From an uncultured Lachnoclostridium sp. (lineage in GTDB: Bacteria; Bacillota; Clostridia; Lachnospirales; Lachnospiraceae): DNA of 64,000 bases. A program made the translations under genes and the position numbers. The stretch's first letter is position 1; every line of letters starts with the position of its first letter. Shown here piece after piece: positions 1 to 64,000 of the stretch. Where the stretch lies: assembly GCA_946415315.1 (NCBI GenBank), contig CAMKRZ010000004.1:62001-126000 (forward strand), given 5' to 3'. A model generated the notes under the pieces. That model was not told the origin of the DNA. It worked only from the letters and a program-made list of their open reading frames with translations, and made no database searches.

Positions 1-2
1 CG

Positions 3-1670
3 GCCTCATTTTCCGTGGAAGCGACCGGCAACACGCCGTTGACCTATCAGTGGCAGTACATGTCGCTGAACGGAACTACCTGGGCGAATTCCGCGCAGAG
101 CGGCAATAAGACCGCAACGCTTTCCGTGGCGGTGACAGCCGGTATGCAGGGTTACAAATTCCGCTGCGTGGTCACGGATGCGAAGGGGCAGAAGACCTAC
201 TCGAAGGCAGCTACGCTGACGGTGTACAATGTCCCGGTGACGACATCTACGTTCTCCGACAGTGTGTTCCGCAGTTATGTCTCAAGCAACTTTGACAAAG
301 ACCGAAACGGAACACTCAGTTCGGCGGAACTGCAGGCGGTGAAAACCATAGATGTACACGGTATGGGAATCGGCAGCCTGAAGGGCATCGAGTTCTTCAC
401 GAAACTGCAGACGCTTAACTGCAGCAGTGAGATCGCAGTCGCGATCTTCTATGCCGGCGGGAAGACAGGCACTCCGATCAGTGAGATTTCCGGGATCGAC
501 ACGAGCAGGAAATACCGTTTCGGATACCAGTTGGTCGGCAATACCATCACCTCGCTGAATCTGAAGTGCAACACCGAATTGAAGACGCTGAATTGCAGCG
601 GAAACCGGCTGACGTCGCTGGATCTGAGCGCGAACAGCAAGCTGGAGGAGCTGGCGTGCGTCGGGCTGTATTACTACGATACGGAGAAAGAGGTCACCTA
701 TGATTACCGGTTGAGCAGTCTCAACCTGAGCAGTAACACGGCTTTACGATCGCTGAACTGTTCGATGAACCGGCTTACGACGCTGGATCTGAGCAAGAAC
801 ACAGCGCTCACTGACATCGATTGTTCCAACAACGAGCTGACGTCGCTCTCGGCATCGGCCTGTACGAACCTGGTGATGCTTCTCTGCAACGACAACAAGA
901 TTACCTCCCTGAACATTTCCGGATGTACGCTTCTGCAGATACTGGAGTGTTCGACCAATAACCTTTCGACGCTGAACATTACGAACAACAAGGATCTGGT
1001 ACTGCTTTACTGCCGGTTCAACAAACTCAAGACGCTGGATATCAGCAAAAATCAGTACCTGACGTACTTCTACGGTTACGGCAACACCAACAGCCTTTCC
1101 TCCGTGGAAAATGCATTGGGCCTGTCTTACTACCGCAACAAATACTTCTACGAGCTGACGGCAGCCGACCTGCAGACCATGTCGGGCATCATCGCAGCGA
1201 ATACCGACAGCACCATGAACCGTGTCGAGAAGATTAAGGCCATTCATGACTGGATGGTGTGCAACCTTCGCTATGACAATATTAATTACAATCAGTACAG
1301 CGCATCGCAAACACTGAACGGCCATGTCGCGGTGTGCAGCGGATATGCGGCGTTGTTTGCGGCATTTATGGATCTGATGGGAATCCCGAACGAGCAGATT
1401 TACGGCGATAACCACGCATGGAATGCGGTGCAGCTGGAGGACGGAAAATACTATTATGTCGACTGCACCTGGGATGATCCGCTTCTCTTACTGAACACGG
1501 ATCCGGAAGGATCTTCCGATTATCCGGACGGAAGAAATATGACGTATGACTACTTCCTGATCGGAATATCGACAGCTTTTAAAAAGGACGCGGTAAGCCA
1601 TGTAGCGTTCGAGATGCCGGTTATGGTTTCCCTGACGGACTACGACTGGCGGTCGGCGATCGGTAATTAA
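3..1670 (+). CDS. Surface protein with Ig-like, EF-hand-like, LRR and transglutaminase-like domains (5' end outside window)
   Basis: The reading frame is open to the left edge, and the first visible residues (ASFSVEATG) match the interior of the Ig-like repeats in the neighbouring proteins, so the true start lies upstream. Visible order: end of an Ig-like repeat (to about nt 230), an EF-hand-like loop (DKDRNGTLSSAE, about nt 295-330), LRRs of the type LTSLDLSxNxxLxxLxCxxN (about nt 380-1100), then a C-terminal transglutaminase/cysteine-protease-like domain. That domain has candidate catalytic Cys (codon at 1335, AVCSGYAALF), His (1413, DNHAWN) and Asp (1461, YVDCTWDDP) in the spacing usual for this fold. 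It is probably secreted, although the signal peptide is not visible. It is first of four related neighbours and the only one with this domain. Substrate is unknown; peptidoglycan or host/dietary protein are both possible. Confidence 0.85.
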   Translation, partial: ASFSVEATGNTPLTYQWQYMSLNGTTWANSAQSGNKTATLSVAVTAGMQGYKFRCVVTDAKGQKTYSKAATLTVYNVPVTTSTFSDSVFRSYVSSNFDKDRNGTLSSAELQAVKTIDVHGMGIGSLKGIEFFTKLQTLNCSSEIAVAIFYAGGKTGTPISEISGIDTSRKYRFGYQLVGNTITSLNLKCNTELKTLNCSGNRLTSLDLSANSKLEELACVGLYYYDTEKEVTYDYRLSSLNLSSNTALRSLNCSMNRLTTLDLSKNTALTDIDCSNNELTSLSASACTNLVMLLCNDNKITSLNISGCTLLQILECSTNNLSTLNITNNKDLVLLYCRFNKLKTLDISKNQYLTYFYGYGNTNSLSSVENALGLSYYRNKYFYELTAADLQTMSGIIAANTDSTMNRVEKIKAIHDWMVCNLRYDNINYNQYSASQTLNGHVAVCSGYAALFAAFMDLMGIPNEQIYGDNHAWNAVQLEDGKYYYVDCTWDDPLLLLNTDPEGSSDYPDGRNMTYDYFLIGISTAFKKDAVSHVAFEMPVMVSLTDYDWRSAIGN

Positions 1671-1703
1671 TGCGTCATCGGAAAATGAAAACTTGATCCT
1701 GTT

Positions 1704-1733
1704 GCGGGGGCATGTGATGTGCCCCCGCTTTTT
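1704..1733 (+). terminator. Intrinsic terminator after the LRR-transglutaminase gene
   Basis: A 9-bp perfect stem (GCGGGGGCA / TGCCCCCGC) with a 7-nt loop is followed by five T residues. It lies 34 bases after the stop codon. Confidence 0.85.
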
Positions 1734-1748
1734 ACCGTTTTCCGATTG

Positions 1749-1777
1749 TTGACAAGCCTTTTTATTTTCGCTATGAT
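1749..1777 (+). promoter_or_regulatory. Sigma-A-type promoter for the 942-aa LRR/Ig protein
   Basis: TTGACA at 1749-1754 and TATGAT at 1772-1777 are separated by 17 bp, about 100 bp upstream of the start at 1879 and directly after the preceding terminator. Confidence 0.75.
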
Positions 1778-1878
1778 AAACGGTACAGAAGCGGTGTGGA
1801 CGGAAACGTTGAGGGGGAAACCGTCGTTTGTCCGTCTGTGCGGAGAAGAAGGATAATTGAGAACTGGGAGGTGCAAAC

Positions 1879-4707
1879 ATGATGCGAAGGATCAAATTGT
1901 TGGCGATCGGAATACTGATCTCGGTATTCCTTTTTGCGAGTGGAACAGGGATCAGCCGCGCAAAAGCGGCCGGCGGAGACGTGGATATTGCATCGACATT
2001 TCCGGATGAATATTTTCGTCAATATGTGGAAGAATATATTGATACCGACAAAAACGGAAAGCTGAGCAGCGCGGAAATCGCTGCGGTGAAAGAGATCAGA
2101 GTATCTGTTTATCCCTGTGAGGGGGAGAATTCAGAATTCGGAGAATATCTTCATTATACCGGTGATTACGAAACGGGCGGAGCAAAGATCTCGTCTCTCG
2201 CCGGAATTGAAGTGTTTACTTCGCTCAAGGAACTGTACTGCAGCAATAACGATCTGACGGAACTGAATGTTCGCTACAATACGGAGCTGGAGGTGCTGTC
2301 CTGCTGTAATAACAAGATTTCATCTCTGGATGTCAGTTACAACAAGAAACTGGTTACCCTTAAATGTTCCGCCAATAATCTTTCGTTGTTAAATGTCAGC
2401 GGCAATACATATCTGGAACAACTGGATTGCTGTGCGAATAAACTGACTGCCCTGTCTGTAAAGGACAACACGTATCTGGAACAGCTGGATTGTGATTTTA
2501 ACGAACTGAGCAGTCTGACGTTGGGCGAGGCACAGGATTTGCTCTATCTGTATTGTTTCGGAAATCGTCTGTCAAACATAAACGTTTCGACGGCCAAAAA
2601 ACTGAAGGAACTGGATTGCGGAAACAACAGGCTGGACATGCTGAACATCAGCAATAATACGTACCTTACGCATCTGGTATGTTCGAATAACAAACTGACG
2701 TCATTGGATGTCAGCCGCAACACCAAACTGAATACGCTTGCGTGTTCCGGCAACATGATCGGCTCGTTAAATGTAAGCAAGAATGTTAATCTGACTTCGA
2801 TCAGCTGTGGATTCAATTCATTCAAACAGGTCGACCTAAGCCGGAATCCGAACATAGTGCTGTTTGATTTCAGGGACGACACGGTTTCTTATATTCTTCC
2901 GTCTGACCTATACGTGAAATATATGTACGAGGAGATCTACCGACCTACGGTATATGAGCGGTATGACGAGGAATTGGAAATATGGATATATGAGGAGTAT
3001 GATGATTCAGATATAGAATCCTATAATTATTATTGTTATGATAACGGAGTCGTTATCTGCAGACATAACCTCGGAAATGGTACGCTTGATTATGACATGA
3101 ATGTTATATACGGCGGTTGCGGCTGTGCAATAGGAGGCGATGGAGCAAACGGATATTGGATCAATGAGTATGGAGGCAACTGGGGGGATGAAGAATCTTT
3201 TATAGGGCGAGACTATGGCATACAGGACTTCGATGAAGAGCACAACTATTATGAGGATATCATACGTGTCTTCGGAAACGAGCCCGGGTTCTCCTGCGCT
3301 GACAGTACGGCGGCTCCTAAGATCACAGCACAGCCGGCGGACAAGAGTCTGCTGGTGGGATCTACGGCGAAATTCACGGTAGAGGTAACCGGTGTTGGAC
3401 CGCTGAAATATCGCTGGCAATACCGGAAGGATGGAAGGAGCGAATGGGCGGATTCCGGGCAGAGCGGAGCGAAAACCTCTACTTTGCTGGTGTCCGCAAC
3501 GGCAGGACTTCACGGATATCAGTTCCGTTGCATCGTAATGGACGCAAACGAACAGGTAGCTTTTTCGGGAGTTGGGACGCTGACGCTGAAGCCGAGGATC
3601 ACAACACAGCCTGTGGACAAGAGCCTGCTTGTAGGTTCCACCGCGAAGTTCACGGTGGCAGCGACAGGAAAGAGCAACCTTACGTATCAATGGCAGTACA
3701 GGAAGAATTCATCCGCTTCCTGGGCAAACTCCGGGCAGCAGGGAGCGAAAACGGATACGTTGCTGGTTTCCACTACGGCAGCACTTCACGGTTATCAGTT
3801 CCGCTGTATCGTGACGGACGGCAACGGCCAGAAATCGTATTCGAACGCGGCGACGCTGACGCTGAAGCCGAGGATTACCACGCAGCCTGTGGACAAGAGC
3901 CTTCTGGTATGGTCTACCGCAAAATTCACAGTGGCAGCTACGGGCAAGGCGAAGCTCACCTATCAGTGGCAGTACCGGAAGAACGCCTCGAGTGATTGGG
4001 CGAACTCCGGGCAGCAGGGTGCGAAGACCGACACGCTGTTGGTTTCCGCGACTGCAGGACTCCACGGTTATCAGTTCCGCTGTATCGTGACGGATGGGAA
4101 TGGTCAGAAAACGTACTCGAAGACCGTTACCCTGACGCTGAAGCCGAGGATCACGACACAGCCCGCGAACAAGAGTGTGAATGCGGGATCCACGGCAGAG
4201 TTCACGGTGGCAGCGACCGGTAAGGCAACGCTTACCTATCAGTGGCAATTCCGGAAGAATTCTTCCGCGGCCTGGATAAACTCGGGACAGAGAGGCAGCA
4301 AGACCGCAACCCTCTCAGTGGCCAGCACGGATGCTTTAAACGGAAATCAGTTCCGCTGCGTCGTGACGGACGGCAATAATCAGAAGTCTTACTCGAGCAC
4401 CGCGATATTGACCGTAACGACGTCTAGGCTGACGATCACAACACAGCCTAAGAGTGTTATCGTTCCGGTTGGCACATCCGTACATTTTACGATCGAGGTC
4501 AGCGGTGACGGGCCGTTCACGTACCAGTGGCAGGCGAAGGATCCTGCAACCAACACGTGGAAGGATTCCGAAGCGGCCAGCGCGACAACGAACATTCTGT
4601 ACTCCAAGGCGAAAAATGCGCTGAACGGGTATAAGTTCCGCTGTATCGTAAAAGATGTTCACGGAAATCAGGTGACCTCCAATGCGGTATCGGTTACCGT
4701 GCAGTGA
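1879..4707 (+). CDS. Secreted LRR protein with five C-terminal Ig-like repeats
   Basis: 942 aa. Start chosen because GGGAGG lies 8 nt upstream and a signal peptide follows at once (basic MMRRIK, hydrophobic core, cleavage near AKA-AG). Order: EF-hand-like loop DTDKNGKLSSAE (residues ~55-66), LRRs of ~20 residues with LDVSxNxxLxxLxCxxN (~115-330), an unusual Tyr/Asp/Glu-rich segment (~335-475), then five Ig-like repeats of ~90 aa sharing TQPVDKSLLVGSTAKFTV, YQWQYRKN and HGYQFRCIV motifs. No membrane anchor or sorting motif is visible at the C terminus, so it is either released or held non-covalently. It is flanked by paralogues and has its own promoter. Role inferred as adhesion or ligand binding; no enzymatic motif is seen. 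Confidence 0.88.
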   Translation: MMRRIKLLAIGILISVFLFASGTGISRAKAAGGDVDIASTFPDEYFRQYVEEYIDTDKNGKLSSAEIAAVKEIRVSVYPCEGENSEFGEYLHYTGDYETGGAKISSLAGIEVFTSLKELYCSNNDLTELNVRYNTELEVLSCCNNKISSLDVSYNKKLVTLKCSANNLSLLNVSGNTYLEQLDCCANKLTALSVKDNTYLEQLDCDFNELSSLTLGEAQDLLYLYCFGNRLSNINVSTAKKLKELDCGNNRLDMLNISNNTYLTHLVCSNNKLTSLDVSRNTKLNTLACSGNMIGSLNVSKNVNLTSISCGFNSFKQVDLSRNPNIVLFDFRDDTVSYILPSDLYVKYMYEEIYRPTVYERYDEELEIWIYEEYDDSDIESYNYYCYDNGVVICRHNLGNGTLDYDMNVIYGGCGCAIGGDGANGYWINEYGGNWGDEESFIGRDYGIQDFDEEHNYYEDIIRVFGNEPGFSCADSTAAPKITAQPADKSLLVGSTAKFTVEVTGVGPLKYRWQYRKDGRSEWADSGQSGAKTSTLLVSATAGLHGYQFRCIVMDANEQVAFSGVGTLTLKPRITTQPVDKSLLVGSTAKFTVAATGKSNLTYQWQYRKNSSASWANSGQQGAKTDTLLVSTTAALHGYQFRCIVTDGNGQKSYSNAATLTLKPRITTQPVDKSLLVWSTAKFTVAATGKAKLTYQWQYRKNASSDWANSGQQGAKTDTLLVSATAGLHGYQFRCIVTDGNGQKTYSKTVTLTLKPRITTQPANKSVNAGSTAEFTVAATGKATLTYQWQFRKNSSAAWINSGQRGSKTATLSVASTDALNGNQFRCVVTDGNNQKSYSSTAILTVTTSRLTITTQPKSVIVPVGTSVHFTIEVSGDGPFTYQWQAKDPATNTWKDSEAASATTNILYSKAKNALNGYKFRCIVKDVHGNQVTSNAVSVTVQ

Positions 4708-4729
4708 CAGCGAAAGAATAAATGACAGT

Positions 4730-4759
4730 GAAATGCGGGGGCAAACGCTCCCGCATTTC
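4730..4759 (+). terminator. Probable terminator hairpin
   Basis: A 10-bp perfect stem (GAAATGCGGG / CCCGCATTTC) with a 10-nt loop lies 22 bases after the stop codon at 4707. The downstream T-tract is weak (CTTGTTTT a few bases later), so efficiency is uncertain. Confidence 0.6.
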
Positions 4760-4766
4760 GAAACTC

Positions 4767-4795
4767 TTGTTTTCCGTCGCTCAATTGTTTACAAT
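4767..4795 (+). promoter_or_regulatory. Probable promoter for the LRR/SLH/Ig protein
   Basis: TTGTTT (4767-4772) and TACAAT (4790-4795) have a 17-bp spacer and lie 80 bp upstream of the chosen start. Confidence 0.55.
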
Positions 4796-4874
4796 AAAGG
4801 GTGAGAAGACAGTGCGCGTACGCTCGTGTTTCGCATCGCGGGACACGGGGATCAAGAGGAAAAGGAAGTGTATT

Positions 4875-7460
4875 ATGATGGGAAGAGCAAACAGCAGGAC
4901 ATCCCGGATCATCGCCGTTTTCATGACGGTGATCATGGTGCTGAGCGCAGGGATGCTGAACCTTGGCGACGGGGGGAATACGGCGCAGGCGGCTGCGATC
5001 ACTCCGGTGAAGATCAATGCAACGAACTTTCCGGATCCTATTTTCCGGTCGGTGATCTCCGGTCCGGATTATGACCGGGACGGAAACGGAACGCTGGACG
5101 CCAAAGAACTCGGCGAGACGATAAACATTTATTGCGAAGGTTTGGGGATCAAATCGATCAAGGGCGTGGAGTATTTCGTCAACCTCCAGGGACTCTGGTG
5201 CAAGGACAACAAGATCTCGTCCATGGACATCCGTAAGCTCACGGACCTTCGGGGACTGTGGTGCTCCGGCAACCCGCTTACGTCCCTGAATCTCACGCAG
5301 AACAAGAAACTGCTGTGGGTTTACTGCTATGATTGTAAGCTGACGGCGCTGGATGTGTCGCAGAATCCGAAAATGGCATTTATCGAGTGCAACACCAACC
5401 CGATCACAAAACTGGATGTCACGCACAATCCGGAGCTGGAACACCTGACCTGCGGCACCTGCGAACTTACGACGCTCGACTTGAGCAAGAACCCGAAGCT
5501 GGCCCACCTCGACGCGTTCCGGAATCATTTTACGAAGCTGGATGTCACGCACAATACGAAACTGAAGCGTCTGGACGTCTGGGACAATCCGGGGCTGGGA
5601 AGCATCGACGTCAGCAAGTGCCCCGGGCTTCAGTATTACAACTGCGCCAACAACGACGCCACCACGGTGGATGTGAGTCACAACCCGGAGCTGCAGAAGC
5701 TGATCTGCAGTTACAACGAACTCAAGAAGCTGGATCTTTCGAAAAATCCCAAGCTGGCTTGTCTGTATTGCGAGGACAATCAGCTGACGTCCCTGAATCT
5801 GAGCTACAATCCGAAGCTTCGTTACCTGCAGGCGGCGATCAACAACTTTACTTCGCTGAACATCGGCAACAATCCGTTCCTTGTGAAGACCTACAAGGAG
5901 GGCAGCCACGTGCAGGAGTGGTTCGGACAGTCCTGGACGATCGATTACGGCGGAGAAGACTCCACGGGCGGCGACAACAAATTCTACATCTGGCTCAACA
6001 GCGGCATCACGGTGAGCACGAAAGCGACCGTCACGGTTCCTGTCACGGAGGAACGGTATTCGGATCTGAATTCCGGCATAACGGAGGAATCGCTGCTCAC
6101 GCGAGAGGATGTCGTGCTTGCGCTGTACGAGCTGGCAGGGAAGCCGAGTGTCAGCGGACTGACGACACGTTTTACGGATGTAAAGGTGGGAACCGCATAC
6201 ACAAACGCGTTGCTCTGGGGCGAGAAAAACGCGATCTGCGTCGGCTATCCGGATACCTCTTCCGACACATTCGGGTTCGGAAAATGGATCACCCGGCAGG
6301 ACCTGGTGTATATGCTGATGCGGTACTCCGAAGTCAAGAAGTACAAGAGGGCGATCGATTTCGGCCGAAGCGATGATTATCAGGATTATTTTGATATCGA
6401 TTACGACCACTGGGAGGCGCTCTGCTGGTCCGCGACATGGAACATCATGGAGGCCAGGGAGCAGGTGGGCTCGACGAAACCGGGACTGTTGGACGCGCCG
6501 AAATCGGAGCTGTGGCTTGATCCCTACGGAAGAGTGACCCGTGCTGATTTCAAGAAGATCATGCAGCGACTCTTCGAGGTGAACAGCGTGACGGTGACGT
6601 CCTCGATGCTCGCCATCCTGAATAAAGCGGATCTGCGGATCGTCACGCAGCCGGTCGGCAAGAGCGTGACGGTGGGTACGGCAGCGAATTTTACGGTTGT
6701 CGCGACCGGAAAATCGGTCACTTACCAGTGGCAGTACCGTAAGAATTCTTCCGGTACCTGGGCGAGCTCCAACCAGAGCGGTGCGAAGACGAAGACGCTT
6801 TCGGTAGCAACTACGTCAGGGCTTCACGGATACCAGTTCCGCTGTGTTGTAAAGGACGGCAGCGGGAAGACATTGTACACAAGCGCGGCTACGCTGACGG
6901 TGAAACCGAAGATCACCGTGCAGCCGGTGGACAAATGTCTGCTGGTCAATTCCACGGCAAAATTCACAGTGGAAGCGATCGGCAAGAGCACGCTCACGTA
7001 TCAGTGGCAGTATCGGAAGAACGAATCCTGCGAATGGGCGAACTCCGGGCAAAAGGGCGCGAAGACGGCGACTCTGCTGGTTTCCGCTACGTCCGCGATT
7101 CACGGTTACCAGTTCCGCTGTATCGTGACGGACGGGAACGGGCAAAAGACCTATTCGAAGATCGTCACACTGACGCTGAAACCGCGGATTACAACGCAGC
7201 CGACGGACAAGAGCGTGAAAGCGGGGTCCACGGCGAAGTTCACGGTGGCAGCGACCGGCAGGAGCAAGCTCACGTACCAGTGGCAGTACCGAAAGAACTC
7301 CTCGTATGCCTGGGCCAATTCCGGGCAGACCGGCGCGAGGACGGCAACGCTTTCGGTGGCGACCAAAGCATCGCTCAACGGCTACCAGTTCCGCTGCATC
7401 GTGACGGACGGCAACGGACAGAAGACAATTTCATCCGTGGTCACGCTGAAGGTGAATTAA
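4875..7460 (+). CDS. Secreted LRR protein with SLH-like segment and three Ig-like repeats
   Basis: 861 aa. The frame is open further upstream, but ATG at 4875 follows AGGAAG and begins a signal peptide (MMGRANSRTSRIIAVFMTVIMV, cleavage near AQA-AA). Order: EF-hand-like loop DRDGNGTLDAKE (~residues 70-81), LRRs (~95-340), then ~400-580 resembling S-layer-homology repeats (LTREDVVLALYELAGKP, FTDVKVG, NALLWGEKNAICVGYPD, ITRQDLVYMLMRYSE, and later VTRADFKKIMQRLF), then three Ig-like repeats. SLH modules normally bind secondary cell-wall polymer, so this member is probably wall-attached through that segment, unlike its neighbours. SLH modules usually sit at a terminus; here the segment is internal. 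The function of the LRRs is unknown. Confidence 0.87.
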   Translation: MMGRANSRTSRIIAVFMTVIMVLSAGMLNLGDGGNTAQAAAITPVKINATNFPDPIFRSVISGPDYDRDGNGTLDAKELGETINIYCEGLGIKSIKGVEYFVNLQGLWCKDNKISSMDIRKLTDLRGLWCSGNPLTSLNLTQNKKLLWVYCYDCKLTALDVSQNPKMAFIECNTNPITKLDVTHNPELEHLTCGTCELTTLDLSKNPKLAHLDAFRNHFTKLDVTHNTKLKRLDVWDNPGLGSIDVSKCPGLQYYNCANNDATTVDVSHNPELQKLICSYNELKKLDLSKNPKLACLYCEDNQLTSLNLSYNPKLRYLQAAINNFTSLNIGNNPFLVKTYKEGSHVQEWFGQSWTIDYGGEDSTGGDNKFYIWLNSGITVSTKATVTVPVTEERYSDLNSGITEESLLTREDVVLALYELAGKPSVSGLTTRFTDVKVGTAYTNALLWGEKNAICVGYPDTSSDTFGFGKWITRQDLVYMLMRYSEVKKYKRAIDFGRSDDYQDYFDIDYDHWEALCWSATWNIMEAREQVGSTKPGLLDAPKSELWLDPYGRVTRADFKKIMQRLFEVNSVTVTSSMLAILNKADLRIVTQPVGKSVTVGTAANFTVVATGKSVTYQWQYRKNSSGTWASSNQSGAKTKTLSVATTSGLHGYQFRCVVKDGSGKTLYTSAATLTVKPKITVQPVDKCLLVNSTAKFTVEAIGKSTLTYQWQYRKNESCEWANSGQKGAKTATLLVSATSAIHGYQFRCIVTDGNGQKTYSKIVTLTLKPRITTQPTDKSVKAGSTAKFTVAATGRSKLTYQWQYRKNSSYAWANSGQTGARTATLSVATKASLNGYQFRCIVTDGNGQKTISSVVTLKVN

Positions 7461-7515
7461 CCGGCGGGATTACGTTCATTTTCCGATAGATACGATGAAA
7501 GAGAGGATCAGTAGG

Positions 7516-10500
7516 ATGAAGAGACATTTAGCAGGCCGGCTTTTGGCAGTTCTCCTGTCGGTGACCATGGCGGTATCGTTACTGTACTTTGCAGGTCTCG
7601 GCGGCAAAGCACAGGCGGCGTCGGAAGGGCCGACGATTACCACGCAGCCGGTTGACAAGAATCTGCTTGTAGGCTCCACGGCGAAGTTCACCGTGGCTGC
7701 AACCGGGAGCGGAACACTGACATACCGGTGGCAGTACCGGAAGGACGCATCAAGCGAATGGGCCGCATCCGGACAGCAGGGCGCGAAGACCAATACGCTT
7801 TATGTATCTGCTACCGCAGGCCTTCATGGCTTCCAGTTCCGCTGCGTCGTGACGGACGGAAACGGGCAGAAAGCGTATTCGAATGCGGCGACGCTGACGC
7901 TTAAGCCGAGGATCACCACGCAGCCGGTTGACAAGAGCCTTCTGGTGGGCTCCACGGCGAAGTTTACAGTCGCAGCGACCGGAAAGGGCACGCTGAAGTA
8001 TCAGTGGCAGTACCGTAAGAACGCATCAAGTGCATGGGCCGCATCCGGACAGCAGGGCGCGAAGACCGACACACTTCTGGTATCCGCAACGGCAGGCCTT
8101 CACGGCTATCAGTTCCGCTGTATTGTGACAGACGGAAACGGGAAGAAAACGTATTCGAGCGCCGCGACACTGACATTAAAGCCGAGGATCACCACGCAGC
8201 CTACGGGCAAGAGCGTGACGCCCGGCACCAAGGCACAGTTTACGGTGGCGGCGACCGGCAAGAGCACGTTGACGTATCAGTGGCAGTTCCGAAAGGATTC
8301 GTCAAGTGCATGGGCAAATTCCGCACAGAGCGGCAACAAGACCGCAACGCTCTCTGTAGCTGCAACGAAAGGGCTGAACGGGTATCAGTTCCGCTGCGCC
8401 GTTACAGACGGCAACGGGCAGACAACATATTCGAGCGCTGCGACGTTGAAGGTGTTCGGTATCCTCAAGCAGCCGGTTTCGTATTCCGTTCCTGCCGGGG
8501 TGCTGTCGCAATTTTCCGTGACAGCGGGCGGAACAGGGCTCACGTATCAGTGGCAGTACCGCAGAAACGCCTCGGACACGTGGAAAAGCTCCGCCCAGAG
8601 CGGCAATAAGACGGCGACACTTTCCGTGGCGACGACCGAAGCTTTGAACGGCTATCAGTTCCGCTGTATCGTGAAGGACGGTGCGGGCAATTCCGCAACA
8701 TCCAATGCGGCCACATTGACGATCGGGGAGCTCGTGATCGATGCGCATGTGTTCCCGGACGAGGCGTTCCGGAATTATATCGCGGAAAATGTTGACAGTG
8801 ACGAAAGCGGGACGCTCAGTGCAGATGAGATCCTCGGAAGGACGTGGCTGAGAGTATATGACCATGTTGAAATGTACGGCTACGCGGGAATCGGAGCTGC
8901 CGACCTCAAGGGTGTCGAGATTTTTGCCAATCTTGAGGAGTTGGTTTGTTCCGGCAACCTTCTCACAAAACTGGATCTGAGCAGAAACAAGGAACTGACA
9001 TGGCTGGAGTGTAAAGGCAACCGTCTGACCTCGCTGGATCTGAGCGGATTCACGCAGTTGACTTACCTGAACTGCAGCGACAATCTGCTGACATCGCTGA
9101 ATATCGGCGATTGCACGCAGTTGGCTGCCTTATCCTGCGAGGGCAACCGTCTGACATCGCTTGATGTGAGCGCCTTTACGAAGATGGAAATTCTCTATTG
9201 CAGCAACAATCAGTTGACATCTCTCAATGTGAGTAATTGTACCTCGCTGAAAATACTGGATTGTCGCGGAAACCGGCTGACTTCACTGGATCTGAGCTAT
9301 GACGGAAAAATGTCGCAGGTGGATTGCAGCTACAATCAACTGACGTCGCTGAATGTCGCGGGACTCGAGGAATTGCACACGCTGAAGTGTAATTCCAACC
9401 TGCTGAAATCACTGTCCCTAAGCGGATGCTCCGGCGTGCAGGAAGTATATTGTCAGGACAATCAGTTGGAGTCGCTTACATTCAGCGGCAACAGTAAACT
9501 GAGCTGGCTGGATTGCAGCAACAATAAGCTGAAGACATTGAACACCGCTGTATTGCCGGGGCTTAAAATGTTGAATTGCCGTGACAATCAATTGACAACA
9601 TTGACAGTAAGCAACTGTCCCGATTTAAACACTCTGTTCTGTGAAAATAATAAGCTGACGGAGCTTCTGCTTCAGAACAATGCGATCCTCAGAGTATTGT
9701 ACTGCGAGAACAACAGCCTAACGGCGTTGGACACGAGTGCGAATCCCGAGCTTCATACGTTGAGGGCAAAAGGTAACGCGCTCGGCAGCCTCAATCTGAG
9801 AAACAACACGAGTCTCGGGTATGTGAGCACGGATGTTGCGATAATCCTTGTGCAGCCGAAATCGTACGAGGCAGCGATCAACGGAAAGGCAGTGTTTACG
9901 GTTGTCGCGGACGGAGATGGTATCAAGTATCAATGGCAGTACAGAACGTCCGCATCGTCATCCTGGGCGAATACTGATCTGACCGGTCGTCGTACGAACA
10001 TTTTGGCGTTTACCGCGACGTCGTCGATGAACGGGTATCAGTTCCGATGCGTGGTTACCGATAAGAACGGAGTGAGCGTAACCTCGGATGCAGTGAAACT
10101 GACGGTGGGGACGATTACGATCAATGAAAACCGGTTCCCCGATGATATTTTCCGTAGCTTTATTTCGGAAAATTTCGATACAAGCGGGGATGGCACGCTC
10201 AGCGCGGCGGAGCTGGCGGCAGTAAAGACTTTGAATGTTGCCGGAATGGATATTGAGAGCCTTCGTGGGCTTGAGTATTTTACGGAGGCGGAGACGTTAT
10301 ATTGCGGCAGTTATTACGTTACCGAAGAAACGTGGGGAGGGTATCGTTCCAACAGTCTCACGTGGCTGGATCTCAGCAGAAATATAAACCTGAAGGAACT
10401 TGACTGTAATAATAATTACTTGAATAAGCTTGATGTAAGAACCTGCAAAAAACTTCAGTCTCTTGAATGTTCATGGAACGGGCTTTCCAGCATTGACCTG

Positions 10501-10794
10501 AGATACTGCACGGAACTGGAGAATTTCCGGGGCGGGATGTTGACAAAACTGTCAGCGCTGGATTTCACCTGCAACAGGCATCTGAAGACGCTGGATATCT
10601 ACTGGATCAACCTTGTGGAGAGAACCCTTGACCTGAGCAACAACACGGAGGCGGAGGTTCTGCGCATCGGAGGTGCGGGTATCGATCATATTGATCTGAC
10701 GAACAACACGAACCTGAAGATTCTCGAGATCGAGCCTGATGTGACGGTGACAGGATTGTGCGAAGGTGCGGTTCGTATTGAGTATGAAAACTGA
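7516..10794 (+). CDS. Secreted LRR/Ig protein with duplicated EF-hand/LRR blocks
   Basis: 1092 aa. An in-frame ATG at 7495 exists, but GAGAGG sits 9 nt before ATG 7516, which opens directly into a signal peptide (MKRHLAGRLLAVLLSVTMAVS, cleavage near AQA-AS), so 7516 is preferred. Order: four Ig-like repeats (nt ~7630-8725), EF-hand-like loop DSDESGTLSADE, a long LRR block (~8930-9835), a fifth Ig-like repeat (~9840-10110), a second EF-hand-like loop DTSGDGTLSAAE, and a second shorter LRR block to the end. The Ig repeats are N-terminal here but C-terminal in the two preceding proteins, showing module shuffling. The gap from the previous stop is only 55 bases with no terminator, so co-transcription with the SLH-type gene is likely. 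No anchor is seen. Confidence 0.87.
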   Translation: MKRHLAGRLLAVLLSVTMAVSLLYFAGLGGKAQAASEGPTITTQPVDKNLLVGSTAKFTVAATGSGTLTYRWQYRKDASSEWAASGQQGAKTNTLYVSATAGLHGFQFRCVVTDGNGQKAYSNAATLTLKPRITTQPVDKSLLVGSTAKFTVAATGKGTLKYQWQYRKNASSAWAASGQQGAKTDTLLVSATAGLHGYQFRCIVTDGNGKKTYSSAATLTLKPRITTQPTGKSVTPGTKAQFTVAATGKSTLTYQWQFRKDSSSAWANSAQSGNKTATLSVAATKGLNGYQFRCAVTDGNGQTTYSSAATLKVFGILKQPVSYSVPAGVLSQFSVTAGGTGLTYQWQYRRNASDTWKSSAQSGNKTATLSVATTEALNGYQFRCIVKDGAGNSATSNAATLTIGELVIDAHVFPDEAFRNYIAENVDSDESGTLSADEILGRTWLRVYDHVEMYGYAGIGAADLKGVEIFANLEELVCSGNLLTKLDLSRNKELTWLECKGNRLTSLDLSGFTQLTYLNCSDNLLTSLNIGDCTQLAALSCEGNRLTSLDVSAFTKMEILYCSNNQLTSLNVSNCTSLKILDCRGNRLTSLDLSYDGKMSQVDCSYNQLTSLNVAGLEELHTLKCNSNLLKSLSLSGCSGVQEVYCQDNQLESLTFSGNSKLSWLDCSNNKLKTLNTAVLPGLKMLNCRDNQLTTLTVSNCPDLNTLFCENNKLTELLLQNNAILRVLYCENNSLTALDTSANPELHTLRAKGNALGSLNLRNNTSLGYVSTDVAIILVQPKSYEAAINGKAVFTVVADGDGIKYQWQYRTSASSSWANTDLTGRRTNILAFTATSSMNGYQFRCVVTDKNGVSVTSDAVKLTVGTITINENRFPDDIFRSFISENFDTSGDGTLSAAELAAVKTLNVAGMDIESLRGLEYFTEAETLYCGSYYVTEETWGGYRSNSLTWLDLSRNINLKELDCNNNYLNKLDVRTCKKLQSLECSWNGLSSIDLRYCTELENFRGGMLTKLSALDFTCNRHLKTLDIYWINLVERTLDLSNNTEAEVLRIGGAGIDHIDLTNNTNLKILEIEPDVTVTGLCEGAVRIEYEN

Positions 10795-10822
10795 GAACAC
10801 GGACCATCGGGTCCGATCAGCG

Positions 10823-10851
10823 AGGGGCGCCGGCCGGCGCCCCTTTCGTTT
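10823..10851 (+). terminator. Intrinsic terminator closing the LRR/Ig cluster
   Basis: A perfect 22-base palindrome at 10823-10844 (stem AGGGGCGCCGG with its complement) is followed by TTCGTTT. It lies 29 bases after the last LRR/Ig gene; a smaller GGACC/GGTCC hairpin precedes it. Confidence 0.75.
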
Positions 10852-10863
10852 GTCGGAAAATAC

Positions 10864-10892
10864 TTGATTTCCGCTCGCGTTTTGTTTAAAAT
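10864..10892 (+). promoter_or_regulatory. Promoter for the ABC exporter operon
   Basis: TTGATT (10864-10869), a 17-bp spacer and TAAAAT (10887-10892) lie directly downstream of the preceding terminator and ~65 bp before the first small gene. Confidence 0.65.
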
Positions 10893-10956
10893 AATTATGT
10901 ATATGCGCGCTGAGCGCAGCGGTGCCCGGGAGGCGGGCGACCGGAATGGAGGACGT

Positions 10957-11061
10957 ATGAATTTTTTCAGCAAGAAGAACCAGAAGAGAATCATTTACAT
11001 CATTGCGATCATTTTGGTGCTGGCGATGGTGGTCGGTCTTTTGTCGATGATGGTCAAGTGA
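10957..11061 (+). CDS. 34-aa single-pass membrane peptide
   Basis: The peptide begins MNFFSKKNQKR, has one hydrophobic helix (IIYIIAIILVLAMVVGLLSMM) and ends VK. Start chosen because GGAGG lies 4 nt upstream; an in-frame ATG at 10864 sits on the promoter and lacks a ribosome site. The positive N terminus predicts an N-in orientation. It is the first gene after the promoter and ends 21 bases before the ABC ATPase. It could be a small accessory subunit of the exporter or an independent small membrane protein of the kind common in Firmicutes. No family is assigned. Confidence 0.65.
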   Translation: MNFFSKKNQKRIIYIIAIILVLAMVVGLLSMMVK

Positions 11062-11082
11062 TGAGAAACCGTTGAGGACAAG

Positions 11083-11772
11083 ATGATAGAAGTCAAGGGT
11101 ATTACAAAACAGTACGGGAAGAAGGTTGTTCTGCGGGACGCGACATTTTCCGCGAAACAGGGCGAGTGCGTTGCCATCGCGGGTGCGAACGGAAGCGGCA
11201 AATCGACGCTTCTCAAGATTCTTGCGGGCACGCTTCGCGCGGGCGGAGGTTCGTTTACGGCATTCGGGCATGACATGCTGAAAGAGCCGGCGGAACGCGA
11301 GCGCCTGATCGGTTATGTGCCGCAGGAGAACCCGCTGATCGCGGAGCTGACGGCTCTCGACAACCTGAAGCTGTGGTATTGCAACAGCCGTTACGATATC
11401 GAGCAGGAGCTCGAGCGCGGAACGCTGGCCATGCTCGGGATCCCGGAGTTTCTGAACGTGCGTGTCGATGCCATGTCGGGCGGTATGAAGAAGCGTCTGA
11501 GCATCGGCTGTGCGGTGGCCAACGACCCGCCGGTGCTGATCCTCGATGAGCCGGATGCGGCGCTCGACCTGATCTGCAAGGAGGCAATCCGCGACTATCT
11601 CGCGGAGCACAAGCGGCGCGGCGGTATCGTGGTGATAACAACCCACGATGAGGAGGCGCTCTCCCTTGTCGACAAGCTGATGGTAATGCAGGAAGGGTAT
11701 CTGCGCGAGGTTGATAAGAATCTTCGCGGGGACGGACTGCTTGCGGAACTGAAGAAGGGAATTGTCGGATAG
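11083..11772 (+). CDS. ABC transporter ATP-binding protein
   Basis: 229 aa, the usual size for a stand-alone ABC ATPase. All nucleotide-binding motifs are visible: Walker A GANGSGKST (~residues 33-41), a Q-loop region (GYVPQEN), signature MSGGMKKRL, Walker B VLILDEPDAALD and the switch His in ITTHDEE. Ribosome site TTGAGGA precedes the ATG. It is the motor for the two ABC-2-type permeases encoded downstream, so the complex probably exports a substrate or modifies a resident membrane component. The substrate cannot be read from sequence. It is followed after 25 bases by the membrane-anchored protein of the same operon. Confidence 0.92.
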   Translation: MIEVKGITKQYGKKVVLRDATFSAKQGECVAIAGANGSGKSTLLKILAGTLRAGGGSFTAFGHDMLKEPAERERLIGYVPQENPLIAELTALDNLKLWYCNSRYDIEQELERGTLAMLGIPEFLNVRVDAMSGGMKKRLSIGCAVANDPPVLILDEPDAALDLICKEAIRDYLAEHKRRGGIVVITTHDEEALSLVDKLMVMQEGYLREVDKNLRGDGLLAELKKGIVG

Positions 11773-11797
11773 ACAACCGCTGTTGAGGAGAATGCAG

Positions 11798-13420
11798 ATG
11801 GAACAGGATCGGAAACTCGTCCGTCCGCCGTTCGACAGCGACGGCAATGTGGTCTGGACGACGGAGGAAAAACCGATGAAGAAGAAAGCCCTGCGGTGGT
11901 GGCTGTTTCTCATCCCGCTAGGGCTTATTTGCGTTATCGGGCTCGGAACGTTCCTGTACCGTTCATCTCAGCGAAAGACGCCGCAGGAGCTGTGCCGCGC
12001 GGCGATTCGCGATGCCTTCGAGGAGTCTCTCGGGTATCGCGAGCCGATGATGAAGGTGATGCATATCGAGGAGCTTGCGGAGTATCTGCGCGACGAACCG
12101 ACGGATGTCGGCATCGCGATCCAGCTACGCAACACCGACATGACTCCGGCGGACCTCGGTCTTGAGGAGATGCTTGGGTCGACCCGATTCAGCGACTATA
12201 ACGGGATGGGGTTTGCGTTCATCAACAGTTACGACGGTGACGCGTACTCTCTCGATGTGAGATTTGCCGTGAGCGCGCTCACGCTCTCGGTGCTTCAGTT
12301 GCGATACGATAACGGGGAGCTGCAGATTGCCTCTCCGAAAATTCTGAAGTCCGTGCTCACCGTGCCGATGAAGGATGTCCCGGGGCAGTGGAAACAGTCG
12401 GCGGCATGGTCGCTTCTTTCGGAGGCGGATCGTAAGACGGCGCAAAATGTTGTGAGCCTTGCCTTCGGGTACGGCACGCGCGCGCTTGCGATCGGCCGTA
12501 CGTTTCGGGACGCGATCGTGGCGGCCTATCCGGGCGGAGCGTCCGAGATCGACCGCATGGTGGACGCCATCCGGTATGAGCAGCTGAAGGACGAGAAGGG
12601 AAAGGAACTGACGGAGCGACTGATCGTTGGCAGCGAGAAGGTTCCCTGCTACATTTTCCGGATCGATACCGACGAGGAGATGTTTCGGGAGATCACCGGG
12701 AAACTCAGCGGAATTCTGGAGAGTCTCGCCGGAAGCATCGCAGCGGAGAATGGCAAGCTCAGCTGGCGCTTAGCACCGCAGGAGGACGGCGGTAACGGTA
12801 TCGACGTGCTCGCGTACGTGACGAAGGAAGGCGAGTTGGCGCAGCTGACGGCGGAGGTGCACGGTTTCTTTGGGGAGAAACCGGCCAATCTGTCGGTGAA
12901 ACTGAAGTGTCTCGGCGCGGACGATCCGCAGGACAAACTGCAGCTGGCGATCAGCGGCGACATCGGCGGCGAGACGTTCGAACTGAGCGCAAAGAAAACG
13001 ATCACGACCAACACCCGCTCGGTGGTGTCGAAGTCGTTTGACATAACACTGAAAATGCCGGGCATGGATGAGATCGGCTTAAACGGCACGGCTTCCTACA
13101 GCATTTCGACGGGGCTGTTCGAATGGACGGCAAATGTTACCGACCGCGGGAAGACACTTGGGACGCTTTCGCTGAACGCGGAATGCAATTTCAAGAGCGG
13201 CTGGCAGATGGACATTTCGAACCTGACCTACCGCGATCGCGCTACGGACAAGCATGTCACCATGTACGGGCAGCTCAAGGTTACGCCGTCCCGCAACGGC
13301 GTGCTGAGCCCGGAGGGAGAGAAGGTACCGCTTCTCACGATGTCGGAGGAGAAGGCAAAGGAGATCCTGGAACAGGGCAAATCGCAGGTGCAGTGGTATA
13401 TCAACCAGTTGTTCAACTAA
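11798..13420 (+). CDS. Membrane-anchored extracytoplasmic protein of the ABC operon
   Basis: 540 aa. GAGGAG lies 7 nt before ATG 11798 (MEQDRKLVRPP), which is preferred over ATG 11792 and an upstream TTG overlapping the ATPase stop. Topology: ~30-residue charged cytoplasmic N terminus with KKKALRWW, one membrane helix (LFLIPLGLICVIGLGTFLY, ~residues 36-54), then ~480 extracytoplasmic residues that appear mostly beta-rich in the C-terminal half. No catalytic motif was recognised. Its position between the ATPase and the permeases suggests an exporter accessory or substrate-capturing component. A family name cannot be given with confidence. Confidence 0.75.
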   Translation: MEQDRKLVRPPFDSDGNVVWTTEEKPMKKKALRWWLFLIPLGLICVIGLGTFLYRSSQRKTPQELCRAAIRDAFEESLGYREPMMKVMHIEELAEYLRDEPTDVGIAIQLRNTDMTPADLGLEEMLGSTRFSDYNGMGFAFINSYDGDAYSLDVRFAVSALTLSVLQLRYDNGELQIASPKILKSVLTVPMKDVPGQWKQSAAWSLLSEADRKTAQNVVSLAFGYGTRALAIGRTFRDAIVAAYPGGASEIDRMVDAIRYEQLKDEKGKELTERLIVGSEKVPCYIFRIDTDEEMFREITGKLSGILESLAGSIAAENGKLSWRLAPQEDGGNGIDVLAYVTKEGELAQLTAEVHGFFGEKPANLSVKLKCLGADDPQDKLQLAISGDIGGETFELSAKKTITTNTRSVVSKSFDITLKMPGMDEIGLNGTASYSISTGLFEWTANVTDRGKTLGTLSLNAECNFKSGWQMDISNLTYRDRATDKHVTMYGQLKVTPSRNGVLSPEGEKVPLLTMSEEKAKEILEQGKSQVQWYINQLFN

Positions 13421-13429
13421 GGAAACGTT

Positions 13430-14683
13430 ATGTGGAGACTATTTCGCGAATTCCTCGGCCTTGAGGGTAAACGGGCGCTGAAAATCCTGCCTCAGTACTA
13501 TCTGGGCACCGCTCTGCTGGTGACCCTGTTTGCCGTGGTTGCGCTTGCGGGAAATGCCGCCCTCAGCAAGGAAGAGCAGGAGGACCGCGTGGAGATCGCG
13601 CTTGTCATGCAGGACAGATACCTGAAGAACTACGGCATGGACGTGCTGCAGTCGTCGGCGAGTGCCTCGACGGTGTTCCGGTTTTCCGACGTGACCGAGG
13701 CGGAAGCGCTGGCGGGGCTGAAGGAAGGCCGTTTCGACGGCGCCATGGTGTTCCCCGAGAATTTCGTGGAGAGTGTGTTCGGCAGGAAGGACTCCGGACC
13801 GGCCAGATTTTACGAGCCCCCGACGATGAATAGTCTGGAGCAGGGCCTGATGGAGGGGCTGATCGAGGTGGGCACCGGCCTGATCGCGGTCTCGTCCTCG
13901 TACGAGGCAGGCGCACTGCAGATCGCGGAGGAATACGGTGTTTCCGGGAACAGTCTCAGCAATCTGCAGGACGAGATCGAGCTGTACCTGGGCAAGCGCG
14001 TTATCAACCGCGAGGATACGTTCCTGCGGGCCGATGCGTCCGGAACGGACGGACAGACGCTGTTCCAGTATTATTTCTGCGCCGGTATCGTCATGCTCCT
14101 GATGCTCGGCGGCGTTGCGTGCGGCACGCTTCTGAAGGGCGATGCGCGCTCTCTTGAAGACCAGCTGGCCATGCACGGGGTCAAATCGCCGCTGCTCGCG
14201 CTGGCGCGGTATCTCGCGGTGCTGCTGCTGTTCTTCATTTTCTACACGACGGTTTTTCTTGTGCTGTACGTCGCATGGCTCGGCTGGCCCGACACCATGG
14301 ACCGGTATTTTGCGATCACGAAGTTCTCGGAGCTTCGCTACTGGTATCTCGCGGGGCTTCCCCTGCTGACACTTGCGGCGGCTCTGGTTCTTCTGGTATA
14401 TACGTTTGCGGCCAACCAGATTGGCGGCATCCTGCTTCTGTTCCTGCTCACGGCGCTGATGGGCTATGCGTCGGGCTGTATCGTGCCGACGGCTTACCTG
14501 CCGAAGGCGGTACGAAGCATCGGCCGGTATCTTCCGACGTTCACGATGCTCCGCGTCTCGGTCGGCGGTCTTCGCCAGAAGGCAGACTGGGCGCGCACGG
14601 GCATTCTGGCGCTTGAGGCAGTGGCAGCCTGGCTGGCGACGGTCGGCATCATGTCCTGGAATCGATGGAGGGAGCAGCGGTGA
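13430..14683 (+). CDS. ABC-2-type transporter permease (first of pair)
   Basis: 417 aa, ribosome site AAGGAAA. One N-terminal membrane helix (TALLVTLFAVVALAGNAAL, ~residues 24-43), a ~155-residue extracytoplasmic region, then six further hydrophobic segments from ~210 to the end (for example YYFCAGIVMLLMLGGVACG, LAVLLLFFIFYTTVFLVLY, IGGILLLFLLTALMGYASG). This matches the ABC-2/YhgE-like permease layout with a large loop after helix 1. Its stop overlaps the GTG start of the second permease (GTGA), which implies translational coupling and a heterodimeric transporter. Confidence 0.85.
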   Translation: MWRLFREFLGLEGKRALKILPQYYLGTALLVTLFAVVALAGNAALSKEEQEDRVEIALVMQDRYLKNYGMDVLQSSASASTVFRFSDVTEAEALAGLKEGRFDGAMVFPENFVESVFGRKDSGPARFYEPPTMNSLEQGLMEGLIEVGTGLIAVSSSYEAGALQIAEEYGVSGNSLSNLQDEIELYLGKRVINREDTFLRADASGTDGQTLFQYYFCAGIVMLLMLGGVACGTLLKGDARSLEDQLAMHGVKSPLLALARYLAVLLLFFIFYTTVFLVLYVAWLGWPDTMDRYFAITKFSELRYWYLAGLPLLTLAAALVLLVYTFAANQIGGILLLFLLTALMGYASGCIVPTAYLPKAVRSIGRYLPTFTMLRVSVGGLRQKADWARTGILALEAVAAWLATVGIMSWNRWREQR

Positions 14684-16026
14684 CGGATACGAATCGACAA
14701 CCGGATAGGGACGCCCCGGAGGAGCTGATCCGCACGGTCGAGGAGGCAGCATTGCCCGAGTCCTGCGCGGCAACCGAGGAGACGGTCGCGCACAGACAGC
14801 CGTTTGAGTCCCCGGAAGATCTCTCCGTAAGCCCGATCACGGGCGCGGACAAGGTGAAGGGCACGGTCAGGCGTTTCTTCGTGTGGCTTCTGCTGTCCGC
14901 CAAGCGGTTTCTCAAGAAACCGTCGTTCGTGCTCATTTTTCTCATGCTGCCCGCGGTGCTGTTGCTGTACCGCGCGCTGATCACGGCGGACGACGGCAAG
15001 CTGCATGTTGCCGTGTATTTTGAGGAGAAGGACGAGTTTGCGAAGACATATCTTCGCGAGCTTTCGGAAAATGTTCCCGAACTCTTCGTTTTCTATGAGT
15101 GCGAGGAGGAAGAGGACCTCTACAGCGATGTGGCGGCGGGACGCGCCGAGTGCGGATATTCTTTTTCCGCGGGGATCGCGCAGAAGCTGCCGACCGAGGA
15201 GTGGCAGGGGCTGATCACGGCCGTCCTGTCCGACCAGACGATGTACGGCGAGTTCGTCAACGAGATCGCGTACATCAAACTGATCCGCATCCTCGGCAAG
15301 GATCTGATGCTGGAGTACCTGGTCAACAAGAGCGGCGTCGTGAAGGAAGGCGACAGCGACAAGATCAGGGAATTGCTGGAGAAGAAGTTCGGAGACGAGA
15401 TGGCAAGCAACATACTCGTCGAGTATGTGACGACGGCGCAGAAGAACGGCGAACTCGTCATCGAGGAGAAGAAGCACGACGCGATCAGCGTTCTCAAGAA
15501 GCCGATCCGCGGCACCATCGCGATCTTCGTGCTGCTGACGGGTCTTGCGGGGTTGGTGTTCTGGTACCAGGACGATGCCGAAGGTCGGTTCCGCGTCATG
15601 GCGCGTGAGAGACGTCCGCTGATCTCCTTCGCGTCCATCTTGCTCCCGACGGCGATGGCCGGGATCGTCGGCCTTGTGTGCCTTGCGATCAGCGGGCTGT
15701 GGACGACGACCGGGCGGGAACTGTTTTCCATGCTTTTGTATGTTTTGCTTGCGGCGGGATTGTGCAACATCCTTCGATTCCTGATCCCGTCGGTGCATGC
15801 GGTCTGCGCGATGATCCCGATCCTCGTGCTGATCAGTTACCTGTGCTGCCCGATCCTGATCGACATCGGACAGACGATGCCCGTGATCCGCTATGTGCGC
15901 GCGCTGCTCGCGCCGCAGTACTATCTGCGGATCTATGAGGGCAGAACCGCAGGCGCGCTCGCAGTGGCGACAGGAGTGCTGCTGGCGGTTTCGGCGCTGT
16001 TGTCGATCCCGGAGAGAAACCGGTAG
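14680..16026 (+). CDS. ABC-2-type transporter permease (second of pair)
   Basis: 448 aa from GTG 14680, which overlaps the preceding stop and has GGAGGGAG 5 nt upstream; an in-frame ATG at 14665 is the alternative. It has an unusually long acidic cytoplasmic N terminus (~75 residues), a first helix (FVLIFLMLPAVLLLYRALI), a ~170-residue extracytoplasmic loop, and a C-terminal block of about five to six helices (AIFVLLTGLAGLVFWY, ILLPTAMAGIVGLVCLAISG, LFSMLLYVLLAAGLCNILRF and others). It pairs with the upstream permease and the ATPase. The acidic extension is not typical of the family and may be a regulatory or docking tail. Confidence 0.83.
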   Translation: MTDTNRQPDRDAPEELIRTVEEAALPESCAATEETVAHRQPFESPEDLSVSPITGADKVKGTVRRFFVWLLLSAKRFLKKPSFVLIFLMLPAVLLLYRALITADDGKLHVAVYFEEKDEFAKTYLRELSENVPELFVFYECEEEEDLYSDVAAGRAECGYSFSAGIAQKLPTEEWQGLITAVLSDQTMYGEFVNEIAYIKLIRILGKDLMLEYLVNKSGVVKEGDSDKIRELLEKKFGDEMASNILVEYVTTAQKNGELVIEEKKHDAISVLKKPIRGTIAIFVLLTGLAGLVFWYQDDAEGRFRVMARERRPLISFASILLPTAMAGIVGLVCLAISGLWTTTGRELFSMLLYVLLAAGLCNILRFLIPSVHAVCAMIPILVLISYLCCPILIDIGQTMPVIRYVRALLAPQYYLRIYEGRTAGALAVATGVLLAVSALLSIPERNR

Positions 16027-16077
16027 GAAAGGCGATACGCATTTTTCGAAAATAACACCGGAAGGAGGAACCCTGCG

Positions 16078-16644
16078 ATGAATGAAACAGACGAAGCGTT
16101 GTACAGCCGATACCTGACAACGCATGACGGACAGGTGTTCCGGATCCTTCTGGAGCGCCACCGGGAGACGCTCATGCTGTTTATCAACGGCTATGTGAAC
16201 AACCTCGATGACGCGGAGGAACTGATGATGGACGCGTTTGCCGAGGTGGCAGCCGGACCGACGCTGTTTTCGGGCCGGAGCGCATTTAAGACGTGGCTCT
16301 TCTCCATCGGAAAGAACCTGGCGCTGATGCATTTGCGAAAGCAAAGGAGGCGGCCGGTCGCATCCGAGGAATTGTCGGAGGAGACGCCGGACCCCGGAGA
16401 ACTGCCGGAGCTGCAGCTTCTGAAGGAGGACCGGAACCGTCAGCTGTACGGTGCGTTACAGCAGTTGAACGACGATTACCGGCAGATTTTGATCTTACTG
16501 TATTTTGAGCAAATGTCACATGAGGAGGCCGCGCGCGTGATGCGGAAGAACCGGCGCCAGATCTACCATCTGGCGGAGCGCGGGAGAGCGGCACTCCGTG
16601 AGAAACTGGAAAGGATGGGATTCAGTGATGCGCAGTACGGATGA
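16078..16644 (+). CDS. ECF-type RNA polymerase sigma factor
   Basis: 188 aa. A strong ribosome site (GGAAGGAGG) precedes the ATG. Sigma-70 region 2 spans ~10-90 (DGQVFRILLERHRETLMLFINGY, DDAEELMMDAFAEV, FKTWLFSIGKNLALMHLRKQ). Region 4 spans ~125-180 (LQQLNDDYRQILILLYFEQMSHEEAARVM with a helix-turn-helix RQIYHLAERGRAALREKL). No region 3 or C-terminal extension, so it fits the ECF group. It overlaps by 17 bases the gene for a tiny two-helix membrane protein and is in one translationally coupled run with a polytopic membrane protein and a PrsW-family protease, an arrangement expected for membrane-controlled sigma activation. It may respond to envelope stress and could control the surface genes around it (inference). 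Confidence 0.92.
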   Translation: MNETDEALYSRYLTTHDGQVFRILLERHRETLMLFINGYVNNLDDAEELMMDAFAEVAAGPTLFSGRSAFKTWLFSIGKNLALMHLRKQRRRPVASEELSEETPDPGELPELQLLKEDRNRQLYGALQQLNDDYRQILILLYFEQMSHEEAARVMRKNRRQIYHLAERGRAALREKLERMGFSDAQYG

Positions 16645-16969
16645 ACAATTGAACATCATTATGCAGCGGGCGGACGAAGTGCGTGAGAAGCGGTCCGGCC
16701 GGAAGCAGGTGATCGGATTCGCGGTCGCCGCGGCGGCTTGCTTTGCGATGATCATAATTGTGTCGGCGTTCCTGCCCCGTGTCACGGACGCGACGACGGA
16801 CAATTCGGCACAGCACTACGGCAGCCTGATCCTGGCTGCACCGTATATGGGGTATGTCGTGATCGGCGTTCTGGCCTTTGCGCTGGGCATCTGCGTGACG
16901 CTTCTGTGTCATTCCTGGCGCGCAATGAACCGGAAAATCCGGGAAGAGAAGGGAACAACAGTGGTATGA
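16628..16969 (+). CDS. Two-helix membrane protein, candidate sigma-factor partner
   Basis: 113 aa, starting inside the sigma gene (ATG 16628; GTG 16625 also possible). A ~25-residue cytoplasmic N terminus (TDEQLNIIMQRADEVREKRSG) is followed by two hydrophobic helices (~28-48 and ~72-94) around a short outer loop, then a basic C-terminal tail. The position is where anti-sigma factors usually lie, but the cytoplasmic part is much shorter than a normal zinc-type anti-sigma domain and lacks its HxxxCxxC motif. A clear paralogue lies at 18626-19006, with the same N-terminal helix and second helix (YGxxLL...GYVxxxVLAFxxG). Anti-sigma function is therefore a guess from context. Confidence 0.8.
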   Translation: MRSTDEQLNIIMQRADEVREKRSGRKQVIGFAVAAAACFAMIIIVSAFLPRVTDATTDNSAQHYGSLILAAPYMGYVVIGVLAFALGICVTLLCHSWRAMNRKIREEKGTTVV

Positions 16970-17748
16970 GTGCAGAAGCATTCCTCATTTTTCAAATGCT
17001 TGTGATCCTGTATGCGCTGACAGATTCCTTCCTTCTGTTGCGGAAGGGACACCAGTCCATCCGGCTGGTGCTGTTCGGCTTTGCGGTATCCTGTATATTT
17101 CTGTCCGACGCGTATTGGCTGATCTATGACTTCATGTACGCGGACGAGCCGATGCCGTTTGCGGCCAACGAGATCGCGGAATGGTCGATGTTTCTTCTGC
17201 TTGGAGCCTCGCTGACGACCGGACTGGTCCGGCAGCGGATCTCCGTGTGGAAGGAGCTTGCCGGAACGCTGCTTTTTGTTGCCGGCAACACGGCGGTGTG
17301 GATCCTGGCCTCCGGTGAGTGGGTTCAGGATATTCTGACAGGGATTACGCTCGGATATCTCATGTGCTGCATTGCCATCCGCATGAAGTATTCCGGTGTG
17401 TATTCGCACATCTATTGGCTGATCTATGGGGCGGGCTGTGCGATTGTCATCGCGACGCAGATGGTCTGCACGTTTGCACCGGAGCCGGTCAATGAGTATG
17501 CGGAGTACGGTTGCTATGCGGTCTTGCTGACCGGGGCTGTGTTGCTGCTGGTCCGAACGGTCGGATCGCTCATGCGGGATACGAAGACCGACCGGGGCGT
17601 GTGCGCGGCGTATTCTTTGTTCGCGTGGGTGGTGATATCTTTGTATCTGAGCAGTAATTTTGTTGTTTATGTGATCTTCTTTGCGTTCACCTCCGTGAAT
17701 ATTTTGCTGACGTACTGTTCGCTGAAGAAGGAGGTGTTACACGTATGA
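16966..17748 (+). CDS. Polytopic membrane protein of unknown function
   Basis: 260 aa from ATG 16966, which overlaps the preceding stop as ATGA. About eight hydrophobic helices run through almost the whole length (for example FQMLVILYALTDSFLLL, LVLFGFAVSCIFLSDAYWLI, ELAGTLLFVAGNTAVWILA, GCYAVLLTGAVLLLV). No transporter or enzyme signature is recognised. It lies between the two-helix protein and the PrsW-family protease with 4-base overlaps on both sides, so stoichiometric co-expression is likely. It could be the sensor of the cassette (inference). Confidence 0.8.
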   Translation: MSAEAFLIFQMLVILYALTDSFLLLRKGHQSIRLVLFGFAVSCIFLSDAYWLIYDFMYADEPMPFAANEIAEWSMFLLLGASLTTGLVRQRISVWKELAGTLLFVAGNTAVWILASGEWVQDILTGITLGYLMCCIAIRMKYSGVYSHIYWLIYGAGCAIVIATQMVCTFAPEPVNEYAEYGCYAVLLTGAVLLLVRTVGSLMRDTKTDRGVCAAYSLFAWVVISLYLSSNFVVYVIFFAFTSVNILLTYCSLKKEVLHV

Positions 17749-18389
17749 CCATTTATGCGGAAAATATCCTCCTCTGCATCGCGATCCCCCTTGCGGTCTG
17801 CCTGTTGTTCGTACGGGGGGAGGCGCGGCGTTTTGTCGCCGCATTCCTGCTCGGAATGGGCATGTGCCTGTTGTCGGCCTACATCAGCGGGTTCCTCAAC
17901 CTGATCACCGGTATGGGGGAAAATGACACGGCCATCTTTGTCTCTCCCGTTGTGGAGGAAATCCTGAAATTGTGTCCGCTGGTGTTCTTCCTCGTGGTGT
18001 TCGAGCCGAAAGGACGTAATCTCACGATGATCGCAGTCGCGATCGGAGCCGGTTTCGCGACGTTTGAGAACTGCTGTTACATTCTTACCATCGGCGCGGA
18101 GAGCCTGGCCTACATCATGATTCGCGGAATGGCTGTCGGCGTGATGCACATTGAGAGCATTTTTGCGCTGTCGATCTGGCTGGTGCTCGCCAAGCGGTTG
18201 AAGGCATTTTCATTCGCGACCGTTCTGGGCAGTCTTGCGCTTGCCACGACATTCCACGCGATCTACAACCTGCTGGTGTCCCGGCCCGGCGTCACCTCGG
18301 TGATCGCCTACATACTGCCGCCTTTCACCGCGGTTCTGATGTTCTTCCTGTACCGCATGATCCCGAAGCGGCTCCTGCGGACGGAGTGA
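17745..18389 (+). CDS. PrsW-family intramembrane protease
   Basis: 214 aa, polytopic. The three signature motifs of the PrsW/CPBP-like glutamic membrane proteases are visible: EEILK (E71-E72, K75), FENCCY (F107-E108) and FHAIYN (H171), each within or next to a hydrophobic helix. In Bacillus subtilis PrsW makes the first cut in the anti-sigma factor RsiW and releases SigW. Here the gene is translationally coupled (ATGA at 17745) to an ECF sigma factor, a small membrane protein and an unknown membrane protein, so cleavage of the two-helix protein is the natural hypothesis. It lacks a large extracellular loop. A terminator follows 41 bases later, closing the cassette. Confidence 0.85.
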   Translation: MTIYAENILLCIAIPLAVCLLFVRGEARRFVAAFLLGMGMCLLSAYISGFLNLITGMGENDTAIFVSPVVEEILKLCPLVFFLVVFEPKGRNLTMIAVAIGAGFATFENCCYILTIGAESLAYIMIRGMAVGVMHIESIFALSIWLVLAKRLKAFSFATVLGSLALATTFHAIYNLLVSRPGVTSVIAYILPPFTAVLMFFLYRMIPKRLLRTE

Positions 18390-18429
18390 GTTCCCGAAAA
18401 CCGGATCGCTGTACCATGCACGAACCCCT

Positions 18430-18463
18430 GAGCGTTGTTCCTCACCGAACAGCGCTCTTTTTT
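18430..18463 (+). terminator. Intrinsic terminator of the sigma/PrsW operon
   Basis: An 11-bp stem (GAGCGTTGTTC / GAACAGCGCTC, one G-T pair) with a 6-nt loop is followed by six T residues. Confidence 0.88.
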
Positions 18464-18551
18464 GTGCGCAAAAATTTGCGAGAAAATTTCATTTCGGGTG
18501 GGTAAAATGTCGGAAACCGGCAACAAAGGGGTAGAACAGTCAAAAAATCGG

Positions 18552-18577
18552 GCGGTTCAAAACCGCTTCAAAGCGGC
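18552..18577 (+). promoter_or_regulatory. Two mutually exclusive small hairpins in the leader of the 18626 gene
   Basis: GCGGTT (18552-18557) pairs with AACCGC (18561-18566). The CCGC of that right arm can instead pair in CCGCT (18563-18567) / AGCGG (18572-18576). The two folds share bases and cannot coexist. They lie 50-75 bases before the start codon. This could be a simple leader switch, but no protein or metabolite partner is evident. Confidence 0.35.
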
Positions 18578-18625
18578 TGATAAACGGTACGGAAACCATT
18601 CATGCAGAAAGGGAGGTGATGCGGA

Positions 18626-19006
18626 GTGAAATACACAACAGATCAAATGTTGTCGGAAATTCTGCGGCGCAGTAACGCGGTTGCGGATCGTCGGAATCGC
18701 AGGCGATATTACGTTCTCTCCGCAGCGAGCGGAATCCTCCTTGCGGCGCTGGTTGCCGTGACGGCGTTGCTTCCGGGATGGACGGACAGCGGTTCGTACA
18801 TGACGAAGTACGGAGCGTTCCTTCTGTCGGAGGAGGCGGGAGGATACGTGCTGGCCGCGGTGCTGGCATTTTCCTTCGGAGTCGCCGTCACTATCGGTTG
18901 CCTGTACCTGAGGCGGAAGTCATGCGGACGTCATGAGGAAGCGGACCCGCCGGTTACAGAGATGACTACGGAAAGTGTTGATAGCAGCGGGGAGGAGGGC
19001 AAATGA
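18626..19006 (+). CDS. Two-helix membrane protein, paralogue of the sigma-cassette protein
   Basis: 126 aa from GTG 18626, chosen because GGAGGTGAT, a near-perfect Shine-Dalgarno, lies 5 nt upstream. Layout repeats that of 16628-16969: short basic N-terminal helix (TDQMLSEILRRSNAVADRRNRRR), helix 1 (~29-49), outer loop, helix 2 (GGYVLAAVLAFSFGVAVTIGCLYL), then a longer acidic cytoplasmic tail. No sigma gene precedes this copy. It overlaps the following protease lipoprotein by ATGA, so the two are co-translated. It may be a second target of the sigma/PrsW module or a partner of the lipoprotein (inference). Confidence 0.8.
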   Translation: MKYTTDQMLSEILRRSNAVADRRNRRRYYVLSAASGILLAALVAVTALLPGWTDSGSYMTKYGAFLLSEEAGGYVLAAVLAFSFGVAVTIGCLYLRRKSCGRHEEADPPVTEMTTESVDSSGEEGK

Positions 19007-20001
19007 AAAAACGAATATGTATCATTTTAATCGTTCTGATCTCAGCTCTTCTCCTCGCAGGGTGTGAAAAAACGAAGAAGGGACCTCCCGGCTGGTCAAC
19101 CCAGAGCACACAGAAAGACAAGTCCGGGGACGAGGCAAAGAACACGTCGGAAACACAGCCCGGTACGGAGGCTACTCCGACAGGGACGGAGCCCGGCGAG
19201 GATCCGCAGACAGGACAGCCCGGAACTGACCCGGGAGGCACGGAGCCCGGCGCAGACCCGCAGACAGGACAGCCGGGAACAGATCCGGGAGGACCGGACC
19301 TCGGCGCGGGGCCGCAGACAGGGCAACCGGAAACTGACCCGGGAGACACGGGTCCGGAGACAGGGACACCGATTACGGGAACTCCTCCCGGCGGCGTAGC
19401 ACCGATCGAGTTTGCGGGAAAGACGTGGATGGACAACCCGAGCGCGATCGAACAGATGGCGGAATCGGTAGTAAAGCTGGAAGTTTACGACCGGAACGGC
19501 GACAGGATCGCGACCGGAAGCGGTTTCTGCGCACTGGACGAGACAGTCCTGGTGACGGCTGCGCATGTGATCGTGAACATGGACTACATGATCGCCACGC
19601 AGGATGACGGAGAGACCTTCCGGATCGACAAGGTGCTGTGCGGGTCGGAGGAGAGCGACATCGCGATCTGCCTCCTGCCGGAGGGAAAGGTTATGCCGAT
19701 GATCCCGCTGTTGACCGAACCGCCTTTGCGGGGGTCACGCGTCGTGGCGATCGGAAGCCAGTTCGGCATGACCAATCTCGTGACGTTCGGCAACATCGCC
19801 GGGACATGGGAGAGCGATACGACAAGCAGACTGGTTTTCACCGCGCCGGTTTCGGCCGGCAACAGCGGAGGACCGCTGCTCGGTGATGACGGAACGGTGA
19901 TCGGAATTGTCTCCGGGACATATGACAAGGGACAGAACCTGAATTTTGCATCACCGATCTTGCTGGCGTTGCAACTGTACAACGCAGCAGTTGAGGAATA
20001 G
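19003..20001 (+). CDS. Lipoprotein trypsin-like (S1C/HtrA-type) serine protease
   Basis: 332 aa. Lipoprotein signal MKKRICIILIVLISALLLAGC with the lipid-bearing Cys at the LLAGC box. A ~100-residue Pro/Gly/Thr/Asp-rich linker with repeated GQPGTDPGG units follows, then a trypsin-like domain with an intact triad: H188 (VTAAHV), D219 (ESDIAI), S288 (GNSGGP). No PDZ domain is present, so it is shorter than classical HtrA/DegP. It is anchored outside the membrane by lipid and held away by the flexible linker. It is coupled to the two-helix protein upstream and followed by a giant lipoprotein. Role inferred as surface proteolysis or quality control; in the sigma context it could act as site-1 protease. 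Confidence 0.87.
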   Translation: MKKRICIILIVLISALLLAGCEKTKKGPPGWSTQSTQKDKSGDEAKNTSETQPGTEATPTGTEPGEDPQTGQPGTDPGGTEPGADPQTGQPGTDPGGPDLGAGPQTGQPETDPGDTGPETGTPITGTPPGGVAPIEFAGKTWMDNPSAIEQMAESVVKLEVYDRNGDRIATGSGFCALDETVLVTAAHVIVNMDYMIATQDDGETFRIDKVLCGSEESDIAICLLPEGKVMPMIPLLTEPPLRGSRVVAIGSQFGMTNLVTFGNIAGTWESDTTSRLVFTAPVSAGNSGGPLLGDDGTVIGIVSGTYDKGQNLNFASPILLALQLYNAAVEE

Positions 20002-20070
20002 AACGACGGAACAGTGCCGCACGGCGGCGCAGGTGACTGACAGAACAAGAAACGATCAGAGGAAACAACG

Positions 20071-23000
20071 ATGAAAAAGACGATGATGATTCGAGTGATT
20101 GCGATTATGCTGGTGATCGTTCTGATGGGCGGACTATTGTCCGGCTGCGGCAAGACAGGCGACAAGAACGACAGCACGGAAATCACCCCCACGGGAACAG
20201 AGCAGAAAGGCGGCGACGTCACCGATCCGACCGCCACGACAACTCCCTCACCGGTTCCGGAAGGGTATTGCAGAGTGACATTTTCCCTCCCGGAAAATGC
20301 CAGTGAAAACGAGAAGTACAACACCATGCTTCCCGAGGAAGCGATCGTTCCCGCGGGAACCGCGATCAATACGCTTGCGGTACCGACGAGATTCAGCTCG
20401 ATGTTCCTCGGCTGGAGCTACGATGAAGCCGGCAAGGAGCTTGTCGGTGAGAGCGATGTCGTCGACCGCGATGTGACGCTGTATCCCCGTTTCGTACTCA
20501 AGGACGGCATGCAGGACGGAGGAGCGCTCTCGTATGTTGCGCGCACCGATGTTGCGACAAACTATGCGTTTGAGCTGGTTTCCTACGGCCTGACTGCAGA
20601 GCAGGTTCGCAATCTCCTCATGCTGGAGGATGCGAGCTTCGGTACGGAAAATCTTCCGTTCACGCTTGTTTCCGTTCGTGAGACGGAGGAGAAGGCGTGG
20701 ATGACGAGCATCGGCATCGATGCGGCGACAGCCGAGAAGATTTGGGCGCTGGTGGAGCAGGAGGAGCAAAAACCGAGCAGCAATTCGTTCGGTACGGCGC
20801 TTCTGAAGACCGACAAGTCCGGTGCGCTGGAACTGCCGATCACGACGGATCAGCGCGTGAAACTGGTCGCGAGATTTGCACCTGCAGAGCTGCAGGACAG
20901 TTCTTACCAGGGGCTCACGGACGAGAACGGCAACCCGATCTCCGTCGACGAACTGGTGGAGAACATCAACTACGAGGAGCTTGACGCAGTCACGAAGGCG
21001 ATCCTCGAGTCGATGGACATCAATCTTGCAACCGCGACGGAAGATGAGCTGAAGGCGTACTTCGGACTTGAGGAGGATGACAGCCTTCAGAGATTCTGGC
21101 GCGAGGATCTGCACCTCGATGTCGAACAGGTCCGCTACCTTGAGGATGCGCTCCTGCACCGTGAGATCGTAGGTGAGCACTGGCTCGTCACCGCCGAGAG
21201 CGGTGAGTGGGACGGCGGTACGCTGTACTCCCTGACGATCAAGGATACGACAAAACTTCGTTTCTACTATGACGACAAGGTCACGGATGATGTCGTCACG
21301 GAATATAACATCAAGGTCCATCTCGATCAGATTGAAAATATCAGTGTGGATCCGGAAGTTCACCACGTCTCCGCGGACAAGGTGGAAGGCGTCGAGTTTA
21401 TCGGCATTTTCGACCTTGAGACCGATGAAAACGGTGACTTCATTGCGAAGGAAAATTACGGAAAGGGCGAGTTGACATACTCGGGTTCCGACAAACTGAA
21501 GATCGGCGAGGTGATCGCCGTCAACAAAGGTTCCGTCAACAGCAAGGGCTTTACCGATGACGATGTCGCGTACGTTAAGATCACGAAGGATCTCGGCAAC
21601 GGCAAGTACGAGTATGCGCGCGCGGGTCTTGAGGATATCGTTGCGCTTCCCGACGTGCTTCCGGTTCCGGATGACGGCAGCATCGATGACGGCGTGATCG
21701 AGCTGACGGCAGCGGATGTGAACTTCGGCCAGGCTGCGTACAAGGAGTATCAGCTCACGGCAGATACGACGGTGGATGTCGGCGACGCTCTCGTATTTTT
21801 CAAGGGAACGCTCGGCAAGAAGGACTTCAGCGCGGTCGGTTACGGTACCGTCACGCAGGTAACGGCAAAGGACGGCGGCCTGACGGTCAAGTATGAGGTT
21901 ATCTCCGAGAAGAAGATGTACGGCGATGAGAATCTCATGTACAAGGAGATGCCGGAAGTCGAGTTTACAGTCACGGAGACCGACGCGAAGCAGCTTGAGG
22001 AAGAGATGCGCGCGCAGGTTATGAACAGCGGTATCATTGAGGAGACCGGTGATTTCCTGACCGCTCTCGTGCTCGGCCAGGAGACGGATCTCGACAGCCT
22101 TGAGCATGCCGAGGAAATCCGCAATATGACGATCAAGACCGAGGACGGTGACATCACGCTCGACGATCTCCGCATGCTTGCGGACGGCGCCGAGAAGGTG
22201 AAGGTCAGTGACATTAAGGTTACGGTCCTCCTCGGAACGGAACTCAATCATTTTAAGGGCAAGAAGGGTATCCGCGGAGAGATCGGAGTATCCTTTACGA
22301 TCGAGATCTCGATCATGGACGCAGGCATTCTGGAGATCCAGCCGGCGATCGTGTTCGAGCAGGAATTCCTGATCAACCCGACCATAAGAGTCGTCCGTCA
22401 CAAGAACAATCTCGGTCTGACCTCGAGTCTGGATGTGACAGCATCGCTACAGGCCGGTACGTACTCCGGCTTCGGCATCTCCGTCACCGCCAAGACCAAG
22501 AACAACCCGAACCCGAATGCGGACAAGGACTGGGCCGAGATGGTCAATAACTATGTCGCAGACAACAGTGGTGCGGAAGGTGATCAGGCGAAGCGCGATG
22601 CGAAGCAGAAGGCTGCGAGCATCCTGAATAAAGTCGGTCAGAAGTTCATTGACAAGACAGAGAAAGACAAAAACAAGGGCAAAGGTCAGGGTTATGAAAA
22701 CCAGGGCGGCGAGGAGAAGAAGGGCAAAGAATCCAAGCAGGATTTCGTCTCTCCCGGTGTCGGCGGCGATCTGCCCACCAAATACTCCGGAATGCTGTCC
22801 AACGATGCGCAGTACATTAACCTGATCAACAAGGAAGTTGCCGGAATGGATTTCCCGGTAGACCCGATGGGTATTGTCCACTGCGGTCTCAAGATCAATT
22901 TCGTAGTCGCACTGAAGATCAACGCAGCGATCGGTGCCGGTGTGATGTACGCTAACGCGAAAGAGTATTCCTTCTCCTTCCGCGCCAAGATCTGGGGCGG

Positions 23001-26000
23001 CGGTCCGGAGGAGAAAGAGCAGTCAATCGGACGTCGCGGTTCTGTCAAGGACGTTGAAACACCGAACTTCCGCGCGGACTTCTACGCGTTCGGTATGGTC
23101 GGCGTGAAGATCGGCGTCGCCCTCGACCTGAGAGTCGGTCTGTTCAGCACGGACCTCGACTCAGTCGGCGTTGTGGCAACGGCCGGCCTGTACGCGGAGC
23201 TGTACGGCTTCCTGTACTGCTGGTATGAGTGGACGTCCGGACAGGGTTCCACGAGCGGAGCGATGGGTTCGCTTCTGTTCGAAATCGGCATCTACGCCGA
23301 CATCAGCCTGAAACTTCAGGTAGGAATGGGCAAGGCTTCGAAGAGCTGGAGTCTGTACAGCAAGAAGACACCGCTTATCCAGCTCGGTTGCAAGGAATAC
23401 CCGATCGACTTCGTGATCAAGAAGAACTCTGAAAAGCTGTCGGTCACCATCAAGGACGGCGAGGATACGGTCAAGGTACCGGACGACGTATACAAGATCA
23501 AGATGATGGCTCTCAACAGCGGCAAGATTGCCGAGAAGAGCATGGATTCGAAGAAGGTGTGCGAGGAAGATGCGAAGCCGTACACGGTAACCACGTCGAC
23601 GATCGGATATTATAAAGACGATAAGACCGGTGAGGATATCCCGGTTGTGCTTACCTCGACGCGCTCCTGGACACAGTACAATGAGGACCATTTTGTGGTC
23701 GAGTGCTTCGATACGGACAAAGACGGTAACGTGAAGCAAGGCCCGTCCTCCTTCCAGTATCTCCCCGCGACGAATGAGATCTACATTTGCCCGGTTGAGG
23801 ATACCGATGAGGTATGGGGCAAGGTTGTGTTCAGCTACAAGAACAACGCGTTCGGTTTCAGCACGGAGACACTTCAGCGGGAGGTTAAGGTTCACTGGAA
23901 GGGTACGAGACAGACTGCGAAGGTAGAGTACCTGCTCCAGGAGGATGCGAATAACTATACGAAGTGGGAAGTGGTCGGCACCGGCAGCGTGAGCGGATAC
24001 GACGGAATCCGCTGCTATGTGCAGATCGACAGCGCGATCACGGATCGCTATCCGGGATATAAGCTGTATCATCTGAAGTACCCGGACGAGTCAGAGCTTC
24101 GCAGAAGGCTCGAGACGCTTAGCAGGGAACTGAAAGCAGCTGAGTCAAGCGGAAGAAGGATCGCTTATGAAAACAACAGGGTTCAGGGCGACAAAAAAGC
24201 TTCTCAGGCTGAGAAGGACGAATGGGCAAAGAAGAATAAGGAGGCAGGTCAGAGGGTTGCAACTCTGGATGCAGAAGTGAAAGCAATCTCCCGTCTGCTG
24301 ACGGAGTTTGAAAAGACCAACAAGGAAGCGGTTGAAAAGGGCAGCGGAGCAACATGGTTTACCATGCGCGGCAAGGAAACGGTGATCCAGATCCTCTACA
24401 CGAAGCAGGAGCGCCGGATCTGCTGGGATATCGTAGGAGATGACCTGACGGTTCTCGGTTACCACGGTTCCGTATATTCCAGTGAGTGGACGATAAAGCC
24501 GGGGACAACGGAGCGTAAACATCACTCGGGACAGTGCAAAGTGATGGTTGGTCAGCCGCTCATGAATTTCATGCCGGATGACATTAAAAACTACCGGAAG
24601 GACACGTATACGACCGTATGGTACATGTATCGGTTCGAGGATCCGGGCAGAAGTGAATACACATGGACCATCGCAGCATCCGATGCACTTGCGGAGGCGA
24701 TGGAAGCTTTGAAGAATCCGAACAGCGAAAATGCAAAGCGCCTGTCGAAGGTGACGAAGGATACGCTTGTTCCGGATGAATATGTCGTAGTATTCGGTGT
24801 GCAGACTCCGAATCAGTATAACATTTTGTGGAAGAACGGCGATACTGTCGTCAGAACAACGAAACAGGCAGTCGATTCGAATATTACGATCCCGAAGGAT
24901 CTGATCCCGGAGATGGACGGCATGGAGTTCTCCCATTGGGTGACGGAGGACGGCAAGGCTGTCTCGGCAGAGATGATCATGCCCGGTCATGATATCACCT
25001 ACACGGCTGCTTTCCAGGGCAAATCGCATACGGTTACCTGGATCCTCAGCGACACAGAGTCGGTGACGACCACTCTCCGCGTCGGTGACATGTTGTATCA
25101 GGCGGTTCCGGAGTTGGTTTACCGGGAAAACTATCAGGCGATCATGCGGTTCGGCAAGGCCGAAGATTCCGAGGAAATTCCTCCGGAATTCGAGATGCCG
25201 GATAAGGACATTACGGTCTATGTGAGATATACTCTCGGATTCGCTACGATCACCTGGGTCGAGGACGGCAAGACAGTCCGCACGAATATTGTGGAGATTG
25301 GCACGACGCCGGTCGCACCGACGCTCAAGGATCGCGAAGGTGAGGTTCTTGTATGGATGATCGACGGCAAGGTGATGGATGTCAATTACGTGATGCCGAG
25401 TCAGGATGTTGTGGCAACAGCGTTCTGGCATGTGCATGACTGGACCGGCGAGAGTGTGACGATCGAAGCAACCTGCGCGAGGACCGGACTTGCCGGTTAC
25501 ACCTGCGCACTCTGCGGTATGATCAAGGACGGCGTGGAACTCCCGATCAATCCCGAGAAACACAAGTGGACCTCGATAGTTCTGGAGACTTCGACCTGTT
25601 CGACGCACGGCGATAAGCTTTACCGCTGCGAGTGGTGTCATGCGGAGTACCATGAGGAGCTTCCGCTGGATCCGAACGTTCATACCGGAACGTTCCACAT
25701 TGAGAACAAGGTGAACCCGACCTGTGTCAAGGAAGGTTATGACGGAGATTCGGTCTGCGATGACTGCGGAGCGATCGTATATCCGGGCAACAGCATTCCT
25801 CCTACCGGGGAACATTTGTCCGACAACCATCGCGTTACGATCAAAGAATCCACCTGTGTCGAACACGGGATCACAGCATGCCACTGTCAGGATTGCGGAA
25901 TCGCGATGGAAGAAGTGGAACTTCCGATCAGTGAGTATGTACACGACTGGGGCGAGGAGGAGATCATTAAAGAACCCACCTGTGATTTCGGACTTTCCCG

Positions 26001-28911
26001 CCATACCTGCAAGCTTTGCGGGAAGACGGAAGAGATCACGCTTGCCACAGTGCGTATGCACGAATGGGTATGCACGAGCCTGACGAACGGCAGCTGCGTG
26101 AGAGATACCGTGGGACATTTCACATGTAACGGCTGCGGCGCGACAAAGGATGAGCCGGTTCCTCACGGAAGTGACAAGAACAATCACGAACATCTCGGTG
26201 ATGCTGAAGTCGTGAAGTCTCCGACCTGTTTTGAGGACGGCGTACAGAGAAGACAGTGCCTGGATTGCGGCGAGTACGTAGAGGAAGCGATTCCGGCGCT
26301 CGGCTGTGAGTGGGGCGATGTCGTATATTTCTGGTCTGAAAATAATCTTAAGGTGACGGCAACGCTGCCGTGCCTGAGAGACTCTCAGCACAATATTGTT
26401 GAGGAGGTGTACACCAGCAAACAGGTTACGAAGAAGGCGACCTGTACGGAAGACGGAACGGTGGTTTACACGACGAGAGCGTTCAGCGAAAACTCGTTTA
26501 CCAGGCAGACAAAGACAGTGACCGTGAAGGCGACCGGTCACAACTGGGGCGAGGTCACGTACACATGGTCTGATGACAACAGTACTGTGACGGCAACGCG
26601 CGTATGCGCAAACGATCCGGATCACATCGAAACGGAGACGGTCGGAGTTGTCTCTGAAGTGACGAAGAAGGCGACCGTTACCGAGAAGGGTGAGACGACG
26701 TTCACGGCAGAGTTTACCAACAAGGCATTTGCAACGCAGAAGAAGACGATCGCCGATATCGAAGCGCTCGATCCTGATTGGGGCGAGGTGACGGTAGAGC
26801 TGTCCGAAGACTGCAGCAAGATGACCGCGACCAGAGTCAGCCGCACGGATGCGTCGGTTGTGGAGACCGAGACGGTTGCAGCAGTTCTGCAGGGCGACGT
26901 CAAGCCGGATTGCGAGAACGATGTTGAATTTACATATGCTGCGGAGTTCGAGAACGAAGCGTTCGGAACACGCACGAAGACGGTTGTTGTTAAGGCTACC
27001 GGACATGACTGGTATGACGATGCGGAGAAGTCGTATCTTCCGAAGCAGATCTTCGAGGATGGCTGCTGCATCGGCTGGGAGACCGGTCTCGCCGTCAAGT
27101 CCTGCCGCAACAACAGTGAGCATACACAGACTGAAGTGATCAAGGTTCCGGTTGCGTTCTTCGCAGAGGGTGAGGACATTACCCGCACGGTAGCGAACGG
27201 CGTGACAACGATCACGATCGACTTCGAAAAATGGTACAAAGTAGCGGGCGTATCGCTCGGAGAAGTGTACGGTGATGAGTATACCGTAGAGAACCTGCTT
27301 CAGGATTGGGTGCAGACGGTTGCGCATTACGAGACGCTTGACCAGGCAAACCCGGGCTGGTATTTGCCGGGTTACGAAGATGCTGAGTTTGCAGGAGCCA
27401 ACGCATATCACATCATCGGAAGCATTCAGGTTGCAGACGCGGATCAGGCGGGTTACAAGCTTGCGGACGCGACCAAGGGAGGCTCGATGACGGTTACGTT
27501 CACATTTACACCGGATGACTCAAAACTCGCGAATGTGTACGAGTTTGAAAAGACGAAGGTCGTTCTGATCTGGCCTACGGTCAAGGAGAAAGAACCTGAA
27601 CATGAGTGTGAATGGGGTGAGGTGAGTTACACCTGGCTGAATGACTATACGTTGATAGAGGCCAAGCGCACCTGCCTTACAGATCCTTCGCACTTCGAGA
27701 CGGAGACCAAAGTGACGAACGCAACAAAGACGAAAGAGCCGACGGTTCTTGAGATGGGTGAGACGACGTACACAGCGAAGTTTGATAACGAGGCGTTCGG
27801 CGAGAAATCCATTACCGTTGCGAACATCGCTAAGCTGGAGCCGGAGTGGAGCGAGGTCAAGTATGAGTGGCTTGACGGTCACGCGAAGGCGAGGGCATCC
27901 CGTTCCTGTATCAATGAATCTTCACTGGATCAGACGGAGACGGTCACTGTCAATGCAGAGGTGACAAAGGAGCCGACGGTCCGCGAGATGGGACAGACAA
28001 CGTACACGGCAGAGTTTGAGAATCCTGCATTTGCGAAGATGGAGGAGACACTGACGGATATCGCGAAAAAGGATCCTGTATGGGGCGATGTGGAATTGTC
28101 CCTGAACAACGATCGCAGCAAGATGACCGCGAGGAGAACCAGTACCGTAGACACAACGTTCTACGAGAGCGAGGAGGCCAGGGCAACGTTCGTGAAGGAC
28201 ACGGCTACCTGCGAGGCAGCCGGCAAGGCGACCTACAAGGCAACGTTTGAGAACGAAGCGTTCGGAACGAGAACGATGGAGATCGACTCCAAGGCGCTTG
28301 GCCATGACTGGGTTCTTGATGAAGAAAAGTCGTCAGAACCGTATCAGGAGTTCGATGAGGATGGTTGCTGCTGCGGATGGAAGGCGGGCCAAAACGTATT
28401 CTACTGCAAGAACGATCCGGAGCATACGACGACAGAGGCAGTCAAAGTTGATGTCGCTCTCTTGAATGAAGGAGGAGAGACAATCACCTTAGAAAATGTC
28501 ACGGAAGACGGTGTGACAGTAACGAAGATGACGATAGACCTCGTAAAGGCGTGTGAAATCTACAGTATGTCGATCGAAGAATATCTCGGAGATATTACCA
28601 TTGACCAAATAGTGCCTCTGTATGCCATTGCGCACTATAAAACTCTCGATGAAGATCAGCCCGGCTGGTATCTGGGAGAAGATGGAGAGATGGAGGAGTT
28701 CTATATTAAGCACAGATTCTTCCCGGATGGAGAGGTTTACGTGGTCAACGAGGATCTGGCTGGCCAAAAGATGATAGATGTATGTGCCACTGCGACAAAC
28801 GGTGAGATCACGTTCGCTGTCAGCTATGCCTTTAAGAAAACGGCTTACAATGATATCTATAAGGTCACACCGGTTCAGGTGACGATCCTGCTCCCGACAG
28901 AAACCGATTGA
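20071..28911 (+). CDS. Giant (2946-aa) Cys-rich repeat lipoprotein
   Basis: Ribosome site AGAGGAAA; lipoprotein signal with LLSGC (Cys26). Recognisable parts: an InlB-like beta module (~residues 65-155); a long region without clear family (~160-1340) containing a Lys/Gln-rich linker (~815-895); a charged coiled-coil-like helix (~1340-1430); InlB-like repeats with GMEFSHWVTEDGK and DITYTAAF (~1590-1785); seven Cys repeats of the form TC-x(n)-G-x(n)-C-x2-CG (~1795-2080); and repeats beginning WGEVTYTWSDDN with VTKKATVTEKGETTFTAEF (~2085 to the end). No C-terminal anchor, so attachment is through the N-terminal lipid. Probably a long surface fibre or scaffold. A strong terminator follows, and it is the last gene of its operon. 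Confidence 0.88.
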   Translation: MKKTMMIRVIAIMLVIVLMGGLLSGCGKTGDKNDSTEITPTGTEQKGGDVTDPTATTTPSPVPEGYCRVTFSLPENASENEKYNTMLPEEAIVPAGTAINTLAVPTRFSSMFLGWSYDEAGKELVGESDVVDRDVTLYPRFVLKDGMQDGGALSYVARTDVATNYAFELVSYGLTAEQVRNLLMLEDASFGTENLPFTLVSVRETEEKAWMTSIGIDAATAEKIWALVEQEEQKPSSNSFGTALLKTDKSGALELPITTDQRVKLVARFAPAELQDSSYQGLTDENGNPISVDELVENINYEELDAVTKAILESMDINLATATEDELKAYFGLEEDDSLQRFWREDLHLDVEQVRYLEDALLHREIVGEHWLVTAESGEWDGGTLYSLTIKDTTKLRFYYDDKVTDDVVTEYNIKVHLDQIENISVDPEVHHVSADKVEGVEFIGIFDLETDENGDFIAKENYGKGELTYSGSDKLKIGEVIAVNKGSVNSKGFTDDDVAYVKITKDLGNGKYEYARAGLEDIVALPDVLPVPDDGSIDDGVIELTAADVNFGQAAYKEYQLTADTTVDVGDALVFFKGTLGKKDFSAVGYGTVTQVTAKDGGLTVKYEVISEKKMYGDENLMYKEMPEVEFTVTETDAKQLEEEMRAQVMNSGIIEETGDFLTALVLGQETDLDSLEHAEEIRNMTIKTEDGDITLDDLRMLADGAEKVKVSDIKVTVLLGTELNHFKGKKGIRGEIGVSFTIEISIMDAGILEIQPAIVFEQEFLINPTIRVVRHKNNLGLTSSLDVTASLQAGTYSGFGISVTAKTKNNPNPNADKDWAEMVNNYVADNSGAEGDQAKRDAKQKAASILNKVGQKFIDKTEKDKNKGKGQGYENQGGEEKKGKESKQDFVSPGVGGDLPTKYSGMLSNDAQYINLINKEVAGMDFPVDPMGIVHCGLKINFVVALKINAAIGAGVMYANAKEYSFSFRAKIWGGGPEEKEQSIGRRGSVKDVETPNFRADFYAFGMVGVKIGVALDLRVGLFSTDLDSVGVVATAGLYAELYGFLYCWYEWTSGQGSTSGAMGSLLFEIGIYADISLKLQVGMGKASKSWSLYSKKTPLIQLGCKEYPIDFVIKKNSEKLSVTIKDGEDTVKVPDDVYKIKMMALNSGKIAEKSMDSKKVCEEDAKPYTVTTSTIGYYKDDKTGEDIPVVLTSTRSWTQYNEDHFVVECFDTDKDGNVKQGPSSFQYLPATNEIYICPVEDTDEVWGKVVFSYKNNAFGFSTETLQREVKVHWKGTRQTAKVEYLLQEDANNYTKWEVVGTGSVSGYDGIRCYVQIDSAITDRYPGYKLYHLKYPDESELRRRLETLSRELKAAESSGRRIAYENNRVQGDKKASQAEKDEWAKKNKEAGQRVATLDAEVKAISRLLTEFEKTNKEAVEKGSGATWFTMRGKETVIQILYTKQERRICWDIVGDDLTVLGYHGSVYSSEWTIKPGTTERKHHSGQCKVMVGQPLMNFMPDDIKNYRKDTYTTVWYMYRFEDPGRSEYTWTIAASDALAEAMEALKNPNSENAKRLSKVTKDTLVPDEYVVVFGVQTPNQYNILWKNGDTVVRTTKQAVDSNITIPKDLIPEMDGMEFSHWVTEDGKAVSAEMIMPGHDITYTAAFQGKSHTVTWILSDTESVTTTLRVGDMLYQAVPELVYRENYQAIMRFGKAEDSEEIPPEFEMPDKDITVYVRYTLGFATITWVEDGKTVRTNIVEIGTTPVAPTLKDREGEVLVWMIDGKVMDVNYVMPSQDVVATAFWHVHDWTGESVTIEATCARTGLAGYTCALCGMIKDGVELPINPEKHKWTSIVLETSTCSTHGDKLYRCEWCHAEYHEELPLDPNVHTGTFHIENKVNPTCVKEGYDGDSVCDDCGAIVYPGNSIPPTGEHLSDNHRVTIKESTCVEHGITACHCQDCGIAMEEVELPISEYVHDWGEEEIIKEPTCDFGLSRHTCKLCGKTEEITLATVRMHEWVCTSLTNGSCVRDTVGHFTCNGCGATKDEPVPHGSDKNNHEHLGDAEVVKSPTCFEDGVQRRQCLDCGEYVEEAIPALGCEWGDVVYFWSENNLKVTATLPCLRDSQHNIVEEVYTSKQVTKKATCTEDGTVVYTTRAFSENSFTRQTKTVTVKATGHNWGEVTYTWSDDNSTVTATRVCANDPDHIETETVGVVSEVTKKATVTEKGETTFTAEFTNKAFATQKKTIADIEALDPDWGEVTVELSEDCSKMTATRVSRTDASVVETETVAAVLQGDVKPDCENDVEFTYAAEFENEAFGTRTKTVVVKATGHDWYDDAEKSYLPKQIFEDGCCIGWETGLAVKSCRNNSEHTQTEVIKVPVAFFAEGEDITRTVANGVTTITIDFEKWYKVAGVSLGEVYGDEYTVENLLQDWVQTVAHYETLDQANPGWYLPGYEDAEFAGANAYHIIGSIQVADADQAGYKLADATKGGSMTVTFTFTPDDSKLANVYEFEKTKVVLIWPTVKEKEPEHECEWGEVSYTWLNDYTLIEAKRTCLTDPSHFETETKVTNATKTKEPTVLEMGETTYTAKFDNEAFGEKSITVANIAKLEPEWSEVKYEWLDGHAKARASRSCINESSLDQTETVTVNAEVTKEPTVREMGQTTYTAEFENPAFAKMEETLTDIAKKDPVWGDVELSLNNDRSKMTARRTSTVDTTFYESEEARATFVKDTATCEAAGKATYKATFENEAFGTRTMEIDSKALGHDWVLDEEKSSEPYQEFDEDGCCCGWKAGQNVFYCKNDPEHTTTEAVKVDVALLNEGGETITLENVTEDGVTVTKMTIDLVKACEIYSMSIEEYLGDITIDQIVPLYAIAHYKTLDEDQPGWYLGEDGEMEEFYIKHRFFPDGEVYVVNEDLAGQKMIDVCATATNGEITFAVSYAFKKTAYNDIYKVTPVQVTILLPTETD

Positions 28912-28943
28912 TCGAAAAAGTAAAAAGTTCATGCGATTCCTTG

Positions 28944-28985
28944 AAAAAGCCGGAGCTGCTCAATTGGGCGGCTCCGGCGCTTTTT
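28944..28985 (+). terminator. Intrinsic terminator after the giant lipoprotein
   Basis: Stem GCCGGAGC (28949-28956) / GCTCCGGC (28971-28978) is flanked by AAAAA on the left and TTTTT (28981-28985) on the right. Confidence 0.85.
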
Positions 28986-28987
28986 CT

Positions 28988-29016
28988 TTGCATTTGCGCG
29001 GGGGGTATGATATAAT
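28988..29016 (+). promoter_or_regulatory. Promoter for the AIR-synthase-like/Lrp/aminotransferase operon
   Basis: TTGCAT (28988-28993), a 17-bp spacer and a perfect TATAAT (29011-29016) lie ~75 bp upstream of the start at 29092. Confidence 0.7.
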
Positions 29017-29091
29017 AAAGCGATTATGGGATATTGTTCCCTGCGCCCGGCGGATGACCGCCCGGGCAAATGATCACGGGAGGATGCCAGG

Positions 29092-30132
29092 ATGATCGGT
29101 CCGGTCGGAACAGCGGAAAATGAGCGTCTGACGACGCGGCTCGGTCGGGAGCGATTCCTGCGCAGGCGCCCTGCGGGGTTCGGCGAGGAAGCGTCAGTTT
29201 CCGTACGGATTGCGATCGCGGCTGCAGCGGACGCAAAACTTCGCACTGCAGTCGGGACGATGAGCGGAAGCGATCCGAGGATTGCCGCGATGGCGACGGA
29301 GCGGGCGAGAGCGACTCTCGCAGCGATCGGCAGGGAAGCAGCAGCGTTCACGCTTCTAGTGAGCGTGCCTGAGGAGATGCCGGAGGCGGAGATACGGGAG
29401 TTTTTGCGACCCGCGTACGAGGCAGCGGCCTTTGAGGAGGTCGCGATCGTCCGGGAGAGACGGGAGGATGTGCTTGTCCACGTGAGCGCGTTCGGCGGCG
29501 ATACCTTGGAGGCGGAGCTGTGCCGGAACAGGGAGAGCGCGATTGCCACGGAAGGGCATAACGATGCCGCATCGTCGGAAGCAATGCAATTCGCAGCAGA
29601 TTCAAAGTGGTTCATCGTGATGGTCGGATCAGCCGGGATCGAGGGAACGCTTCTTCAGTACGAGCGCAACCGGGCGACGATGGAAGCAAGGTATCCGAAG
29701 CATTTTCTGGAGAGGATCGGGGAACTGCCGAAGCAGGCGGCGACAGCAGAGATCATCCGCACGGGTCTCGCAGCCGGCGCGGCGGTGGCGGTGCCGGGCG
29801 GCGACGGCGGCGTGTACGGTGCCCTGTGGAAACTCGGGGAGAAGCTGCGTTGCGGGATGAACGTGGAACTGCCGCAGATCCCGATCGCCCAGATCACCAT
29901 CGAAGTGTGCGAGACGGTGGACATCGATCCGTACCAGATACCGGCAGGAGGGAGCGTATTGTTTGTGACAGCGGACCCGGAGCGGCTGATAAAGGAGCTG
30001 CAGGATGCCCCGAGCGAGAATGCGCCGAAAATCGAGACATCCGTCATAGGATATCTCACGATGGAAGCTGCCCGCATTTTACGAAACCGCGGGGAGGAAC
30101 GCTATCTGGAACCCTATCGGGGAGGAGTATAG
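29092..30132 (+). CDS. AIR-synthase-related protein
   Basis: 346 aa, with GGGAGG 8 nt before the ATG. The C-terminal half (~residues 170-330) resembles the C-terminal domain of the PurM/HypE/SelD superfamily: an alpha-helical stretch then AVAVPGGDGGVYGALWKLGEKLRCGMNVELPQIPI and PAGGSVLFVTADPERLIKEL, matching the glycine-rich GGxxGALWE-type core. The N-terminal half is Ala/Arg/Glu-rich and does not show the clear ATP-binding motifs of PurM or HypE, so catalysis is doubtful. It is the first gene of an operon with an Lrp/AsnC regulator and a class I aminotransferase, which suggests amino-acid metabolism. No substrate can be assigned. Confidence 0.75.
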   Translation: MIGPVGTAENERLTTRLGRERFLRRRPAGFGEEASVSVRIAIAAAADAKLRTAVGTMSGSDPRIAAMATERARATLAAIGREAAAFTLLVSVPEEMPEAEIREFLRPAYEAAAFEEVAIVRERREDVLVHVSAFGGDTLEAELCRNRESAIATEGHNDAASSEAMQFAADSKWFIVMVGSAGIEGTLLQYERNRATMEARYPKHFLERIGELPKQAATAEIIRTGLAAGAAVAVPGGDGGVYGALWKLGEKLRCGMNVELPQIPIAQITIEVCETVDIDPYQIPAGGSVLFVTADPERLIKELQDAPSENAPKIETSVIGYLTMEAARILRNRGEERYLEPYRGGV

Positions 30133-30162
30133 AAACGAAGAAAGAAACAGGAGGATATAAAC

Positions 30163-30651
30163 ATGGCAGTGGACATGAGAATACTGGAGAGCCTGGATCA
30201 GAACGCCAAGCTCACCGTCAAGGAGCTCGCAATCATGCTTGGCGAGAGCGAGGAGAGCGTGGCGGCATCGATCAGGGAGATGGAGGAGGACCGGATCATT
30301 TGCGGGTATCCCACGCTGATCAACTGGGACAAGACCGACAGACAGCTCGTGACGGCGATGATCGAGGTCAAGGTGACGCCGCAGAGAGGCCAGGGCTTTG
30401 ACAAGATTGCGGAGAGAATTTACCAGTTTGACGAGGTCGACGCGGTATTTTTGATGTCGGGCGGCTTTGATCTGTGCGTGATGATCCATGGGAAGACGCT
30501 GCAGAGCGTTGCGGAGTTTGTCTCGAGCAAGCTCTCGCCGATGGATTCGGTGCTGTCGACGTCGACACATTTTGTGCTGAAGAAGTACAAGGAGCACGGC
30601 CTGCCGCTGGTGCAGAAAATCGAGGATGAAAGGATGCTGATCACGCCATGA
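30163..30651 (+). CDS. Lrp/AsnC-family transcriptional regulator
   Basis: 162 aa, ribosome site AGGAGG. N-terminal winged helix-turn-helix (MRILESLDQNAKLTVKELAIMLGESEESVAASIREMEEDRIICGY, residues ~5-50) followed by an alpha/beta RAM/AsnC ligand-binding domain (~65-145; DEVDAVFLMSGGFDLCVMIHG). Members bind amino acids and control amino-acid metabolism genes. The ATGA overlap with the downstream aminotransferase gene points to local control of that gene or joint response to the same amino acid. Confidence 0.92.
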   Translation: MAVDMRILESLDQNAKLTVKELAIMLGESEESVAASIREMEEDRIICGYPTLINWDKTDRQLVTAMIEVKVTPQRGQGFDKIAERIYQFDEVDAVFLMSGGFDLCVMIHGKTLQSVAEFVSSKLSPMDSVLSTSTHFVLKKYKEHGLPLVQKIEDERMLITP

Positions 30652-31817
30652 GAAATCCTCTGAACCCAGCCGTGGAGGGCATCAAGCCCTCGGGCATACG
30701 TAAATTTTTCGACATCGTAACGGAGATGAAGGGCGCGATCAGTCTGGGCGTCGGCGAGCCTGATTTTGCGACGCCTTGGCACATCCGCGAGGAGGGGATC
30801 TACTCGCTTGAGAAGGCGCGCACGCATTATACGTCGAACGCCGGACTGGTTGAGCTGCGCAACGAGATCAGCGCATATGTCAACCGTCATTACGATGTTT
30901 TGTACGAGCCGAAGGGAGAGATCCTGGTGACGGTCGGCGGCAGCGAGGCGATCGACCTTGCAATCCGCGCGATGGTCTGCCCGGGTGACGAAGTCATCAT
31001 TCCGCAGCCTTGCTACGTGAGCTACGAGCCGTGCGTCATTCTGACGCAGGGCGTGCCGGTGATCATTCCTCTTCAGGAGAAAAATGAATTCCGCCTGACG
31101 GCGCAGGAGCTGCGCGACGCGATTACCGACAAGACGAAAATGCTGGTGCTGCCTTTTCCGAACAATCCGACCGGCGCTATCATGACGCGGGAGGATCTCG
31201 AGGCGATCGCGGAGGTGTGCATCGAGAAGGACATCATCGTCGTCTCGGATGAGATTTACAGCGAGCTTACATACGGCACGAAGCATGTGTCTGTTGCGTC
31301 GCTGCCGGGCATGCGTGAGCGCACGATACTGATCAACGGATTTTCCAAGGGACACGCGATGACCGGCTGGAGACTCGGCTATGCGTGCGGCCCGAAGGAG
31401 ATCATTTCGCAAATGACGAAGATCCACCAGTTCGCGATCATGTGTGCGCCGACGGCGAGCCAGTACGCAGCTATCGATGCGTTGAAAAACGGAGACGAGG
31501 ACGTCGCGATGATGCGCGACGCCTACGACAAGAGAAGGCGGTTCGTGCTGCACGAGCTTCGCGATATGGGGCTCACGTGCTTTGAGCCGTTTGGCGCATT
31601 TTACGTGTTCCCGTGCATCGCGGAGTTCGGCATGAGCAGCGAGGATTTTGCGACGAAGCTGCTGCAGGAGGAGAAGGTCGCGATCGTGCCGGGCACGGCG
31701 TTCGGCGACAGCGGCGAGGGCTTCCTGCGCATCTCCTACGCGTACTCGCTCGAGAACCTCAAGGAGGCGCTCGGACGGCTGCGCCGGTTCGTGGAGAAGC
31801 TGCGCGCGGAGAAATAA
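30648..31817 (+). CDS. PLP-dependent aminotransferase, class I/II
   Basis: 389 aa, the normal length for fold-type I aminotransferases. Motifs: GVGEPDFATP near the N terminus, PFPNNPTGAIM, the PLP-binding lysine K234 in INGFSKGHAMTGWRLGY, and C-terminal FLRISYAYSLENLKEAL with the carboxylate-binding Arg. Closest in pattern to PatA/aspartate-type enzymes of Firmicutes. It is translationally coupled to the Lrp-type regulator (ATGA). The exact amino donor and acceptor cannot be read from sequence. Confidence 0.92.
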   Translation: MRNPLNPAVEGIKPSGIRKFFDIVTEMKGAISLGVGEPDFATPWHIREEGIYSLEKARTHYTSNAGLVELRNEISAYVNRHYDVLYEPKGEILVTVGGSEAIDLAIRAMVCPGDEVIIPQPCYVSYEPCVILTQGVPVIIPLQEKNEFRLTAQELRDAITDKTKMLVLPFPNNPTGAIMTREDLEAIAEVCIEKDIIVVSDEIYSELTYGTKHVSVASLPGMRERTILINGFSKGHAMTGWRLGYACGPKEIISQMTKIHQFAIMCAPTASQYAAIDALKNGDEDVAMMRDAYDKRRRFVLHELRDMGLTCFEPFGAFYVFPCIAEFGMSSEDFATKLLQEEKVAIVPGTAFGDSGEGFLRISYAYSLENLKEALGRLRRFVEKLRAEK

Positions 31818-31820
31818 TCC

Positions 31821-32318
31821 ATGATAAACATAGTATTGCATGAGCCGGAGATCCCGCAGAACACCGGCAACATCGGGCGTACCTGCGTGGCGACGGGGAT
31901 GCGGCTGCATCTGATCAAGCCGCTTGGATTCTCGCTCGACGAGAAGCAGCTGAAGCGCGCGGGGCTCGACTACTGGCCGGACCTCGACGTGACGGTGTAC
32001 GAGGATTACGAGGATTTTCTTTCGAAAAATGAGGGCGCGAAGATCTACTACGCGACAACCAAGGGGCACCTTGTGTACACGCAGGCGCAGTACGAGCCGG
32101 ATTGCTACATCATGTTCGGCAAGGAGAGCGCCGGTATCCCGGAGGAGATCCTTCGGGAGCACGAGGGCACGTGTGTGCGCATCCCGATGATCGGGGAGAC
32201 GCGCTCGCTGAACCTCTCAAACGCGGTGGCGATCGTGGCCTACGAGGCGCTTCGGCAGCTCGATTTCGAAGGCATGAAGATGAAGGGCGAGCTGCACCGG
32301 CTTACATGGAGCAAATAA
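31821..32318 (+). CDS. trmL: tRNA (cytidine(34)-2'-O)-methyltransferase
   Basis: 165 aa, beginning 3 bases after the aminotransferase stop. Typical SPOUT/TrmL sequence: MINIVLHEPEIPQNTGNIGRTC at the N terminus, LIKPLGFSLDEKQLKRAGLDYW, FGKESAGIPEEIL and C-terminal RIPMIGETRSLNLSNAVAIVAYEALRQ forming the trefoil-knot SAM site. Methylates the wobble ribose of certain leucine tRNAs. Its link to the aminotransferase operon is probably only transcriptional. Confidence 0.93.
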   Translation: MINIVLHEPEIPQNTGNIGRTCVATGMRLHLIKPLGFSLDEKQLKRAGLDYWPDLDVTVYEDYEDFLSKNEGAKIYYATTKGHLVYTQAQYEPDCYIMFGKESAGIPEEILREHEGTCVRIPMIGETRSLNLSNAVAIVAYEALRQLDFEGMKMKGELHRLTWSK

Positions 32319-33203
32319 ATGGCGGTTACGGCGTGGTATTGTATGGAGAACGTGAGAGTTAAAGCAAAACGTATGAGAAGGCAATTCGAACAAGTGAAAG
32401 CAGTATTACTGATCCTGATTCTTGTTACGGCGATACTGACCGTCGGATGTGGGGATCGGACAAAGTCGGATCCGCCCACGATCACGCCGTCAGCCGAAGA
32501 TAACAAGGGAGCAAGCATAACCCCGACGGACAAGGACGATGATACGCGGGATACGTATGTGGCGGCAAAGGGTGCGGCTTCGGAGTACGAGCTGTACACG
32601 ACAATGGTCGCTTTTCTGAACAACGGCTTTCATTACGCGGACTTGAACGACGTGTATGATCTCACGATGGCATCCGTATTTTACACCAAATGGCAGAGTC
32701 AATACGGGTATAATTTTACGCAGGGGATGAGTTGTGAGGAAGCGTACAAACTTTTCACGGAACTGAAGAAAATCGCATCGCAGATGGAGGCGCCGACCAA
32801 TGACGCCGAGGCGGCACAGCTTGATTTCGACGCCTTCAAGGCAGCATTCCCGGCAGACAGGCAGCAGCAGATCAATGAGCATCTGAACTCATTTAAGACG
32901 CTGATCGTAGGATATTTCTTCCGACTCGAGGTGGAGTATCAGGCGCAGGAAGGGATCAGTCCGTTCCGGACGCCGCAGACGACGTGGACCGTTGTACCGG
33001 CGGAAGAATACAGTGCCATGCAGGTGAATGCTAGTGAGCTCAGTGAAGATGTGGTCAGCAGTTTTCCGGCGATCAAAGCGTACGATTTTGATGGATTTGC
33101 CGATGGAAACGCGAGCTACAGAAGTGGATACTATTATACTGAGATCAACGGGCGTTACTACCTCCTCGGCTTCTACTCCGAGGGGAAAGATAGCGCTCGA
33201 TGA
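32319..33203 (+). CDS. Small lipoprotein of unknown function
   Basis: 294 aa if ATG 32319 is used, directly after the trmL stop (TAAATG) with GGAG 7 nt upstream; ATGs at 32343 and 32373 are alternatives, and 32373 would give a more typical signal peptide (MRRQFEQVKAVLLILILVTA). Lipobox-like LTVGC is followed by a short Ser/Thr/Pro linker and a ~240-residue soluble domain rich in aromatic and acidic residues. No family recognised. Its position at the end of the trmL operon gives no functional clue. Confidence 0.75.
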   Translation: MAVTAWYCMENVRVKAKRMRRQFEQVKAVLLILILVTAILTVGCGDRTKSDPPTITPSAEDNKGASITPTDKDDDTRDTYVAAKGAASEYELYTTMVAFLNNGFHYADLNDVYDLTMASVFYTKWQSQYGYNFTQGMSCEEAYKLFTELKKIASQMEAPTNDAEAAQLDFDAFKAAFPADRQQQINEHLNSFKTLIVGYFFRLEVEYQAQEGISPFRTPQTTWTVVPAEEYSAMQVNASELSEDVVSSFPAIKAYDFDGFADGNASYRSGYYYTEINGRYYLLGFYSEGKDSAR

Positions 33204-33334
33204 GATGTTTGAGCGAAGCGAGTTTCGAAGAAACGGCTTATGGTATGCGGCCGAAGCACACCCTTAGTTGCTTTAGCAGCTGACGCGCGGACTCATAAGC
33301 AGCCCGCCTGAAATAGCCGTCGGAGGGTATTAAC

Positions 33335-35698
33335 ATGAATGACAGAGCGATTCGCGTACTGGAATTTGACAAGATACGCGAAATGCTGATACATTACGCC
33401 GGCTCGACATTGGGCCGGATCAGGGCAGGCGAACTGATGCCGGTGACAACGCTCGAGGAAGCGGACCTGCTGCAAATGCAGGCCGAGGATGCGACAAAGC
33501 GGATCGACAAGAAAGGCAGCCTCTCGTTCGGCGGCATCGGCGACATCGGCGAGAGCCTTGTGCGGCTGCAGCACGGCGGGTGTCTGACGGCGGCGGAGCT
33601 GTTGCGGATCGGAGCGATCCTGACGGCGACACAGCGGGTGAAACAGTACGGTACGACCGGCACGCGCGGCGAGGACGCGCCGCAGGACACGCTGACGGAG
33701 CGGTTTGAACTGCTCGAGACGATGCCCGAGCTGTGCAGGGAGATCAACCGCTGCATCCTCTCGGAGGAGGAGATCGCGGACGACGCGAGCGCAGGACTGC
33801 GGAGCGTGCGTCGGAAAATCAAGGCAGCCAACGACAAGATCCATGAGCGCATGGCGTCCATCCTTGCGCAGGCGTCGCAGCAGGGACTGCTGCAGGACAC
33901 GCTGATCACGCAGCGCGATGGGCGGTACTGCCTGCCGTACAAGAGCGAGTATAAAAACCAGGTGGCCGGCATGATCCACGATCAGTCGGCGACGGGATCG
34001 ACCTCCTTCATCGAGCCGATGGAGGTCGTCAAATTGAACAACGAACTGAGGGAGCTCGCGATCGCGGAGCAGGAGGAGATCCAGAAGGTGCTGGCGGCAC
34101 TCTCAGAGCTGATCGCGCCGCAGGTCGATGAGCTGCGATACAACGGACAGTGCCTTGCGGAGCTGGACCTGATCTTCGCAAGAGCCATGTTCGGACGCGC
34201 GATCCGCGGAAACCGGCCGACTTTTACGGACAACCGCACGATCCGCATCATTCAGGGACGGCACCCGCTGATCCCGGACAAAAAGGTCGTTCCGATCGAC
34301 ATTGCGCTCGGTGAGGATCCGTCGATGATCGTTATCACCGGACCGAACACGGGCGGCAAGACGGTCACTTTGAAGACCGTCGGACTCTTCACGATCATGG
34401 CGCAGGCGGGGCTTCCGGTTCCGGCCAAATCCGGCACGGAGATGGGCATTTTCCGCGAAGTGTACGCGGACATCGGCGATGAGCAGAGTATCGAGCAGTC
34501 GCTCAGTACGTTTTCCTCGCACATGACCAACACGGTGCATATTCTCGAGGAGGCGGACGAGGATTCGCTCGTTCTGTTCGACGAGCTCGGCGCGGGAACG
34601 GACCCGACGGAGGGAGCGGCGCTCGCGACGTCGATCCTGCTGCACTTGCACCGCTTCGACATCCGCACGATCGCGACGACGCACTACGCGGAGCTCAAAC
34701 TGTTCGCGCTGCGCACGCCCGGCGTCATGAACGCCTGCTGCGAGTTCGACGTCGAGTCGCTTCGGCCTACGTACCGGCTGCTGATGGGCATCCCCGGCAA
34801 GAGCAACGCATTTGCCATCTCGAAGAAACTGGGCCTCTCGGACACCATCATCGACGAGGCGGAGAAGCAGATCGGCGAGTCCGACCGGAATTTCGAGGAC
34901 ATCATCACCGATCTTGAGAACAAGCGCAGGGCGATGGAGGCGGAGCTTCTCACGGCGCGCGAGGACCGCAGAAAAGCAGAGCAGATGCGCGCGGAGTGGG
35001 AGCGCAGGACCGGCGAGATCGAGGCGAAGCGCGACGAGATCCTGCGGAAGGCCCGCGAGGAGGCGCGCGACACGCTCGAGGAGGCGAAGACGTACGCCGA
35101 CGAGTCGATCAAGCGCGTGCGCAAGCTCGAGTCCCGCGTGTCCTCGGCAGATTTGGAAAATGAGCGCCGCCGCACGAGGGAGAAACTGAGCGATCTCGAG
35201 GAGAAACTGCCGCAGATGAAGCCGGCGGCAAGACCGGCGAAGCAGCACAAGGCATCGGATTTCCGTATCGGAGACTCCGTGATGGTGCTGAGCATGAATC
35301 TGAAGGGCACGGTCCATTCACTGCCGAACGAGAAGGGCGACTGCTTTGTCACGATGGGCATCATGACCTCGAAGGTCAACATTGCGGACCTTGCAAAACT
35401 CGAGGAGGAGACGCCGAAGAAGGACAACTCCGGCGTGAAGGTCGCGACGGGCGCGAAGAGCCTGACGATCCGGCCGGAGATCAACCTGGTCGGTCTCCGC
35501 GTCGACGAGGCGTTGGCGGAACTCGACAAATACCTCGACGATGCGTATCTTGCGCATCTCGCGAAGGTGACCGTGATCCACGGAAGAGGCACCGGGGCGC
35601 TGCGCACCGCGGTTCACAACCATTGTAAGAAGCTGAAGTATGTCAAAGGAGTTACCATCTCGCCGGACTACGGCTCGTCAGAGGTGGAATTCAAGTAA
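33335..35698 (+). CDS. mutS2: Endonuclease MutS2
   Basis: 787 aa, typical for MutS2, ribosome site GGAGGG. Core/clamp region at the N terminus, MutS-type ATPase with Walker A GPNTGGKTVT (~residues 337-346), Walker B-like LVLFDELGAGTDPTEGAAL and the switch TTHYAELK. A long basic/acidic coiled coil follows (~515-620), then a KOW-like segment and the C-terminal Smr endonuclease domain (NLVGLRVDEALAELDKYL and VIHGRGTGALR). Acts on collided ribosomes and branched DNA in Firmicutes rather than in mismatch repair. Complete. Confidence 0.95.
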   Translation: MNDRAIRVLEFDKIREMLIHYAGSTLGRIRAGELMPVTTLEEADLLQMQAEDATKRIDKKGSLSFGGIGDIGESLVRLQHGGCLTAAELLRIGAILTATQRVKQYGTTGTRGEDAPQDTLTERFELLETMPELCREINRCILSEEEIADDASAGLRSVRRKIKAANDKIHERMASILAQASQQGLLQDTLITQRDGRYCLPYKSEYKNQVAGMIHDQSATGSTSFIEPMEVVKLNNELRELAIAEQEEIQKVLAALSELIAPQVDELRYNGQCLAELDLIFARAMFGRAIRGNRPTFTDNRTIRIIQGRHPLIPDKKVVPIDIALGEDPSMIVITGPNTGGKTVTLKTVGLFTIMAQAGLPVPAKSGTEMGIFREVYADIGDEQSIEQSLSTFSSHMTNTVHILEEADEDSLVLFDELGAGTDPTEGAALATSILLHLHRFDIRTIATTHYAELKLFALRTPGVMNACCEFDVESLRPTYRLLMGIPGKSNAFAISKKLGLSDTIIDEAEKQIGESDRNFEDIITDLENKRRAMEAELLTAREDRRKAEQMRAEWERRTGEIEAKRDEILRKAREEARDTLEEAKTYADESIKRVRKLESRVSSADLENERRRTREKLSDLEEKLPQMKPAARPAKQHKASDFRIGDSVMVLSMNLKGTVHSLPNEKGDCFVTMGIMTSKVNIADLAKLEEETPKKDNSGVKVATGAKSLTIRPEINLVGLRVDEALAELDKYLDDAYLAHLAKVTVIHGRGTGALRTAVHNHCKKLKYVKGVTISPDYGSSEVEFK

Positions 35699-35820
35699 AC
35701 CGGCAAAGGTGAAAGACAAAAGAAGTACAGGAAACCGTACCGGTTCGGTTTCGGAGGAGACACGGAAGTGCCGGGGGCATTTTCCGAACGATCTGCACAT
35801 GCAGGAGAAAGGACGACAAC

Positions 35821-36552
35821 ATGGCAGAGAAACAGAAAATCCTGATCGTGGACGACGATCTGAACATCGCGGAACTGATCGCACTGTACCTGACGAAGGA
35901 GTGTTTTGACACGCGCATCGTTGGCGACGGCGAGGAGGCCGTGAAGCAGTTTGAGGAGTTCAAGCCGAACCTGGTGCTCCTCGATCTGATGCTGCCCGGC
36001 ATCGACGGTTACGAGGTGTGCCGGCAGATCCGCAAGACGTCCGACACGCCGATCATCATGCTTTCGGCGAAGGGCGAGATTTTCGACAAAGTGCTCGGGC
36101 TTGAGCTCGGGGCGGATGACTACATGATGAAGCCGTTCGACACGAAGGAACTCGTGGCGCGCGTCAAGGCCGTACTGCGGAGATTCCGCAGTGAGCCGGC
36201 GGAAGCGCCGTCGGTGACCGTGCGCCCGGTGGAGGAGCAGCAGGGCGAGTACGTGACGTACACGGACCTCGTTATCAACCAGACGAACTACGATGTGACG
36301 TACTGCGGCCACAAGCTGGAGATGCCGCCGAAGGAGTTCGAACTTCTGTACTACCTCGCGTCGCATCCGAACCAGGTGTTCACCAGAGAGCAGCTTCTCG
36401 AGCGCATCTGGGGTTACGAGTATCAGGGCGAGACGCGTACTGTCGACGTTCATATCAAGAGACTGCGTGAGAAGTTGCGTGACCATGACGAGTGGAGACT
36501 TTCCACCGTATGGGGCATCGGCTACAAATTCGAAGTGAGAAATCAGGTATAA
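35821..36552 (+). CDS. OmpR/PhoB-family response regulator
   Basis: 243 aa. Receiver domain at ~5-120 with acidic pair DDD near residue 13, phospho-acceptor D55 (LVLLDLMLPGIDG), T/S and K109-type positions (MLSAKGE, YMMKPFD). The C-terminal winged helix at ~145-240 has VTYCGHKLEMPPKEFELLYYLASHPNQVFTREQLLERIWG and TVDVHIKRLREKL. It is followed after 6 bases by its histidine kinase and then an HtrA-like membrane protein, which suggests envelope or protein-folding stress sensing. No promoter was recognised in the 122-base gap upstream. Confidence 0.94.
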   Translation: MAEKQKILIVDDDLNIAELIALYLTKECFDTRIVGDGEEAVKQFEEFKPNLVLLDLMLPGIDGYEVCRQIRKTSDTPIIMLSAKGEIFDKVLGLELGADDYMMKPFDTKELVARVKAVLRRFRSEPAEAPSVTVRPVEEQQGEYVTYTDLVINQTNYDVTYCGHKLEMPPKEFELLYYLASHPNQVFTREQLLERIWGYEYQGETRTVDVHIKRLREKLRDHDEWRLSTVWGIGYKFEVRNQV

Positions 36553-36558
36553 ACCTCC

Positions 36559-37953
36559 ATGAAGAACAAAATCTGGCAGAAGTATTTTCTGTGCATGGCG
36601 GCGGTTCTCGTGCTGGTCGGACTGGCGATCAACCTGATCGGTTACCGGATAGCCTGTAATGTTTTCGAGGACGAGCACCGCAAAAAACTGCAGAAAGAGA
36701 GCCGGCAGATCTCCGTGGAGTACGTGAAGGAGAGCCGCAGCGCCGGCCTCACGAGTGAAATGTTCCAGCAGCAGCTGAATTCCGTGTACAACATGGTCGG
36801 CTGTGAAGTCTGGGTCGTCGACGGAAAGGGCATAATCCGGATGGCTACGGAGAAGGACCTGGTCGGCGAGATGGTCCCGAAGAGCGTGCTGAACAAAAAC
36901 TGGAACAGTGATACGTCGATCGACGGACTTTACCGGGGAACCCGCGGACTGGCCGTGGACTCGGTGCTTTCCGACGTGGACATCTGGGGCTACATCGTCG
37001 TCAGCGAGTCGTGGGACACGATCCTCGCGGATGCGAAACAGATGCTTTTCATCGTCGACATGACGGCGTTCGCGTTTCTGGTGCTCGGAACCGTTCTGTG
37101 GTTCGTATTTGCCGCGTATCACACGAAAAATGTGCGTCTCCTCCAGGAGGCGGTCGTGCACTACACTAACGGCGATTTTGACCACGAGATCAAGATCAAC
37201 ACGCGCGATGAGTACCGCGACCTCGCAAACTCGATCCACCTGCTGGCGGATCAGCACGCGAACCTCGTCGAGTACCAGAAGAACTTCATCGCGAACATCA
37301 GCCACGACTTCCGGTCGCCGCTCACGTCCATCAAGGGCTATGCGGAGGCGATCAAGGACGGAACGATCCCGTACGAGATCCAGGGCAAATACCTCAACAT
37401 CATTTTGTTCGAGACCGATCGTCTGGCGAACCTCACAAACGATCTCCTGGACCTGAGTAACTTTGAAAATAAGGGCGTCCACCTTTCCTTTACGAACTTT
37501 GACATCACAAAGATGCTCAAGCAGTCGGCGATGACGTTCGAAGGAAAATGTTCCCAGAAAAACCTGAAGATCCGCCTTTCCTTCCCGGAAAATACGCTGA
37601 TCGTGCATGCGGACAAGGGAAAGATCCAGCAGGTGGTTCACAACCTGATCGACAATGCCATCAAATTCAGCCATCCGGACGGTATCATTTACGTGTCCGT
37701 CATGGAGAGGAAGGAGAAGGTTCTCGTCTCCGTACGAGACACCGGTATCGGCATTCCGAAGGAAAGCATCAGCAAGGTCTGGGAGCGTTTCTACAAGACC
37801 GACCTGTCGCGCGGTAAGGACAAGCGGGGCACGGGCCTCGGACTGTCCATCACGAAACAGATCATTGCCGCGCACAATGAGAATATCAAGGTGAGCAGCA
37901 CGGAGGGCGTCGGCACGGAGTTCGTGTTCAGCCTGGCGAAGGCTGAGGAGTAA
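36559..37953 (+). CDS. Membrane sensor histidine kinase
   Basis: 464 aa. Helix 1 (~11-30), extracytoplasmic sensor region of ~130 residues, helix 2 (~165-188, MTAFAFLVLGTVLWFVFAAY), HAMP (~190-240), dimerisation/phospho-acceptor domain with H249 in NISHDFRSPLTSIKGY, and an HATPase domain with N box HNLIDNAIKF, G1 VRDTGIGI and G2 GTGLGLSI. Almost no ribosome site precedes the ATG (6 bases after the regulator stop), so translation is probably coupled. The cognate partner is the regulator immediately upstream. Confidence 0.94.
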   Translation: MKNKIWQKYFLCMAAVLVLVGLAINLIGYRIACNVFEDEHRKKLQKESRQISVEYVKESRSAGLTSEMFQQQLNSVYNMVGCEVWVVDGKGIIRMATEKDLVGEMVPKSVLNKNWNSDTSIDGLYRGTRGLAVDSVLSDVDIWGYIVVSESWDTILADAKQMLFIVDMTAFAFLVLGTVLWFVFAAYHTKNVRLLQEAVVHYTNGDFDHEIKINTRDEYRDLANSIHLLADQHANLVEYQKNFIANISHDFRSPLTSIKGYAEAIKDGTIPYEIQGKYLNIILFETDRLANLTNDLLDLSNFENKGVHLSFTNFDITKMLKQSAMTFEGKCSQKNLKIRLSFPENTLIVHADKGKIQQVVHNLIDNAIKFSHPDGIIYVSVMERKEKVLVSVRDTGIGIPKESISKVWERFYKTDLSRGKDKRGTGLGLSITKQIIAAHNENIKVSSTEGVGTEFVFSLAKAEE

Positions 37954-37958
37954 TCGAA

Positions 37959-39239
37959 ATGGATATATTTAGAAAATCGACAGACAAAAAGAACAAGAAA
38001 TCATTTTTCGACCTGTCGGATGGTCGTTACGATGCAGCTGACAGCTACGGCGTTATCAACGAGGAACAGACTCCGCAGAACCGTCAGCTCAAGCGTCGGA
38101 AAACGCTGACCATGATCCTCACGGTCATTTTCGGCGCGGCTTTGTTCGGCATCATCGCGTCGGTGACGTTCAAATTAACTTCGGACATCATGAACGGGTC
38201 CGATGAAAAGACACCGGTCAATGTGCAACCGAGCGATGTAACACCGGTCATTACGAAACCGGTTGATCCGGAGATCGATCCGACCGCATTCCTGGCACTG
38301 GAGTCGCTGTACTCCGCGGTCCGCGTGACCGCGAGAGCGCTCAACCCGTGCATCGCGGAGGTGTCGGCGGTGAGCTACTCGACGGACCCGGTGTTCGGAA
38401 CGAAGACGCCGCAGAGCCGCACATTTTTCGGGATCATCTTCGGGGATAATAAGGTGGAGTACCTGGTGATGGTGCGCAACGATTTCCTGGAGAAACCGTA
38501 CGAAGATCTGCAGGTGACGTTCAACCGCGGCAGCAGTTCCTCGGTGCGCGTCGTGTGCCGCAACGAGGAGGTCAACCTCGCGGTGCTTGCGGTTTCCTAC
38601 AAGGATATGAGCGATTATGACAAGGACGGGATCTCCGTGATCACGATCGGCGACTCCGCGCAGTGCGATGTCGGAACCGCGCTTGTCGCGATCGGTTTTG
38701 TGAACGGTCGAAGCCGCTCGGTCGATGTCGGCTTCGTCACTTCGGAGAAGGAGTCGGTATATATCCGCGACAATGCGCTGGAACTGCTGGAGACCAACAT
38801 GCCCCTCAACGAAGGAGCGTTCGGCGTGGCGCTCAACGCGAACGGTGAGGTGGTCGGCATCATCACGGAGGCATTCGGCGAGAGCAACTGCATCCGCACG
38901 ATCACGATCAACAGTATCAGCAACCTGCTGTACGACATGCTCAACGACAGCAAGACAGTGGCGTTCGGCGCGATGCTTTCGGATTTGAACAGCGCGACGC
39001 GCAAGAAGCTCGGCATCAAGGGCGGCATTTTGCTCACCGAGGTCTTCGAGGGCACGGCAGCGGACGAAGCCGGCTTCCGCAAGGGTGACATTTTACTCAA
39101 ATTCGGTGACACCGAACTGTTCTTCGTGAGTCAGTTCAATACTCTTCTTCGGCAGAGCGAGAACGAGCCGTCCGTGTCGATTACCTACCGGCGTGGGGAA
39201 GAGGAATTCAAGGCTACCGTGAAGATCCGCAAGGAGTGA
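37959..39239 (+). CDS. HtrA-like membrane protein with PDZ domain and lost catalytic triad
   Basis: 426 aa, 5 bases after the kinase gene. Cytoplasmic N terminus (~50 residues), one membrane helix (~52-72), acidic linker, a chymotrypsin-like domain (~115-320) and a PDZ domain (~325-425; GILLTEVFEGTAADEAGFRKGDILLKFGD). Compared with DegP/HtrA patterns, the His position is N174 (YLVMVRNDF), the Asp position is N206 (EVNLAVL) and the nucleophile Ser is F288 (NEGAFGVAL in place of NPGNSGG-type). All three catalytic residues therefore appear substituted while the fold is kept. Probably a pseudoprotease that binds misfolded or C-terminal peptides and reports to the adjacent two-component system (inference). 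Confidence 0.87.
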   Translation: MDIFRKSTDKKNKKSFFDLSDGRYDAADSYGVINEEQTPQNRQLKRRKTLTMILTVIFGAALFGIIASVTFKLTSDIMNGSDEKTPVNVQPSDVTPVITKPVDPEIDPTAFLALESLYSAVRVTARALNPCIAEVSAVSYSTDPVFGTKTPQSRTFFGIIFGDNKVEYLVMVRNDFLEKPYEDLQVTFNRGSSSSVRVVCRNEEVNLAVLAVSYKDMSDYDKDGISVITIGDSAQCDVGTALVAIGFVNGRSRSVDVGFVTSEKESVYIRDNALELLETNMPLNEGAFGVALNANGEVVGIITEAFGESNCIRTITINSISNLLYDMLNDSKTVAFGAMLSDLNSATRKKLGIKGGILLTEVFEGTAADEAGFRKGDILLKFGDTELFFVSQFNTLLRQSENEPSVSITYRRGEEEFKATVKIRKE

Positions 39240-39556
39240 GCACCGGGGGATGCCTGCTAACCGGGAGAATTCCTTCGACGCGCCGCCTACCGCCGATAAA
39301 AAGCCTCAGCTCGCAGTGAAAATGCTCGCTTCGGCTTTTATCAGCGCTCTCGTCGCGTCTGTATGAAGTTTTGTGGTGATAAGGTCTGTAAACCGGAATG
39401 ATTGAGGGAGAAAGTGGACTTGGGGACTGTTTGAAGAGTTGTTGTATAAAAACTGTGAGTTAGTTGTGTGGAAATAAGGTTTCAATGTAGGATTGGTTGT
39501 TTGGGTTTATATCAATTGGGGAGTAATAGAAAGAATATATTTGAAAGGATTTGTTT
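39240..39556 (+). other. 317-base intergenic region: imperfect inverted repeat then a cytosine-poor leader
   Basis: No gene is seen. The left part holds an imperfect inverted repeat (GACGCG at 39277-39282 with CGCGTC at 39354-39359; GATAAAAAGCC at 39295-39305 with GGCTTTTATC at 39333-39342) that may end the upstream operon. From about 39364 to the start codon the + strand has very few C residues (about ten in 190 bases) and is G/T/A-rich, unlike the rest of the window. No convincing promoter could be fixed. Confidence 0.6.
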
Positions 39557-40501
39557 ATGAGGTATTTGAAAGATTTGTATGAGGGGGAAATGGTGCAGGA
39601 GATATACCTCTGTAAGCAGGTGCAAAACCTGAAGACGAAGGCGAATAAATCCTACATGTCGCTGACGCTGCAGGACAAGACGGGCACGTTTGACGCGAAG
39701 ATCTGGGAGCTCAACAACGGGATCGAGCATTTCGAGGCGATGGATTACATCAAGGTTGACGGCCAGGTCACGTCGTTCCAGGGCGCGCTGCAGCTCAACG
39801 TCAAGCGCGTGCGCCGGGCAAGCGAGGGCGAGTACGACACGTCGGACTATATGCCGTGCACGGAGAAAAATGTGGAGGCGATGCTCGCCGAACTCGGCAA
39901 ATTTGTCCAGTCCGTGAAGCAGCCTCACCTGCGTCAGCTGCTGGGTGAATTTTTCGAGAACAAGGCATTCCTCGATCGGTTCCGCAGACATTCCGCGGCT
40001 AAGATGGTCCATCATGCGTTCATCGGCGGCCTTCTGGAGCATACGCTGAGCGTGACGCAGATCTGCGACTGGTACGCGCAGCATTATCCGTTGCTGAACC
40101 GCGACCTGCTCGTCACGGCGGCGATGTTCCATGACATCGGCAAGCTCAAGGAGCTCTCCGATTTTCCGGAAAATGATTACACTGACGACGGCAATCTTCT
40201 CGGGCATATCTATATGGGCGCCGAGATGATCGGACGAAAAATTGAAATGATTCCGGGCTTTCCGAAGACGCTGGCAGCGGAGCTGAAGCATTGTATTCTC
40301 GCGCATCACGGGGAGCTGGAATTCGGCTCGCCGAAGAAGCCCGCGCTTTGCGAGGCGCTGGCGCTCTCCATGGCGGACAATCTCGACGCGAAGATGGAGA
40401 CGCTGCGGGAGCTGATGCGGGACGGAGGAGCAGCCGCGACGAACGGCTGGTACGGTTTCCAGAGGCTTCTGGACTCCAACATACGCATCACGGAAGTGTA
40501 A
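39557..40501 (+). CDS. YhaM-family 3'-5' exoribonuclease (OB-fold plus HD domain)
   Basis: 314 aa from ATG 39557, with AAAGG 8 nt upstream (a TTG at 39551 is less likely). An N-terminal OB-fold nucleic-acid-binding domain (~residues 10-95; KSYMSLTLQDKTGTFDAKIWELNN) is followed by an HD phosphohydrolase domain (~125-290) with HHAFIGGLLEHTLSV, the metal-binding pair MFHDIGKLKEL, and ILAHHGELEFGSP. This matches Bacillus YhaM/CBF1, which trims RNA and DNA 3' ends. The gene follows an unusual C-poor leader. Confidence 0.9.
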   Translation: MRYLKDLYEGEMVQEIYLCKQVQNLKTKANKSYMSLTLQDKTGTFDAKIWELNNGIEHFEAMDYIKVDGQVTSFQGALQLNVKRVRRASEGEYDTSDYMPCTEKNVEAMLAELGKFVQSVKQPHLRQLLGEFFENKAFLDRFRRHSAAKMVHHAFIGGLLEHTLSVTQICDWYAQHYPLLNRDLLVTAAMFHDIGKLKELSDFPENDYTDDGNLLGHIYMGAEMIGRKIEMIPGFPKTLAAELKHCILAHHGELEFGSPKKPALCEALALSMADNLDAKMETLRELMRDGGAAATNGWYGFQRLLDSNIRITEV

Positions 40502-40621
40502 GGACCGCAAGTGGGGCGGTGACTGTGAGAAGGGACGCAATCGAATTACGGGGGTGTAAGGATCGCAGGTCGGTCGGCGGCTGACGGAAAGAACAGCTCG
40601 GAGAGGGTCGAGCAGGCGTCG

Positions 40622-42034
40622 GTGAACCCGGCCGGAAAGGATATCCGCGTGTTTACGAAAAATCAGATCGTTCCGGTTACAATCGAAGATATCAGTGACA
40701 CGGGAGAGGGGATCGGTCATGTTGACGGATTCACTCTTTTTGTGTCCCGCGCAATTCCGGGCGATACCGTGCGGGCGCGCATTCTGAAGGCGAAGAAGAC
40801 GTATGCGATCGCGAAGACGGAGGAGATCCTCTCTGCGGCCCCGGGGCGTGTCGTGCCGGAGTGCCCCGTGGCAGGAGCATGCGGCGGATGCCAGCTCTCG
40901 TACATGTCGTATGAGGCGCAGCTTGCTTGGAAACAGAAACGCGTGGAGGATTGCATTAGCCGGATCGGCGGCTTTGCTGACGTCGAGGTCCTTCCGATCA
41001 TCGGAATGGACGAACCGCGCGCGTATCGAAACAAAGGGCAGTTCCCGGTGGGGCCTGCGAGCGGGGCGAAAACTCCGGCTGCCGGCGCTTCCATCGGATT
41101 TTACGCAGGACACAGCCATCGCATTGTGCCGACGGACAGCTGTCCGATGCTGTGGCCCGGTCATGAGGAGATCCTTGCGGCAGTTCGGGGTTATCTTGCG
41201 GAGAGCGGAGCAACGCCGTACGACGAGGAGACCGGCAGAGGCCTGGTCCGCCACGTGTTGATGCGAAAAGGCTTTGCGACCGGTGAGATCGTCGTGTGCC
41301 TCGTCGTCAACGGCACGAAACTTCCGAAGCCGGAGCTTCTCTGGGAGCGCCTGCAGAACGTTTCGGGAGTCGTCGGACTCTGCCTCAACGTCAACTGCGA
41401 GAAGACCAACGTGATTCTCGGCGATCGCCTGATCCCGCTGTTCGGAAAGGCTTCCGTCACGGACCGGATCGGCGACGTAACGTTTGAGATCTCGCCGATG
41501 TCATTTTACCAGGTCAACCCCGTGCAGACGAAAATTCTCTACGACACGGCGCTCGACTGCGCCGGTCTAACCGGAAGCGAGACCGTGTGGGATCTCTACT
41601 GCGGGATCGGCACGATATCCCTCTTTCTCGTCCGCTCCGCGAAGCAGGTGTACGGGATCGAGATCGTTCCGGAGGCGATTCAAAACGCGAAGATCAATGC
41701 GATTGCCAACGGCATAACCAACGCGGAATTTTATGTCGGAGCGGCCGAGGATGTGTTCCCGCGCCTCGTGCGGGAGAACCCTGCGATCGGCGCGGACGTG
41801 ATCGTCGTGGACCCGCCCAGAAAGGGTTGTGACACCGTCCTGATCGACACGATGCTTTCGATGGCGCCGAAGCGTATTGTCTATGTCTCCTGCGACCCGG
41901 CTACGCTCGCCCGCGACCTGAAAATTCTGGCGGCAGGCGGGTATCGGATTGAACGCGTTCAGCCGGTCGATCAGTTTCCGCAGAGCGTGCATGTGGAGAC
42001 GGTAGTCTCGATGTCCCGGGGTGAGAAGCAGTAG
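40622..42034 (+). CDS. 23S rRNA (uracil-5-)-methyltransferase, RlmD/TrmA family
   Basis: 470 aa from GTG 40622; no strong ribosome site, and an upstream non-ATG start cannot be excluded. N-terminal TRAM domain (VPVTIEDISDTGEGIGHVDGFTLFVSRAIPGD), an iron-sulfur-type Cys cluster (CPVAGACGGCQ and a later Cys in DSCPM), a Rossmann SAM site (VWDLYCGIGTISLFL), DPPRKGC and the catalytic Cys in YVSCDPATLARDLKIL. Modifies U1939/U747-type positions of 23S rRNA, or tRNA U54 in some members. Motifs do not separate these clearly, so no symbol is given. Confidence 0.92.
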   Translation: MNPAGKDIRVFTKNQIVPVTIEDISDTGEGIGHVDGFTLFVSRAIPGDTVRARILKAKKTYAIAKTEEILSAAPGRVVPECPVAGACGGCQLSYMSYEAQLAWKQKRVEDCISRIGGFADVEVLPIIGMDEPRAYRNKGQFPVGPASGAKTPAAGASIGFYAGHSHRIVPTDSCPMLWPGHEEILAAVRGYLAESGATPYDEETGRGLVRHVLMRKGFATGEIVVCLVVNGTKLPKPELLWERLQNVSGVVGLCLNVNCEKTNVILGDRLIPLFGKASVTDRIGDVTFEISPMSFYQVNPVQTKILYDTALDCAGLTGSETVWDLYCGIGTISLFLVRSAKQVYGIEIVPEAIQNAKINAIANGITNAEFYVGAAEDVFPRLVRENPAIGADVIVVDPPRKGCDTVLIDTMLSMAPKRIVYVSCDPATLARDLKILAAGGYRIERVQPVDQFPQSVHVETVVSMSRGEKQ

Positions 42035-42063
42035 AACTGAGCCTTATTACGGAGGACACAACA

Positions 42064-42495
42064 ATGAGGTTGTTCAAGCCGATATGGGAGAGTCAGAACC
42101 GAAGGAAAATAGAGAGATTCATTGAGAATCCCACGAGCGAGAACATTCTGGCCATGATCGCGATATCGTGCGATTTTCCGGATCTTCGGAGCAGGGCGGC
42201 AGGCCGGCTGACACAGCAGGAGAAGCTGGTGAATGTGGCGGAGACAACGCTGGACCTTGCGGATTTGCCGACGTTCCTGGCCGCTGTCTGCAGAGCCTCT
42301 GAGTTTGAGGATCTGACGGCGTATCGTGAGATTACGGACAGGATCGAAAGCGAGGTTCTGCTGAATGAGATCGCTCGCGCGCTGAGTGAACATGAGGGAA
42401 CGCCGGAAATGCTCGCGCAGGATCCCCGTCTTTTCGGGAGTGCCGAAAGGAACCCGGAAACCGGAGAGACAGGAGAGCCGGAGTCCGACAAATAA
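42064..42495 (+). CDS. Hypothetical helical protein
   Basis: 143 aa, ribosome site GGAGG. Predicted all-helical from its composition, with an N-terminal basic part (MRLFKPIWESQNRRKIERFI), a middle with short Leu-rich helices, and an acidic Glu/Pro tail. No signal peptide, membrane helix or catalytic motif. It lies between an rRNA methyltransferase and a diguanylate cyclase gene (36-base gap) and is probably co-transcribed with the latter. Not recognised. Confidence 0.7.
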   Translation: MRLFKPIWESQNRRKIERFIENPTSENILAMIAISCDFPDLRSRAAGRLTQQEKLVNVAETTLDLADLPTFLAAVCRASEFEDLTAYREITDRIESEVLLNEIARALSEHEGTPEMLAQDPRLFGSAERNPETGETGEPESDK

Positions 42496-42531
42496 TCATT
42501 CGGATAACGTAAGAGTACTGAGGAAAAAGTT

Positions 42532-43638
42532 ATGAAGATGCTGCAAACCGTCCGCAATTATCTTTTCTACTGCGGCCTTGAGAAAGACGAATACAACGCG
42601 ATCAAAAAGGCGACATACGTCTCAAATTTCGTCGTATGGCGGATACTTCATTTCTTTATGGCAGCGGTTTTTGCGTCGCTGACCGTCAGCGCGCTGCTCA
42701 ACCAGCTGCTGAAGATCAACGTGTACATCTACCTGTTTGCCTTTCTGTATTCGGCAGCAGCGATCATATTTTTCTTTGTCCTGAAGAAAGATTCCACCGT
42801 TGCCCAGCTTATCATCTATGTGTCGATCTTTCTGCTGTTTCTGTTTGGCTGCTTCATCTCCAGAAACAACGCTGCGGTTCCTGCAACGACATTTATCGCG
42901 CTGCTTTTGATCACGCCGGTGTTCATCATCGACAGGCCGTTTTTCATGGCGATCGAGCTGAGCGCGGCGGCGACCGTGTTTGTGCTCTGGATGCAAAGCG
43001 TGAAGGCGCACGATGTCTGGGTCGTGGACGTGGTCAACGTGATCATCTTTACGATCGTGGGCATTTTCCTCAGCATCATCTCGAACGCCGTGCGCGTCCG
43101 TGAGTTTGTCCTGACAAGGAAGATCAACATCCAGAAGGATACCGACGAGCTGACCGGCTTGAAAAATAAAGGCGCCCTGACCAGAGAGATCAACGCGTTT
43201 CTGGCGGACGAGGCGAAAAATAAGGGCATTCTGTTCATCCTGGACGTTGACCGGTTCAAGGCGATCAATGACACGTACGGCCATGACGTCGGCGACCGTG
43301 TCATCGAGCAGATTGGCAGTCTGCTCGGCGGGATGTTCACCCGCGACGAGATCGTCGGGCGCTTCGGAGGGGACGAGTTTATCGTGTTCATCAAGGACAC
43401 GAATGACCGTGATGAAGCCGGCAGGAAGGCTGCCGATCTTGTCACCGGAGCATCGGAAAATGTCTCGCTGCCGAATGACGGGAAGAAAGTGAGCATCAGC
43501 GTCGGCGTAGCTATTTACCGCGGTTTTGAGAAGGAGTATTCGGAGATCTTCAAGAAAGCCGATGTGGCGCTGTATCAGTCGAAGGCCGACCCGGAGAACC
43601 GGGTTCGCATCTACAGCGGAGAGAGCAGCGAAGGTTGA
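42532..43638 (+). CDS. Membrane diguanylate cyclase (GGDEF)
   Basis: 368 aa. Six or so hydrophobic helices occupy residues ~30-195, then a GGDEF domain (~200-360) with DTDELTGLKNKGALTREI, FILDVDRFKAINDTYGHDVGDRVI and the active-site GGDEF at G279. The RxxD inhibitory site expected five residues before GGDEF is not present (TRDE instead), so product feedback may be absent. Makes cyclic di-GMP from GTP in response to an unknown membrane signal. A terminator follows. Confidence 0.92.
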   Translation: MKMLQTVRNYLFYCGLEKDEYNAIKKATYVSNFVVWRILHFFMAAVFASLTVSALLNQLLKINVYIYLFAFLYSAAAIIFFFVLKKDSTVAQLIIYVSIFLLFLFGCFISRNNAAVPATTFIALLLITPVFIIDRPFFMAIELSAAATVFVLWMQSVKAHDVWVVDVVNVIIFTIVGIFLSIISNAVRVREFVLTRKINIQKDTDELTGLKNKGALTREINAFLADEAKNKGILFILDVDRFKAINDTYGHDVGDRVIEQIGSLLGGMFTRDEIVGRFGGDEFIVFIKDTNDRDEAGRKAADLVTGASENVSLPNDGKKVSISVGVAIYRGFEKEYSEIFKKADVALYQSKADPENRVRIYSGESSEG

Positions 43639-43668
43639 CGGCATTTTCCGAAAAACAAAGGAAACGAC

Positions 43669-43699
43669 GGGGGCTCACCGGGAGGGAGAGCCCTTTTTT
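43669..43699 (+). terminator. Intrinsic terminator after the diguanylate cyclase gene
   Basis: Stem GGGCTC (43671-43676) / GAGCCC (43688-43693) is followed by six T residues. Confidence 0.8.
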
Positions 43700-43787
43700 C
43701 TTTGCGCGGGAGGAAAGATACTGAGTGGCAAAAGGCGGTGACATATGGTAAAATATGGGGAAAGACCGGGACAGGAGGAGAAGGAAA

Positions 43788-45200
43788 ATGATCAGACTGA
43801 TTCACACGGCAGACTGGCATCTCGGAAACACGATGCATGACACGGATCGCTCGGGGGAGCAGAGAGATTTCTTACAGTGGCTGAGGCGTACTGTCTCCGT
43901 AAATGACGTTGATGCGCTGGTGGTTTCCGGGGACGTGTTCGACGTGAACAATCCGTCGAACGAGGCCAAGAAAATGTATTACAGTTTCCTTGCGTCCCTC
44001 CTGGATACGGATTGCAGGAACGTGATCGTGGTCGGCGGAAACCATGACTCCGGCGATATGCTCGACACGACGAAAGAGGTATTCGATGCGCTGAACATTC
44101 ACGTGATCGGCAAGATCGGGGAGCGGACGATCCCGGATCTCGTGTTCGAATTGCTAGGGAAGGACGGGGAATGCATCGCGCTCTGTGCGGCGATCCCGTA
44201 TCTGCGGGAGTCCGTGCTGCGAAAGTACTATGAGGCTTCGTACGAGAGGGCGGGAATGGAAGTGCCTTCCGGAATTGTGTGGGACACGGACGAGGCGAAG
44301 TTTAACGACCGCGCTTACGGGGAACTGTATCGGCAGCTTTTGGAGGAGATTGACACAAGGAAAGACGGTCGAAGCCTTCCGGTGATCGTCACAGGACATC
44401 TGTATGCTGCCGGTCTTGAGGGTCGTTATGGTGACATCGAGAAGGCGGTCGGCGCAGCGGATCAGGATCGGGAGATCGTCACGGACGACGGTGTTCTCCA
44501 GCTTGATGTGAGGGGAAAACTGGGCAAAGTGCATTCGAACATTTTCCCGAAAGAGTTCTCGTATGTGGCGCTCGGTCACATCCATTACCAGACCAGGGTC
44601 GGCGGAGAGGAGAGGATCCGCTACTCCGGGTCCCCGTTTGTCATGGGCTTCGAAGACGCAAACATTCCGCGGTGCGTGCTGCAGGTTGACCTGGACAGCA
44701 CGGGGGCGGAAAATTCTGTGCCGATCGTAAAATCGATCGAAGTGCCGAAGACAAATCTGTACCGGCGGATCACCGGGTCGAGGGAGGAGATCCTTCGGAA
44801 GATCAAGGAACTGGCAGAGCAGCTGTGGAATGGGGAAGATGCGAGCTCCTACGAGAACATTTTCCTTGAGATTATGTACGAAACTGCGGACAGAGCTTAC
44901 CTTGAATCAGCAATTGAGGAGCTGAAGCTTCCCGGGCAAATGAAGATTCTGCACTGGAAGAGAAAGAGAGACGATGTCGACCATTACGGAGTCTTCCGTG
45001 AATACAGCATGACACAGATGAAAGAGCTTTCCGTCGAGGAGGTAGCCGAGAGTTTGATCCGTTCCTGGATGTCAATCGATCCGGACGGATCGAAGGAGGA
45101 GGAACTCCGGCTGAAAGAACTCGTGGAGATGTATTTGCCTTATTTCAAGGAAGCCGAGGCGAAGGTTAAGGTCGCGGACAAGGATTCGGACAGCGTTTGA
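43788..45200 (+). CDS. sbcD: Exonuclease SbcD (Mre11-type)
   Basis: 470 aa from ATG 43788, which begins MIRLIHTADWHLGNTMHDTD with AAGGA/AGGAGG upstream; an earlier in-frame ATG adds only an Arg-rich tail. All calcineurin-like phosphoesterase motifs are present: DWHLG, SGDVFD, GGNHDS, VTGHLY, ALGHIHY. Forms the SbcCD complex with the ATPase encoded next and cleaves hairpins and DNA ends. The C-terminal ~150 residues provide the SbcC-binding part. It is followed after ~70 bases by sbcC, whose frame is broken. Confidence 0.93.
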   Translation: MIRLIHTADWHLGNTMHDTDRSGEQRDFLQWLRRTVSVNDVDALVVSGDVFDVNNPSNEAKKMYYSFLASLLDTDCRNVIVVGGNHDSGDMLDTTKEVFDALNIHVIGKIGERTIPDLVFELLGKDGECIALCAAIPYLRESVLRKYYEASYERAGMEVPSGIVWDTDEAKFNDRAYGELYRQLLEEIDTRKDGRSLPVIVTGHLYAAGLEGRYGDIEKAVGAADQDREIVTDDGVLQLDVRGKLGKVHSNIFPKEFSYVALGHIHYQTRVGGEERIRYSGSPFVMGFEDANIPRCVLQVDLDSTGAENSVPIVKSIEVPKTNLYRRITGSREEILRKIKELAEQLWNGEDASSYENIFLEIMYETADRAYLESAIEELKLPGQMKILHWKRKRDDVDHYGVFREYSMTQMKELSVEEVAESLIRSWMSIDPDGSKEEELRLKELVEMYLPYFKEAEAKVKVADKDSDSV

Positions 45201-45271
45201 GAAAACCGGAGAGGCCGGAATCGGATGTCGGAGTAACCCGGGGAGAGCACGGGGGTTACGTGGAGGAAACA

Positions 45272-48181
45272 ATGAAGCTGCTTAAGATAGAGTTCGAAAA
45301 TATCAATTCCTACAGAGGCCGCTGGAGTATTGATTTTACGGATAAAGAGTATGGGATCAATGACAATCAGTTTGTGATTTCCGGCCCGACGGCATCCGGA
45401 AAAACAACAATACTGGATGTAATTACCCTTGCACTGTACGGAAAAACTCCGAGACAGCCTAACATGACCGCGGGCAACAATGAGGTTATGAACAAGGAAT
45501 CCGGAAACTGTATGGCCTCGGTCACGTATGCCTGTGACAAGGGCGTGATCCGCAGTACGTTCCGGCAGAACAGGGCGCGCAACAAGGTGGACGGGAATCT
45601 GCAGAATCCGCAGATACGCATCGAGTATGCCGATACGAACGAAGTGGTAAAAATCGGCGGTGAAACCTGTGAAGGCAGCACCGTTGAGAGGCTGGCGAAA
45701 GGAACGGAGGCGCTGATTCATTTGTCGTATGATCAGTTTGTGCGCTCCATCATGATCCCGCAGGGAGAGTTCAGCAAATTCCTTCGCAGCGATGCCCGCG
45801 AAAAGGCGGCTATTCTGGCAAGAGTCAGCGGAACCGGGTATTATAAACAGATCGGTGCTGAGGTGTGGGCCACTGCGAACGCTTTCCTGGAGGATTATGA
45901 AGCCCGGAGAAAGCTAAGGGACACGATCGTTGTATTGTCGGAGGAGGATGTAGCTAAGCTGCGTGAGGAGAAGGAAGCGGCTGAGCGCGAAGCGAAGAAG
46001 GAACAGAAGAAGGCAGGAGAGATTCAGGATCAGATCACACTCAAAAAGCAGTGGGATTCTGCCGTAGAGGATCTGCGAAAAGCCGAGACTGAGCTTCAGC
46101 AGGCGGACGATGCGGTGAGAGAGTTTGCCACTGACCGGGCAGTGCTTGAGCGTGCACAGAAGGCGTTGAACTGCCAGGCAAGTTTTTCCGTGCTGAAGTC
46201 TGCCAGAGAAGGTCTGAAAACGGAACAACAGAGGAAGAAGGAAGCCGAAGCTGCCGTGGAAGAAATGCAGAAGCGCTATGACGAGGCTTCGGCTGAAGAA
46301 GAAAAATGCAAGGCAGATGTTACAGCGCTGGAGAGCAAAGAGCCGGCGAAGAGGGAACTGTGGAATCGGGTTCGTGCATTGGATATCCGTTTGAGCTCGG
46401 AGAAGAAATCTTACGAAGAAAAAGAGGACAAATACCGGAAAACACAGCGGGAGTATGACAGCAAACAAAAGAGAGCGGACGAGCTGGATGGGGAAATCTC
46501 CAAATTGCAGGAGAAGATTGACGAGTGCAGTCGTTACCTTGCGGAAAATGCAGAGGACGGGAATCTGTCCGAACTTTGTGTGAAACTCGAGGAAAACCGG
46601 AAGACGCTGAACCAGGCCGAAGGTGATTACGAGACCGCAAAGGCGGACAAGGCAAAATATGAGAAGCTGCATGCGGACGAAACGGACCGTTATGAGACGT
46701 TTTGCCGGGAGCGGGATCGCTTCAACGAGGAACTGCTGAGCATTGTGGAACAGAAGCATGTCGTGATCGCGGGCATTTTACGAAGCAAACTGGTGGAGGG
46801 AAAAGCCTGCCCGGTTTGCGGCTCGGAGTATCACGCGTCCTGTGGTTCGCCGAAAAGAGTTCCGGAGGCCGAAGCCGACAGCGAGGCCGGACAGAAGGAA
46901 ACTGCGACAGTGGCAGCGGATGTCGCGGAACTCAGCAGTAAGCTGGAGGAGGCGGGCAAAAACGCAGCGGAAGCCGAGAAAAATGCGGAAAACCTGAGAA
47001 TTCAGGTGCAAACTGTAGAAGTAAGCATGCAGCAGGCACTGGGCCGACAGAAGGAAATCCTGGATGAGGTCAACAAATCAATCCGTTTCTGGGATGAACA
47101 GGTCGATCAGGAAGGCAGCGGTACGGTCGGGCAGCTGCAGGATGTGATTAAACGACTGACTAAGAGAGCGCAGGAGTTTAAGAGACAGAGCGAGGGCCTT
47201 AGCTCTGAACAGCAGAAGCAAATCCGGGAGAACGCGGAGAGGAAGAATATCGATCTTGAAAAACTCAGGAGCGATGCGGACGGAGCGAAGACAGAATTTG
47301 AAAAAGCCGAAAAGAGTTATTCCGGGCTTCTTCAGGAGAGAAAAGACCTGTTTGGAGAAAGAAACGTCGAAGAGGATGAGAAGAATTTTGACAGAGACCT
47401 GAAGAAGAAAAAAGAGGAGTTGGAGGCCGCAAGGAATCAGAAGCAGGAGGCCGAAACTCAGAAGAAAGTGAGGGAAGGGGAACGAAACAGCGCAATCCGG
47501 GCAATCGAGGAGCGGGAGAAAGAGAGTGTCGAAAAGAAGAAGGAATTTGACGAGGTCCTTACGCAGAACGGTTTCTCGTCTGAGGAAGAATTCAGCAGTT
47601 GCGTGAAGACATCGGAAGAACGCGAGGCGCTGAACCGTAGAAGGGATGAGGTTGACGGTGCCCTGAGGGATGCGAATAACACTCTGAAAAATAAACTCGA
47701 AGCGAAGAATAAGCTTGGTGAGAAGTGTCCTGTCGACAGATCAGCGGAAGACCTGGAAGAAGAGCGGAAACAGTGCGAGGATCGACATACGGAGGCGTTG
47801 GGGAAATCTTTTGAAATCCAGCAGAAGATTGACGCGGATAACGCTGCCAGGGAAAAGCGGAAAGCACAGGACTCTGAACTGGAAAGCCTTGCGAAGAAGC
47901 GGGAGATCTGCAGCAATCTCAGATCCATGATCGGCGTGAAGGACGGAAGTGATTTTGAAGTGTTCGTTCAGAACATCGCAATGAAAAACCTTGTCATCAA
48001 GGCAAATGAGTATATGGCCATGCTCGAACCGGATCAGCAGCTTGTCCTGGACAAAGAGAAGCCCATGGTCATTCTTGTGCAGGGAAGGGGAGATCATACG
48101 GCCGATCAGCAATACCAGCGGCGGCGAGACCTTCTGCATCAGCCTTTCGCTTGCGCTGGCGATGGCAGAGTTCACGGGTAA
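45272..48181 (+). CDS. sbcC: SbcC exonuclease ATPase, N-terminal part up to a frameshift
   Basis: ATG 45272 (MKLLKIEFENINSYRG) has GGAGGAAA upstream; the frame extends further but without a ribosome site. Walker A GPTASGKTT (~residues 35-43), a long coiled coil on both sides of the zinc hook CPVCGSEYH, and the returning coiled coil are all present. After VILVQG (about nt 48085) the product loses similarity and ends in a stop at 48181. The SbcC signature and Walker B lie in the +1 frame immediately downstream. Removing one G from the GGGG run at 48087-48090 rejoins them into a normal ~1052-aa SbcC. As read, this product lacks the second half of the ATPase and should not be active alone. Confidence 0.85.
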   Translation: MKLLKIEFENINSYRGRWSIDFTDKEYGINDNQFVISGPTASGKTTILDVITLALYGKTPRQPNMTAGNNEVMNKESGNCMASVTYACDKGVIRSTFRQNRARNKVDGNLQNPQIRIEYADTNEVVKIGGETCEGSTVERLAKGTEALIHLSYDQFVRSIMIPQGEFSKFLRSDAREKAAILARVSGTGYYKQIGAEVWATANAFLEDYEARRKLRDTIVVLSEEDVAKLREEKEAAEREAKKEQKKAGEIQDQITLKKQWDSAVEDLRKAETELQQADDAVREFATDRAVLERAQKALNCQASFSVLKSAREGLKTEQQRKKEAEAAVEEMQKRYDEASAEEEKCKADVTALESKEPAKRELWNRVRALDIRLSSEKKSYEEKEDKYRKTQREYDSKQKRADELDGEISKLQEKIDECSRYLAENAEDGNLSELCVKLEENRKTLNQAEGDYETAKADKAKYEKLHADETDRYETFCRERDRFNEELLSIVEQKHVVIAGILRSKLVEGKACPVCGSEYHASCGSPKRVPEAEADSEAGQKETATVAADVAELSSKLEEAGKNAAEAEKNAENLRIQVQTVEVSMQQALGRQKEILDEVNKSIRFWDEQVDQEGSGTVGQLQDVIKRLTKRAQEFKRQSEGLSSEQQKQIRENAERKNIDLEKLRSDADGAKTEFEKAEKSYSGLLQERKDLFGERNVEEDEKNFDRDLKKKKEELEAARNQKQEAETQKKVREGERNSAIRAIEEREKESVEKKKEFDEVLTQNGFSSEEEFSSCVKTSEEREALNRRRDEVDGALRDANNTLKNKLEAKNKLGEKCPVDRSAEDLEEERKQCEDRHTEALGKSFEIQQKIDADNAAREKRKAQDSELESLAKKREICSNLRSMIGVKDGSDFEVFVQNIAMKNLVIKANEYMAMLEPDQQLVLDKEKPMVILVQGRGDHTADQQYQRRRDLLHQPFACAGDGRVHG

Positions 48182-48431
48182 AAACGGCATTGAGGCACTC
48201 TTCCTGGACGAGGGCTTCGGAACGCTGAGCGGCGATCCGCTGCGGAACTCGATCACATCCCTGAAGCGTCTCGGCAACACCGGCAAACTGCTGGGAATCA
48301 TCACGCATGTCAACGGGGTGATCGAAGAATTTGACCTGAGGCTTGCGGCTTCCAAGAGCGGGAAAGTCAGTAAACTCACCGGCCCGGGAGTGTCCGGCAT
48401 CCTGCCGGAATCCGGCAGAAAAAAAGGCTGA
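48090..48431 (+). pseudogene. sbcC: SbcC C-terminal ATPase part in a shifted frame
   Basis: The frame from 48090 encodes EIIRPISNTSGGETF, the ABC signature of Rad50/SbcC, then SLSLALAMAEF, Walker B ALFLDEGFGTLSGD and the D/H-loop LGIITHVNG, ending at 48431. It has no start codon of its own at a sensible place or ribosome site. It is the missing end of the gene starting at 45272. Sequencing or assembly error in the G run, a real mutation, or (less likely) programmed +1 shift are the possibilities. Confidence 0.85.
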
Positions 48432-48473
48432 TCCGCGAAACTGCCGAAAAACTTCATTTTCCGTAAAATATCG

Positions 48474-48502
48474 TGGAAAATGTGCGACATGTGAGATATA
48501 CT
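48474..48502 (+). promoter_or_regulatory. Possible promoter for the phosphoribosyltransferase gene
   Basis: TGGAAA (48474-48479, weak -35) and TATACT (48497-48502) have a 17-bp spacer and lie ~120 bp upstream of the start at 48620. Confidence 0.4.
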
Positions 48503-48619
48503 GAAAAAGGTGCATAAACCCTGCGCAGAACGGAAATCCTGCGGGCGGCTTCAGGATAACGACGCCGGCTGCTGAAACGATCTGCGGATACGGAAAAAAA
48601 GAAAGGACGGTTCTTTATC

Positions 48620-49177
48620 ATGAAATATACGATGGAAATCGCAGGACTGCAGCGGGATCTTCCGCTGTGCAAGATCACGGATGACCTGTACATCGCAGCA
48701 TTTATCTGCTTCGGTGATGCGGAGGTGACGGTGGCGTGTGCGAAGGAGCTGTTGGAGCTTGTTCCGGCGGACAGTTATGATTACATGCTGACTGCGGAGG
48801 CGAAGAGCATTCCGATCATCCACGAGATGGCGCGGCAGTCCGGCGCGACGAAATACTTTATTGCGAGAAAAGGACCGAAGGTATATATGCCAGATCCGAT
48901 CCGCGTGACCGACCGTTCGATCACGACGAAGGGTGAGCAGGCGCTTTATCTCGGCCGCGACGATGCGGACATCATCCGCGGCAAGAGAATTCTTCTTGTA
49001 GACGACGTTATCTCCACGGGCGGTTCGCTTCGTGCGATGGAGGAGCTGGTGAACGAGGCCGGCGGTATCGTGACCGGTCGCGTGGCCGTGCTGGCAGAAG
49101 GCGATGCGGCAAGCCGCACGGATATTCAGTTCCTTGCGCCGTTGCCGCTGTTCAATGCGGACGGAAGCATCAAATGA
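48620..49177 (+). CDS. Phosphoribosyltransferase family protein (adenine PRTase-like)
   Basis: 185 aa, ribosome site AAAGGA. The PRPP-binding signature ILLVDDVISTGGSLRAMEELV (~residues 119-139) is clear, and the preceding YMLTAEAKSIPIIHEMAR resembles the type I PRTase core of Apt. It differs from housekeeping Apt in its N terminus and C-terminal hood, so the base specificity is uncertain. It precedes the hydrolase gene by 19 bases, so the two are probably co-transcribed. Confidence 0.87.
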   Translation: MKYTMEIAGLQRDLPLCKITDDLYIAAFICFGDAEVTVACAKELLELVPADSYDYMLTAEAKSIPIIHEMARQSGATKYFIARKGPKVYMPDPIRVTDRSITTKGEQALYLGRDDADIIRGKRILLVDDVISTGGSLRAMEELVNEAGGIVTGRVAVLAEGDAASRTDIQFLAPLPLFNADGSIK

Positions 49178-49196
49178 CGAAAGTGAGGACGGAAGA

Positions 49197-50204
49197 GTGA
49201 GATCATTCCGCAGGGATATCTGGGAGGAAGGCGAGTACACCTACGCTGCGGCGTACGGGTTTGTGCCGAATGTTCGTGCGTTTCTGCACGAGGAGGACGA
49301 AACTGCGAGGGATGCCATGCTGGTGGTTCCAGGCGGCGGTTATTGCATGCTTGCGGCACACGAGGGTGAGCCGGTGGCGAAGATTTTCTATGAGCAGGGG
49401 ATGAACGTGTTCGTGCTCACGTACACTACGGACATCACATTTTCCGTGCCTTTGAAGAAGCAGCCTCTTCGGGACATCGCGCGTGCGATCCGCTATCTGC
49501 GGGCCCACGGCGAGGAGTTCTGCATCCGGGGTAAGAAACTGGCAATCTGCGGGTTCTCCGCAGGCGGACATGTGTGCGGCAGCGTGACGGTGCACTGGGA
49601 TGATGTCGAGGAGACGAACCCGGTCTACGCATGTTTCTCCGCGCGGCCGGATGCGTCGATCCTGTCGTACCCGGTGATCACGGCGGGTAAGTATACCCAT
49701 GATTCGTCGATTCAGGCGCTTCTCGGACCGGAGCCGACGGAGGAGGAACTCGAGTATTTTTCGCTTGAGAAAAATGTGACCAAGGACACGCCGCCGACAT
49801 TCCTGTGGCAGACGGCGACGGACATGCTCGTACCGGTGGAGAACAGCTACCTCTTCGCGGAGGCGTGCCGCGCCAACGGTGTTCCCTTCGCGCACTATGT
49901 CTTCCCGTCGGGCTTCCACGGGCTCGGAGCAGGCAAGGGCTTCGGCTTCGGCGGCTGGACGGACGGCAGTTATGTGATGGAGCAGGTGGAGCTGGCTGTC
50001 GCAGCGGTGAAGGCCGGAAAGGGCGTGAACGTTCCGGAGCGCCGCGTGGAGGAGCTGAAACTTCAGTTCCCGGATAAGCAGGAGACTCCGGAACCGCCGA
50101 AGGATGCAGAGGCACCGGCCTTTGAGTTCAAGATTGACGAGACGCTCTCGGAGGATGTCGGACTGTGGACCGAACTGGCGAGAGTGTGGTTTGCAAGACT
50201 GTGA
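49197..50204 (+). CDS. Alpha/beta hydrolase (esterase-like)
   Basis: 335 aa from GTG 49197 (VRSFRRDIWEEGEYTYAAAYGFVPN), with GAGGACGGAAGA upstream; the open frame reaches further upstream into the preceding gene without support. Oxyanion region MLVVPGGGYCML, nucleophile S121 in GFSAGGHVCGS, Asp in TATDMLVPVENS and His in PSGFHGLG form a complete triad. Pattern matches the BD-FAE/acetyl-esterase group that removes acyl groups from carbohydrates. No signal peptide, so it is cytoplasmic. A ~45-residue Pro/Glu-rich then helical C-terminal tail is additional to the fold. Confidence 0.87.
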   Translation: MRSFRRDIWEEGEYTYAAAYGFVPNVRAFLHEEDETARDAMLVVPGGGYCMLAAHEGEPVAKIFYEQGMNVFVLTYTTDITFSVPLKKQPLRDIARAIRYLRAHGEEFCIRGKKLAICGFSAGGHVCGSVTVHWDDVEETNPVYACFSARPDASILSYPVITAGKYTHDSSIQALLGPEPTEEELEYFSLEKNVTKDTPPTFLWQTATDMLVPVENSYLFAEACRANGVPFAHYVFPSGFHGLGAGKGFGFGGWTDGSYVMEQVELAVAAVKAGKGVNVPERRVEELKLQFPDKQETPEPPKDAEAPAFEFKIDETLSEDVGLWTELARVWFARL

Positions 50205-50319
50205 CAGGTGTCTCATTTTACGTAAAAACAGGCTGCCATAAGGCGGCATAGCGGACAATGCGGTTGGAAGAAACCGCGTTGTTGCGTTTGAGAGAAAAAG
50301 CGTGAAGGTCGGAAGTAAT

Positions 50320-51792
50320 ATGAAGCAGCAGACGGACAATCAAACCCGTTCGATCACACGGAACGTCTCGTACAATACGGTCATCACCGCGATGACGTAT
50401 CTGTTCGGGGCGATCTGCATGATGTACGTGAGCCGTAAGCTGCAGCCTGCGGCCAACGGCAGAGTGGATTTTGCGAACTCGATCGTGCACTATTTTGTGC
50501 TGACCGCGGGGCTCGGAATGCCGTGGTATGCGATCCGGTGTTGTGCGCGGTTCCGCGATGACCGGCAGAAACTGACCAGAGTTTTCAACGAACTGTTCAG
50601 CCTCGGATTGCTGCTGGCAGCGGCCAGCGGAGTAATCCTTGCAGTACTGTGCTTCACCGTGGGAATGTTCCGCGACAACCGGGCGCTTATGCTGATCCTC
50701 GGCAGTGTCATTGTGTGGAATGCCGTCGGATGTGAGTGGCTCTTCAAGGGCTTGGAGCGCTATCGCTATCTCATGTACATAACGCTGGTCACGCGGACGA
50801 CGTCGCTCGTGCTGGTGTTCATAGCGGTGAGATCACCGGACGACATGTTGCTGTATGCGGGCCTTTCTGTGCTGCCGACGGCGGCGATGAGCATCTGCAA
50901 CTTTTTTATGCTTCGCCGTGAGATCGACTACCGGTTCCGGTTTCGCTTCAATGCAAAGCATCTGAAACCGCTGCTGATCTTCTTTGCGATGAGCTGTATG
51001 ACGACAATCTATGTCAATCTCGACATCGTCATGCTGGGAATTATCAGGGGCGATTATGCGACCGGTCTGTACGGACTTATTTTCAAAGGGAAGACGCTGC
51101 TCACCTGCTTCGGCGGGGTGCTGATCGCAGCTGCGCTTCCCCAGGTATCGATCGCGTGGAGCGAGGGCGACCGGGAGAGATTCCGAAGCATCACGCGCCG
51201 CTCCATCGGGCTGATCATGGCGGTAAACCTTGCGCTTCTCGCGTTCGCGCTTGTGTTCGCGGAGGACTGCGTGCTCGCAATGGGCGGCGGCTCTTACCTG
51301 GAAGCGACGAAAGCGTTCCGCATCATGGTCATCTCCATCGCGCCGATCGGACTGAGCAACATTCTCGGCGGACAGGTGCTGGTCCCTGCAGGGCGTGAAA
51401 AACGACTGCTGTTGGCGGAGATTATCGGTGCCGTGTCCAACCTGGTGCTCAATCTGTATGTGATCCCGAGATACGGCATCAACGGTGCTTCCGCGACGAC
51501 GCTGATTTCGGAGGCAATCGTCTGGATTCTCTGTTTTTATTATGTTTACCGCGAGGTCGGGCTGTCTGTGCGGGATACGCTGCCCGATGTCCGCACGCCG
51601 ATCGCCTGCGCGATCGCGGCGGTTCCGGCATACTTTATTCACATGCCGTTCGGCAATGTGTTTCTCCGGCTGGCGTCGGAGGCAGCGGTGTACTTCGGCA
51701 TCTATGTGCTTGTCGGATTGCTGCTTCGGGAGCCTATTCTGCGGGAGGTTGCCGGGAAGATCCTGCATCGCGGGGAACCGGCGGAGAACTGA
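50320..51792 (+). CDS. Polysaccharide flippase (Wzx/MATE-like)
   Basis: 490 aa from ATG 50320 (MKQQTDNQTRSITRNVSYNT); GTG 50302 is an alternative. About 12-14 hydrophobic helices in the layout of MurJ/Wzx/O-antigen flippases (VITAMTYLFGAICMMYVSRKL at helix 1; PLLIFFAMSCMTTIYVNLDIVMLG; GLSNILGGQVLVPAGREK; LVLNLYVIPRYGINGASATTLISEAIVW). Moves lipid-linked oligosaccharide across the membrane. No glycosyltransferase genes flank it, so its substrate is unknown. A terminator with an unusual sequence follows. Confidence 0.9.
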   Translation: MKQQTDNQTRSITRNVSYNTVITAMTYLFGAICMMYVSRKLQPAANGRVDFANSIVHYFVLTAGLGMPWYAIRCCARFRDDRQKLTRVFNELFSLGLLLAAASGVILAVLCFTVGMFRDNRALMLILGSVIVWNAVGCEWLFKGLERYRYLMYITLVTRTTSLVLVFIAVRSPDDMLLYAGLSVLPTAAMSICNFFMLRREIDYRFRFRFNAKHLKPLLIFFAMSCMTTIYVNLDIVMLGIIRGDYATGLYGLIFKGKTLLTCFGGVLIAAALPQVSIAWSEGDRERFRSITRRSIGLIMAVNLALLAFALVFAEDCVLAMGGGSYLEATKAFRIMVISIAPIGLSNILGGQVLVPAGREKRLLLAEIIGAVSNLVLNLYVIPRYGINGASATTLISEAIVWILCFYYVYREVGLSVRDTLPDVRTPIACAIAAVPAYFIHMPFGNVFLRLASEAAVYFGIYVLVGLLLREPILREVAGKILHRGEPAEN

Positions 51793-51812
51793 ATCTGAAG
51801 AAAACGGAATAC

Positions 51813-51869
51813 AACAGCGGAAAATGCAGCTGAGACACGCAAAAAAACTTGCATTTTCCGCTGTTTTTT
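51813..51869 (+). terminator. Terminator whose stem is an inverted pair of the recurrent 9-mer
   Basis: A 16-bp perfect stem AACAGCGGAAAATGCA (51813-51828) / complement (51850-51865) has a 21-nt A-rich loop and six T residues (51864-51869). It contains CGGAAAATG and CATTTTCCG, the word repeated throughout the window. Confidence 0.85.
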
Positions 51870-51870
51870 G

Positions 51871-51899
51871 TTGACAATTCCATAGCTCGGGGGTATCAT
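51871..51899 (+). promoter_or_regulatory. Promoter for the 2388-aa cell-wall protein
   Basis: TTGACA (51871-51876), a 17-bp spacer and TATCAT (51894-51899) sit immediately after the terminator, leaving a ~110-base leader before the start. Confidence 0.75.
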
Positions 51900-52015
51900 T
51901 AGACTGATGTAGAATGGGCGCGTATGTGAACGCGTCACAAAACATAGACGACGATGAACCGGAGCGTGTGAGGGGGATTTCGAACGTCGAATAAAAAATC
52001 TGCGAGGAAAGCATC

Positions 52016-55000
52016 ATGAAAAAGAGTACGGGGATTTTGAAGAGAATCGGAGCGGTCCTGATGATCGTTTGTCTTGTTGTGACAAGCGGTTATTTTTCGG
52101 AGCTCACGGGGCTTTTCGGACGGCAGCTGCAGGCCAAAGTGACTGCGAAGGCCGCCGGGGAGGAAAAGTGGGTTGATGACATTTTGTATAATTTTGCGAA
52201 ACTGTGGAAGTACAATGCCGAGGGAAAAAAGACGGAGATAAAAACCGCGGGTAACAAGGAAGCGTTTTTCCGATTGAATAAAACGACTATCCGTGTCAAA
52301 GAGGATTATAAAGCCGACGCGGCATTTTATGAAGACAAAGCGGAGAATTATAACCTGCTTACCGATTGGTATAAGACCGATTATGAGGGGCTCCAAGCGG
52401 GTCTCTTTGTGACAATAGAGGGCACGAACTATATTTATGATAAAGACGGAAACGTTGCTTCCGGAATGAAGAACGATGGTTGGAATTACGTTTATTTCAA
52501 TGACTATGAGCCCAACCTTGCTGCAGCAGTCGCGTCCGGTGACGAATACGGTGACGATAAAGGCTACTATGAAGTAGTACCGGAAACAAACAATGCACCA
52601 GAAGGTGCAAAACTGAGAATCCAGCATTTTAACAATAAAATCGGCGGAACTTCCGGCGGTTGGCTGCTGCCTAACAATTGGTTCGATGATCACGCCGCAA
52701 CGGAGCCCAGCGGGGACGGCTTGAAGAGTTTCCATTGTGACTATAAGATCACGCTGGTCGATACTGCGATTCAGCCGGTGTACAACTATCTCAAGGTCAA
52801 CAATGTATATTACAGACTGAAGAAACAGAATGATGCCATCCTGATTGCTCCGGTCAATATATTTGATACATCGAATGATAAAGAACCTAAGATCGATCAG
52901 ACGAAATTCCCGTATGATGCGTTGCCGTATGATTTCAGTCACTATTCGGAGACCCTTACTGTCAACGAGACCGAGTATGTTTACTGGGATCCGGCAAAAC
53001 AGGCAACGCCGCCGGATGTACAATATTTTTATACAATCGACACGCAAAATGTAACACTGAAAGCGGTGCAGAAACTGACCCATGCCGATACCTGGGATGA
53101 GGCTCAGGGAGGCTGGCTGGATGGTGCTACCGCGGCTGACTGGGGAAATATCAACACAAAGGCGTTTCACCGGGAATATACGGTAAAACTGCATAATTCA
53201 AACAATACGTATACGATGACGTTTAGGGATGAGAACGATACGACCACGCTCAAAACCGTAAAAGTCAAATGCGGCGATAAAACGAAGTACACAGGAGATG
53301 AGCCGGTCAAGAGTTCTTCCAACGGTGTTTCTTACAAGTTCTACGGATGGAAAGACAAGAAGACCGGTGAAGTCTATGCCAACGACAGTTTGCCGGCGGC
53401 GCTTGGAAATACGACGTATTTAGCCGTGTTCAAGGAAGTGTTAACCATTACTGCTGACAGTGATGAGAAGACTTACGACGGCAGTGCTTTGACCAAGAAT
53501 ACATTTACTGTAACCGGGTATCCGGTTGATCTCGCGGACGCAGATAAGCCTGTGTTTACTGTTTTGATGACGGACGGCAGTACGATTACGAATGCAGGCA
53601 CTAAGCCCAACGTTATCGCGACAGTCAACGGCGTTGCGGTGAACACGGAAAATGCGGTTCTGGTCGGCGACTATTATGTGCTGGCAGCGGACGGTACATT
53701 GAAAGTAAATCGAAAATCCGTGACTATTACAGCTAAGAATAATGATAAGACTTATGACGGAACTGCGCTGACGGAATCCGGATTCACGACAAGCGATCTG
53801 GAGCCGGGGGACACCCATACGTTTACGGTTGTGATGACCGGGGACAGCACGATCACGAATGTTGGTACAAATTCGAATGTGATCGCAACCGTGGATGGTG
53901 TGGCTGTGACCACGGGAACGGCGACGGTGGTAGGAAACTATCTGGTAACCACCGCAAATGGTGAGTTGGCGATTGTGAAGCGTATCGTTACGCTGACGAG
54001 CGAAGACGGAGAGAAGCCGTATGACGGAACACCGCTGACGAAGCCGAATGTGACTGTCGGCGGAGACGGATTTGTCGAAGGCGAAGTGAGCGACATTAAG
54101 GCGACCGGCAGCGTGACAACCGTTGCGGATGGTGAAGTCACCAATACCATCACGTACACCAAAGGTGATAATTTCAATGCAAACAACTATACGATCACCA
54201 AGAATGAAGGCAAACTGACGATTACCAAAAGCACGAATGCTCTGGTCATCACTTCCTCCACGAAGAGCTGGACATATGACGGAACGACCCATAAAGATGA
54301 AGTCTATACAGTGACATACGGCGGCACGACGATTGCTGCCGATGCATCCGGCAAAGTATTCACGCTGCCCACCGGTGATACGGTGACGATTACTGCAACG
54401 GCTGACGGCGTGAAGGATTACAATGCTGACTATGATAAAAATAATACGTTCAAGTATGAGCTCACCAATGCAGGCAACTACGGTAGCGTAACCACGAATT
54501 TCGGTACGCTGTCCATCGAGAAGCGCATTGTTACTTTGAAGAGCGCGAGTGCCGAAAAAGAGTATGACGGAACAGCGCTGACGAGTCCTGAAGTGACTGT
54601 CGGCGGAGACGGATTTGTCGAAGGTGAAGTGAGCGACCTCAAGGCGACCGGCAGCGTGACAAACGTTGGTGAAGTCATCAATACCATCACGTACAACGAA
54701 GGTGTTGCTTTCAATGCAAACAATTATACGATTACCAAGACAGATGGCAAGTTGACGATTACTGAAAACACGAAGGCGCTGGTAATCACTTCCTCCACGA
54801 AGAGCTGGACCTATGACGGCACGACCCATAAAGATGAAGTCTATACAGTGACATACGACGGAACGACGGTTGATGCCGATGCGTCCGGCAAAGTATTCAC
54901 GCTGCCTACCGGCGATATTTTGACGATCACCGCAACAGCGGCCGGCGTGAAGGATTACAATACAGGCTATAAAGAGAATAATGAATTTACGTATAAGCTT

Positions 55001-58000
55001 ACCAATGCAGGCAACTACAACAGTGTAAGCACGAATTTCGGTACGCTGTCCATCGAGAAGCGCAGCGTCACGTTGACGAGCGCGAGCGCTGAAAAAGAGT
55101 ATGACGGAACAGCGCTGACGAGTCCTGAAGTGACTGTCGGCGGAGACGGATTTGTCGCGGGCGAAGTGACCGACATCAAGGCAACCGGCAGCGTGACAAC
55201 CGTTGCAGACGGCGAAATCACCAATACCATTACGTACACCGAAGGTGCTAATTTCAGGGCAGACAACTATACGATTACCAAGGTTGAAGGCAAGCTGAAG
55301 ATTACTGAAAGCACGAAGGCGCTGGAAATCACTTCATCCACGAAGAGCTGGACCTATGACGGCAAGACCCATAAGGACGAAGTTTACACGGTGTCATACG
55401 GCGGAACGTCGGTTGCTGCCGATGCTGAGACCGACGGCAAAGTATTCACGCTGCCTACCGGCGATAAGGTGACAATCACTGCAACGGCCGAGGGCGTGAA
55501 GGATTACGATGCCGACTATGCGGAAAACAACACGTTTACGTACACGCTTGAAAATTCCGACTGTTACGATTACGTAACCACGAATGTAGGTACGCTTTCG
55601 ATTAACCGAAAGGCTGTAACGATTACCGCAGGCAGCGCTGACAAGTACTATGACGGAACGGAGCTTACCTGTTCCGGATTTACTGCTACTGATCTGGAAG
55701 AGGGTGATACGCATGAGTTTACGGTTACGATGACCGAGGACAGCGCAATCACGAATATGGGCACGCGGCCGAATGTGATCGCGACAGTAGACGGCACGAA
55801 CGTGACTGCAGGCGAGGAGATTGAAATCGGCAATTACGTCGTTACGACCGAGAACGGAAAGTTGACAATCCTTCAGGGAATACTCGACGTGGAAGTAACG
55901 GCCGCTCCGAGTAGCGAAGTGAAGGCTGGCGATACGGTTACCTACACGGTTGTTGTGACGAATAAAGGGAACACAACCATCAATGGTGTTACGCTGAGTC
56001 ATTTGCCGATTGCGGAGACCGGCAGCAGTGCGGAATCGTTTGATCTTGCGCCCGACGGACAGAAAACAATCACTTATGCTTACACTGTGACACAAAGTGA
56101 TGTGGATGCCGGCGAGTTTACGCGCACATCGACAGCAACAGGAATTGCGCATAAGGAAAATGCAGTTGAGGCTTCCGGCAGCGCAACGGTTGCAACAGTT
56201 GCTGCAAAACCGGAATTGACGGTGACAAAGACGGCATCCGTGAACAGTGATGTTAAGCCGGGAGATACTATCGGTTATACAGTGGTTGTCAAAAACAGCG
56301 GTAACGTAACTGTCACGGGAATCAAGGCGGAGTACTCGCCGATCGCACAGATCGGCAATGCCGAGTCGTTCGATCTTACTCCCGGCAGTACGAAGACGCT
56401 TACATATAACTATACTGTGACGCAGGCCGATATGGATGCCGGCAAGGTTACCCGCACAGTCACGGTGGAAGGCCTGGATCCGTCCGGGGCGGCGGTGAAG
56501 GCTTCCGATGATGTGGAAGTCACAACAGCTGCGGCGAGCGCGAAGCTTTCCATCACGAAGAAGATAGAGGCTGACGGAGCAGTGACGATCGACGATACGG
56601 TTACGTACACGATTACGGTTGCGAACACCGGTAACGTATCGGTTGAGGACGGCGTGCTCACGGATAACCTGGTCGATCTGAGCGAAAAAACATTTGCATT
56701 ACAGCCCGGAGAAACCGCAACGTTTACATACGATTATATTGTGACAAAGGCAGATGTGGATGCCGGATCCATCGTGAATACCGTGAAGGCCAACGCGAAG
56801 GCAGCTCGGGGAGATGACCCCGAGGAGGTCGAGGCATTGACGACGCTTCCCACGGAAAGATACGTTTTGAACATCACTTCTGCTGACGCAAGCTGGACTT
56901 ATGACGGTGAGAGCCACACGAAGGAAGAGTATTCGGTAACGTACGGCGGAGTTGCCATTCCCGCGGATGATGAAACAGGAAAGAAGTTTACGCTGGGCAA
57001 CGGCGATGTGCTGACGATCACGTCGACAGCGGATGGCGTGAAGGATTACAGCACGGAGTATTTTGCAAATAACACATTTACTTACACGATCACGAATGAC
57101 GCACTGTATGAAAGTGTGTACATGAACTACGGTACACTGAGCATTGACAAGCGCTACGTGAAGCTGATAAGCGAGTCCGCGCAGAAGACGTATGACGGCA
57201 CTGCACTGACCGGACCGAAGGTGACAGTGGAAGGCGACGGGTTCGTGGAAGGCGAAGTGACCGACCTGAAAGCGGAAGGCAGTGTATGCAATGTCAGCGG
57301 TGATCAGACCTTCAACACGATCACGTACACGACGACCGAGAAGTTCATTCCCGGCAACTATGTGATCGCAATTGAGGAAGGTGTTCTGCAGATTCTGGAG
57401 AGAGAGGTCACGGTAACGCTTACCGGTAACTCGGACGCCAAGCCTTACAACGGAGAACTGCAGAGTGTATACGGTTACACGGTTGATATCAGCGATCCTC
57501 TCTACACAGAGCAGGATTTCGAGTATTACGATGTCGCTGTGACCGGCGGTGTGCTGGTCGGCGAGTATCCGATGGTCATTTTGGCGGAGCAGTGCCTGAA
57601 CAATAACGCCAACTTTATTGTCACATTTGTCGCGGTTAACGGCAAAATGACGATCAAGCCGAACAACTCCGTGGTTGTGAAGATCACCGGACGCGACGAG
57701 ACGGTCGTGTATGACGGTACGACGCATACGTTTGATGTTTACGACGTTGAGATCAATGATCCGGTTTACACTATTGACGATTTTGAGTTCAGCGGAAACG
57801 GTGCGGCAAGCGGCAAGGATGCCGGAAGCTATGCGATGACGATGGCGCCGGAAGACTTCGTCAATACGAACGAAAACTTCGGGACCGTGACGTTTGAAGT
57901 TGTGAACGGAACGCTCACGGTGGAACCGAAGGAGGTCAGCATCGAGTGGTCCGAAGACAGAGAGTATCCGTACGACGGCAAGGAGCATAAGCCGGAGGCA

Positions 58001-59182
58001 TGGGTAGGCAACCTGGCGGAGGGCGACAGCTGTGAAGTGACGGTAGTCGGCGGTCAGACCGAGATCGGTGATGACTATGTCGCATCCGTGGATTCTCTTT
58101 CCAACCCGAATTACAAACTGACCGGCACGGCGGAGATACCGTTTGAGATCTACGGCTGTGTGGTCATCTTCGCGGATGATCTCGGTAACGAGCTGCTGGT
58201 CAAGACCGTTCCTTACGGGGAGACCCCGGTATATGACGGAGACGAGCCGACAAAACGGTCGTACTACGAGGAATACCATTACGAGTTCACCGGATGGACT
58301 CCTGAGTTCGTACCGGTGGCGGAGAGATATACCACGTACACGGCACAGTTCAAGGAAGTGACGAACGAATTCACGATCACGTGGGTCGACGGCAAGGGCA
58401 ATGTGCTGAAGACAGAGAAACTGCCGTACGGCGCGACACCCGAGTACAGCGGAGAGACGCCGACGACGAACGAGCGGGAAGGCTTTGTGTATACATTTAC
58501 CGGAGAATGGTACCCGAACGTTTCGATGGTAGTTGAGGATGTAACCTACACGGCGCAGTTCGACGAGAAGCCTGCAAAGGTATATTACCTCGAGTCCGGC
58601 GACGGTTCCGAGCATGAGAAGGAATCCGGCGCGAAACTGAGGTTTGTGTTCAGCAGCAATTATGACTCCGAGACATTCAGTCATTTTGCGGGAGCCTTTA
58701 TGGATGGACAGGCGATCCCGGCCAGCGGATACACCGCTACGGAAGGCAGTCTGATCCTCGACCTGAAGGCGGATTATCTTGACAAACTGTCAATCGGCGA
58801 CCATACGGTTTCGGTAGCGTTCGACGATTATGAAACCAAAGTGGAAGCACTGTTTACGGTAGTTGAGAAGAAGACGGAGCCTACACCGGAACCGCCGACT
58901 CCTACACCTGAGGAGCCTACGCCGGAGCCGCCCACTCCTACACCTGAGGAGCCTACGCCGGAGCCGCCCACTCCTACACCTGAGGAGCCGACTCCTACTC
59001 CGGAAGAGCCTACGCCGGTTCCGCCGACGCCTACTCCGACCGTAAAGCCGGATGACGATCCGAAGCCGCGCACGGGAGATACCATGAATATGGCGATCCT
59101 TGCAGCTCTGCTCGGAGCGGCACTGGCAACGATGCTGTTCGTATTTATGAAGCGCAGAGAGCGGACCGAGGAAGAGGATTGA
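52016..59182 (+). CDS. Giant (2388-aa) cell-wall-anchored protein with MBG-like, DUF11-like and InlB-like repeats
   Basis: Ribosome site GAGGAAA; signal peptide MKKSTGILKRIGAVLMIVCL. Order: N-terminal ~400 residues of unknown fold; InlB-like module ending in TYLAVFKEV (~470); MBG-like repeats (~480-1285) with YDGTALT, GDGFVEGEV and NYTITKxEGKLTI; three DUF11-like Ig domains (~1290-1610, VTYTVVVTNKGNT); more MBG-like repeats (~1615-1985); two InlB-like modules (~2045-2185); an X2-like domain (YLESGDGSEHEKESGAKLRF); a Pro/Thr/Glu wall-spanning repeat; then PRTGDTMN, one hydrophobic helix and a charged RRERTEEED tail. That end is a sortase sorting signal with PxTGD in place of LPxTG. Likely adhesin or mucus-binding stalk. 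No sortase gene is in the window. Confidence 0.9.
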   Translation: MKKSTGILKRIGAVLMIVCLVVTSGYFSELTGLFGRQLQAKVTAKAAGEEKWVDDILYNFAKLWKYNAEGKKTEIKTAGNKEAFFRLNKTTIRVKEDYKADAAFYEDKAENYNLLTDWYKTDYEGLQAGLFVTIEGTNYIYDKDGNVASGMKNDGWNYVYFNDYEPNLAAAVASGDEYGDDKGYYEVVPETNNAPEGAKLRIQHFNNKIGGTSGGWLLPNNWFDDHAATEPSGDGLKSFHCDYKITLVDTAIQPVYNYLKVNNVYYRLKKQNDAILIAPVNIFDTSNDKEPKIDQTKFPYDALPYDFSHYSETLTVNETEYVYWDPAKQATPPDVQYFYTIDTQNVTLKAVQKLTHADTWDEAQGGWLDGATAADWGNINTKAFHREYTVKLHNSNNTYTMTFRDENDTTTLKTVKVKCGDKTKYTGDEPVKSSSNGVSYKFYGWKDKKTGEVYANDSLPAALGNTTYLAVFKEVLTITADSDEKTYDGSALTKNTFTVTGYPVDLADADKPVFTVLMTDGSTITNAGTKPNVIATVNGVAVNTENAVLVGDYYVLAADGTLKVNRKSVTITAKNNDKTYDGTALTESGFTTSDLEPGDTHTFTVVMTGDSTITNVGTNSNVIATVDGVAVTTGTATVVGNYLVTTANGELAIVKRIVTLTSEDGEKPYDGTPLTKPNVTVGGDGFVEGEVSDIKATGSVTTVADGEVTNTITYTKGDNFNANNYTITKNEGKLTITKSTNALVITSSTKSWTYDGTTHKDEVYTVTYGGTTIAADASGKVFTLPTGDTVTITATADGVKDYNADYDKNNTFKYELTNAGNYGSVTTNFGTLSIEKRIVTLKSASAEKEYDGTALTSPEVTVGGDGFVEGEVSDLKATGSVTNVGEVINTITYNEGVAFNANNYTITKTDGKLTITENTKALVITSSTKSWTYDGTTHKDEVYTVTYDGTTVDADASGKVFTLPTGDILTITATAAGVKDYNTGYKENNEFTYKLTNAGNYNSVSTNFGTLSIEKRSVTLTSASAEKEYDGTALTSPEVTVGGDGFVAGEVTDIKATGSVTTVADGEITNTITYTEGANFRADNYTITKVEGKLKITESTKALEITSSTKSWTYDGKTHKDEVYTVSYGGTSVAADAETDGKVFTLPTGDKVTITATAEGVKDYDADYAENNTFTYTLENSDCYDYVTTNVGTLSINRKAVTITAGSADKYYDGTELTCSGFTATDLEEGDTHEFTVTMTEDSAITNMGTRPNVIATVDGTNVTAGEEIEIGNYVVTTENGKLTILQGILDVEVTAAPSSEVKAGDTVTYTVVVTNKGNTTINGVTLSHLPIAETGSSAESFDLAPDGQKTITYAYTVTQSDVDAGEFTRTSTATGIAHKENAVEASGSATVATVAAKPELTVTKTASVNSDVKPGDTIGYTVVVKNSGNVTVTGIKAEYSPIAQIGNAESFDLTPGSTKTLTYNYTVTQADMDAGKVTRTVTVEGLDPSGAAVKASDDVEVTTAAASAKLSITKKIEADGAVTIDDTVTYTITVANTGNVSVEDGVLTDNLVDLSEKTFALQPGETATFTYDYIVTKADVDAGSIVNTVKANAKAARGDDPEEVEALTTLPTERYVLNITSADASWTYDGESHTKEEYSVTYGGVAIPADDETGKKFTLGNGDVLTITSTADGVKDYSTEYFANNTFTYTITNDALYESVYMNYGTLSIDKRYVKLISESAQKTYDGTALTGPKVTVEGDGFVEGEVTDLKAEGSVCNVSGDQTFNTITYTTTEKFIPGNYVIAIEEGVLQILEREVTVTLTGNSDAKPYNGELQSVYGYTVDISDPLYTEQDFEYYDVAVTGGVLVGEYPMVILAEQCLNNNANFIVTFVAVNGKMTIKPNNSVVVKITGRDETVVYDGTTHTFDVYDVEINDPVYTIDDFEFSGNGAASGKDAGSYAMTMAPEDFVNTNENFGTVTFEVVNGTLTVEPKEVSIEWSEDREYPYDGKEHKPEAWVGNLAEGDSCEVTVVGGQTEIGDDYVASVDSLSNPNYKLTGTAEIPFEIYGCVVIFADDLGNELLVKTVPYGETPVYDGDEPTKRSYYEEYHYEFTGWTPEFVPVAERYTTYTAQFKEVTNEFTITWVDGKGNVLKTEKLPYGATPEYSGETPTTNEREGFVYTFTGEWYPNVSMVVEDVTYTAQFDEKPAKVYYLESGDGSEHEKESGAKLRFVFSSNYDSETFSHFAGAFMDGQAIPASGYTATEGSLILDLKADYLDKLSIGDHTVSVAFDDYETKVEALFTVVEKKTEPTPEPPTPTPEEPTPEPPTPTPEEPTPEPPTPTPEEPTPTPEEPTPVPPTPTPTVKPDDDPKPRTGDTMNMAILAALLGAALATMLFVFMKRRERTEEED
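53985..55618 (+). repeat. Three tandem ~537-bp coding repeats in the MBG region
   Basis: Units begin near 53985, 54523 and 55058. Each encodes a VTLTSASAEKEYDGTALT-type half followed by an ALVITSSTKSWTYDGTTHK-type half. Nucleotide identity is high over long stretches, so copy-number change by recombination is possible. Confidence 0.8.
58884..58991 (+). repeat. 36-bp tandem repeat encoding PTPTPEEPTPEP
   Basis: About three near-identical 36-bp units (PEPPTPTPEEPT on the protein) form the proline-rich wall-spanning segment; a degenerate fourth unit follows. Confidence 0.8.
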
Positions 59183-59259
59183 TCGAATCGCTGCGAAGGC
59201 AGCGGTAGCAGATCGAACTCATCCTGTCAGACTCGAAAATACAATATCGGAAAATGAAG

Positions 59260-59295
59260 AAGCGTCCCGATCCTGACGGAAAGGGACGCTTTTTT
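59260..59295 (+). terminator. Terminator between convergent surface-protein and glnA genes
   Basis: Stem AAGCGTCCC (59260-59268) / GGGACGCTT (59283-59291) is followed by a T run to 59295. It serves the + strand gene; the complementary strand is less T-rich after the stem, so bidirectional action is possible but weaker. Confidence 0.8.
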
Positions 59296-59382
59296 GTGTG
59301 TGAAAAATGAAAGCCGTTCTGCTCGCGAAGCTCGCGGAGACTTGCGAAGATACATCCGCGATCGTGTCGGCAGTGCGTGATC

Positions 59383-60813
59383 TTACAGGTCGAAGTACTG
59401 CGCAAACTCTGCCGGGTGAGGGATCTTGCCGATCTCCATGGCTTCCTTCTCCTTGCGCGAGATCCAGATGTCGATCAGGCGCTGCGGGAAGACGCCGCCT
59501 GCAGTGAGGTATTCGTGGTCGGCGCGGAGCGCATCGAGAGCCTCGAAGAGTGAGGTCGGAAGGCCGTCAATCTTCGCCTTCTCCTCATCGGAGAGGGAGT
59601 AGAGATTGAAATCATACGGTCCCCAGCCGTTTGCGTGCGGATCGATCTTATTTTTGACACCGTCCAGACCGGCCATCAGAATGGCCGCGTACGCGAAGTA
59701 CGGGTTGCAGGTAGCATCAGGGTTGCGAAGCTCGAAACGCTTGGAATCGGGCGATTTTGCGTACGCCGGGATGCGGATGACGGCGCTGCGGTTTGCGGTT
59801 GCGTAACCGATGGTAACCGGCGCTTCGAAACCGGGCACAAGACGCTTGAAGGAGTTCGTGGAAGGGTTCGTGAAGGCGCACAGCGAAGCGGCGTGCTTCA
59901 GAAGACCGCCCATGAACCAGTGCGCGGTCTCACTGAGGCTCGCGTACCCTTCAGCATCGTAAAATACGGGCTTGCCGTCTTTGCGCAAAAGCATATGTAC
60001 GTGCATGCCGTTGCCCGCCTCGGAAGCGATCGGCTTCGGCATGAACGTCGCTGTCTTGCCCTCGCGGATAGCCTGGTTCTTGATCACATACTTGGTGATC
60101 ATCGTGCGGTCAGCCATTGAGCAGACCTCGCCGAGTTCGACCTCGATCTCAAGCTGGCCGGAGCCGCCGACCTCGTGATGGTGGTATTTGACGGGCACGC
60201 CCATCTCCTCCATCAGCATGCACATGCGGCTGCGGGTGTCCTGTGTGATATCGTTCGGTGCGGAAATATGGTAGCCGCGCTTCGGATTGACCTGATAGCC
60301 CTTGCTGTCGTCGGAGTTGGCATTCCACTCCGCCTGCTGCGTGTCGACTTCGTAGGAGGCGCCGTTCGCCTTGACTTCGTACCAGGCGTTGTCGAACACA
60401 TGGAACTCAAATTCCGGTCCGATGATCATCGTGTCGGCAATACCGGTGGATTTCATATAGTCGACCGCGGCGCGGATGACGTTGCGCGGATACTGGTCGA
60501 ACGGACGGTTTGCGGGGGAGTCGATGATCATCGCATCGCCCGACATCGTGAGCGTCGGCACTTCGCAGAAGGGATCGATCGCGGCTGTCGAAAGGTCCGG
60601 GATGAAGACCATGTCGCTGTTTTCCACGGGCGCGAACCCATAGTTGGAGCCGTCGAAGCCGATGCCGTAGCGGAGCGTGTCGTCGGTAAATCTTGCCACC
60701 GGGATGGAGATGTGACGCCAGCGTCCGTCGATGTCGGTCATCTTGAAATCAATCATCGCGATGTTGTTCTCACGGCAGAAAAGCTGAACATCGGAAACGG
60801 TTTTCAGTTGCAT
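59383..60813 (-). CDS. glnA: Type I glutamine synthetase
   Basis: 476 aa from ATG at 60813-60811 (MQLKTVSDVQLFCRENN), with AGGAGG just upstream on the minus strand; the open frame continues further but without a ribosome site. Family motifs: GFDGSNYGFAPVENSDM, GPEFEFHVFDN (metal-binding Glu), NGMHVHMLL, the flap NPSTNSFKRLVPGFEAP and IRIPAY-type Arg segment. Condenses glutamate and ammonia using ATP. It has an insertion-like segment (AEWNANSDDSKGYQ) and an NLYSLSDEE sequence at the place of the GSI-beta adenylylation loop (NLYDLPPEE); whether that Tyr is modified is unknown. It is transcribed away from the acidic-peptide/TPR operon. Confidence 0.93.
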   Translation of the reverse strand: MQLKTVSDVQLFCRENNIAMIDFKMTDIDGRWRHISIPVARFTDDTLRYGIGFDGSNYGFAPVENSDMVFIPDLSTAAIDPFCEVPTLTMSGDAMIIDSPANRPFDQYPRNVIRAAVDYMKSTGIADTMIIGPEFEFHVFDNAWYEVKANGASYEVDTQQAEWNANSDDSKGYQVNPKRGYHISAPNDITQDTRSRMCMLMEEMGVPVKYHHHEVGGSGQLEIEVELGEVCSMADRTMITKYVIKNQAIREGKTATFMPKPIASEAGNGMHVHMLLRKDGKPVFYDAEGYASLSETAHWFMGGLLKHAASLCAFTNPSTNSFKRLVPGFEAPVTIGYATANRSAVIRIPAYAKSPDSKRFELRNPDATCNPYFAYAAILMAGLDGVKNKIDPHANGWGPYDFNLYSLSDEEKAKIDGLPTSLFEALDALRADHEYLTAGGVFPQRLIDIWISRKEKEAMEIGKIPHPAEFAQYFDL

Positions 60814-60901
60814 GATGGTACCTCCTTGTGTGTGATTTTCAGAGCGCGCGTGCGCGCTGCGCGGAAAATTCCGCGCGTTCGAGTGTGTTTGTCCAACTTT
60901 C

Positions 60902-60930
60902 ATTCTCGCTGTTCGCGCAGGTTTTGTCAA
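60902..60930 (-). promoter_or_regulatory. glnA: Probable glnA promoter
   Basis: On the minus strand, TTGACA (60930-60925), a 17-bp spacer and GAGAAT (60907-60902, imperfect -10) lie ~90 bp before the glnA start. Confidence 0.5.
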
Positions 60931-60937
60931 GAAAAGA

Positions 60938-60966
60938 TTGAGGGAAACCGCGTTTTGTGATATATT
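60938..60966 (+). promoter_or_regulatory. Promoter for the small acidic protein/TPR operon
   Basis: TTGAGG (60938-60943), a 17-bp spacer and TATATT (60961-60966) form a divergent pair with the glnA promoter only a few bases away. Confidence 0.65.
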
Positions 60967-61046
60967 GGAACAAGGCAGTCCGGCAGTCGCGTATGGGAGC
61001 GCATGCCGACGGAGGGACCGCTGTTTCACTAAGGAAACGAAGAGTG

Positions 61047-61063
61047 CCCCGCGAGGCGCGGGG
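61047..61063 (+). promoter_or_regulatory. Leader hairpin upstream of the 46-aa protein gene
   Basis: A 7-bp all-GC stem CCCCGCG (61047-61053) / CGCGGGG (61057-61063) with a 3-nt loop lies between the promoter and the ribosome site. The following AGCTGTTTTG is only weakly T-rich, so it could be an attenuator or simply an mRNA-stabilising hairpin. Confidence 0.4.
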
Positions 61064-61089
61064 AGCTGTTTTGAGTTAGGAGAAATGCG

Positions 61090-61230
61090 ATGATCGATTT
61101 TGATGAAGAACTGAAAAAATACGTTCCGAGCATGGAGATCAGCGAGGCGGAGGAAGCCGTGCTGAGCCGAGAGATCTCGGACGCTGCAGATGTGATTGAG
61201 AGGATTCTCCAGGAGAAGAAGGAGCTGTAA
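61090..61230 (+). CDS. 46-aa acidic protein
   Basis: Starts MIDFDEELKKYVPSMEISEA and ends ERILQEKKEL; ribosome site AGGAGAA. Strongly acidic and predicted helical, with no membrane helix. It ends one base before the ATG of the zinc-ribbon/TPR protein, and its last codons contain that gene's AAGGAG ribosome site, so the two are co-translated. A partner or assembly factor for the TPR protein is possible; no family recognised. Confidence 0.75.
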   Translation: MIDFDEELKKYVPSMEISEAEEAVLSREISDAADVIERILQEKKEL

Positions 61231-61231
61231 T

Positions 61232-62677
61232 ATGATTTGTCCGAAATGCGGCGCCAACATGATCATTTCCAAGGGCGTCTGCGCAAAATGCGGTTACGAC
61301 ATCGAAGTGAACCGCCAGACCAGAAAATACTCCTGCTATTTCTATAACCGCGGTCTGGAGAAGGCGCGAAACCGCGACCTCTCGGGTGCTGCGGACATGC
61401 TTCGCCGCGCGCTTAAGATCAGCAAGAAAAATGTCGATGCTCGCAATCTGCTGGGCCTTGTGTACTGCGAGATGGGTGACCCGGTTGCCGCGATCCAGGA
61501 GTGGATCATCAGCCGAAGTTTTCTTGAGGAAAATAACCCCGCCGAGCGGTACCTGAGCATGATGCGGTCCAACCCCGCGAAGCTTGACAACCTGAACACG
61601 GCGATCCGCAAGTACAACGGCGCCGTGGACGCGGTCGCGCATGACGGGGATGATCTTGCGATCCTGCAGCTGAAGAAGGCGGTGAGCCTGAATCCGAAGT
61701 TCATCCGCGCATGGCAGATGCTCGCCCTCATTTACATGAAATACGGGCAGATGGACAAGGCGCGCGCGTGTCTGCGCAAGACGCTCGCCATCGATGTGAC
61801 CAACACAACGTCCATGAAGTATCTCCGCGAGATCCGGGCGATGCTGCGGGCGAACCGCAAGCTGAAGCTCTCCGTGGAGGCTGCGGAGGACAGGGAAGAG
61901 GAGGCGGAGGTTGTCACAACCAAGACGTATGCCTCGTACCTGGAGGAGCAGGACCATATCGACTACCGGATCCTGATCTCTCTGCTGGTGGGCATTTTCC
62001 TCGGAATCATGGTCGTGTACTTCCTGGTGGTGCCCGGTGTCAAGACCGGCATGAGGCAGGAGTCCAAAGAGAAGCAGGCTGAGTTCGCGGAACAGATGTC
62101 CAAGTACCTGACGGACATCGATGCGCTCGAGAAGGAGTCGCAGTCCCTGCGCAACAAGATCGATATGCAGGAGACCGAGCTGGAAGCCAACGCGGCGGAG
62201 CTCGAGGATCTGCGAAACAAGGCCGGCGGTATCAACATGTTCAACATGACGGCGTACTACCTCGGGATGAAGCAGAAGGCGGAAGTTTCGAAGGATGAGC
62301 TGTTCATTTTACAGAAGCGTCTGCAGGCGGTCTCGCAGGAGGAACTTGCGAACGAGAAGGCAAAGCAGATCTACGACCGCGTTCTGAGCGATTATCCCGA
62401 TGCGAAGTCGGTCACGATGACGAGTTCGGAGCTGTATGAGAAGGGCCGCGCGCTGTACGACAAGAAGAACTACGCGGATGCGCTTGAGTATTTCATCTAC
62501 TCCTACGAAAAATCCGCGGATAACGAGAAAAATATGTACTACCTCGCGCTGACTTACCAGTTAACGGGTGATACGACAACGGCGCTGCGGTATTACAACG
62601 AGTACACCGAGCGTTTCCCCGAGGGCGAGTTCATCTCCTCCGTGAACAAAGCCATCGAGCAGCTGAAGAAAAAGTAA
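61232..62677 (+). CDS. Zinc-ribbon and TPR membrane protein
   Basis: 481 aa from ATG 61232. An N-terminal zinc ribbon MICPKCGANMIISKGVCAKCGYDI (two CxxC pairs) is followed by cytoplasmic TPR-like helical repeats (~residues 40-215; ALKISKKNVDARNLLGLVYCEMGD, AVSLNPKFIRAWQMLALIYMKYGQ), one membrane helix (~249-269, ILISLLVGIFLGIMVVYFLVV), an outer coiled coil (~275-340), and two further TPR units at the C terminus (~400-475). A protein with TPRs on both sides of the membrane is likely a scaffold. Pathway unknown. A terminator follows. Confidence 0.85.
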   Translation: MICPKCGANMIISKGVCAKCGYDIEVNRQTRKYSCYFYNRGLEKARNRDLSGAADMLRRALKISKKNVDARNLLGLVYCEMGDPVAAIQEWIISRSFLEENNPAERYLSMMRSNPAKLDNLNTAIRKYNGAVDAVAHDGDDLAILQLKKAVSLNPKFIRAWQMLALIYMKYGQMDKARACLRKTLAIDVTNTTSMKYLREIRAMLRANRKLKLSVEAAEDREEEAEVVTTKTYASYLEEQDHIDYRILISLLVGIFLGIMVVYFLVVPGVKTGMRQESKEKQAEFAEQMSKYLTDIDALEKESQSLRNKIDMQETELEANAAELEDLRNKAGGINMFNMTAYYLGMKQKAEVSKDELFILQKRLQAVSQEELANEKAKQIYDRVLSDYPDAKSVTMTSSELYEKGRALYDKKNYADALEYFIYSYEKSADNEKNMYYLALTYQLTGDTTTALRYYNEYTERFPEGEFISSVNKAIEQLKKK

Positions 62678-62681
62678 ACAG

Positions 62682-62736
62682 AAGGAACTGTCGATGGCGA
62701 GCGGCTTGAGCGCACCATGGCGGCAGTTCCTTTTTT
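62682..62736 (+). terminator. Terminator of the TPR operon
   Basis: Stem AAGGAACTG (62682-62690) / complement ending at 62730 has a long structured loop (ATGG/CCAT inside) and is followed by six T residues. Confidence 0.8.
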
Positions 62737-62824
62737 GTGCGGAAAATGTTCGGTTTTCGAAAGCAGGGCATTGCCTGTGGACTTGCTTCCGTCTCTGTTG
62801 TTGAGACGCGTTGCCTGAGACCTG

Positions 62825-63967
62825 TCAGGTCTGTGCCTCCTCCGGAGCCGGTGCCTTGCGGATCACAGGGCGCTTGTCTCCGCGGGGGTACATCAGCCGG
62901 CTCAGCACATACAGCGGTGTGAACCGCGTCTCGCGGATCAGCAGCGGAATGTATCGGCTACAGCGCCGGCAATGCAGACACATGGCAGCGACTTCCCCCC
63001 CGTCCTCACGGAGCGTGAAATACGGGATGTGATTGCGGAACCGGAATTTCTTGGTGCGGCGAACTTTGTTGAACAGGTACTCGTCGGTCTTGAGGTTGTC
63101 CGGCGAGGAGAGGGAATAGTCCCAGACGTAGCGGTCGTAAGGGACGGAGTCCGCGTCAGCCTCCCGGATCTCACAGAGATTCCGGTACCGGAACGATTTG
63201 TCGTGGCCGGTCAGGATCTTGCACCAGGCGGTCAGCAGCACGGTGTCGGTGATGCGCGAGGGCTTTCCTTCCTCAGCCTGCTTGCGGCACACTTCCTCGA
63301 GCCAGTTCGTATTGGCTCGGTAGACATACATCACGAAATCGAGGAACTGGCGAAGCCGGCTGATCGTCCAGTACGCGCAGTGAGGGGAGACATTTTCCGT
63401 AAGAAAAGCGTCGGAGGCGGTTCCCGTGCAGGCAAAATCAGCGTCGCCGATGTCCAGTTTGCACAGGTCTCCGAAAATGAGCACGTCACTGTCACACAGG
63501 AAGCAGCGCTCGATCCCTCGCTCCTTCATAAAGCCGTACAGCGCAAAATGTCGCTCCAGGCAGGCGAGGTCAAACTCCGCGTCGGAATCCTCCCCGTACG
63601 GGCGGAAAATGCTTCGGAACTGTTCGGTCTCCTCCGCATTGCAGGTAGAGGCGTCTGCCCAGTTGGCGACGTATCCGCGGTTGCTGTTGTCACCGAGCAG
63701 GACTACGTTGCGGTAACCGCAGGAGCGGCCGGCGCGACGCAGAATATCATAGACATAACTGTCATTTCCCGTGTGACAGAAAACCACGGGGCAGGTGCCC
63801 GAGAGATCGCGGTTCAGCACAGGATACCGTATGCGGGTTTCCGCGCCGAACGAGAGATACAGCAGGAACGGATAGCAGGCCGACAGAAAGCGAAGGGCTT
63901 CGATCGGTTCCTGCGCGGTCACGCACTGACCGCACGCGAGGGCGGAGAGCACGACGAGGGAATCCAT
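62825..63967 (-). CDS. Putative glycosyltransferase
   Basis: 380 aa from ATG at 63967-63965 (MDSLVVLSALACGQ), with GAGGACC about 8 nt upstream; a GTG at 63991 or a start beyond the window edge is possible, so the N terminus may be incomplete. Middle part has FLCDSDVLIFGDL, a DxD-like nucleotide-sugar/metal site, preceded by NVVLLGDNSNRGYVANW and ERHFALYGFMKERGIERC, as in GT-A folds that act on surface glycans. No membrane helix is evident. A C-terminal Cys-rich patch (CLHCRRCSRY) is unusual. Donor and acceptor are unknown. Confidence 0.75.
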   Translation of the reverse strand: MDSLVVLSALACGQCVTAQEPIEALRFLSACYPFLLYLSFGAETRIRYPVLNRDLSGTCPVVFCHTGNDSYVYDILRRAGRSCGYRNVVLLGDNSNRGYVANWADASTCNAEETEQFRSIFRPYGEDSDAEFDLACLERHFALYGFMKERGIERCFLCDSDVLIFGDLCKLDIGDADFACTGTASDAFLTENVSPHCAYWTISRLRQFLDFVMYVYRANTNWLEEVCRKQAEEGKPSRITDTVLLTAWCKILTGHDKSFRYRNLCEIREADADSVPYDRYVWDYSLSSPDNLKTDEYLFNKVRRTKKFRFRNHIPYFTLREDGGEVAAMCLHCRRCSRYIPLLIRETRFTPLYVLSRLMYPRGDKRPVIRKAPAPEEAQT

Positions 63968-64000
63968 TTGCAGACGGTCCTCTCGGAGCACTTTGCCGCG

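What the first reader, a model, noticed from the sequence alone, without database searches (positions are those of the whole stretch)
7..63611. Massively over-represented 9-mer CGGAAAATG/CATTTTCCG, enriched downstream of stop codons
At least 25 exact copies were counted in 64 kb on both strands (14 in one orientation, 11 in the other). At about 55% GC a random sequence gives roughly 0.4, estimated from base frequencies. Copies occur in unrelated genes (ABC ATPase, mutS2, sbcC, yhaM, sigma-linked permease), so protein repeats do not explain it. Nine copies fall in the ~5% of the window that is intergenic, mostly within 5-80 bases after stop codons. Even spread, both orientations and 3'-end enrichment are the known properties of DNA uptake sequences in Neisseriaceae and Pasteurellaceae, which are not described for Clostridia. 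Other explanations are a nucleoid, repair or terminator-related protein site, or a bias for AAAAT-containing codon pairs.
Basis: partly seen in the sequence, partly recalled or inferred. Interest (0 to 1): 0.85.

Follow-up and report, generated by a model that had tools for sequence, protein, structure and literature searches.

The report
Candidate DNA-uptake tag in Lachnospiraceae
A nine-letter DNA word is scattered through this gut-type bacterium's chromosome far more often than chance allows, with variant spellings in related species, much like the tags that some other bacteria use to recognise and import DNA of their own kind, though uptake itself has not been tested.

Summary
CGGAAAATG occurs 25 times in the window and 1019 times (506/513) in the 2.93-Mb assembly, against 11 for the word read backwards. 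In 504 kb, coding copies number 124 against 12.9 after synonymous-codon shuffling, intergenic copies 47 against 1.1: codon-pair bias is excluded. Copies show no replication-strand bias, are evenly spread and four times denser between genes. In this Lachnospiraceae genus density follows the MutS2 tree (clade A 181-408/Mb, B 96-162, C 28-46). Spelling shifts too: CGGAAAATG in seven of eight sampled clade-A genomes, CGGCAAATG in the eighth and two of three clade-B samples, CGG[G/T]CAATG in two other genera. This resembles the uptake-sequence dialects of Neisseriaceae and Pasteurellaceae. ComEA, ComEC, a type IV pilus and a Tad-type operon are present. Against: the consensus is looser than USS/DUS; the intergenic excess is clear for CGGAAAATG only; clade C has the machinery without the motif; one motif-bearing genus lacks PilB; no receptor is known; competence is untested. 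Best reading: an independently evolved uptake sequence (about 0.57); chief rival, a genome-wide protein-binding site.

The parts
7..15 (-). CGGAAAATG copy, overlapping first base of first called gene
1679..1687 (+). CGGAAAATG copy, intergenic, 9 bases after stop; outer arm of a hairpin around a GC-rich terminator-like stem
6278..6286 (+). CGGAAAATG copy in gene 4923-7460
7477..7485 (-). CGGAAAATG copy, intergenic, 17 bases after stop
8783..8791 (+). CGGAAAATG copy in LRR/Ig-domain gene 7516-10794
11144..11152 (-). CGGAAAATG copy in gene 11083-11772
12652..12660 (-). CGGAAAATG copy in gene 11792-13420
15065..15073 (+). CGGAAAATG copy in gene 14665-16026
20291..20299 (+). CGGAAAATG copy in gene 20071-28911
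29114..29122 (+). CGGAAAATG copy near start of gene 29092-30132
34447..34455 (-). CGGAAAATG copy in mutS2 (33335-35698)
35778..35786 (-). CGGAAAATG copy, intergenic, 80 bases after mutS2 stop
40167..40175 (+). CGGAAAATG copy in gene 39557-40501
43454..43462 (+). CGGAAAATG copy in gene 42532-43638
43642..43650 (-). CGGAAAATG copy, intergenic, 4 bases after stop
46542..46550 (+). CGGAAAATG copy in AAA_23 gene 45197-48181
48455..48463 (-). CGGAAAATG copy, intergenic, 274 bases after stop; a one-mismatch inverted partner lies 10 bases away
49438..49446 (-). CGGAAAATG copy in gene 49155-50204
51818..51826 (+). CGGAAAATG copy, intergenic, first arm of an inverted pair that folds into a hairpin followed by six T
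51852..51860 (-). CGGAAAATG copy, second arm of the inverted pair
53646..53654 (+). CGGAAAATG copy in gene 52016-59182
59248..59256 (+). CGGAAAATG copy, intergenic between convergent genes, 66 bases after stop
62740..62748 (+). CGGAAAATG copy, intergenic between convergent genes, 63 bases after stop
63391..63399 (-). CGGAAAATG copy in gene 62825-63967
63603..63611 (+). CGGAAAATG copy in gene 62825-63967

Best explanation
CGGAAAATG (core CGG-NN-AATG across dialects) most likely works as a DNA uptake sequence. Inferred mechanism: a DNA receptor of the cell surface (a type IV or Tad pilin, or ComEA; unidentified) binds free DNA preferentially when it carries the 9-mer; ComEA/ComEC move one strand into the cell; the strand recombines with the chromosome. 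Because fragments with the word are taken up more often, alleles with the word spread by conversion, and the word accumulates wherever codons and regulation tolerate it (between genes, after stops, in permissive codon frames). When the receptor's preference drifts, the genome-wide spelling drifts with it, giving dialects. Shown here: over-representation, location, strand symmetry, low sharing of sites between species at similar density, dialects and their phylogenetic distribution, presence of competence and pilus genes. Inferred: binding, uptake, drive.
For: Genome count 1019 vs 11 for the backwards control. In 504 kb: CDS 124 vs 12.9 (max 23 of 100 synonymous shuffles), intergenic 47 vs 1.1 (max 4 of 100), so the enrichment acts on the DNA word and not on protein or codon use. 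CGGAAAATG 4.1-fold denser between genes in G000, shifted to the stop side (25 of 34 codirectional intergenic sites in the first half, KS p 0.029). No leading/lagging bias, 82/76 of the 158 of 172 sites that could be judged, p 0.69. Even spread, dispersion index 0.81 over 100 5-kb bins. No extended homology around copies, only a T-rich 5' flank in G000. Dialects: per Mb CGGAAAATG/CGGCAAATG is 341/60 in G000, 390/50 in G161, 150/210 in G165, 120/180 in G160, 55/105 in G162; CGG[GT]CAATG 268 and 258 in G073 and G175. These also exceed codon shuffles in CDS: CGGCAAATG 21 vs 1.8 (G165), 20 vs 2.1 (G162), 15 vs 1.0 (G154); CGG[CGT]CAATG 29 vs 4.1 (G073), 29 vs 4.4 (G175). Density follows the MutS2 tree. 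Of 149 other-genus genomes in one family sample, none but G073 (401) and G089 (337) exceeds 277 copies. Few aligned sites are shared between species (5 of 11 with G159, 4 of 7 with G151, 2 of 17 with G165) although density is similar, which speaks for renewal. ComEA-type match in 22 of 22 (one a fragment) and ComEC in 20 of 22 genus genomes; T4P operon and Tad-type operon in the own genome.
Against: Perfect-to-one-mismatch ratio 0.30 (172 vs 573; 0.53 after subtracting the order-3 Markov expectation), whereas Hin-type USS genomes have more perfect than one-mismatch copies (PMC1626085, passage). The intergenic excess is not general: CGGCAAATG has density ratios 2.1 (G165), 1.7 (G154) and 0.5 (G162) on 3, 3 and 1 intergenic copies; CGG[CGT]CAATG has 2 intergenic of 31 in G073 and 4 of 33 in G175. 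In clade B other words are commoner (G162: CGGAAAGCT 31, GAGAAGCTT 31, CGGCAAATG 21). Clade C has PilB, ComEA and ComEC but no motif. G175 carries a dialect but has no PilB-type hit (87% complete). Prepilin clusters next to pilB do not separate motif-bearing from motif-free clades. Exact inverted pairs within 60 bases are few, 6 against about 1.75 expected. All genus-level records are titled MAG; my searches listed no report of transformation in this group.
Confidence: 0.57

Rival explanations
1. A genome-wide binding site of a nucleoid, replication, repair or segregation protein that selects for its site at about 350 places per Mb, whose specificity drifts between species.
For: Even spread (dispersion 0.81) and a looser consensus with many one-mismatch copies are typical of protein sites; clade C keeps the competence and pilus genes without the motif.
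Against: Known chromosome-organisation sites of this kind (Noc, SlmA, matS, KOPS; recalled) are far fewer or strand-biased; no strand bias here. Low sharing of sites between species does not suit sites fixed at useful places. Selection on about 1000 dispersed weak sites is hard to maintain without a drive (inference).
Confidence: 0.24
2. A Chi-like recombination signal of AddAB/RecBCD that protects DNA ends and so promotes recombination at the word.
For: Frequency, presence in coding DNA and species-specific variation are compatible; a Chi drive would also renew sites.
Against: Chi-type signals are usually enriched on the leading strand (recalled); here 82 leading against 76 lagging by a gene-direction proxy. 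Chi is not expected to be four times denser between genes.
Confidence: 0.08
3. A mutational or biased-conversion product: a context-dependent mutation or repair bias that creates AAAAT-containing words without any receptor.
For: One-mismatch neighbours at positions 1, 3 and 9 are also raised, 2.6-5.9 fold over order-3 Markov, and several exceed codon shuffles (e.g. CGAAAAATG 43 vs 7.4 in CDS).
Against: The backwards word is at 11 copies and 9 of the 12 words changed at positions 5-8 are below expectation. A simple context bias does not readily produce a non-repetitive 9-letter word, nor shift its central letters in whole clades.
Confidence: 0.07
4. A transcription-terminator or RNA element that also occurs in genes by chance.
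For: 51818/51852 fold into a hairpin with z -4.6 followed by six T; 1679 and a one-mismatch partner frame a GC-rich terminator-like stem, z -4.4. Intergenic copies lean to the stop side.
Against: 124 of 172 copies in the sample are inside genes and about ten-fold over the codon-shuffle expectation. Only 6 exact inverted pairs. Two other intergenic copies of the window fold no better than shuffles or only slightly (z 1.2 and -1.7). The terminator scan of 45001-64000 did not list the 51818/51852 pair (its loop limit is 8) and found 22 sites against 18.5 expected. No Rfam family in the window.
Confidence: 0.03

Closest known systems
DNA uptake sequence (DUS) of Neisseriaceae, with dialects
   Same: Short non-palindromic word, of the order of 1000 copies per genome, both strands, spelling dialects that follow the family tree around a fixed core; two dialects side by side in one genome (S. 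muelleri in PMC3630211 section 6; G165 here).
   Different: Different word, different phylum, one-membrane cells (established for the phylum, not tested here). Fewer copies (1019 in 2.93 Mb against about 1900 of the 10-mer in N. meningitidis, PMC3630211 section 6). Exact inverted pairs are few here. No ComP-like receptor identified. Uptake untested.
Uptake signal sequence (USS) of Pasteurellaceae
   Same: 9-base core, many copies, subclade-specific variants with a shared sub-core, AT-rich flank (here a weak T-rich 5' flank; USS from PMC1626085 abstract and passages).
   Different: Hin-type USS genomes hold more perfect than one-mismatch copies; here 0.30. USS flanks form two defined segments; here there is only a weak tract on the 5' side, not seen in every clade-A sample.
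HIP1 of cyanobacteria (recalled)
   Same: Highly iterated short word in coding and intergenic DNA.
   Different: HIP1 is a palindrome; CGGAAAATG is not.
Chi sites (recalled)
   Same: Frequent short asymmetric word, species-specific.
   Different: No leading-strand bias here.

Membership tests
DUS/USS uptake sequence | Short asymmetric word in hundreds to thousands of copies far above Markov or shuffle expectation | tested here: met
   1019 copies, 11 backwards; 165 vs 16-38 by order 3-4 Markov in 464 kb
DUS/USS uptake sequence | Present in coding and intergenic DNA, not explained by protein or codons | tested here: met
   124 vs 12.9 in CDS, 47 vs 1.1 between genes
DUS/USS uptake sequence | Higher density between genes | tested here: inconclusive
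   CGGAAAATG 4.1-fold in G000, 6.9 in G165, 5.3 in G154; CGGCAAATG 2.1, 1.7 and 0.5 in G165, G154, G162; few intergenic copies in G073 and G175
DUS/USS uptake sequence | Both orientations, spread over the chromosome, no replication-strand bias | tested here: met
   506/513; 82 leading/76 lagging by local gene direction, dispersion 0.81
DUS/USS uptake sequence | Dialects that follow the phylogeny around a shared core | tested here: met
DUS/USS uptake sequence | Very strong consensus: more perfect than one-mismatch copies (shared by USS and DUS in PMC1626085) | tested here: not met
   0.30 in G000, 0.20-0.45 in nine other motif-bearing samples
DUS/USS uptake sequence | Inverted pairs forming terminators | tested here: inconclusive
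   6 exact opposite-orientation pairs within 60 bases vs about 1.75 expected in 504 kb; with a one-mismatch partner 25 opposite against 5 same-orientation, some overlapping; one terminator-like pair in the window
DUS/USS uptake sequence | Competence DNA-translocation genes in the genome | tested here: met
   ComEA-type 22 of 22 (G166 a fragment), ComEC 20 of 22 genus genomes; own genes checked by Pfam
DUS/USS uptake sequence | Cognate pilin receptor (ComP-like) linked to the motif | tested here: inconclusive
   Pilins present but prepilin clusters do not follow the motif (15 loci); G175 has a dialect without PilB
DUS/USS uptake sequence | Preferential binding, uptake or transformation of DNA carrying the word | not testable with these tools
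   needs bench work; genus-level records are all titled MAG
Chi / KOPS | Orientation bias to the leading strand (recalled) | tested here: not met
   82/76, p 0.69
HIP1-type palindrome | Self-complementary word (recalled) | tested here: not met
   CGGAAAATG is not its own reverse complement
Transposable or REP-like repeat | Homology that extends beyond the word | tested here: not met
   flanking columns of the G000 profile carry at most 0.25 bits

The most novel reading that the evidence does not exclude
An independently evolved self-DNA recognition system in one-membrane Clostridia: genome-wide uptake tags with at least three spellings (CGGAAAATG, CGGCAAATG, CGG[G/T]CAATG) over at least three genera of Lachnospiraceae, read by a pilus or ComEA receptor, which makes DNA exchange species-selective.
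Probability: 0.48. Interest if true: 0.92.

Novelty: new variant of a known kind. Interest (0 to 1): 0.82.

Why it matters
A 2016 review names two families, both Proteobacteria, with sequence-specific uptake (PMC5031613, passage). A third, independent case in Clostridia would show that uptake tags evolve in one-membrane cells too, would imply that these uncultured bacteria are naturally competent, and would give a genome-readable marker of who exchanges DNA with whom. It also offers a practical lead: adding the tag to DNA could make such species genetically tractable. The clade with the machinery but without the tag is a ready-made comparison for finding the receptor.

Tried and rejected
Codon-pair or protein-repeat explanation: rejected by synonymous shuffles. 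Terminator-only explanation: rejected by coding copies and few inverted pairs. Chi/KOPS: disfavoured by strand symmetry. Mobile repeat: rejected by lack of flanking homology. Dialect in G229: the loose pattern CGGNMAATG was raised genome-wide (894, control 95), but a 60-kb sample shows no specific word of this kind, so I do not count G229. G089 (AGGAAAATG) is too weakly sampled (62 kb, partly N) to call. G313 and G315 showed no such word in samples of 80 and 70 kb although the loose pattern was raised. PilM (PF11104) failed as a marker of the type IV pilus: it matches 228 of 299 genomes, many probably through other actin-fold proteins (my inference). Site conservation between species was inconclusive because synonymous sites are near saturation (71-82% DNA identity in the eight comparisons used). 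Motif deserts as foreign DNA were not pursued: the largest gap, 11.9 kb, is below the expected maximum of about 15 kb. EM motif search did not settle on the motif in G165, G162, G169, G163 and G089 (G169 and G163 have none by k-mer count). Two MutS2 trees used rows read on the wrong strand or frame and are void; one search replaces them. No structure predictions were made.
Full report
OBSERVATION. It is the commonest 9-mer there. My gene calls (an own simple caller) put 15 copies in genes, 9 between genes and 1 on a gene's first base; 8 of the 9 intergenic copies start 4-80 bases behind a stop codon. In the whole assembly (2,933,571 bases, 42 contigs) there are 506 + 513 copies, against 4 + 7 for the backwards word, that is 0.35 per kb.

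NOT CODONS, NOT PROTEINS. In 504 kb of the genome (window, 280 kb of contig 1, 120 kb of contig 2, and 40 kb of contig 5 that I had fetched for its pilus operon; 172 copies) I shuffled synonymous codons within each gene: coding copies fall from 124 (76 on the coding strand, 48 on the other) to 12.9 on average, at most 23 in 100 shuffles. Intergenic DNA shuffled with dinucleotides kept gives 1.1 (at most 4) against 47 observed. Control words GTAAAAGGC and CGGAACATG sit near expectation; one-mismatch relatives such as CGAAAAATG (43 vs 7.4 in CDS), CGGCAAATG (26 vs 4.4) and CGTAAAATG (21 vs 3.3) are raised too. Density between genes is 4.1 times that in genes.

ANATOMY. The expected-maximisation profile of G000 reads about ttCGGAAAATGc, hardest at AAAAT, with tolerance at positions 1, 3 and 9 and a weak T-rich 5' flank; the flank is T-rich in G159, G155 and G151 but not in G161, G158 and G168. 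One-mismatch words are raised 2.6-5.9 fold at positions 1, 3 and 9 and up to 2.7 fold at 2 and 4, while 9 of 12 words changed at positions 5-8 are below expectation. The ratio of perfect to one-mismatch copies is 0.30 (0.53 after subtracting expectation), lower than in Hin-type USS genomes, which hold more perfect than one-mismatch copies (PMC1626085, passage). There is no bias to the leading strand as judged by local gene direction (82/76 of 158 judged sites, p 0.69), spread is slightly more even than random (dispersion 0.81), position along genes is flat (24, 26, 28, 21, 25 by fifths), and codirectional intergenic copies lean to the stop side (25 of 34 in the first half, KS p 0.029). Exact inverted pairs within 60 bases are few, 6 against about 1.75 expected by uniform placement; with a one-mismatch partner there are 25 opposite- and 5 same-orientation pairs, some of them overlapping copies. 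In the window one pair (51818/51852) folds with z -4.6 and ends in six T; another copy (1679) and a one-mismatch partner frame a terminator-like stem, z -4.4; two other intergenic copies do not fold notably (z 1.2, -1.7).

DISTRIBUTION. The named records with the closest pilB (92-96% identity) are Lachnospiraceae MAGs, several with rumen, reticulum or omasum in the title. In one sample of 149 other genera of the family only G073 (401) and G089 (337) pass 277 copies. Inside the genus (22 genomes) counts run from 63 to 1060. A MutS2 tree of 21 of these 22 genomes (of G152 only an 81-residue piece was found) gives three groups with 100/100 support at their forks, rooted at the midpoint for drawing only: clade A (11 genomes, 181-408 per Mb), clade B (7 genomes, 96-162) and clade C (3 genomes, 28-46, which is within the range of unenriched genera) (densities with genome sizes rounded to 0.1 Mb). 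Spelling changes with clade: of eight sampled clade-A genomes CGGAAAATG is the commoner in seven, and in the eighth, G165, CGGCAAATG is (210 against 150 per Mb); of three sampled clade-B genomes CGGCAAATG is the commoner in two (G160, G162) and level in G154; both sampled clade-C genomes have neither above background. Coding copies of CGGCAAATG exceed codon shuffles in G165 (21 vs 1.8), G162 (20 vs 2.1) and G154 (15 vs 1.0), but in G162 other words are commoner still. Two other genera carry CGG[GT]CAATG at 268 and 258 per Mb (G073, G175); CGG[CGT]CAATG exceeds codon shuffles (29 vs 4.1, max 9; 29 vs 4.4, max 10, of 50). All these spellings fit CGG-NN-AATG. The intergenic excess is clear for CGGAAAATG (4.1, 6.9 and 5.3 fold in G000, G165 and G154) but not for the other spellings (CGGCAAATG 2.1, 1.7 and 0.5 fold in G165, G154 and G162; few intergenic copies in G073 and G175).

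TURNOVER. Between species few aligned copies are shared: 5 of 11 (G159), 4 of 7 (G151), 2 of 7 (G168), 2 of 6 (G155), 2 of 5 (G158), 2 of 17 (G165), 1 of 4 (G154), 0 of 2 (G162), against 0.27, 0.22, 0.13, 0.15, 0.16, 0.13, 0.07 and 0.08 for all coding 9-mers. Copies are thus mildly more conserved than their surroundings in the nearer species, but most are not shared while clade-A densities stay similar. I take this to point to a standing process which renews the word; the numbers are small and the species related.

MACHINERY. The own genome has ComEA (SLBB and helix-hairpin-helix domains) separated by three genes from ComEC (Competence and beta-lactamase-fold domains), a type IV pilus operon with PilB, PilT, PilC, two pilins, PilD, PilM and a further prepilin on contig 5 (PilB, PilT, PilC and PilD are my names for T2SSE, T2SSF and peptidase A24 hits in this gene order), and a Tad-type operon on contig 24 (TadZ-like, CpaF as T2SSE, TadC as T2SSF, TadE-like; Flp-like and TadG-like hits below the Pfam cut-offs). 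A ComEA-type match is in 22 of 22 genus genomes (in G166 a fragment) and ComEC in 20 of 22; the two misses are assemblies 79-82% complete. Of 14 genomes checked, 10 have a PilB-type ATPase; G175, G229, G240 and G315 have not; 13 have a hit of CpaF size and score (G092 has not). ComEC is in 12 of 15 checked, including the dialect carriers G073 and G175. Tad pili serve DNA uptake in Liberibacter (PMC8513845, title in the listing).

READING. The properties resemble DUS and USS: PMC3630211 (passages and section 6) describes eight dialects around a fixed CTG core that follow the family tree, and one genome with two dialects at once. I hold an uptake sequence to be the best explanation, at about 0.57. 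I do not file it as a member of DUS/USS: the very strong consensus was tested and not met, the intergenic excess is uneven, and uptake cannot be tested here. On the evidence of distribution it works like one. The chief rival is a chromosomal protein with many sites.

NOVELTY. A 2016 review names Pasteurellaceae and Neisseriaceae as the two families with sequence-specific uptake (PMC5031613, passages). My searches for uptake sequences with Lachnospiraceae, Firmicutes, Clostridia, Bacillota, rumen or Gram-positive (one search listed 15 of 27 papers) show by title and start of abstract no report of one in Clostridia. The word itself is in 173 papers; the 15 listed look by their titles like chance or primer matches. 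The library holds open-access papers only. Papers seen: passages of PMC1852404, PMC3630211 (and its section 6), PMC5031613, PMC12616744 and PMC1626085; abstract and outline of PMC2346458; the rest as search listings.

Noticed in passing
window 3796-8666: Other frequent words of the window (CAGCGGAACTG, CAGTGGCAGT) repeat with a period of mostly 276 bases in three neighbouring large genes (LRR and Ig-like domains by Pfam in 7516-10794); a like array lies on contig 1 at 127166-128930.
   Followed up: partly
L275-L277 (G229:C32:1-60000): TCAGCACCC (13) and CAACGAGGA (12) recur dispersed, some about 31 bases apart, in another Lachnospiraceae genus: looks like a small dispersed element.
   Followed up: no
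L229 (G313:C2:1-20000), 2803-6176: CGAGTGAGG 15 times with a spacing in multiples of 21 bases in two clusters: a tandem-type repeat, not a dispersed word.
   Followed up: partly
G160:C57:53707-54488: ComEC match split in two frames, each with one stop inside; may be a broken gene or an assembly error.
   Followed up: no
own genome sample, 504 kb: HIP1-like palindrome GCGATCGC at 53 sites against 29-33 expected by order 3-4 Markov: mild excess only.
   Followed up: partly
L092-L101 (G169:C1:1-200000): CCATCTGATA 11 times, three times as a - then a + copy 74 bases apart: possible inverted dispersed repeat in a motif-free species.
   Followed up: no
L102-L103 (G000:C5:58001-98000): The 40-kb stretch with the type IV pilus operon holds only 7 copies of the word (about 13.6 expected at the sample's mean density).
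   Followed up: no
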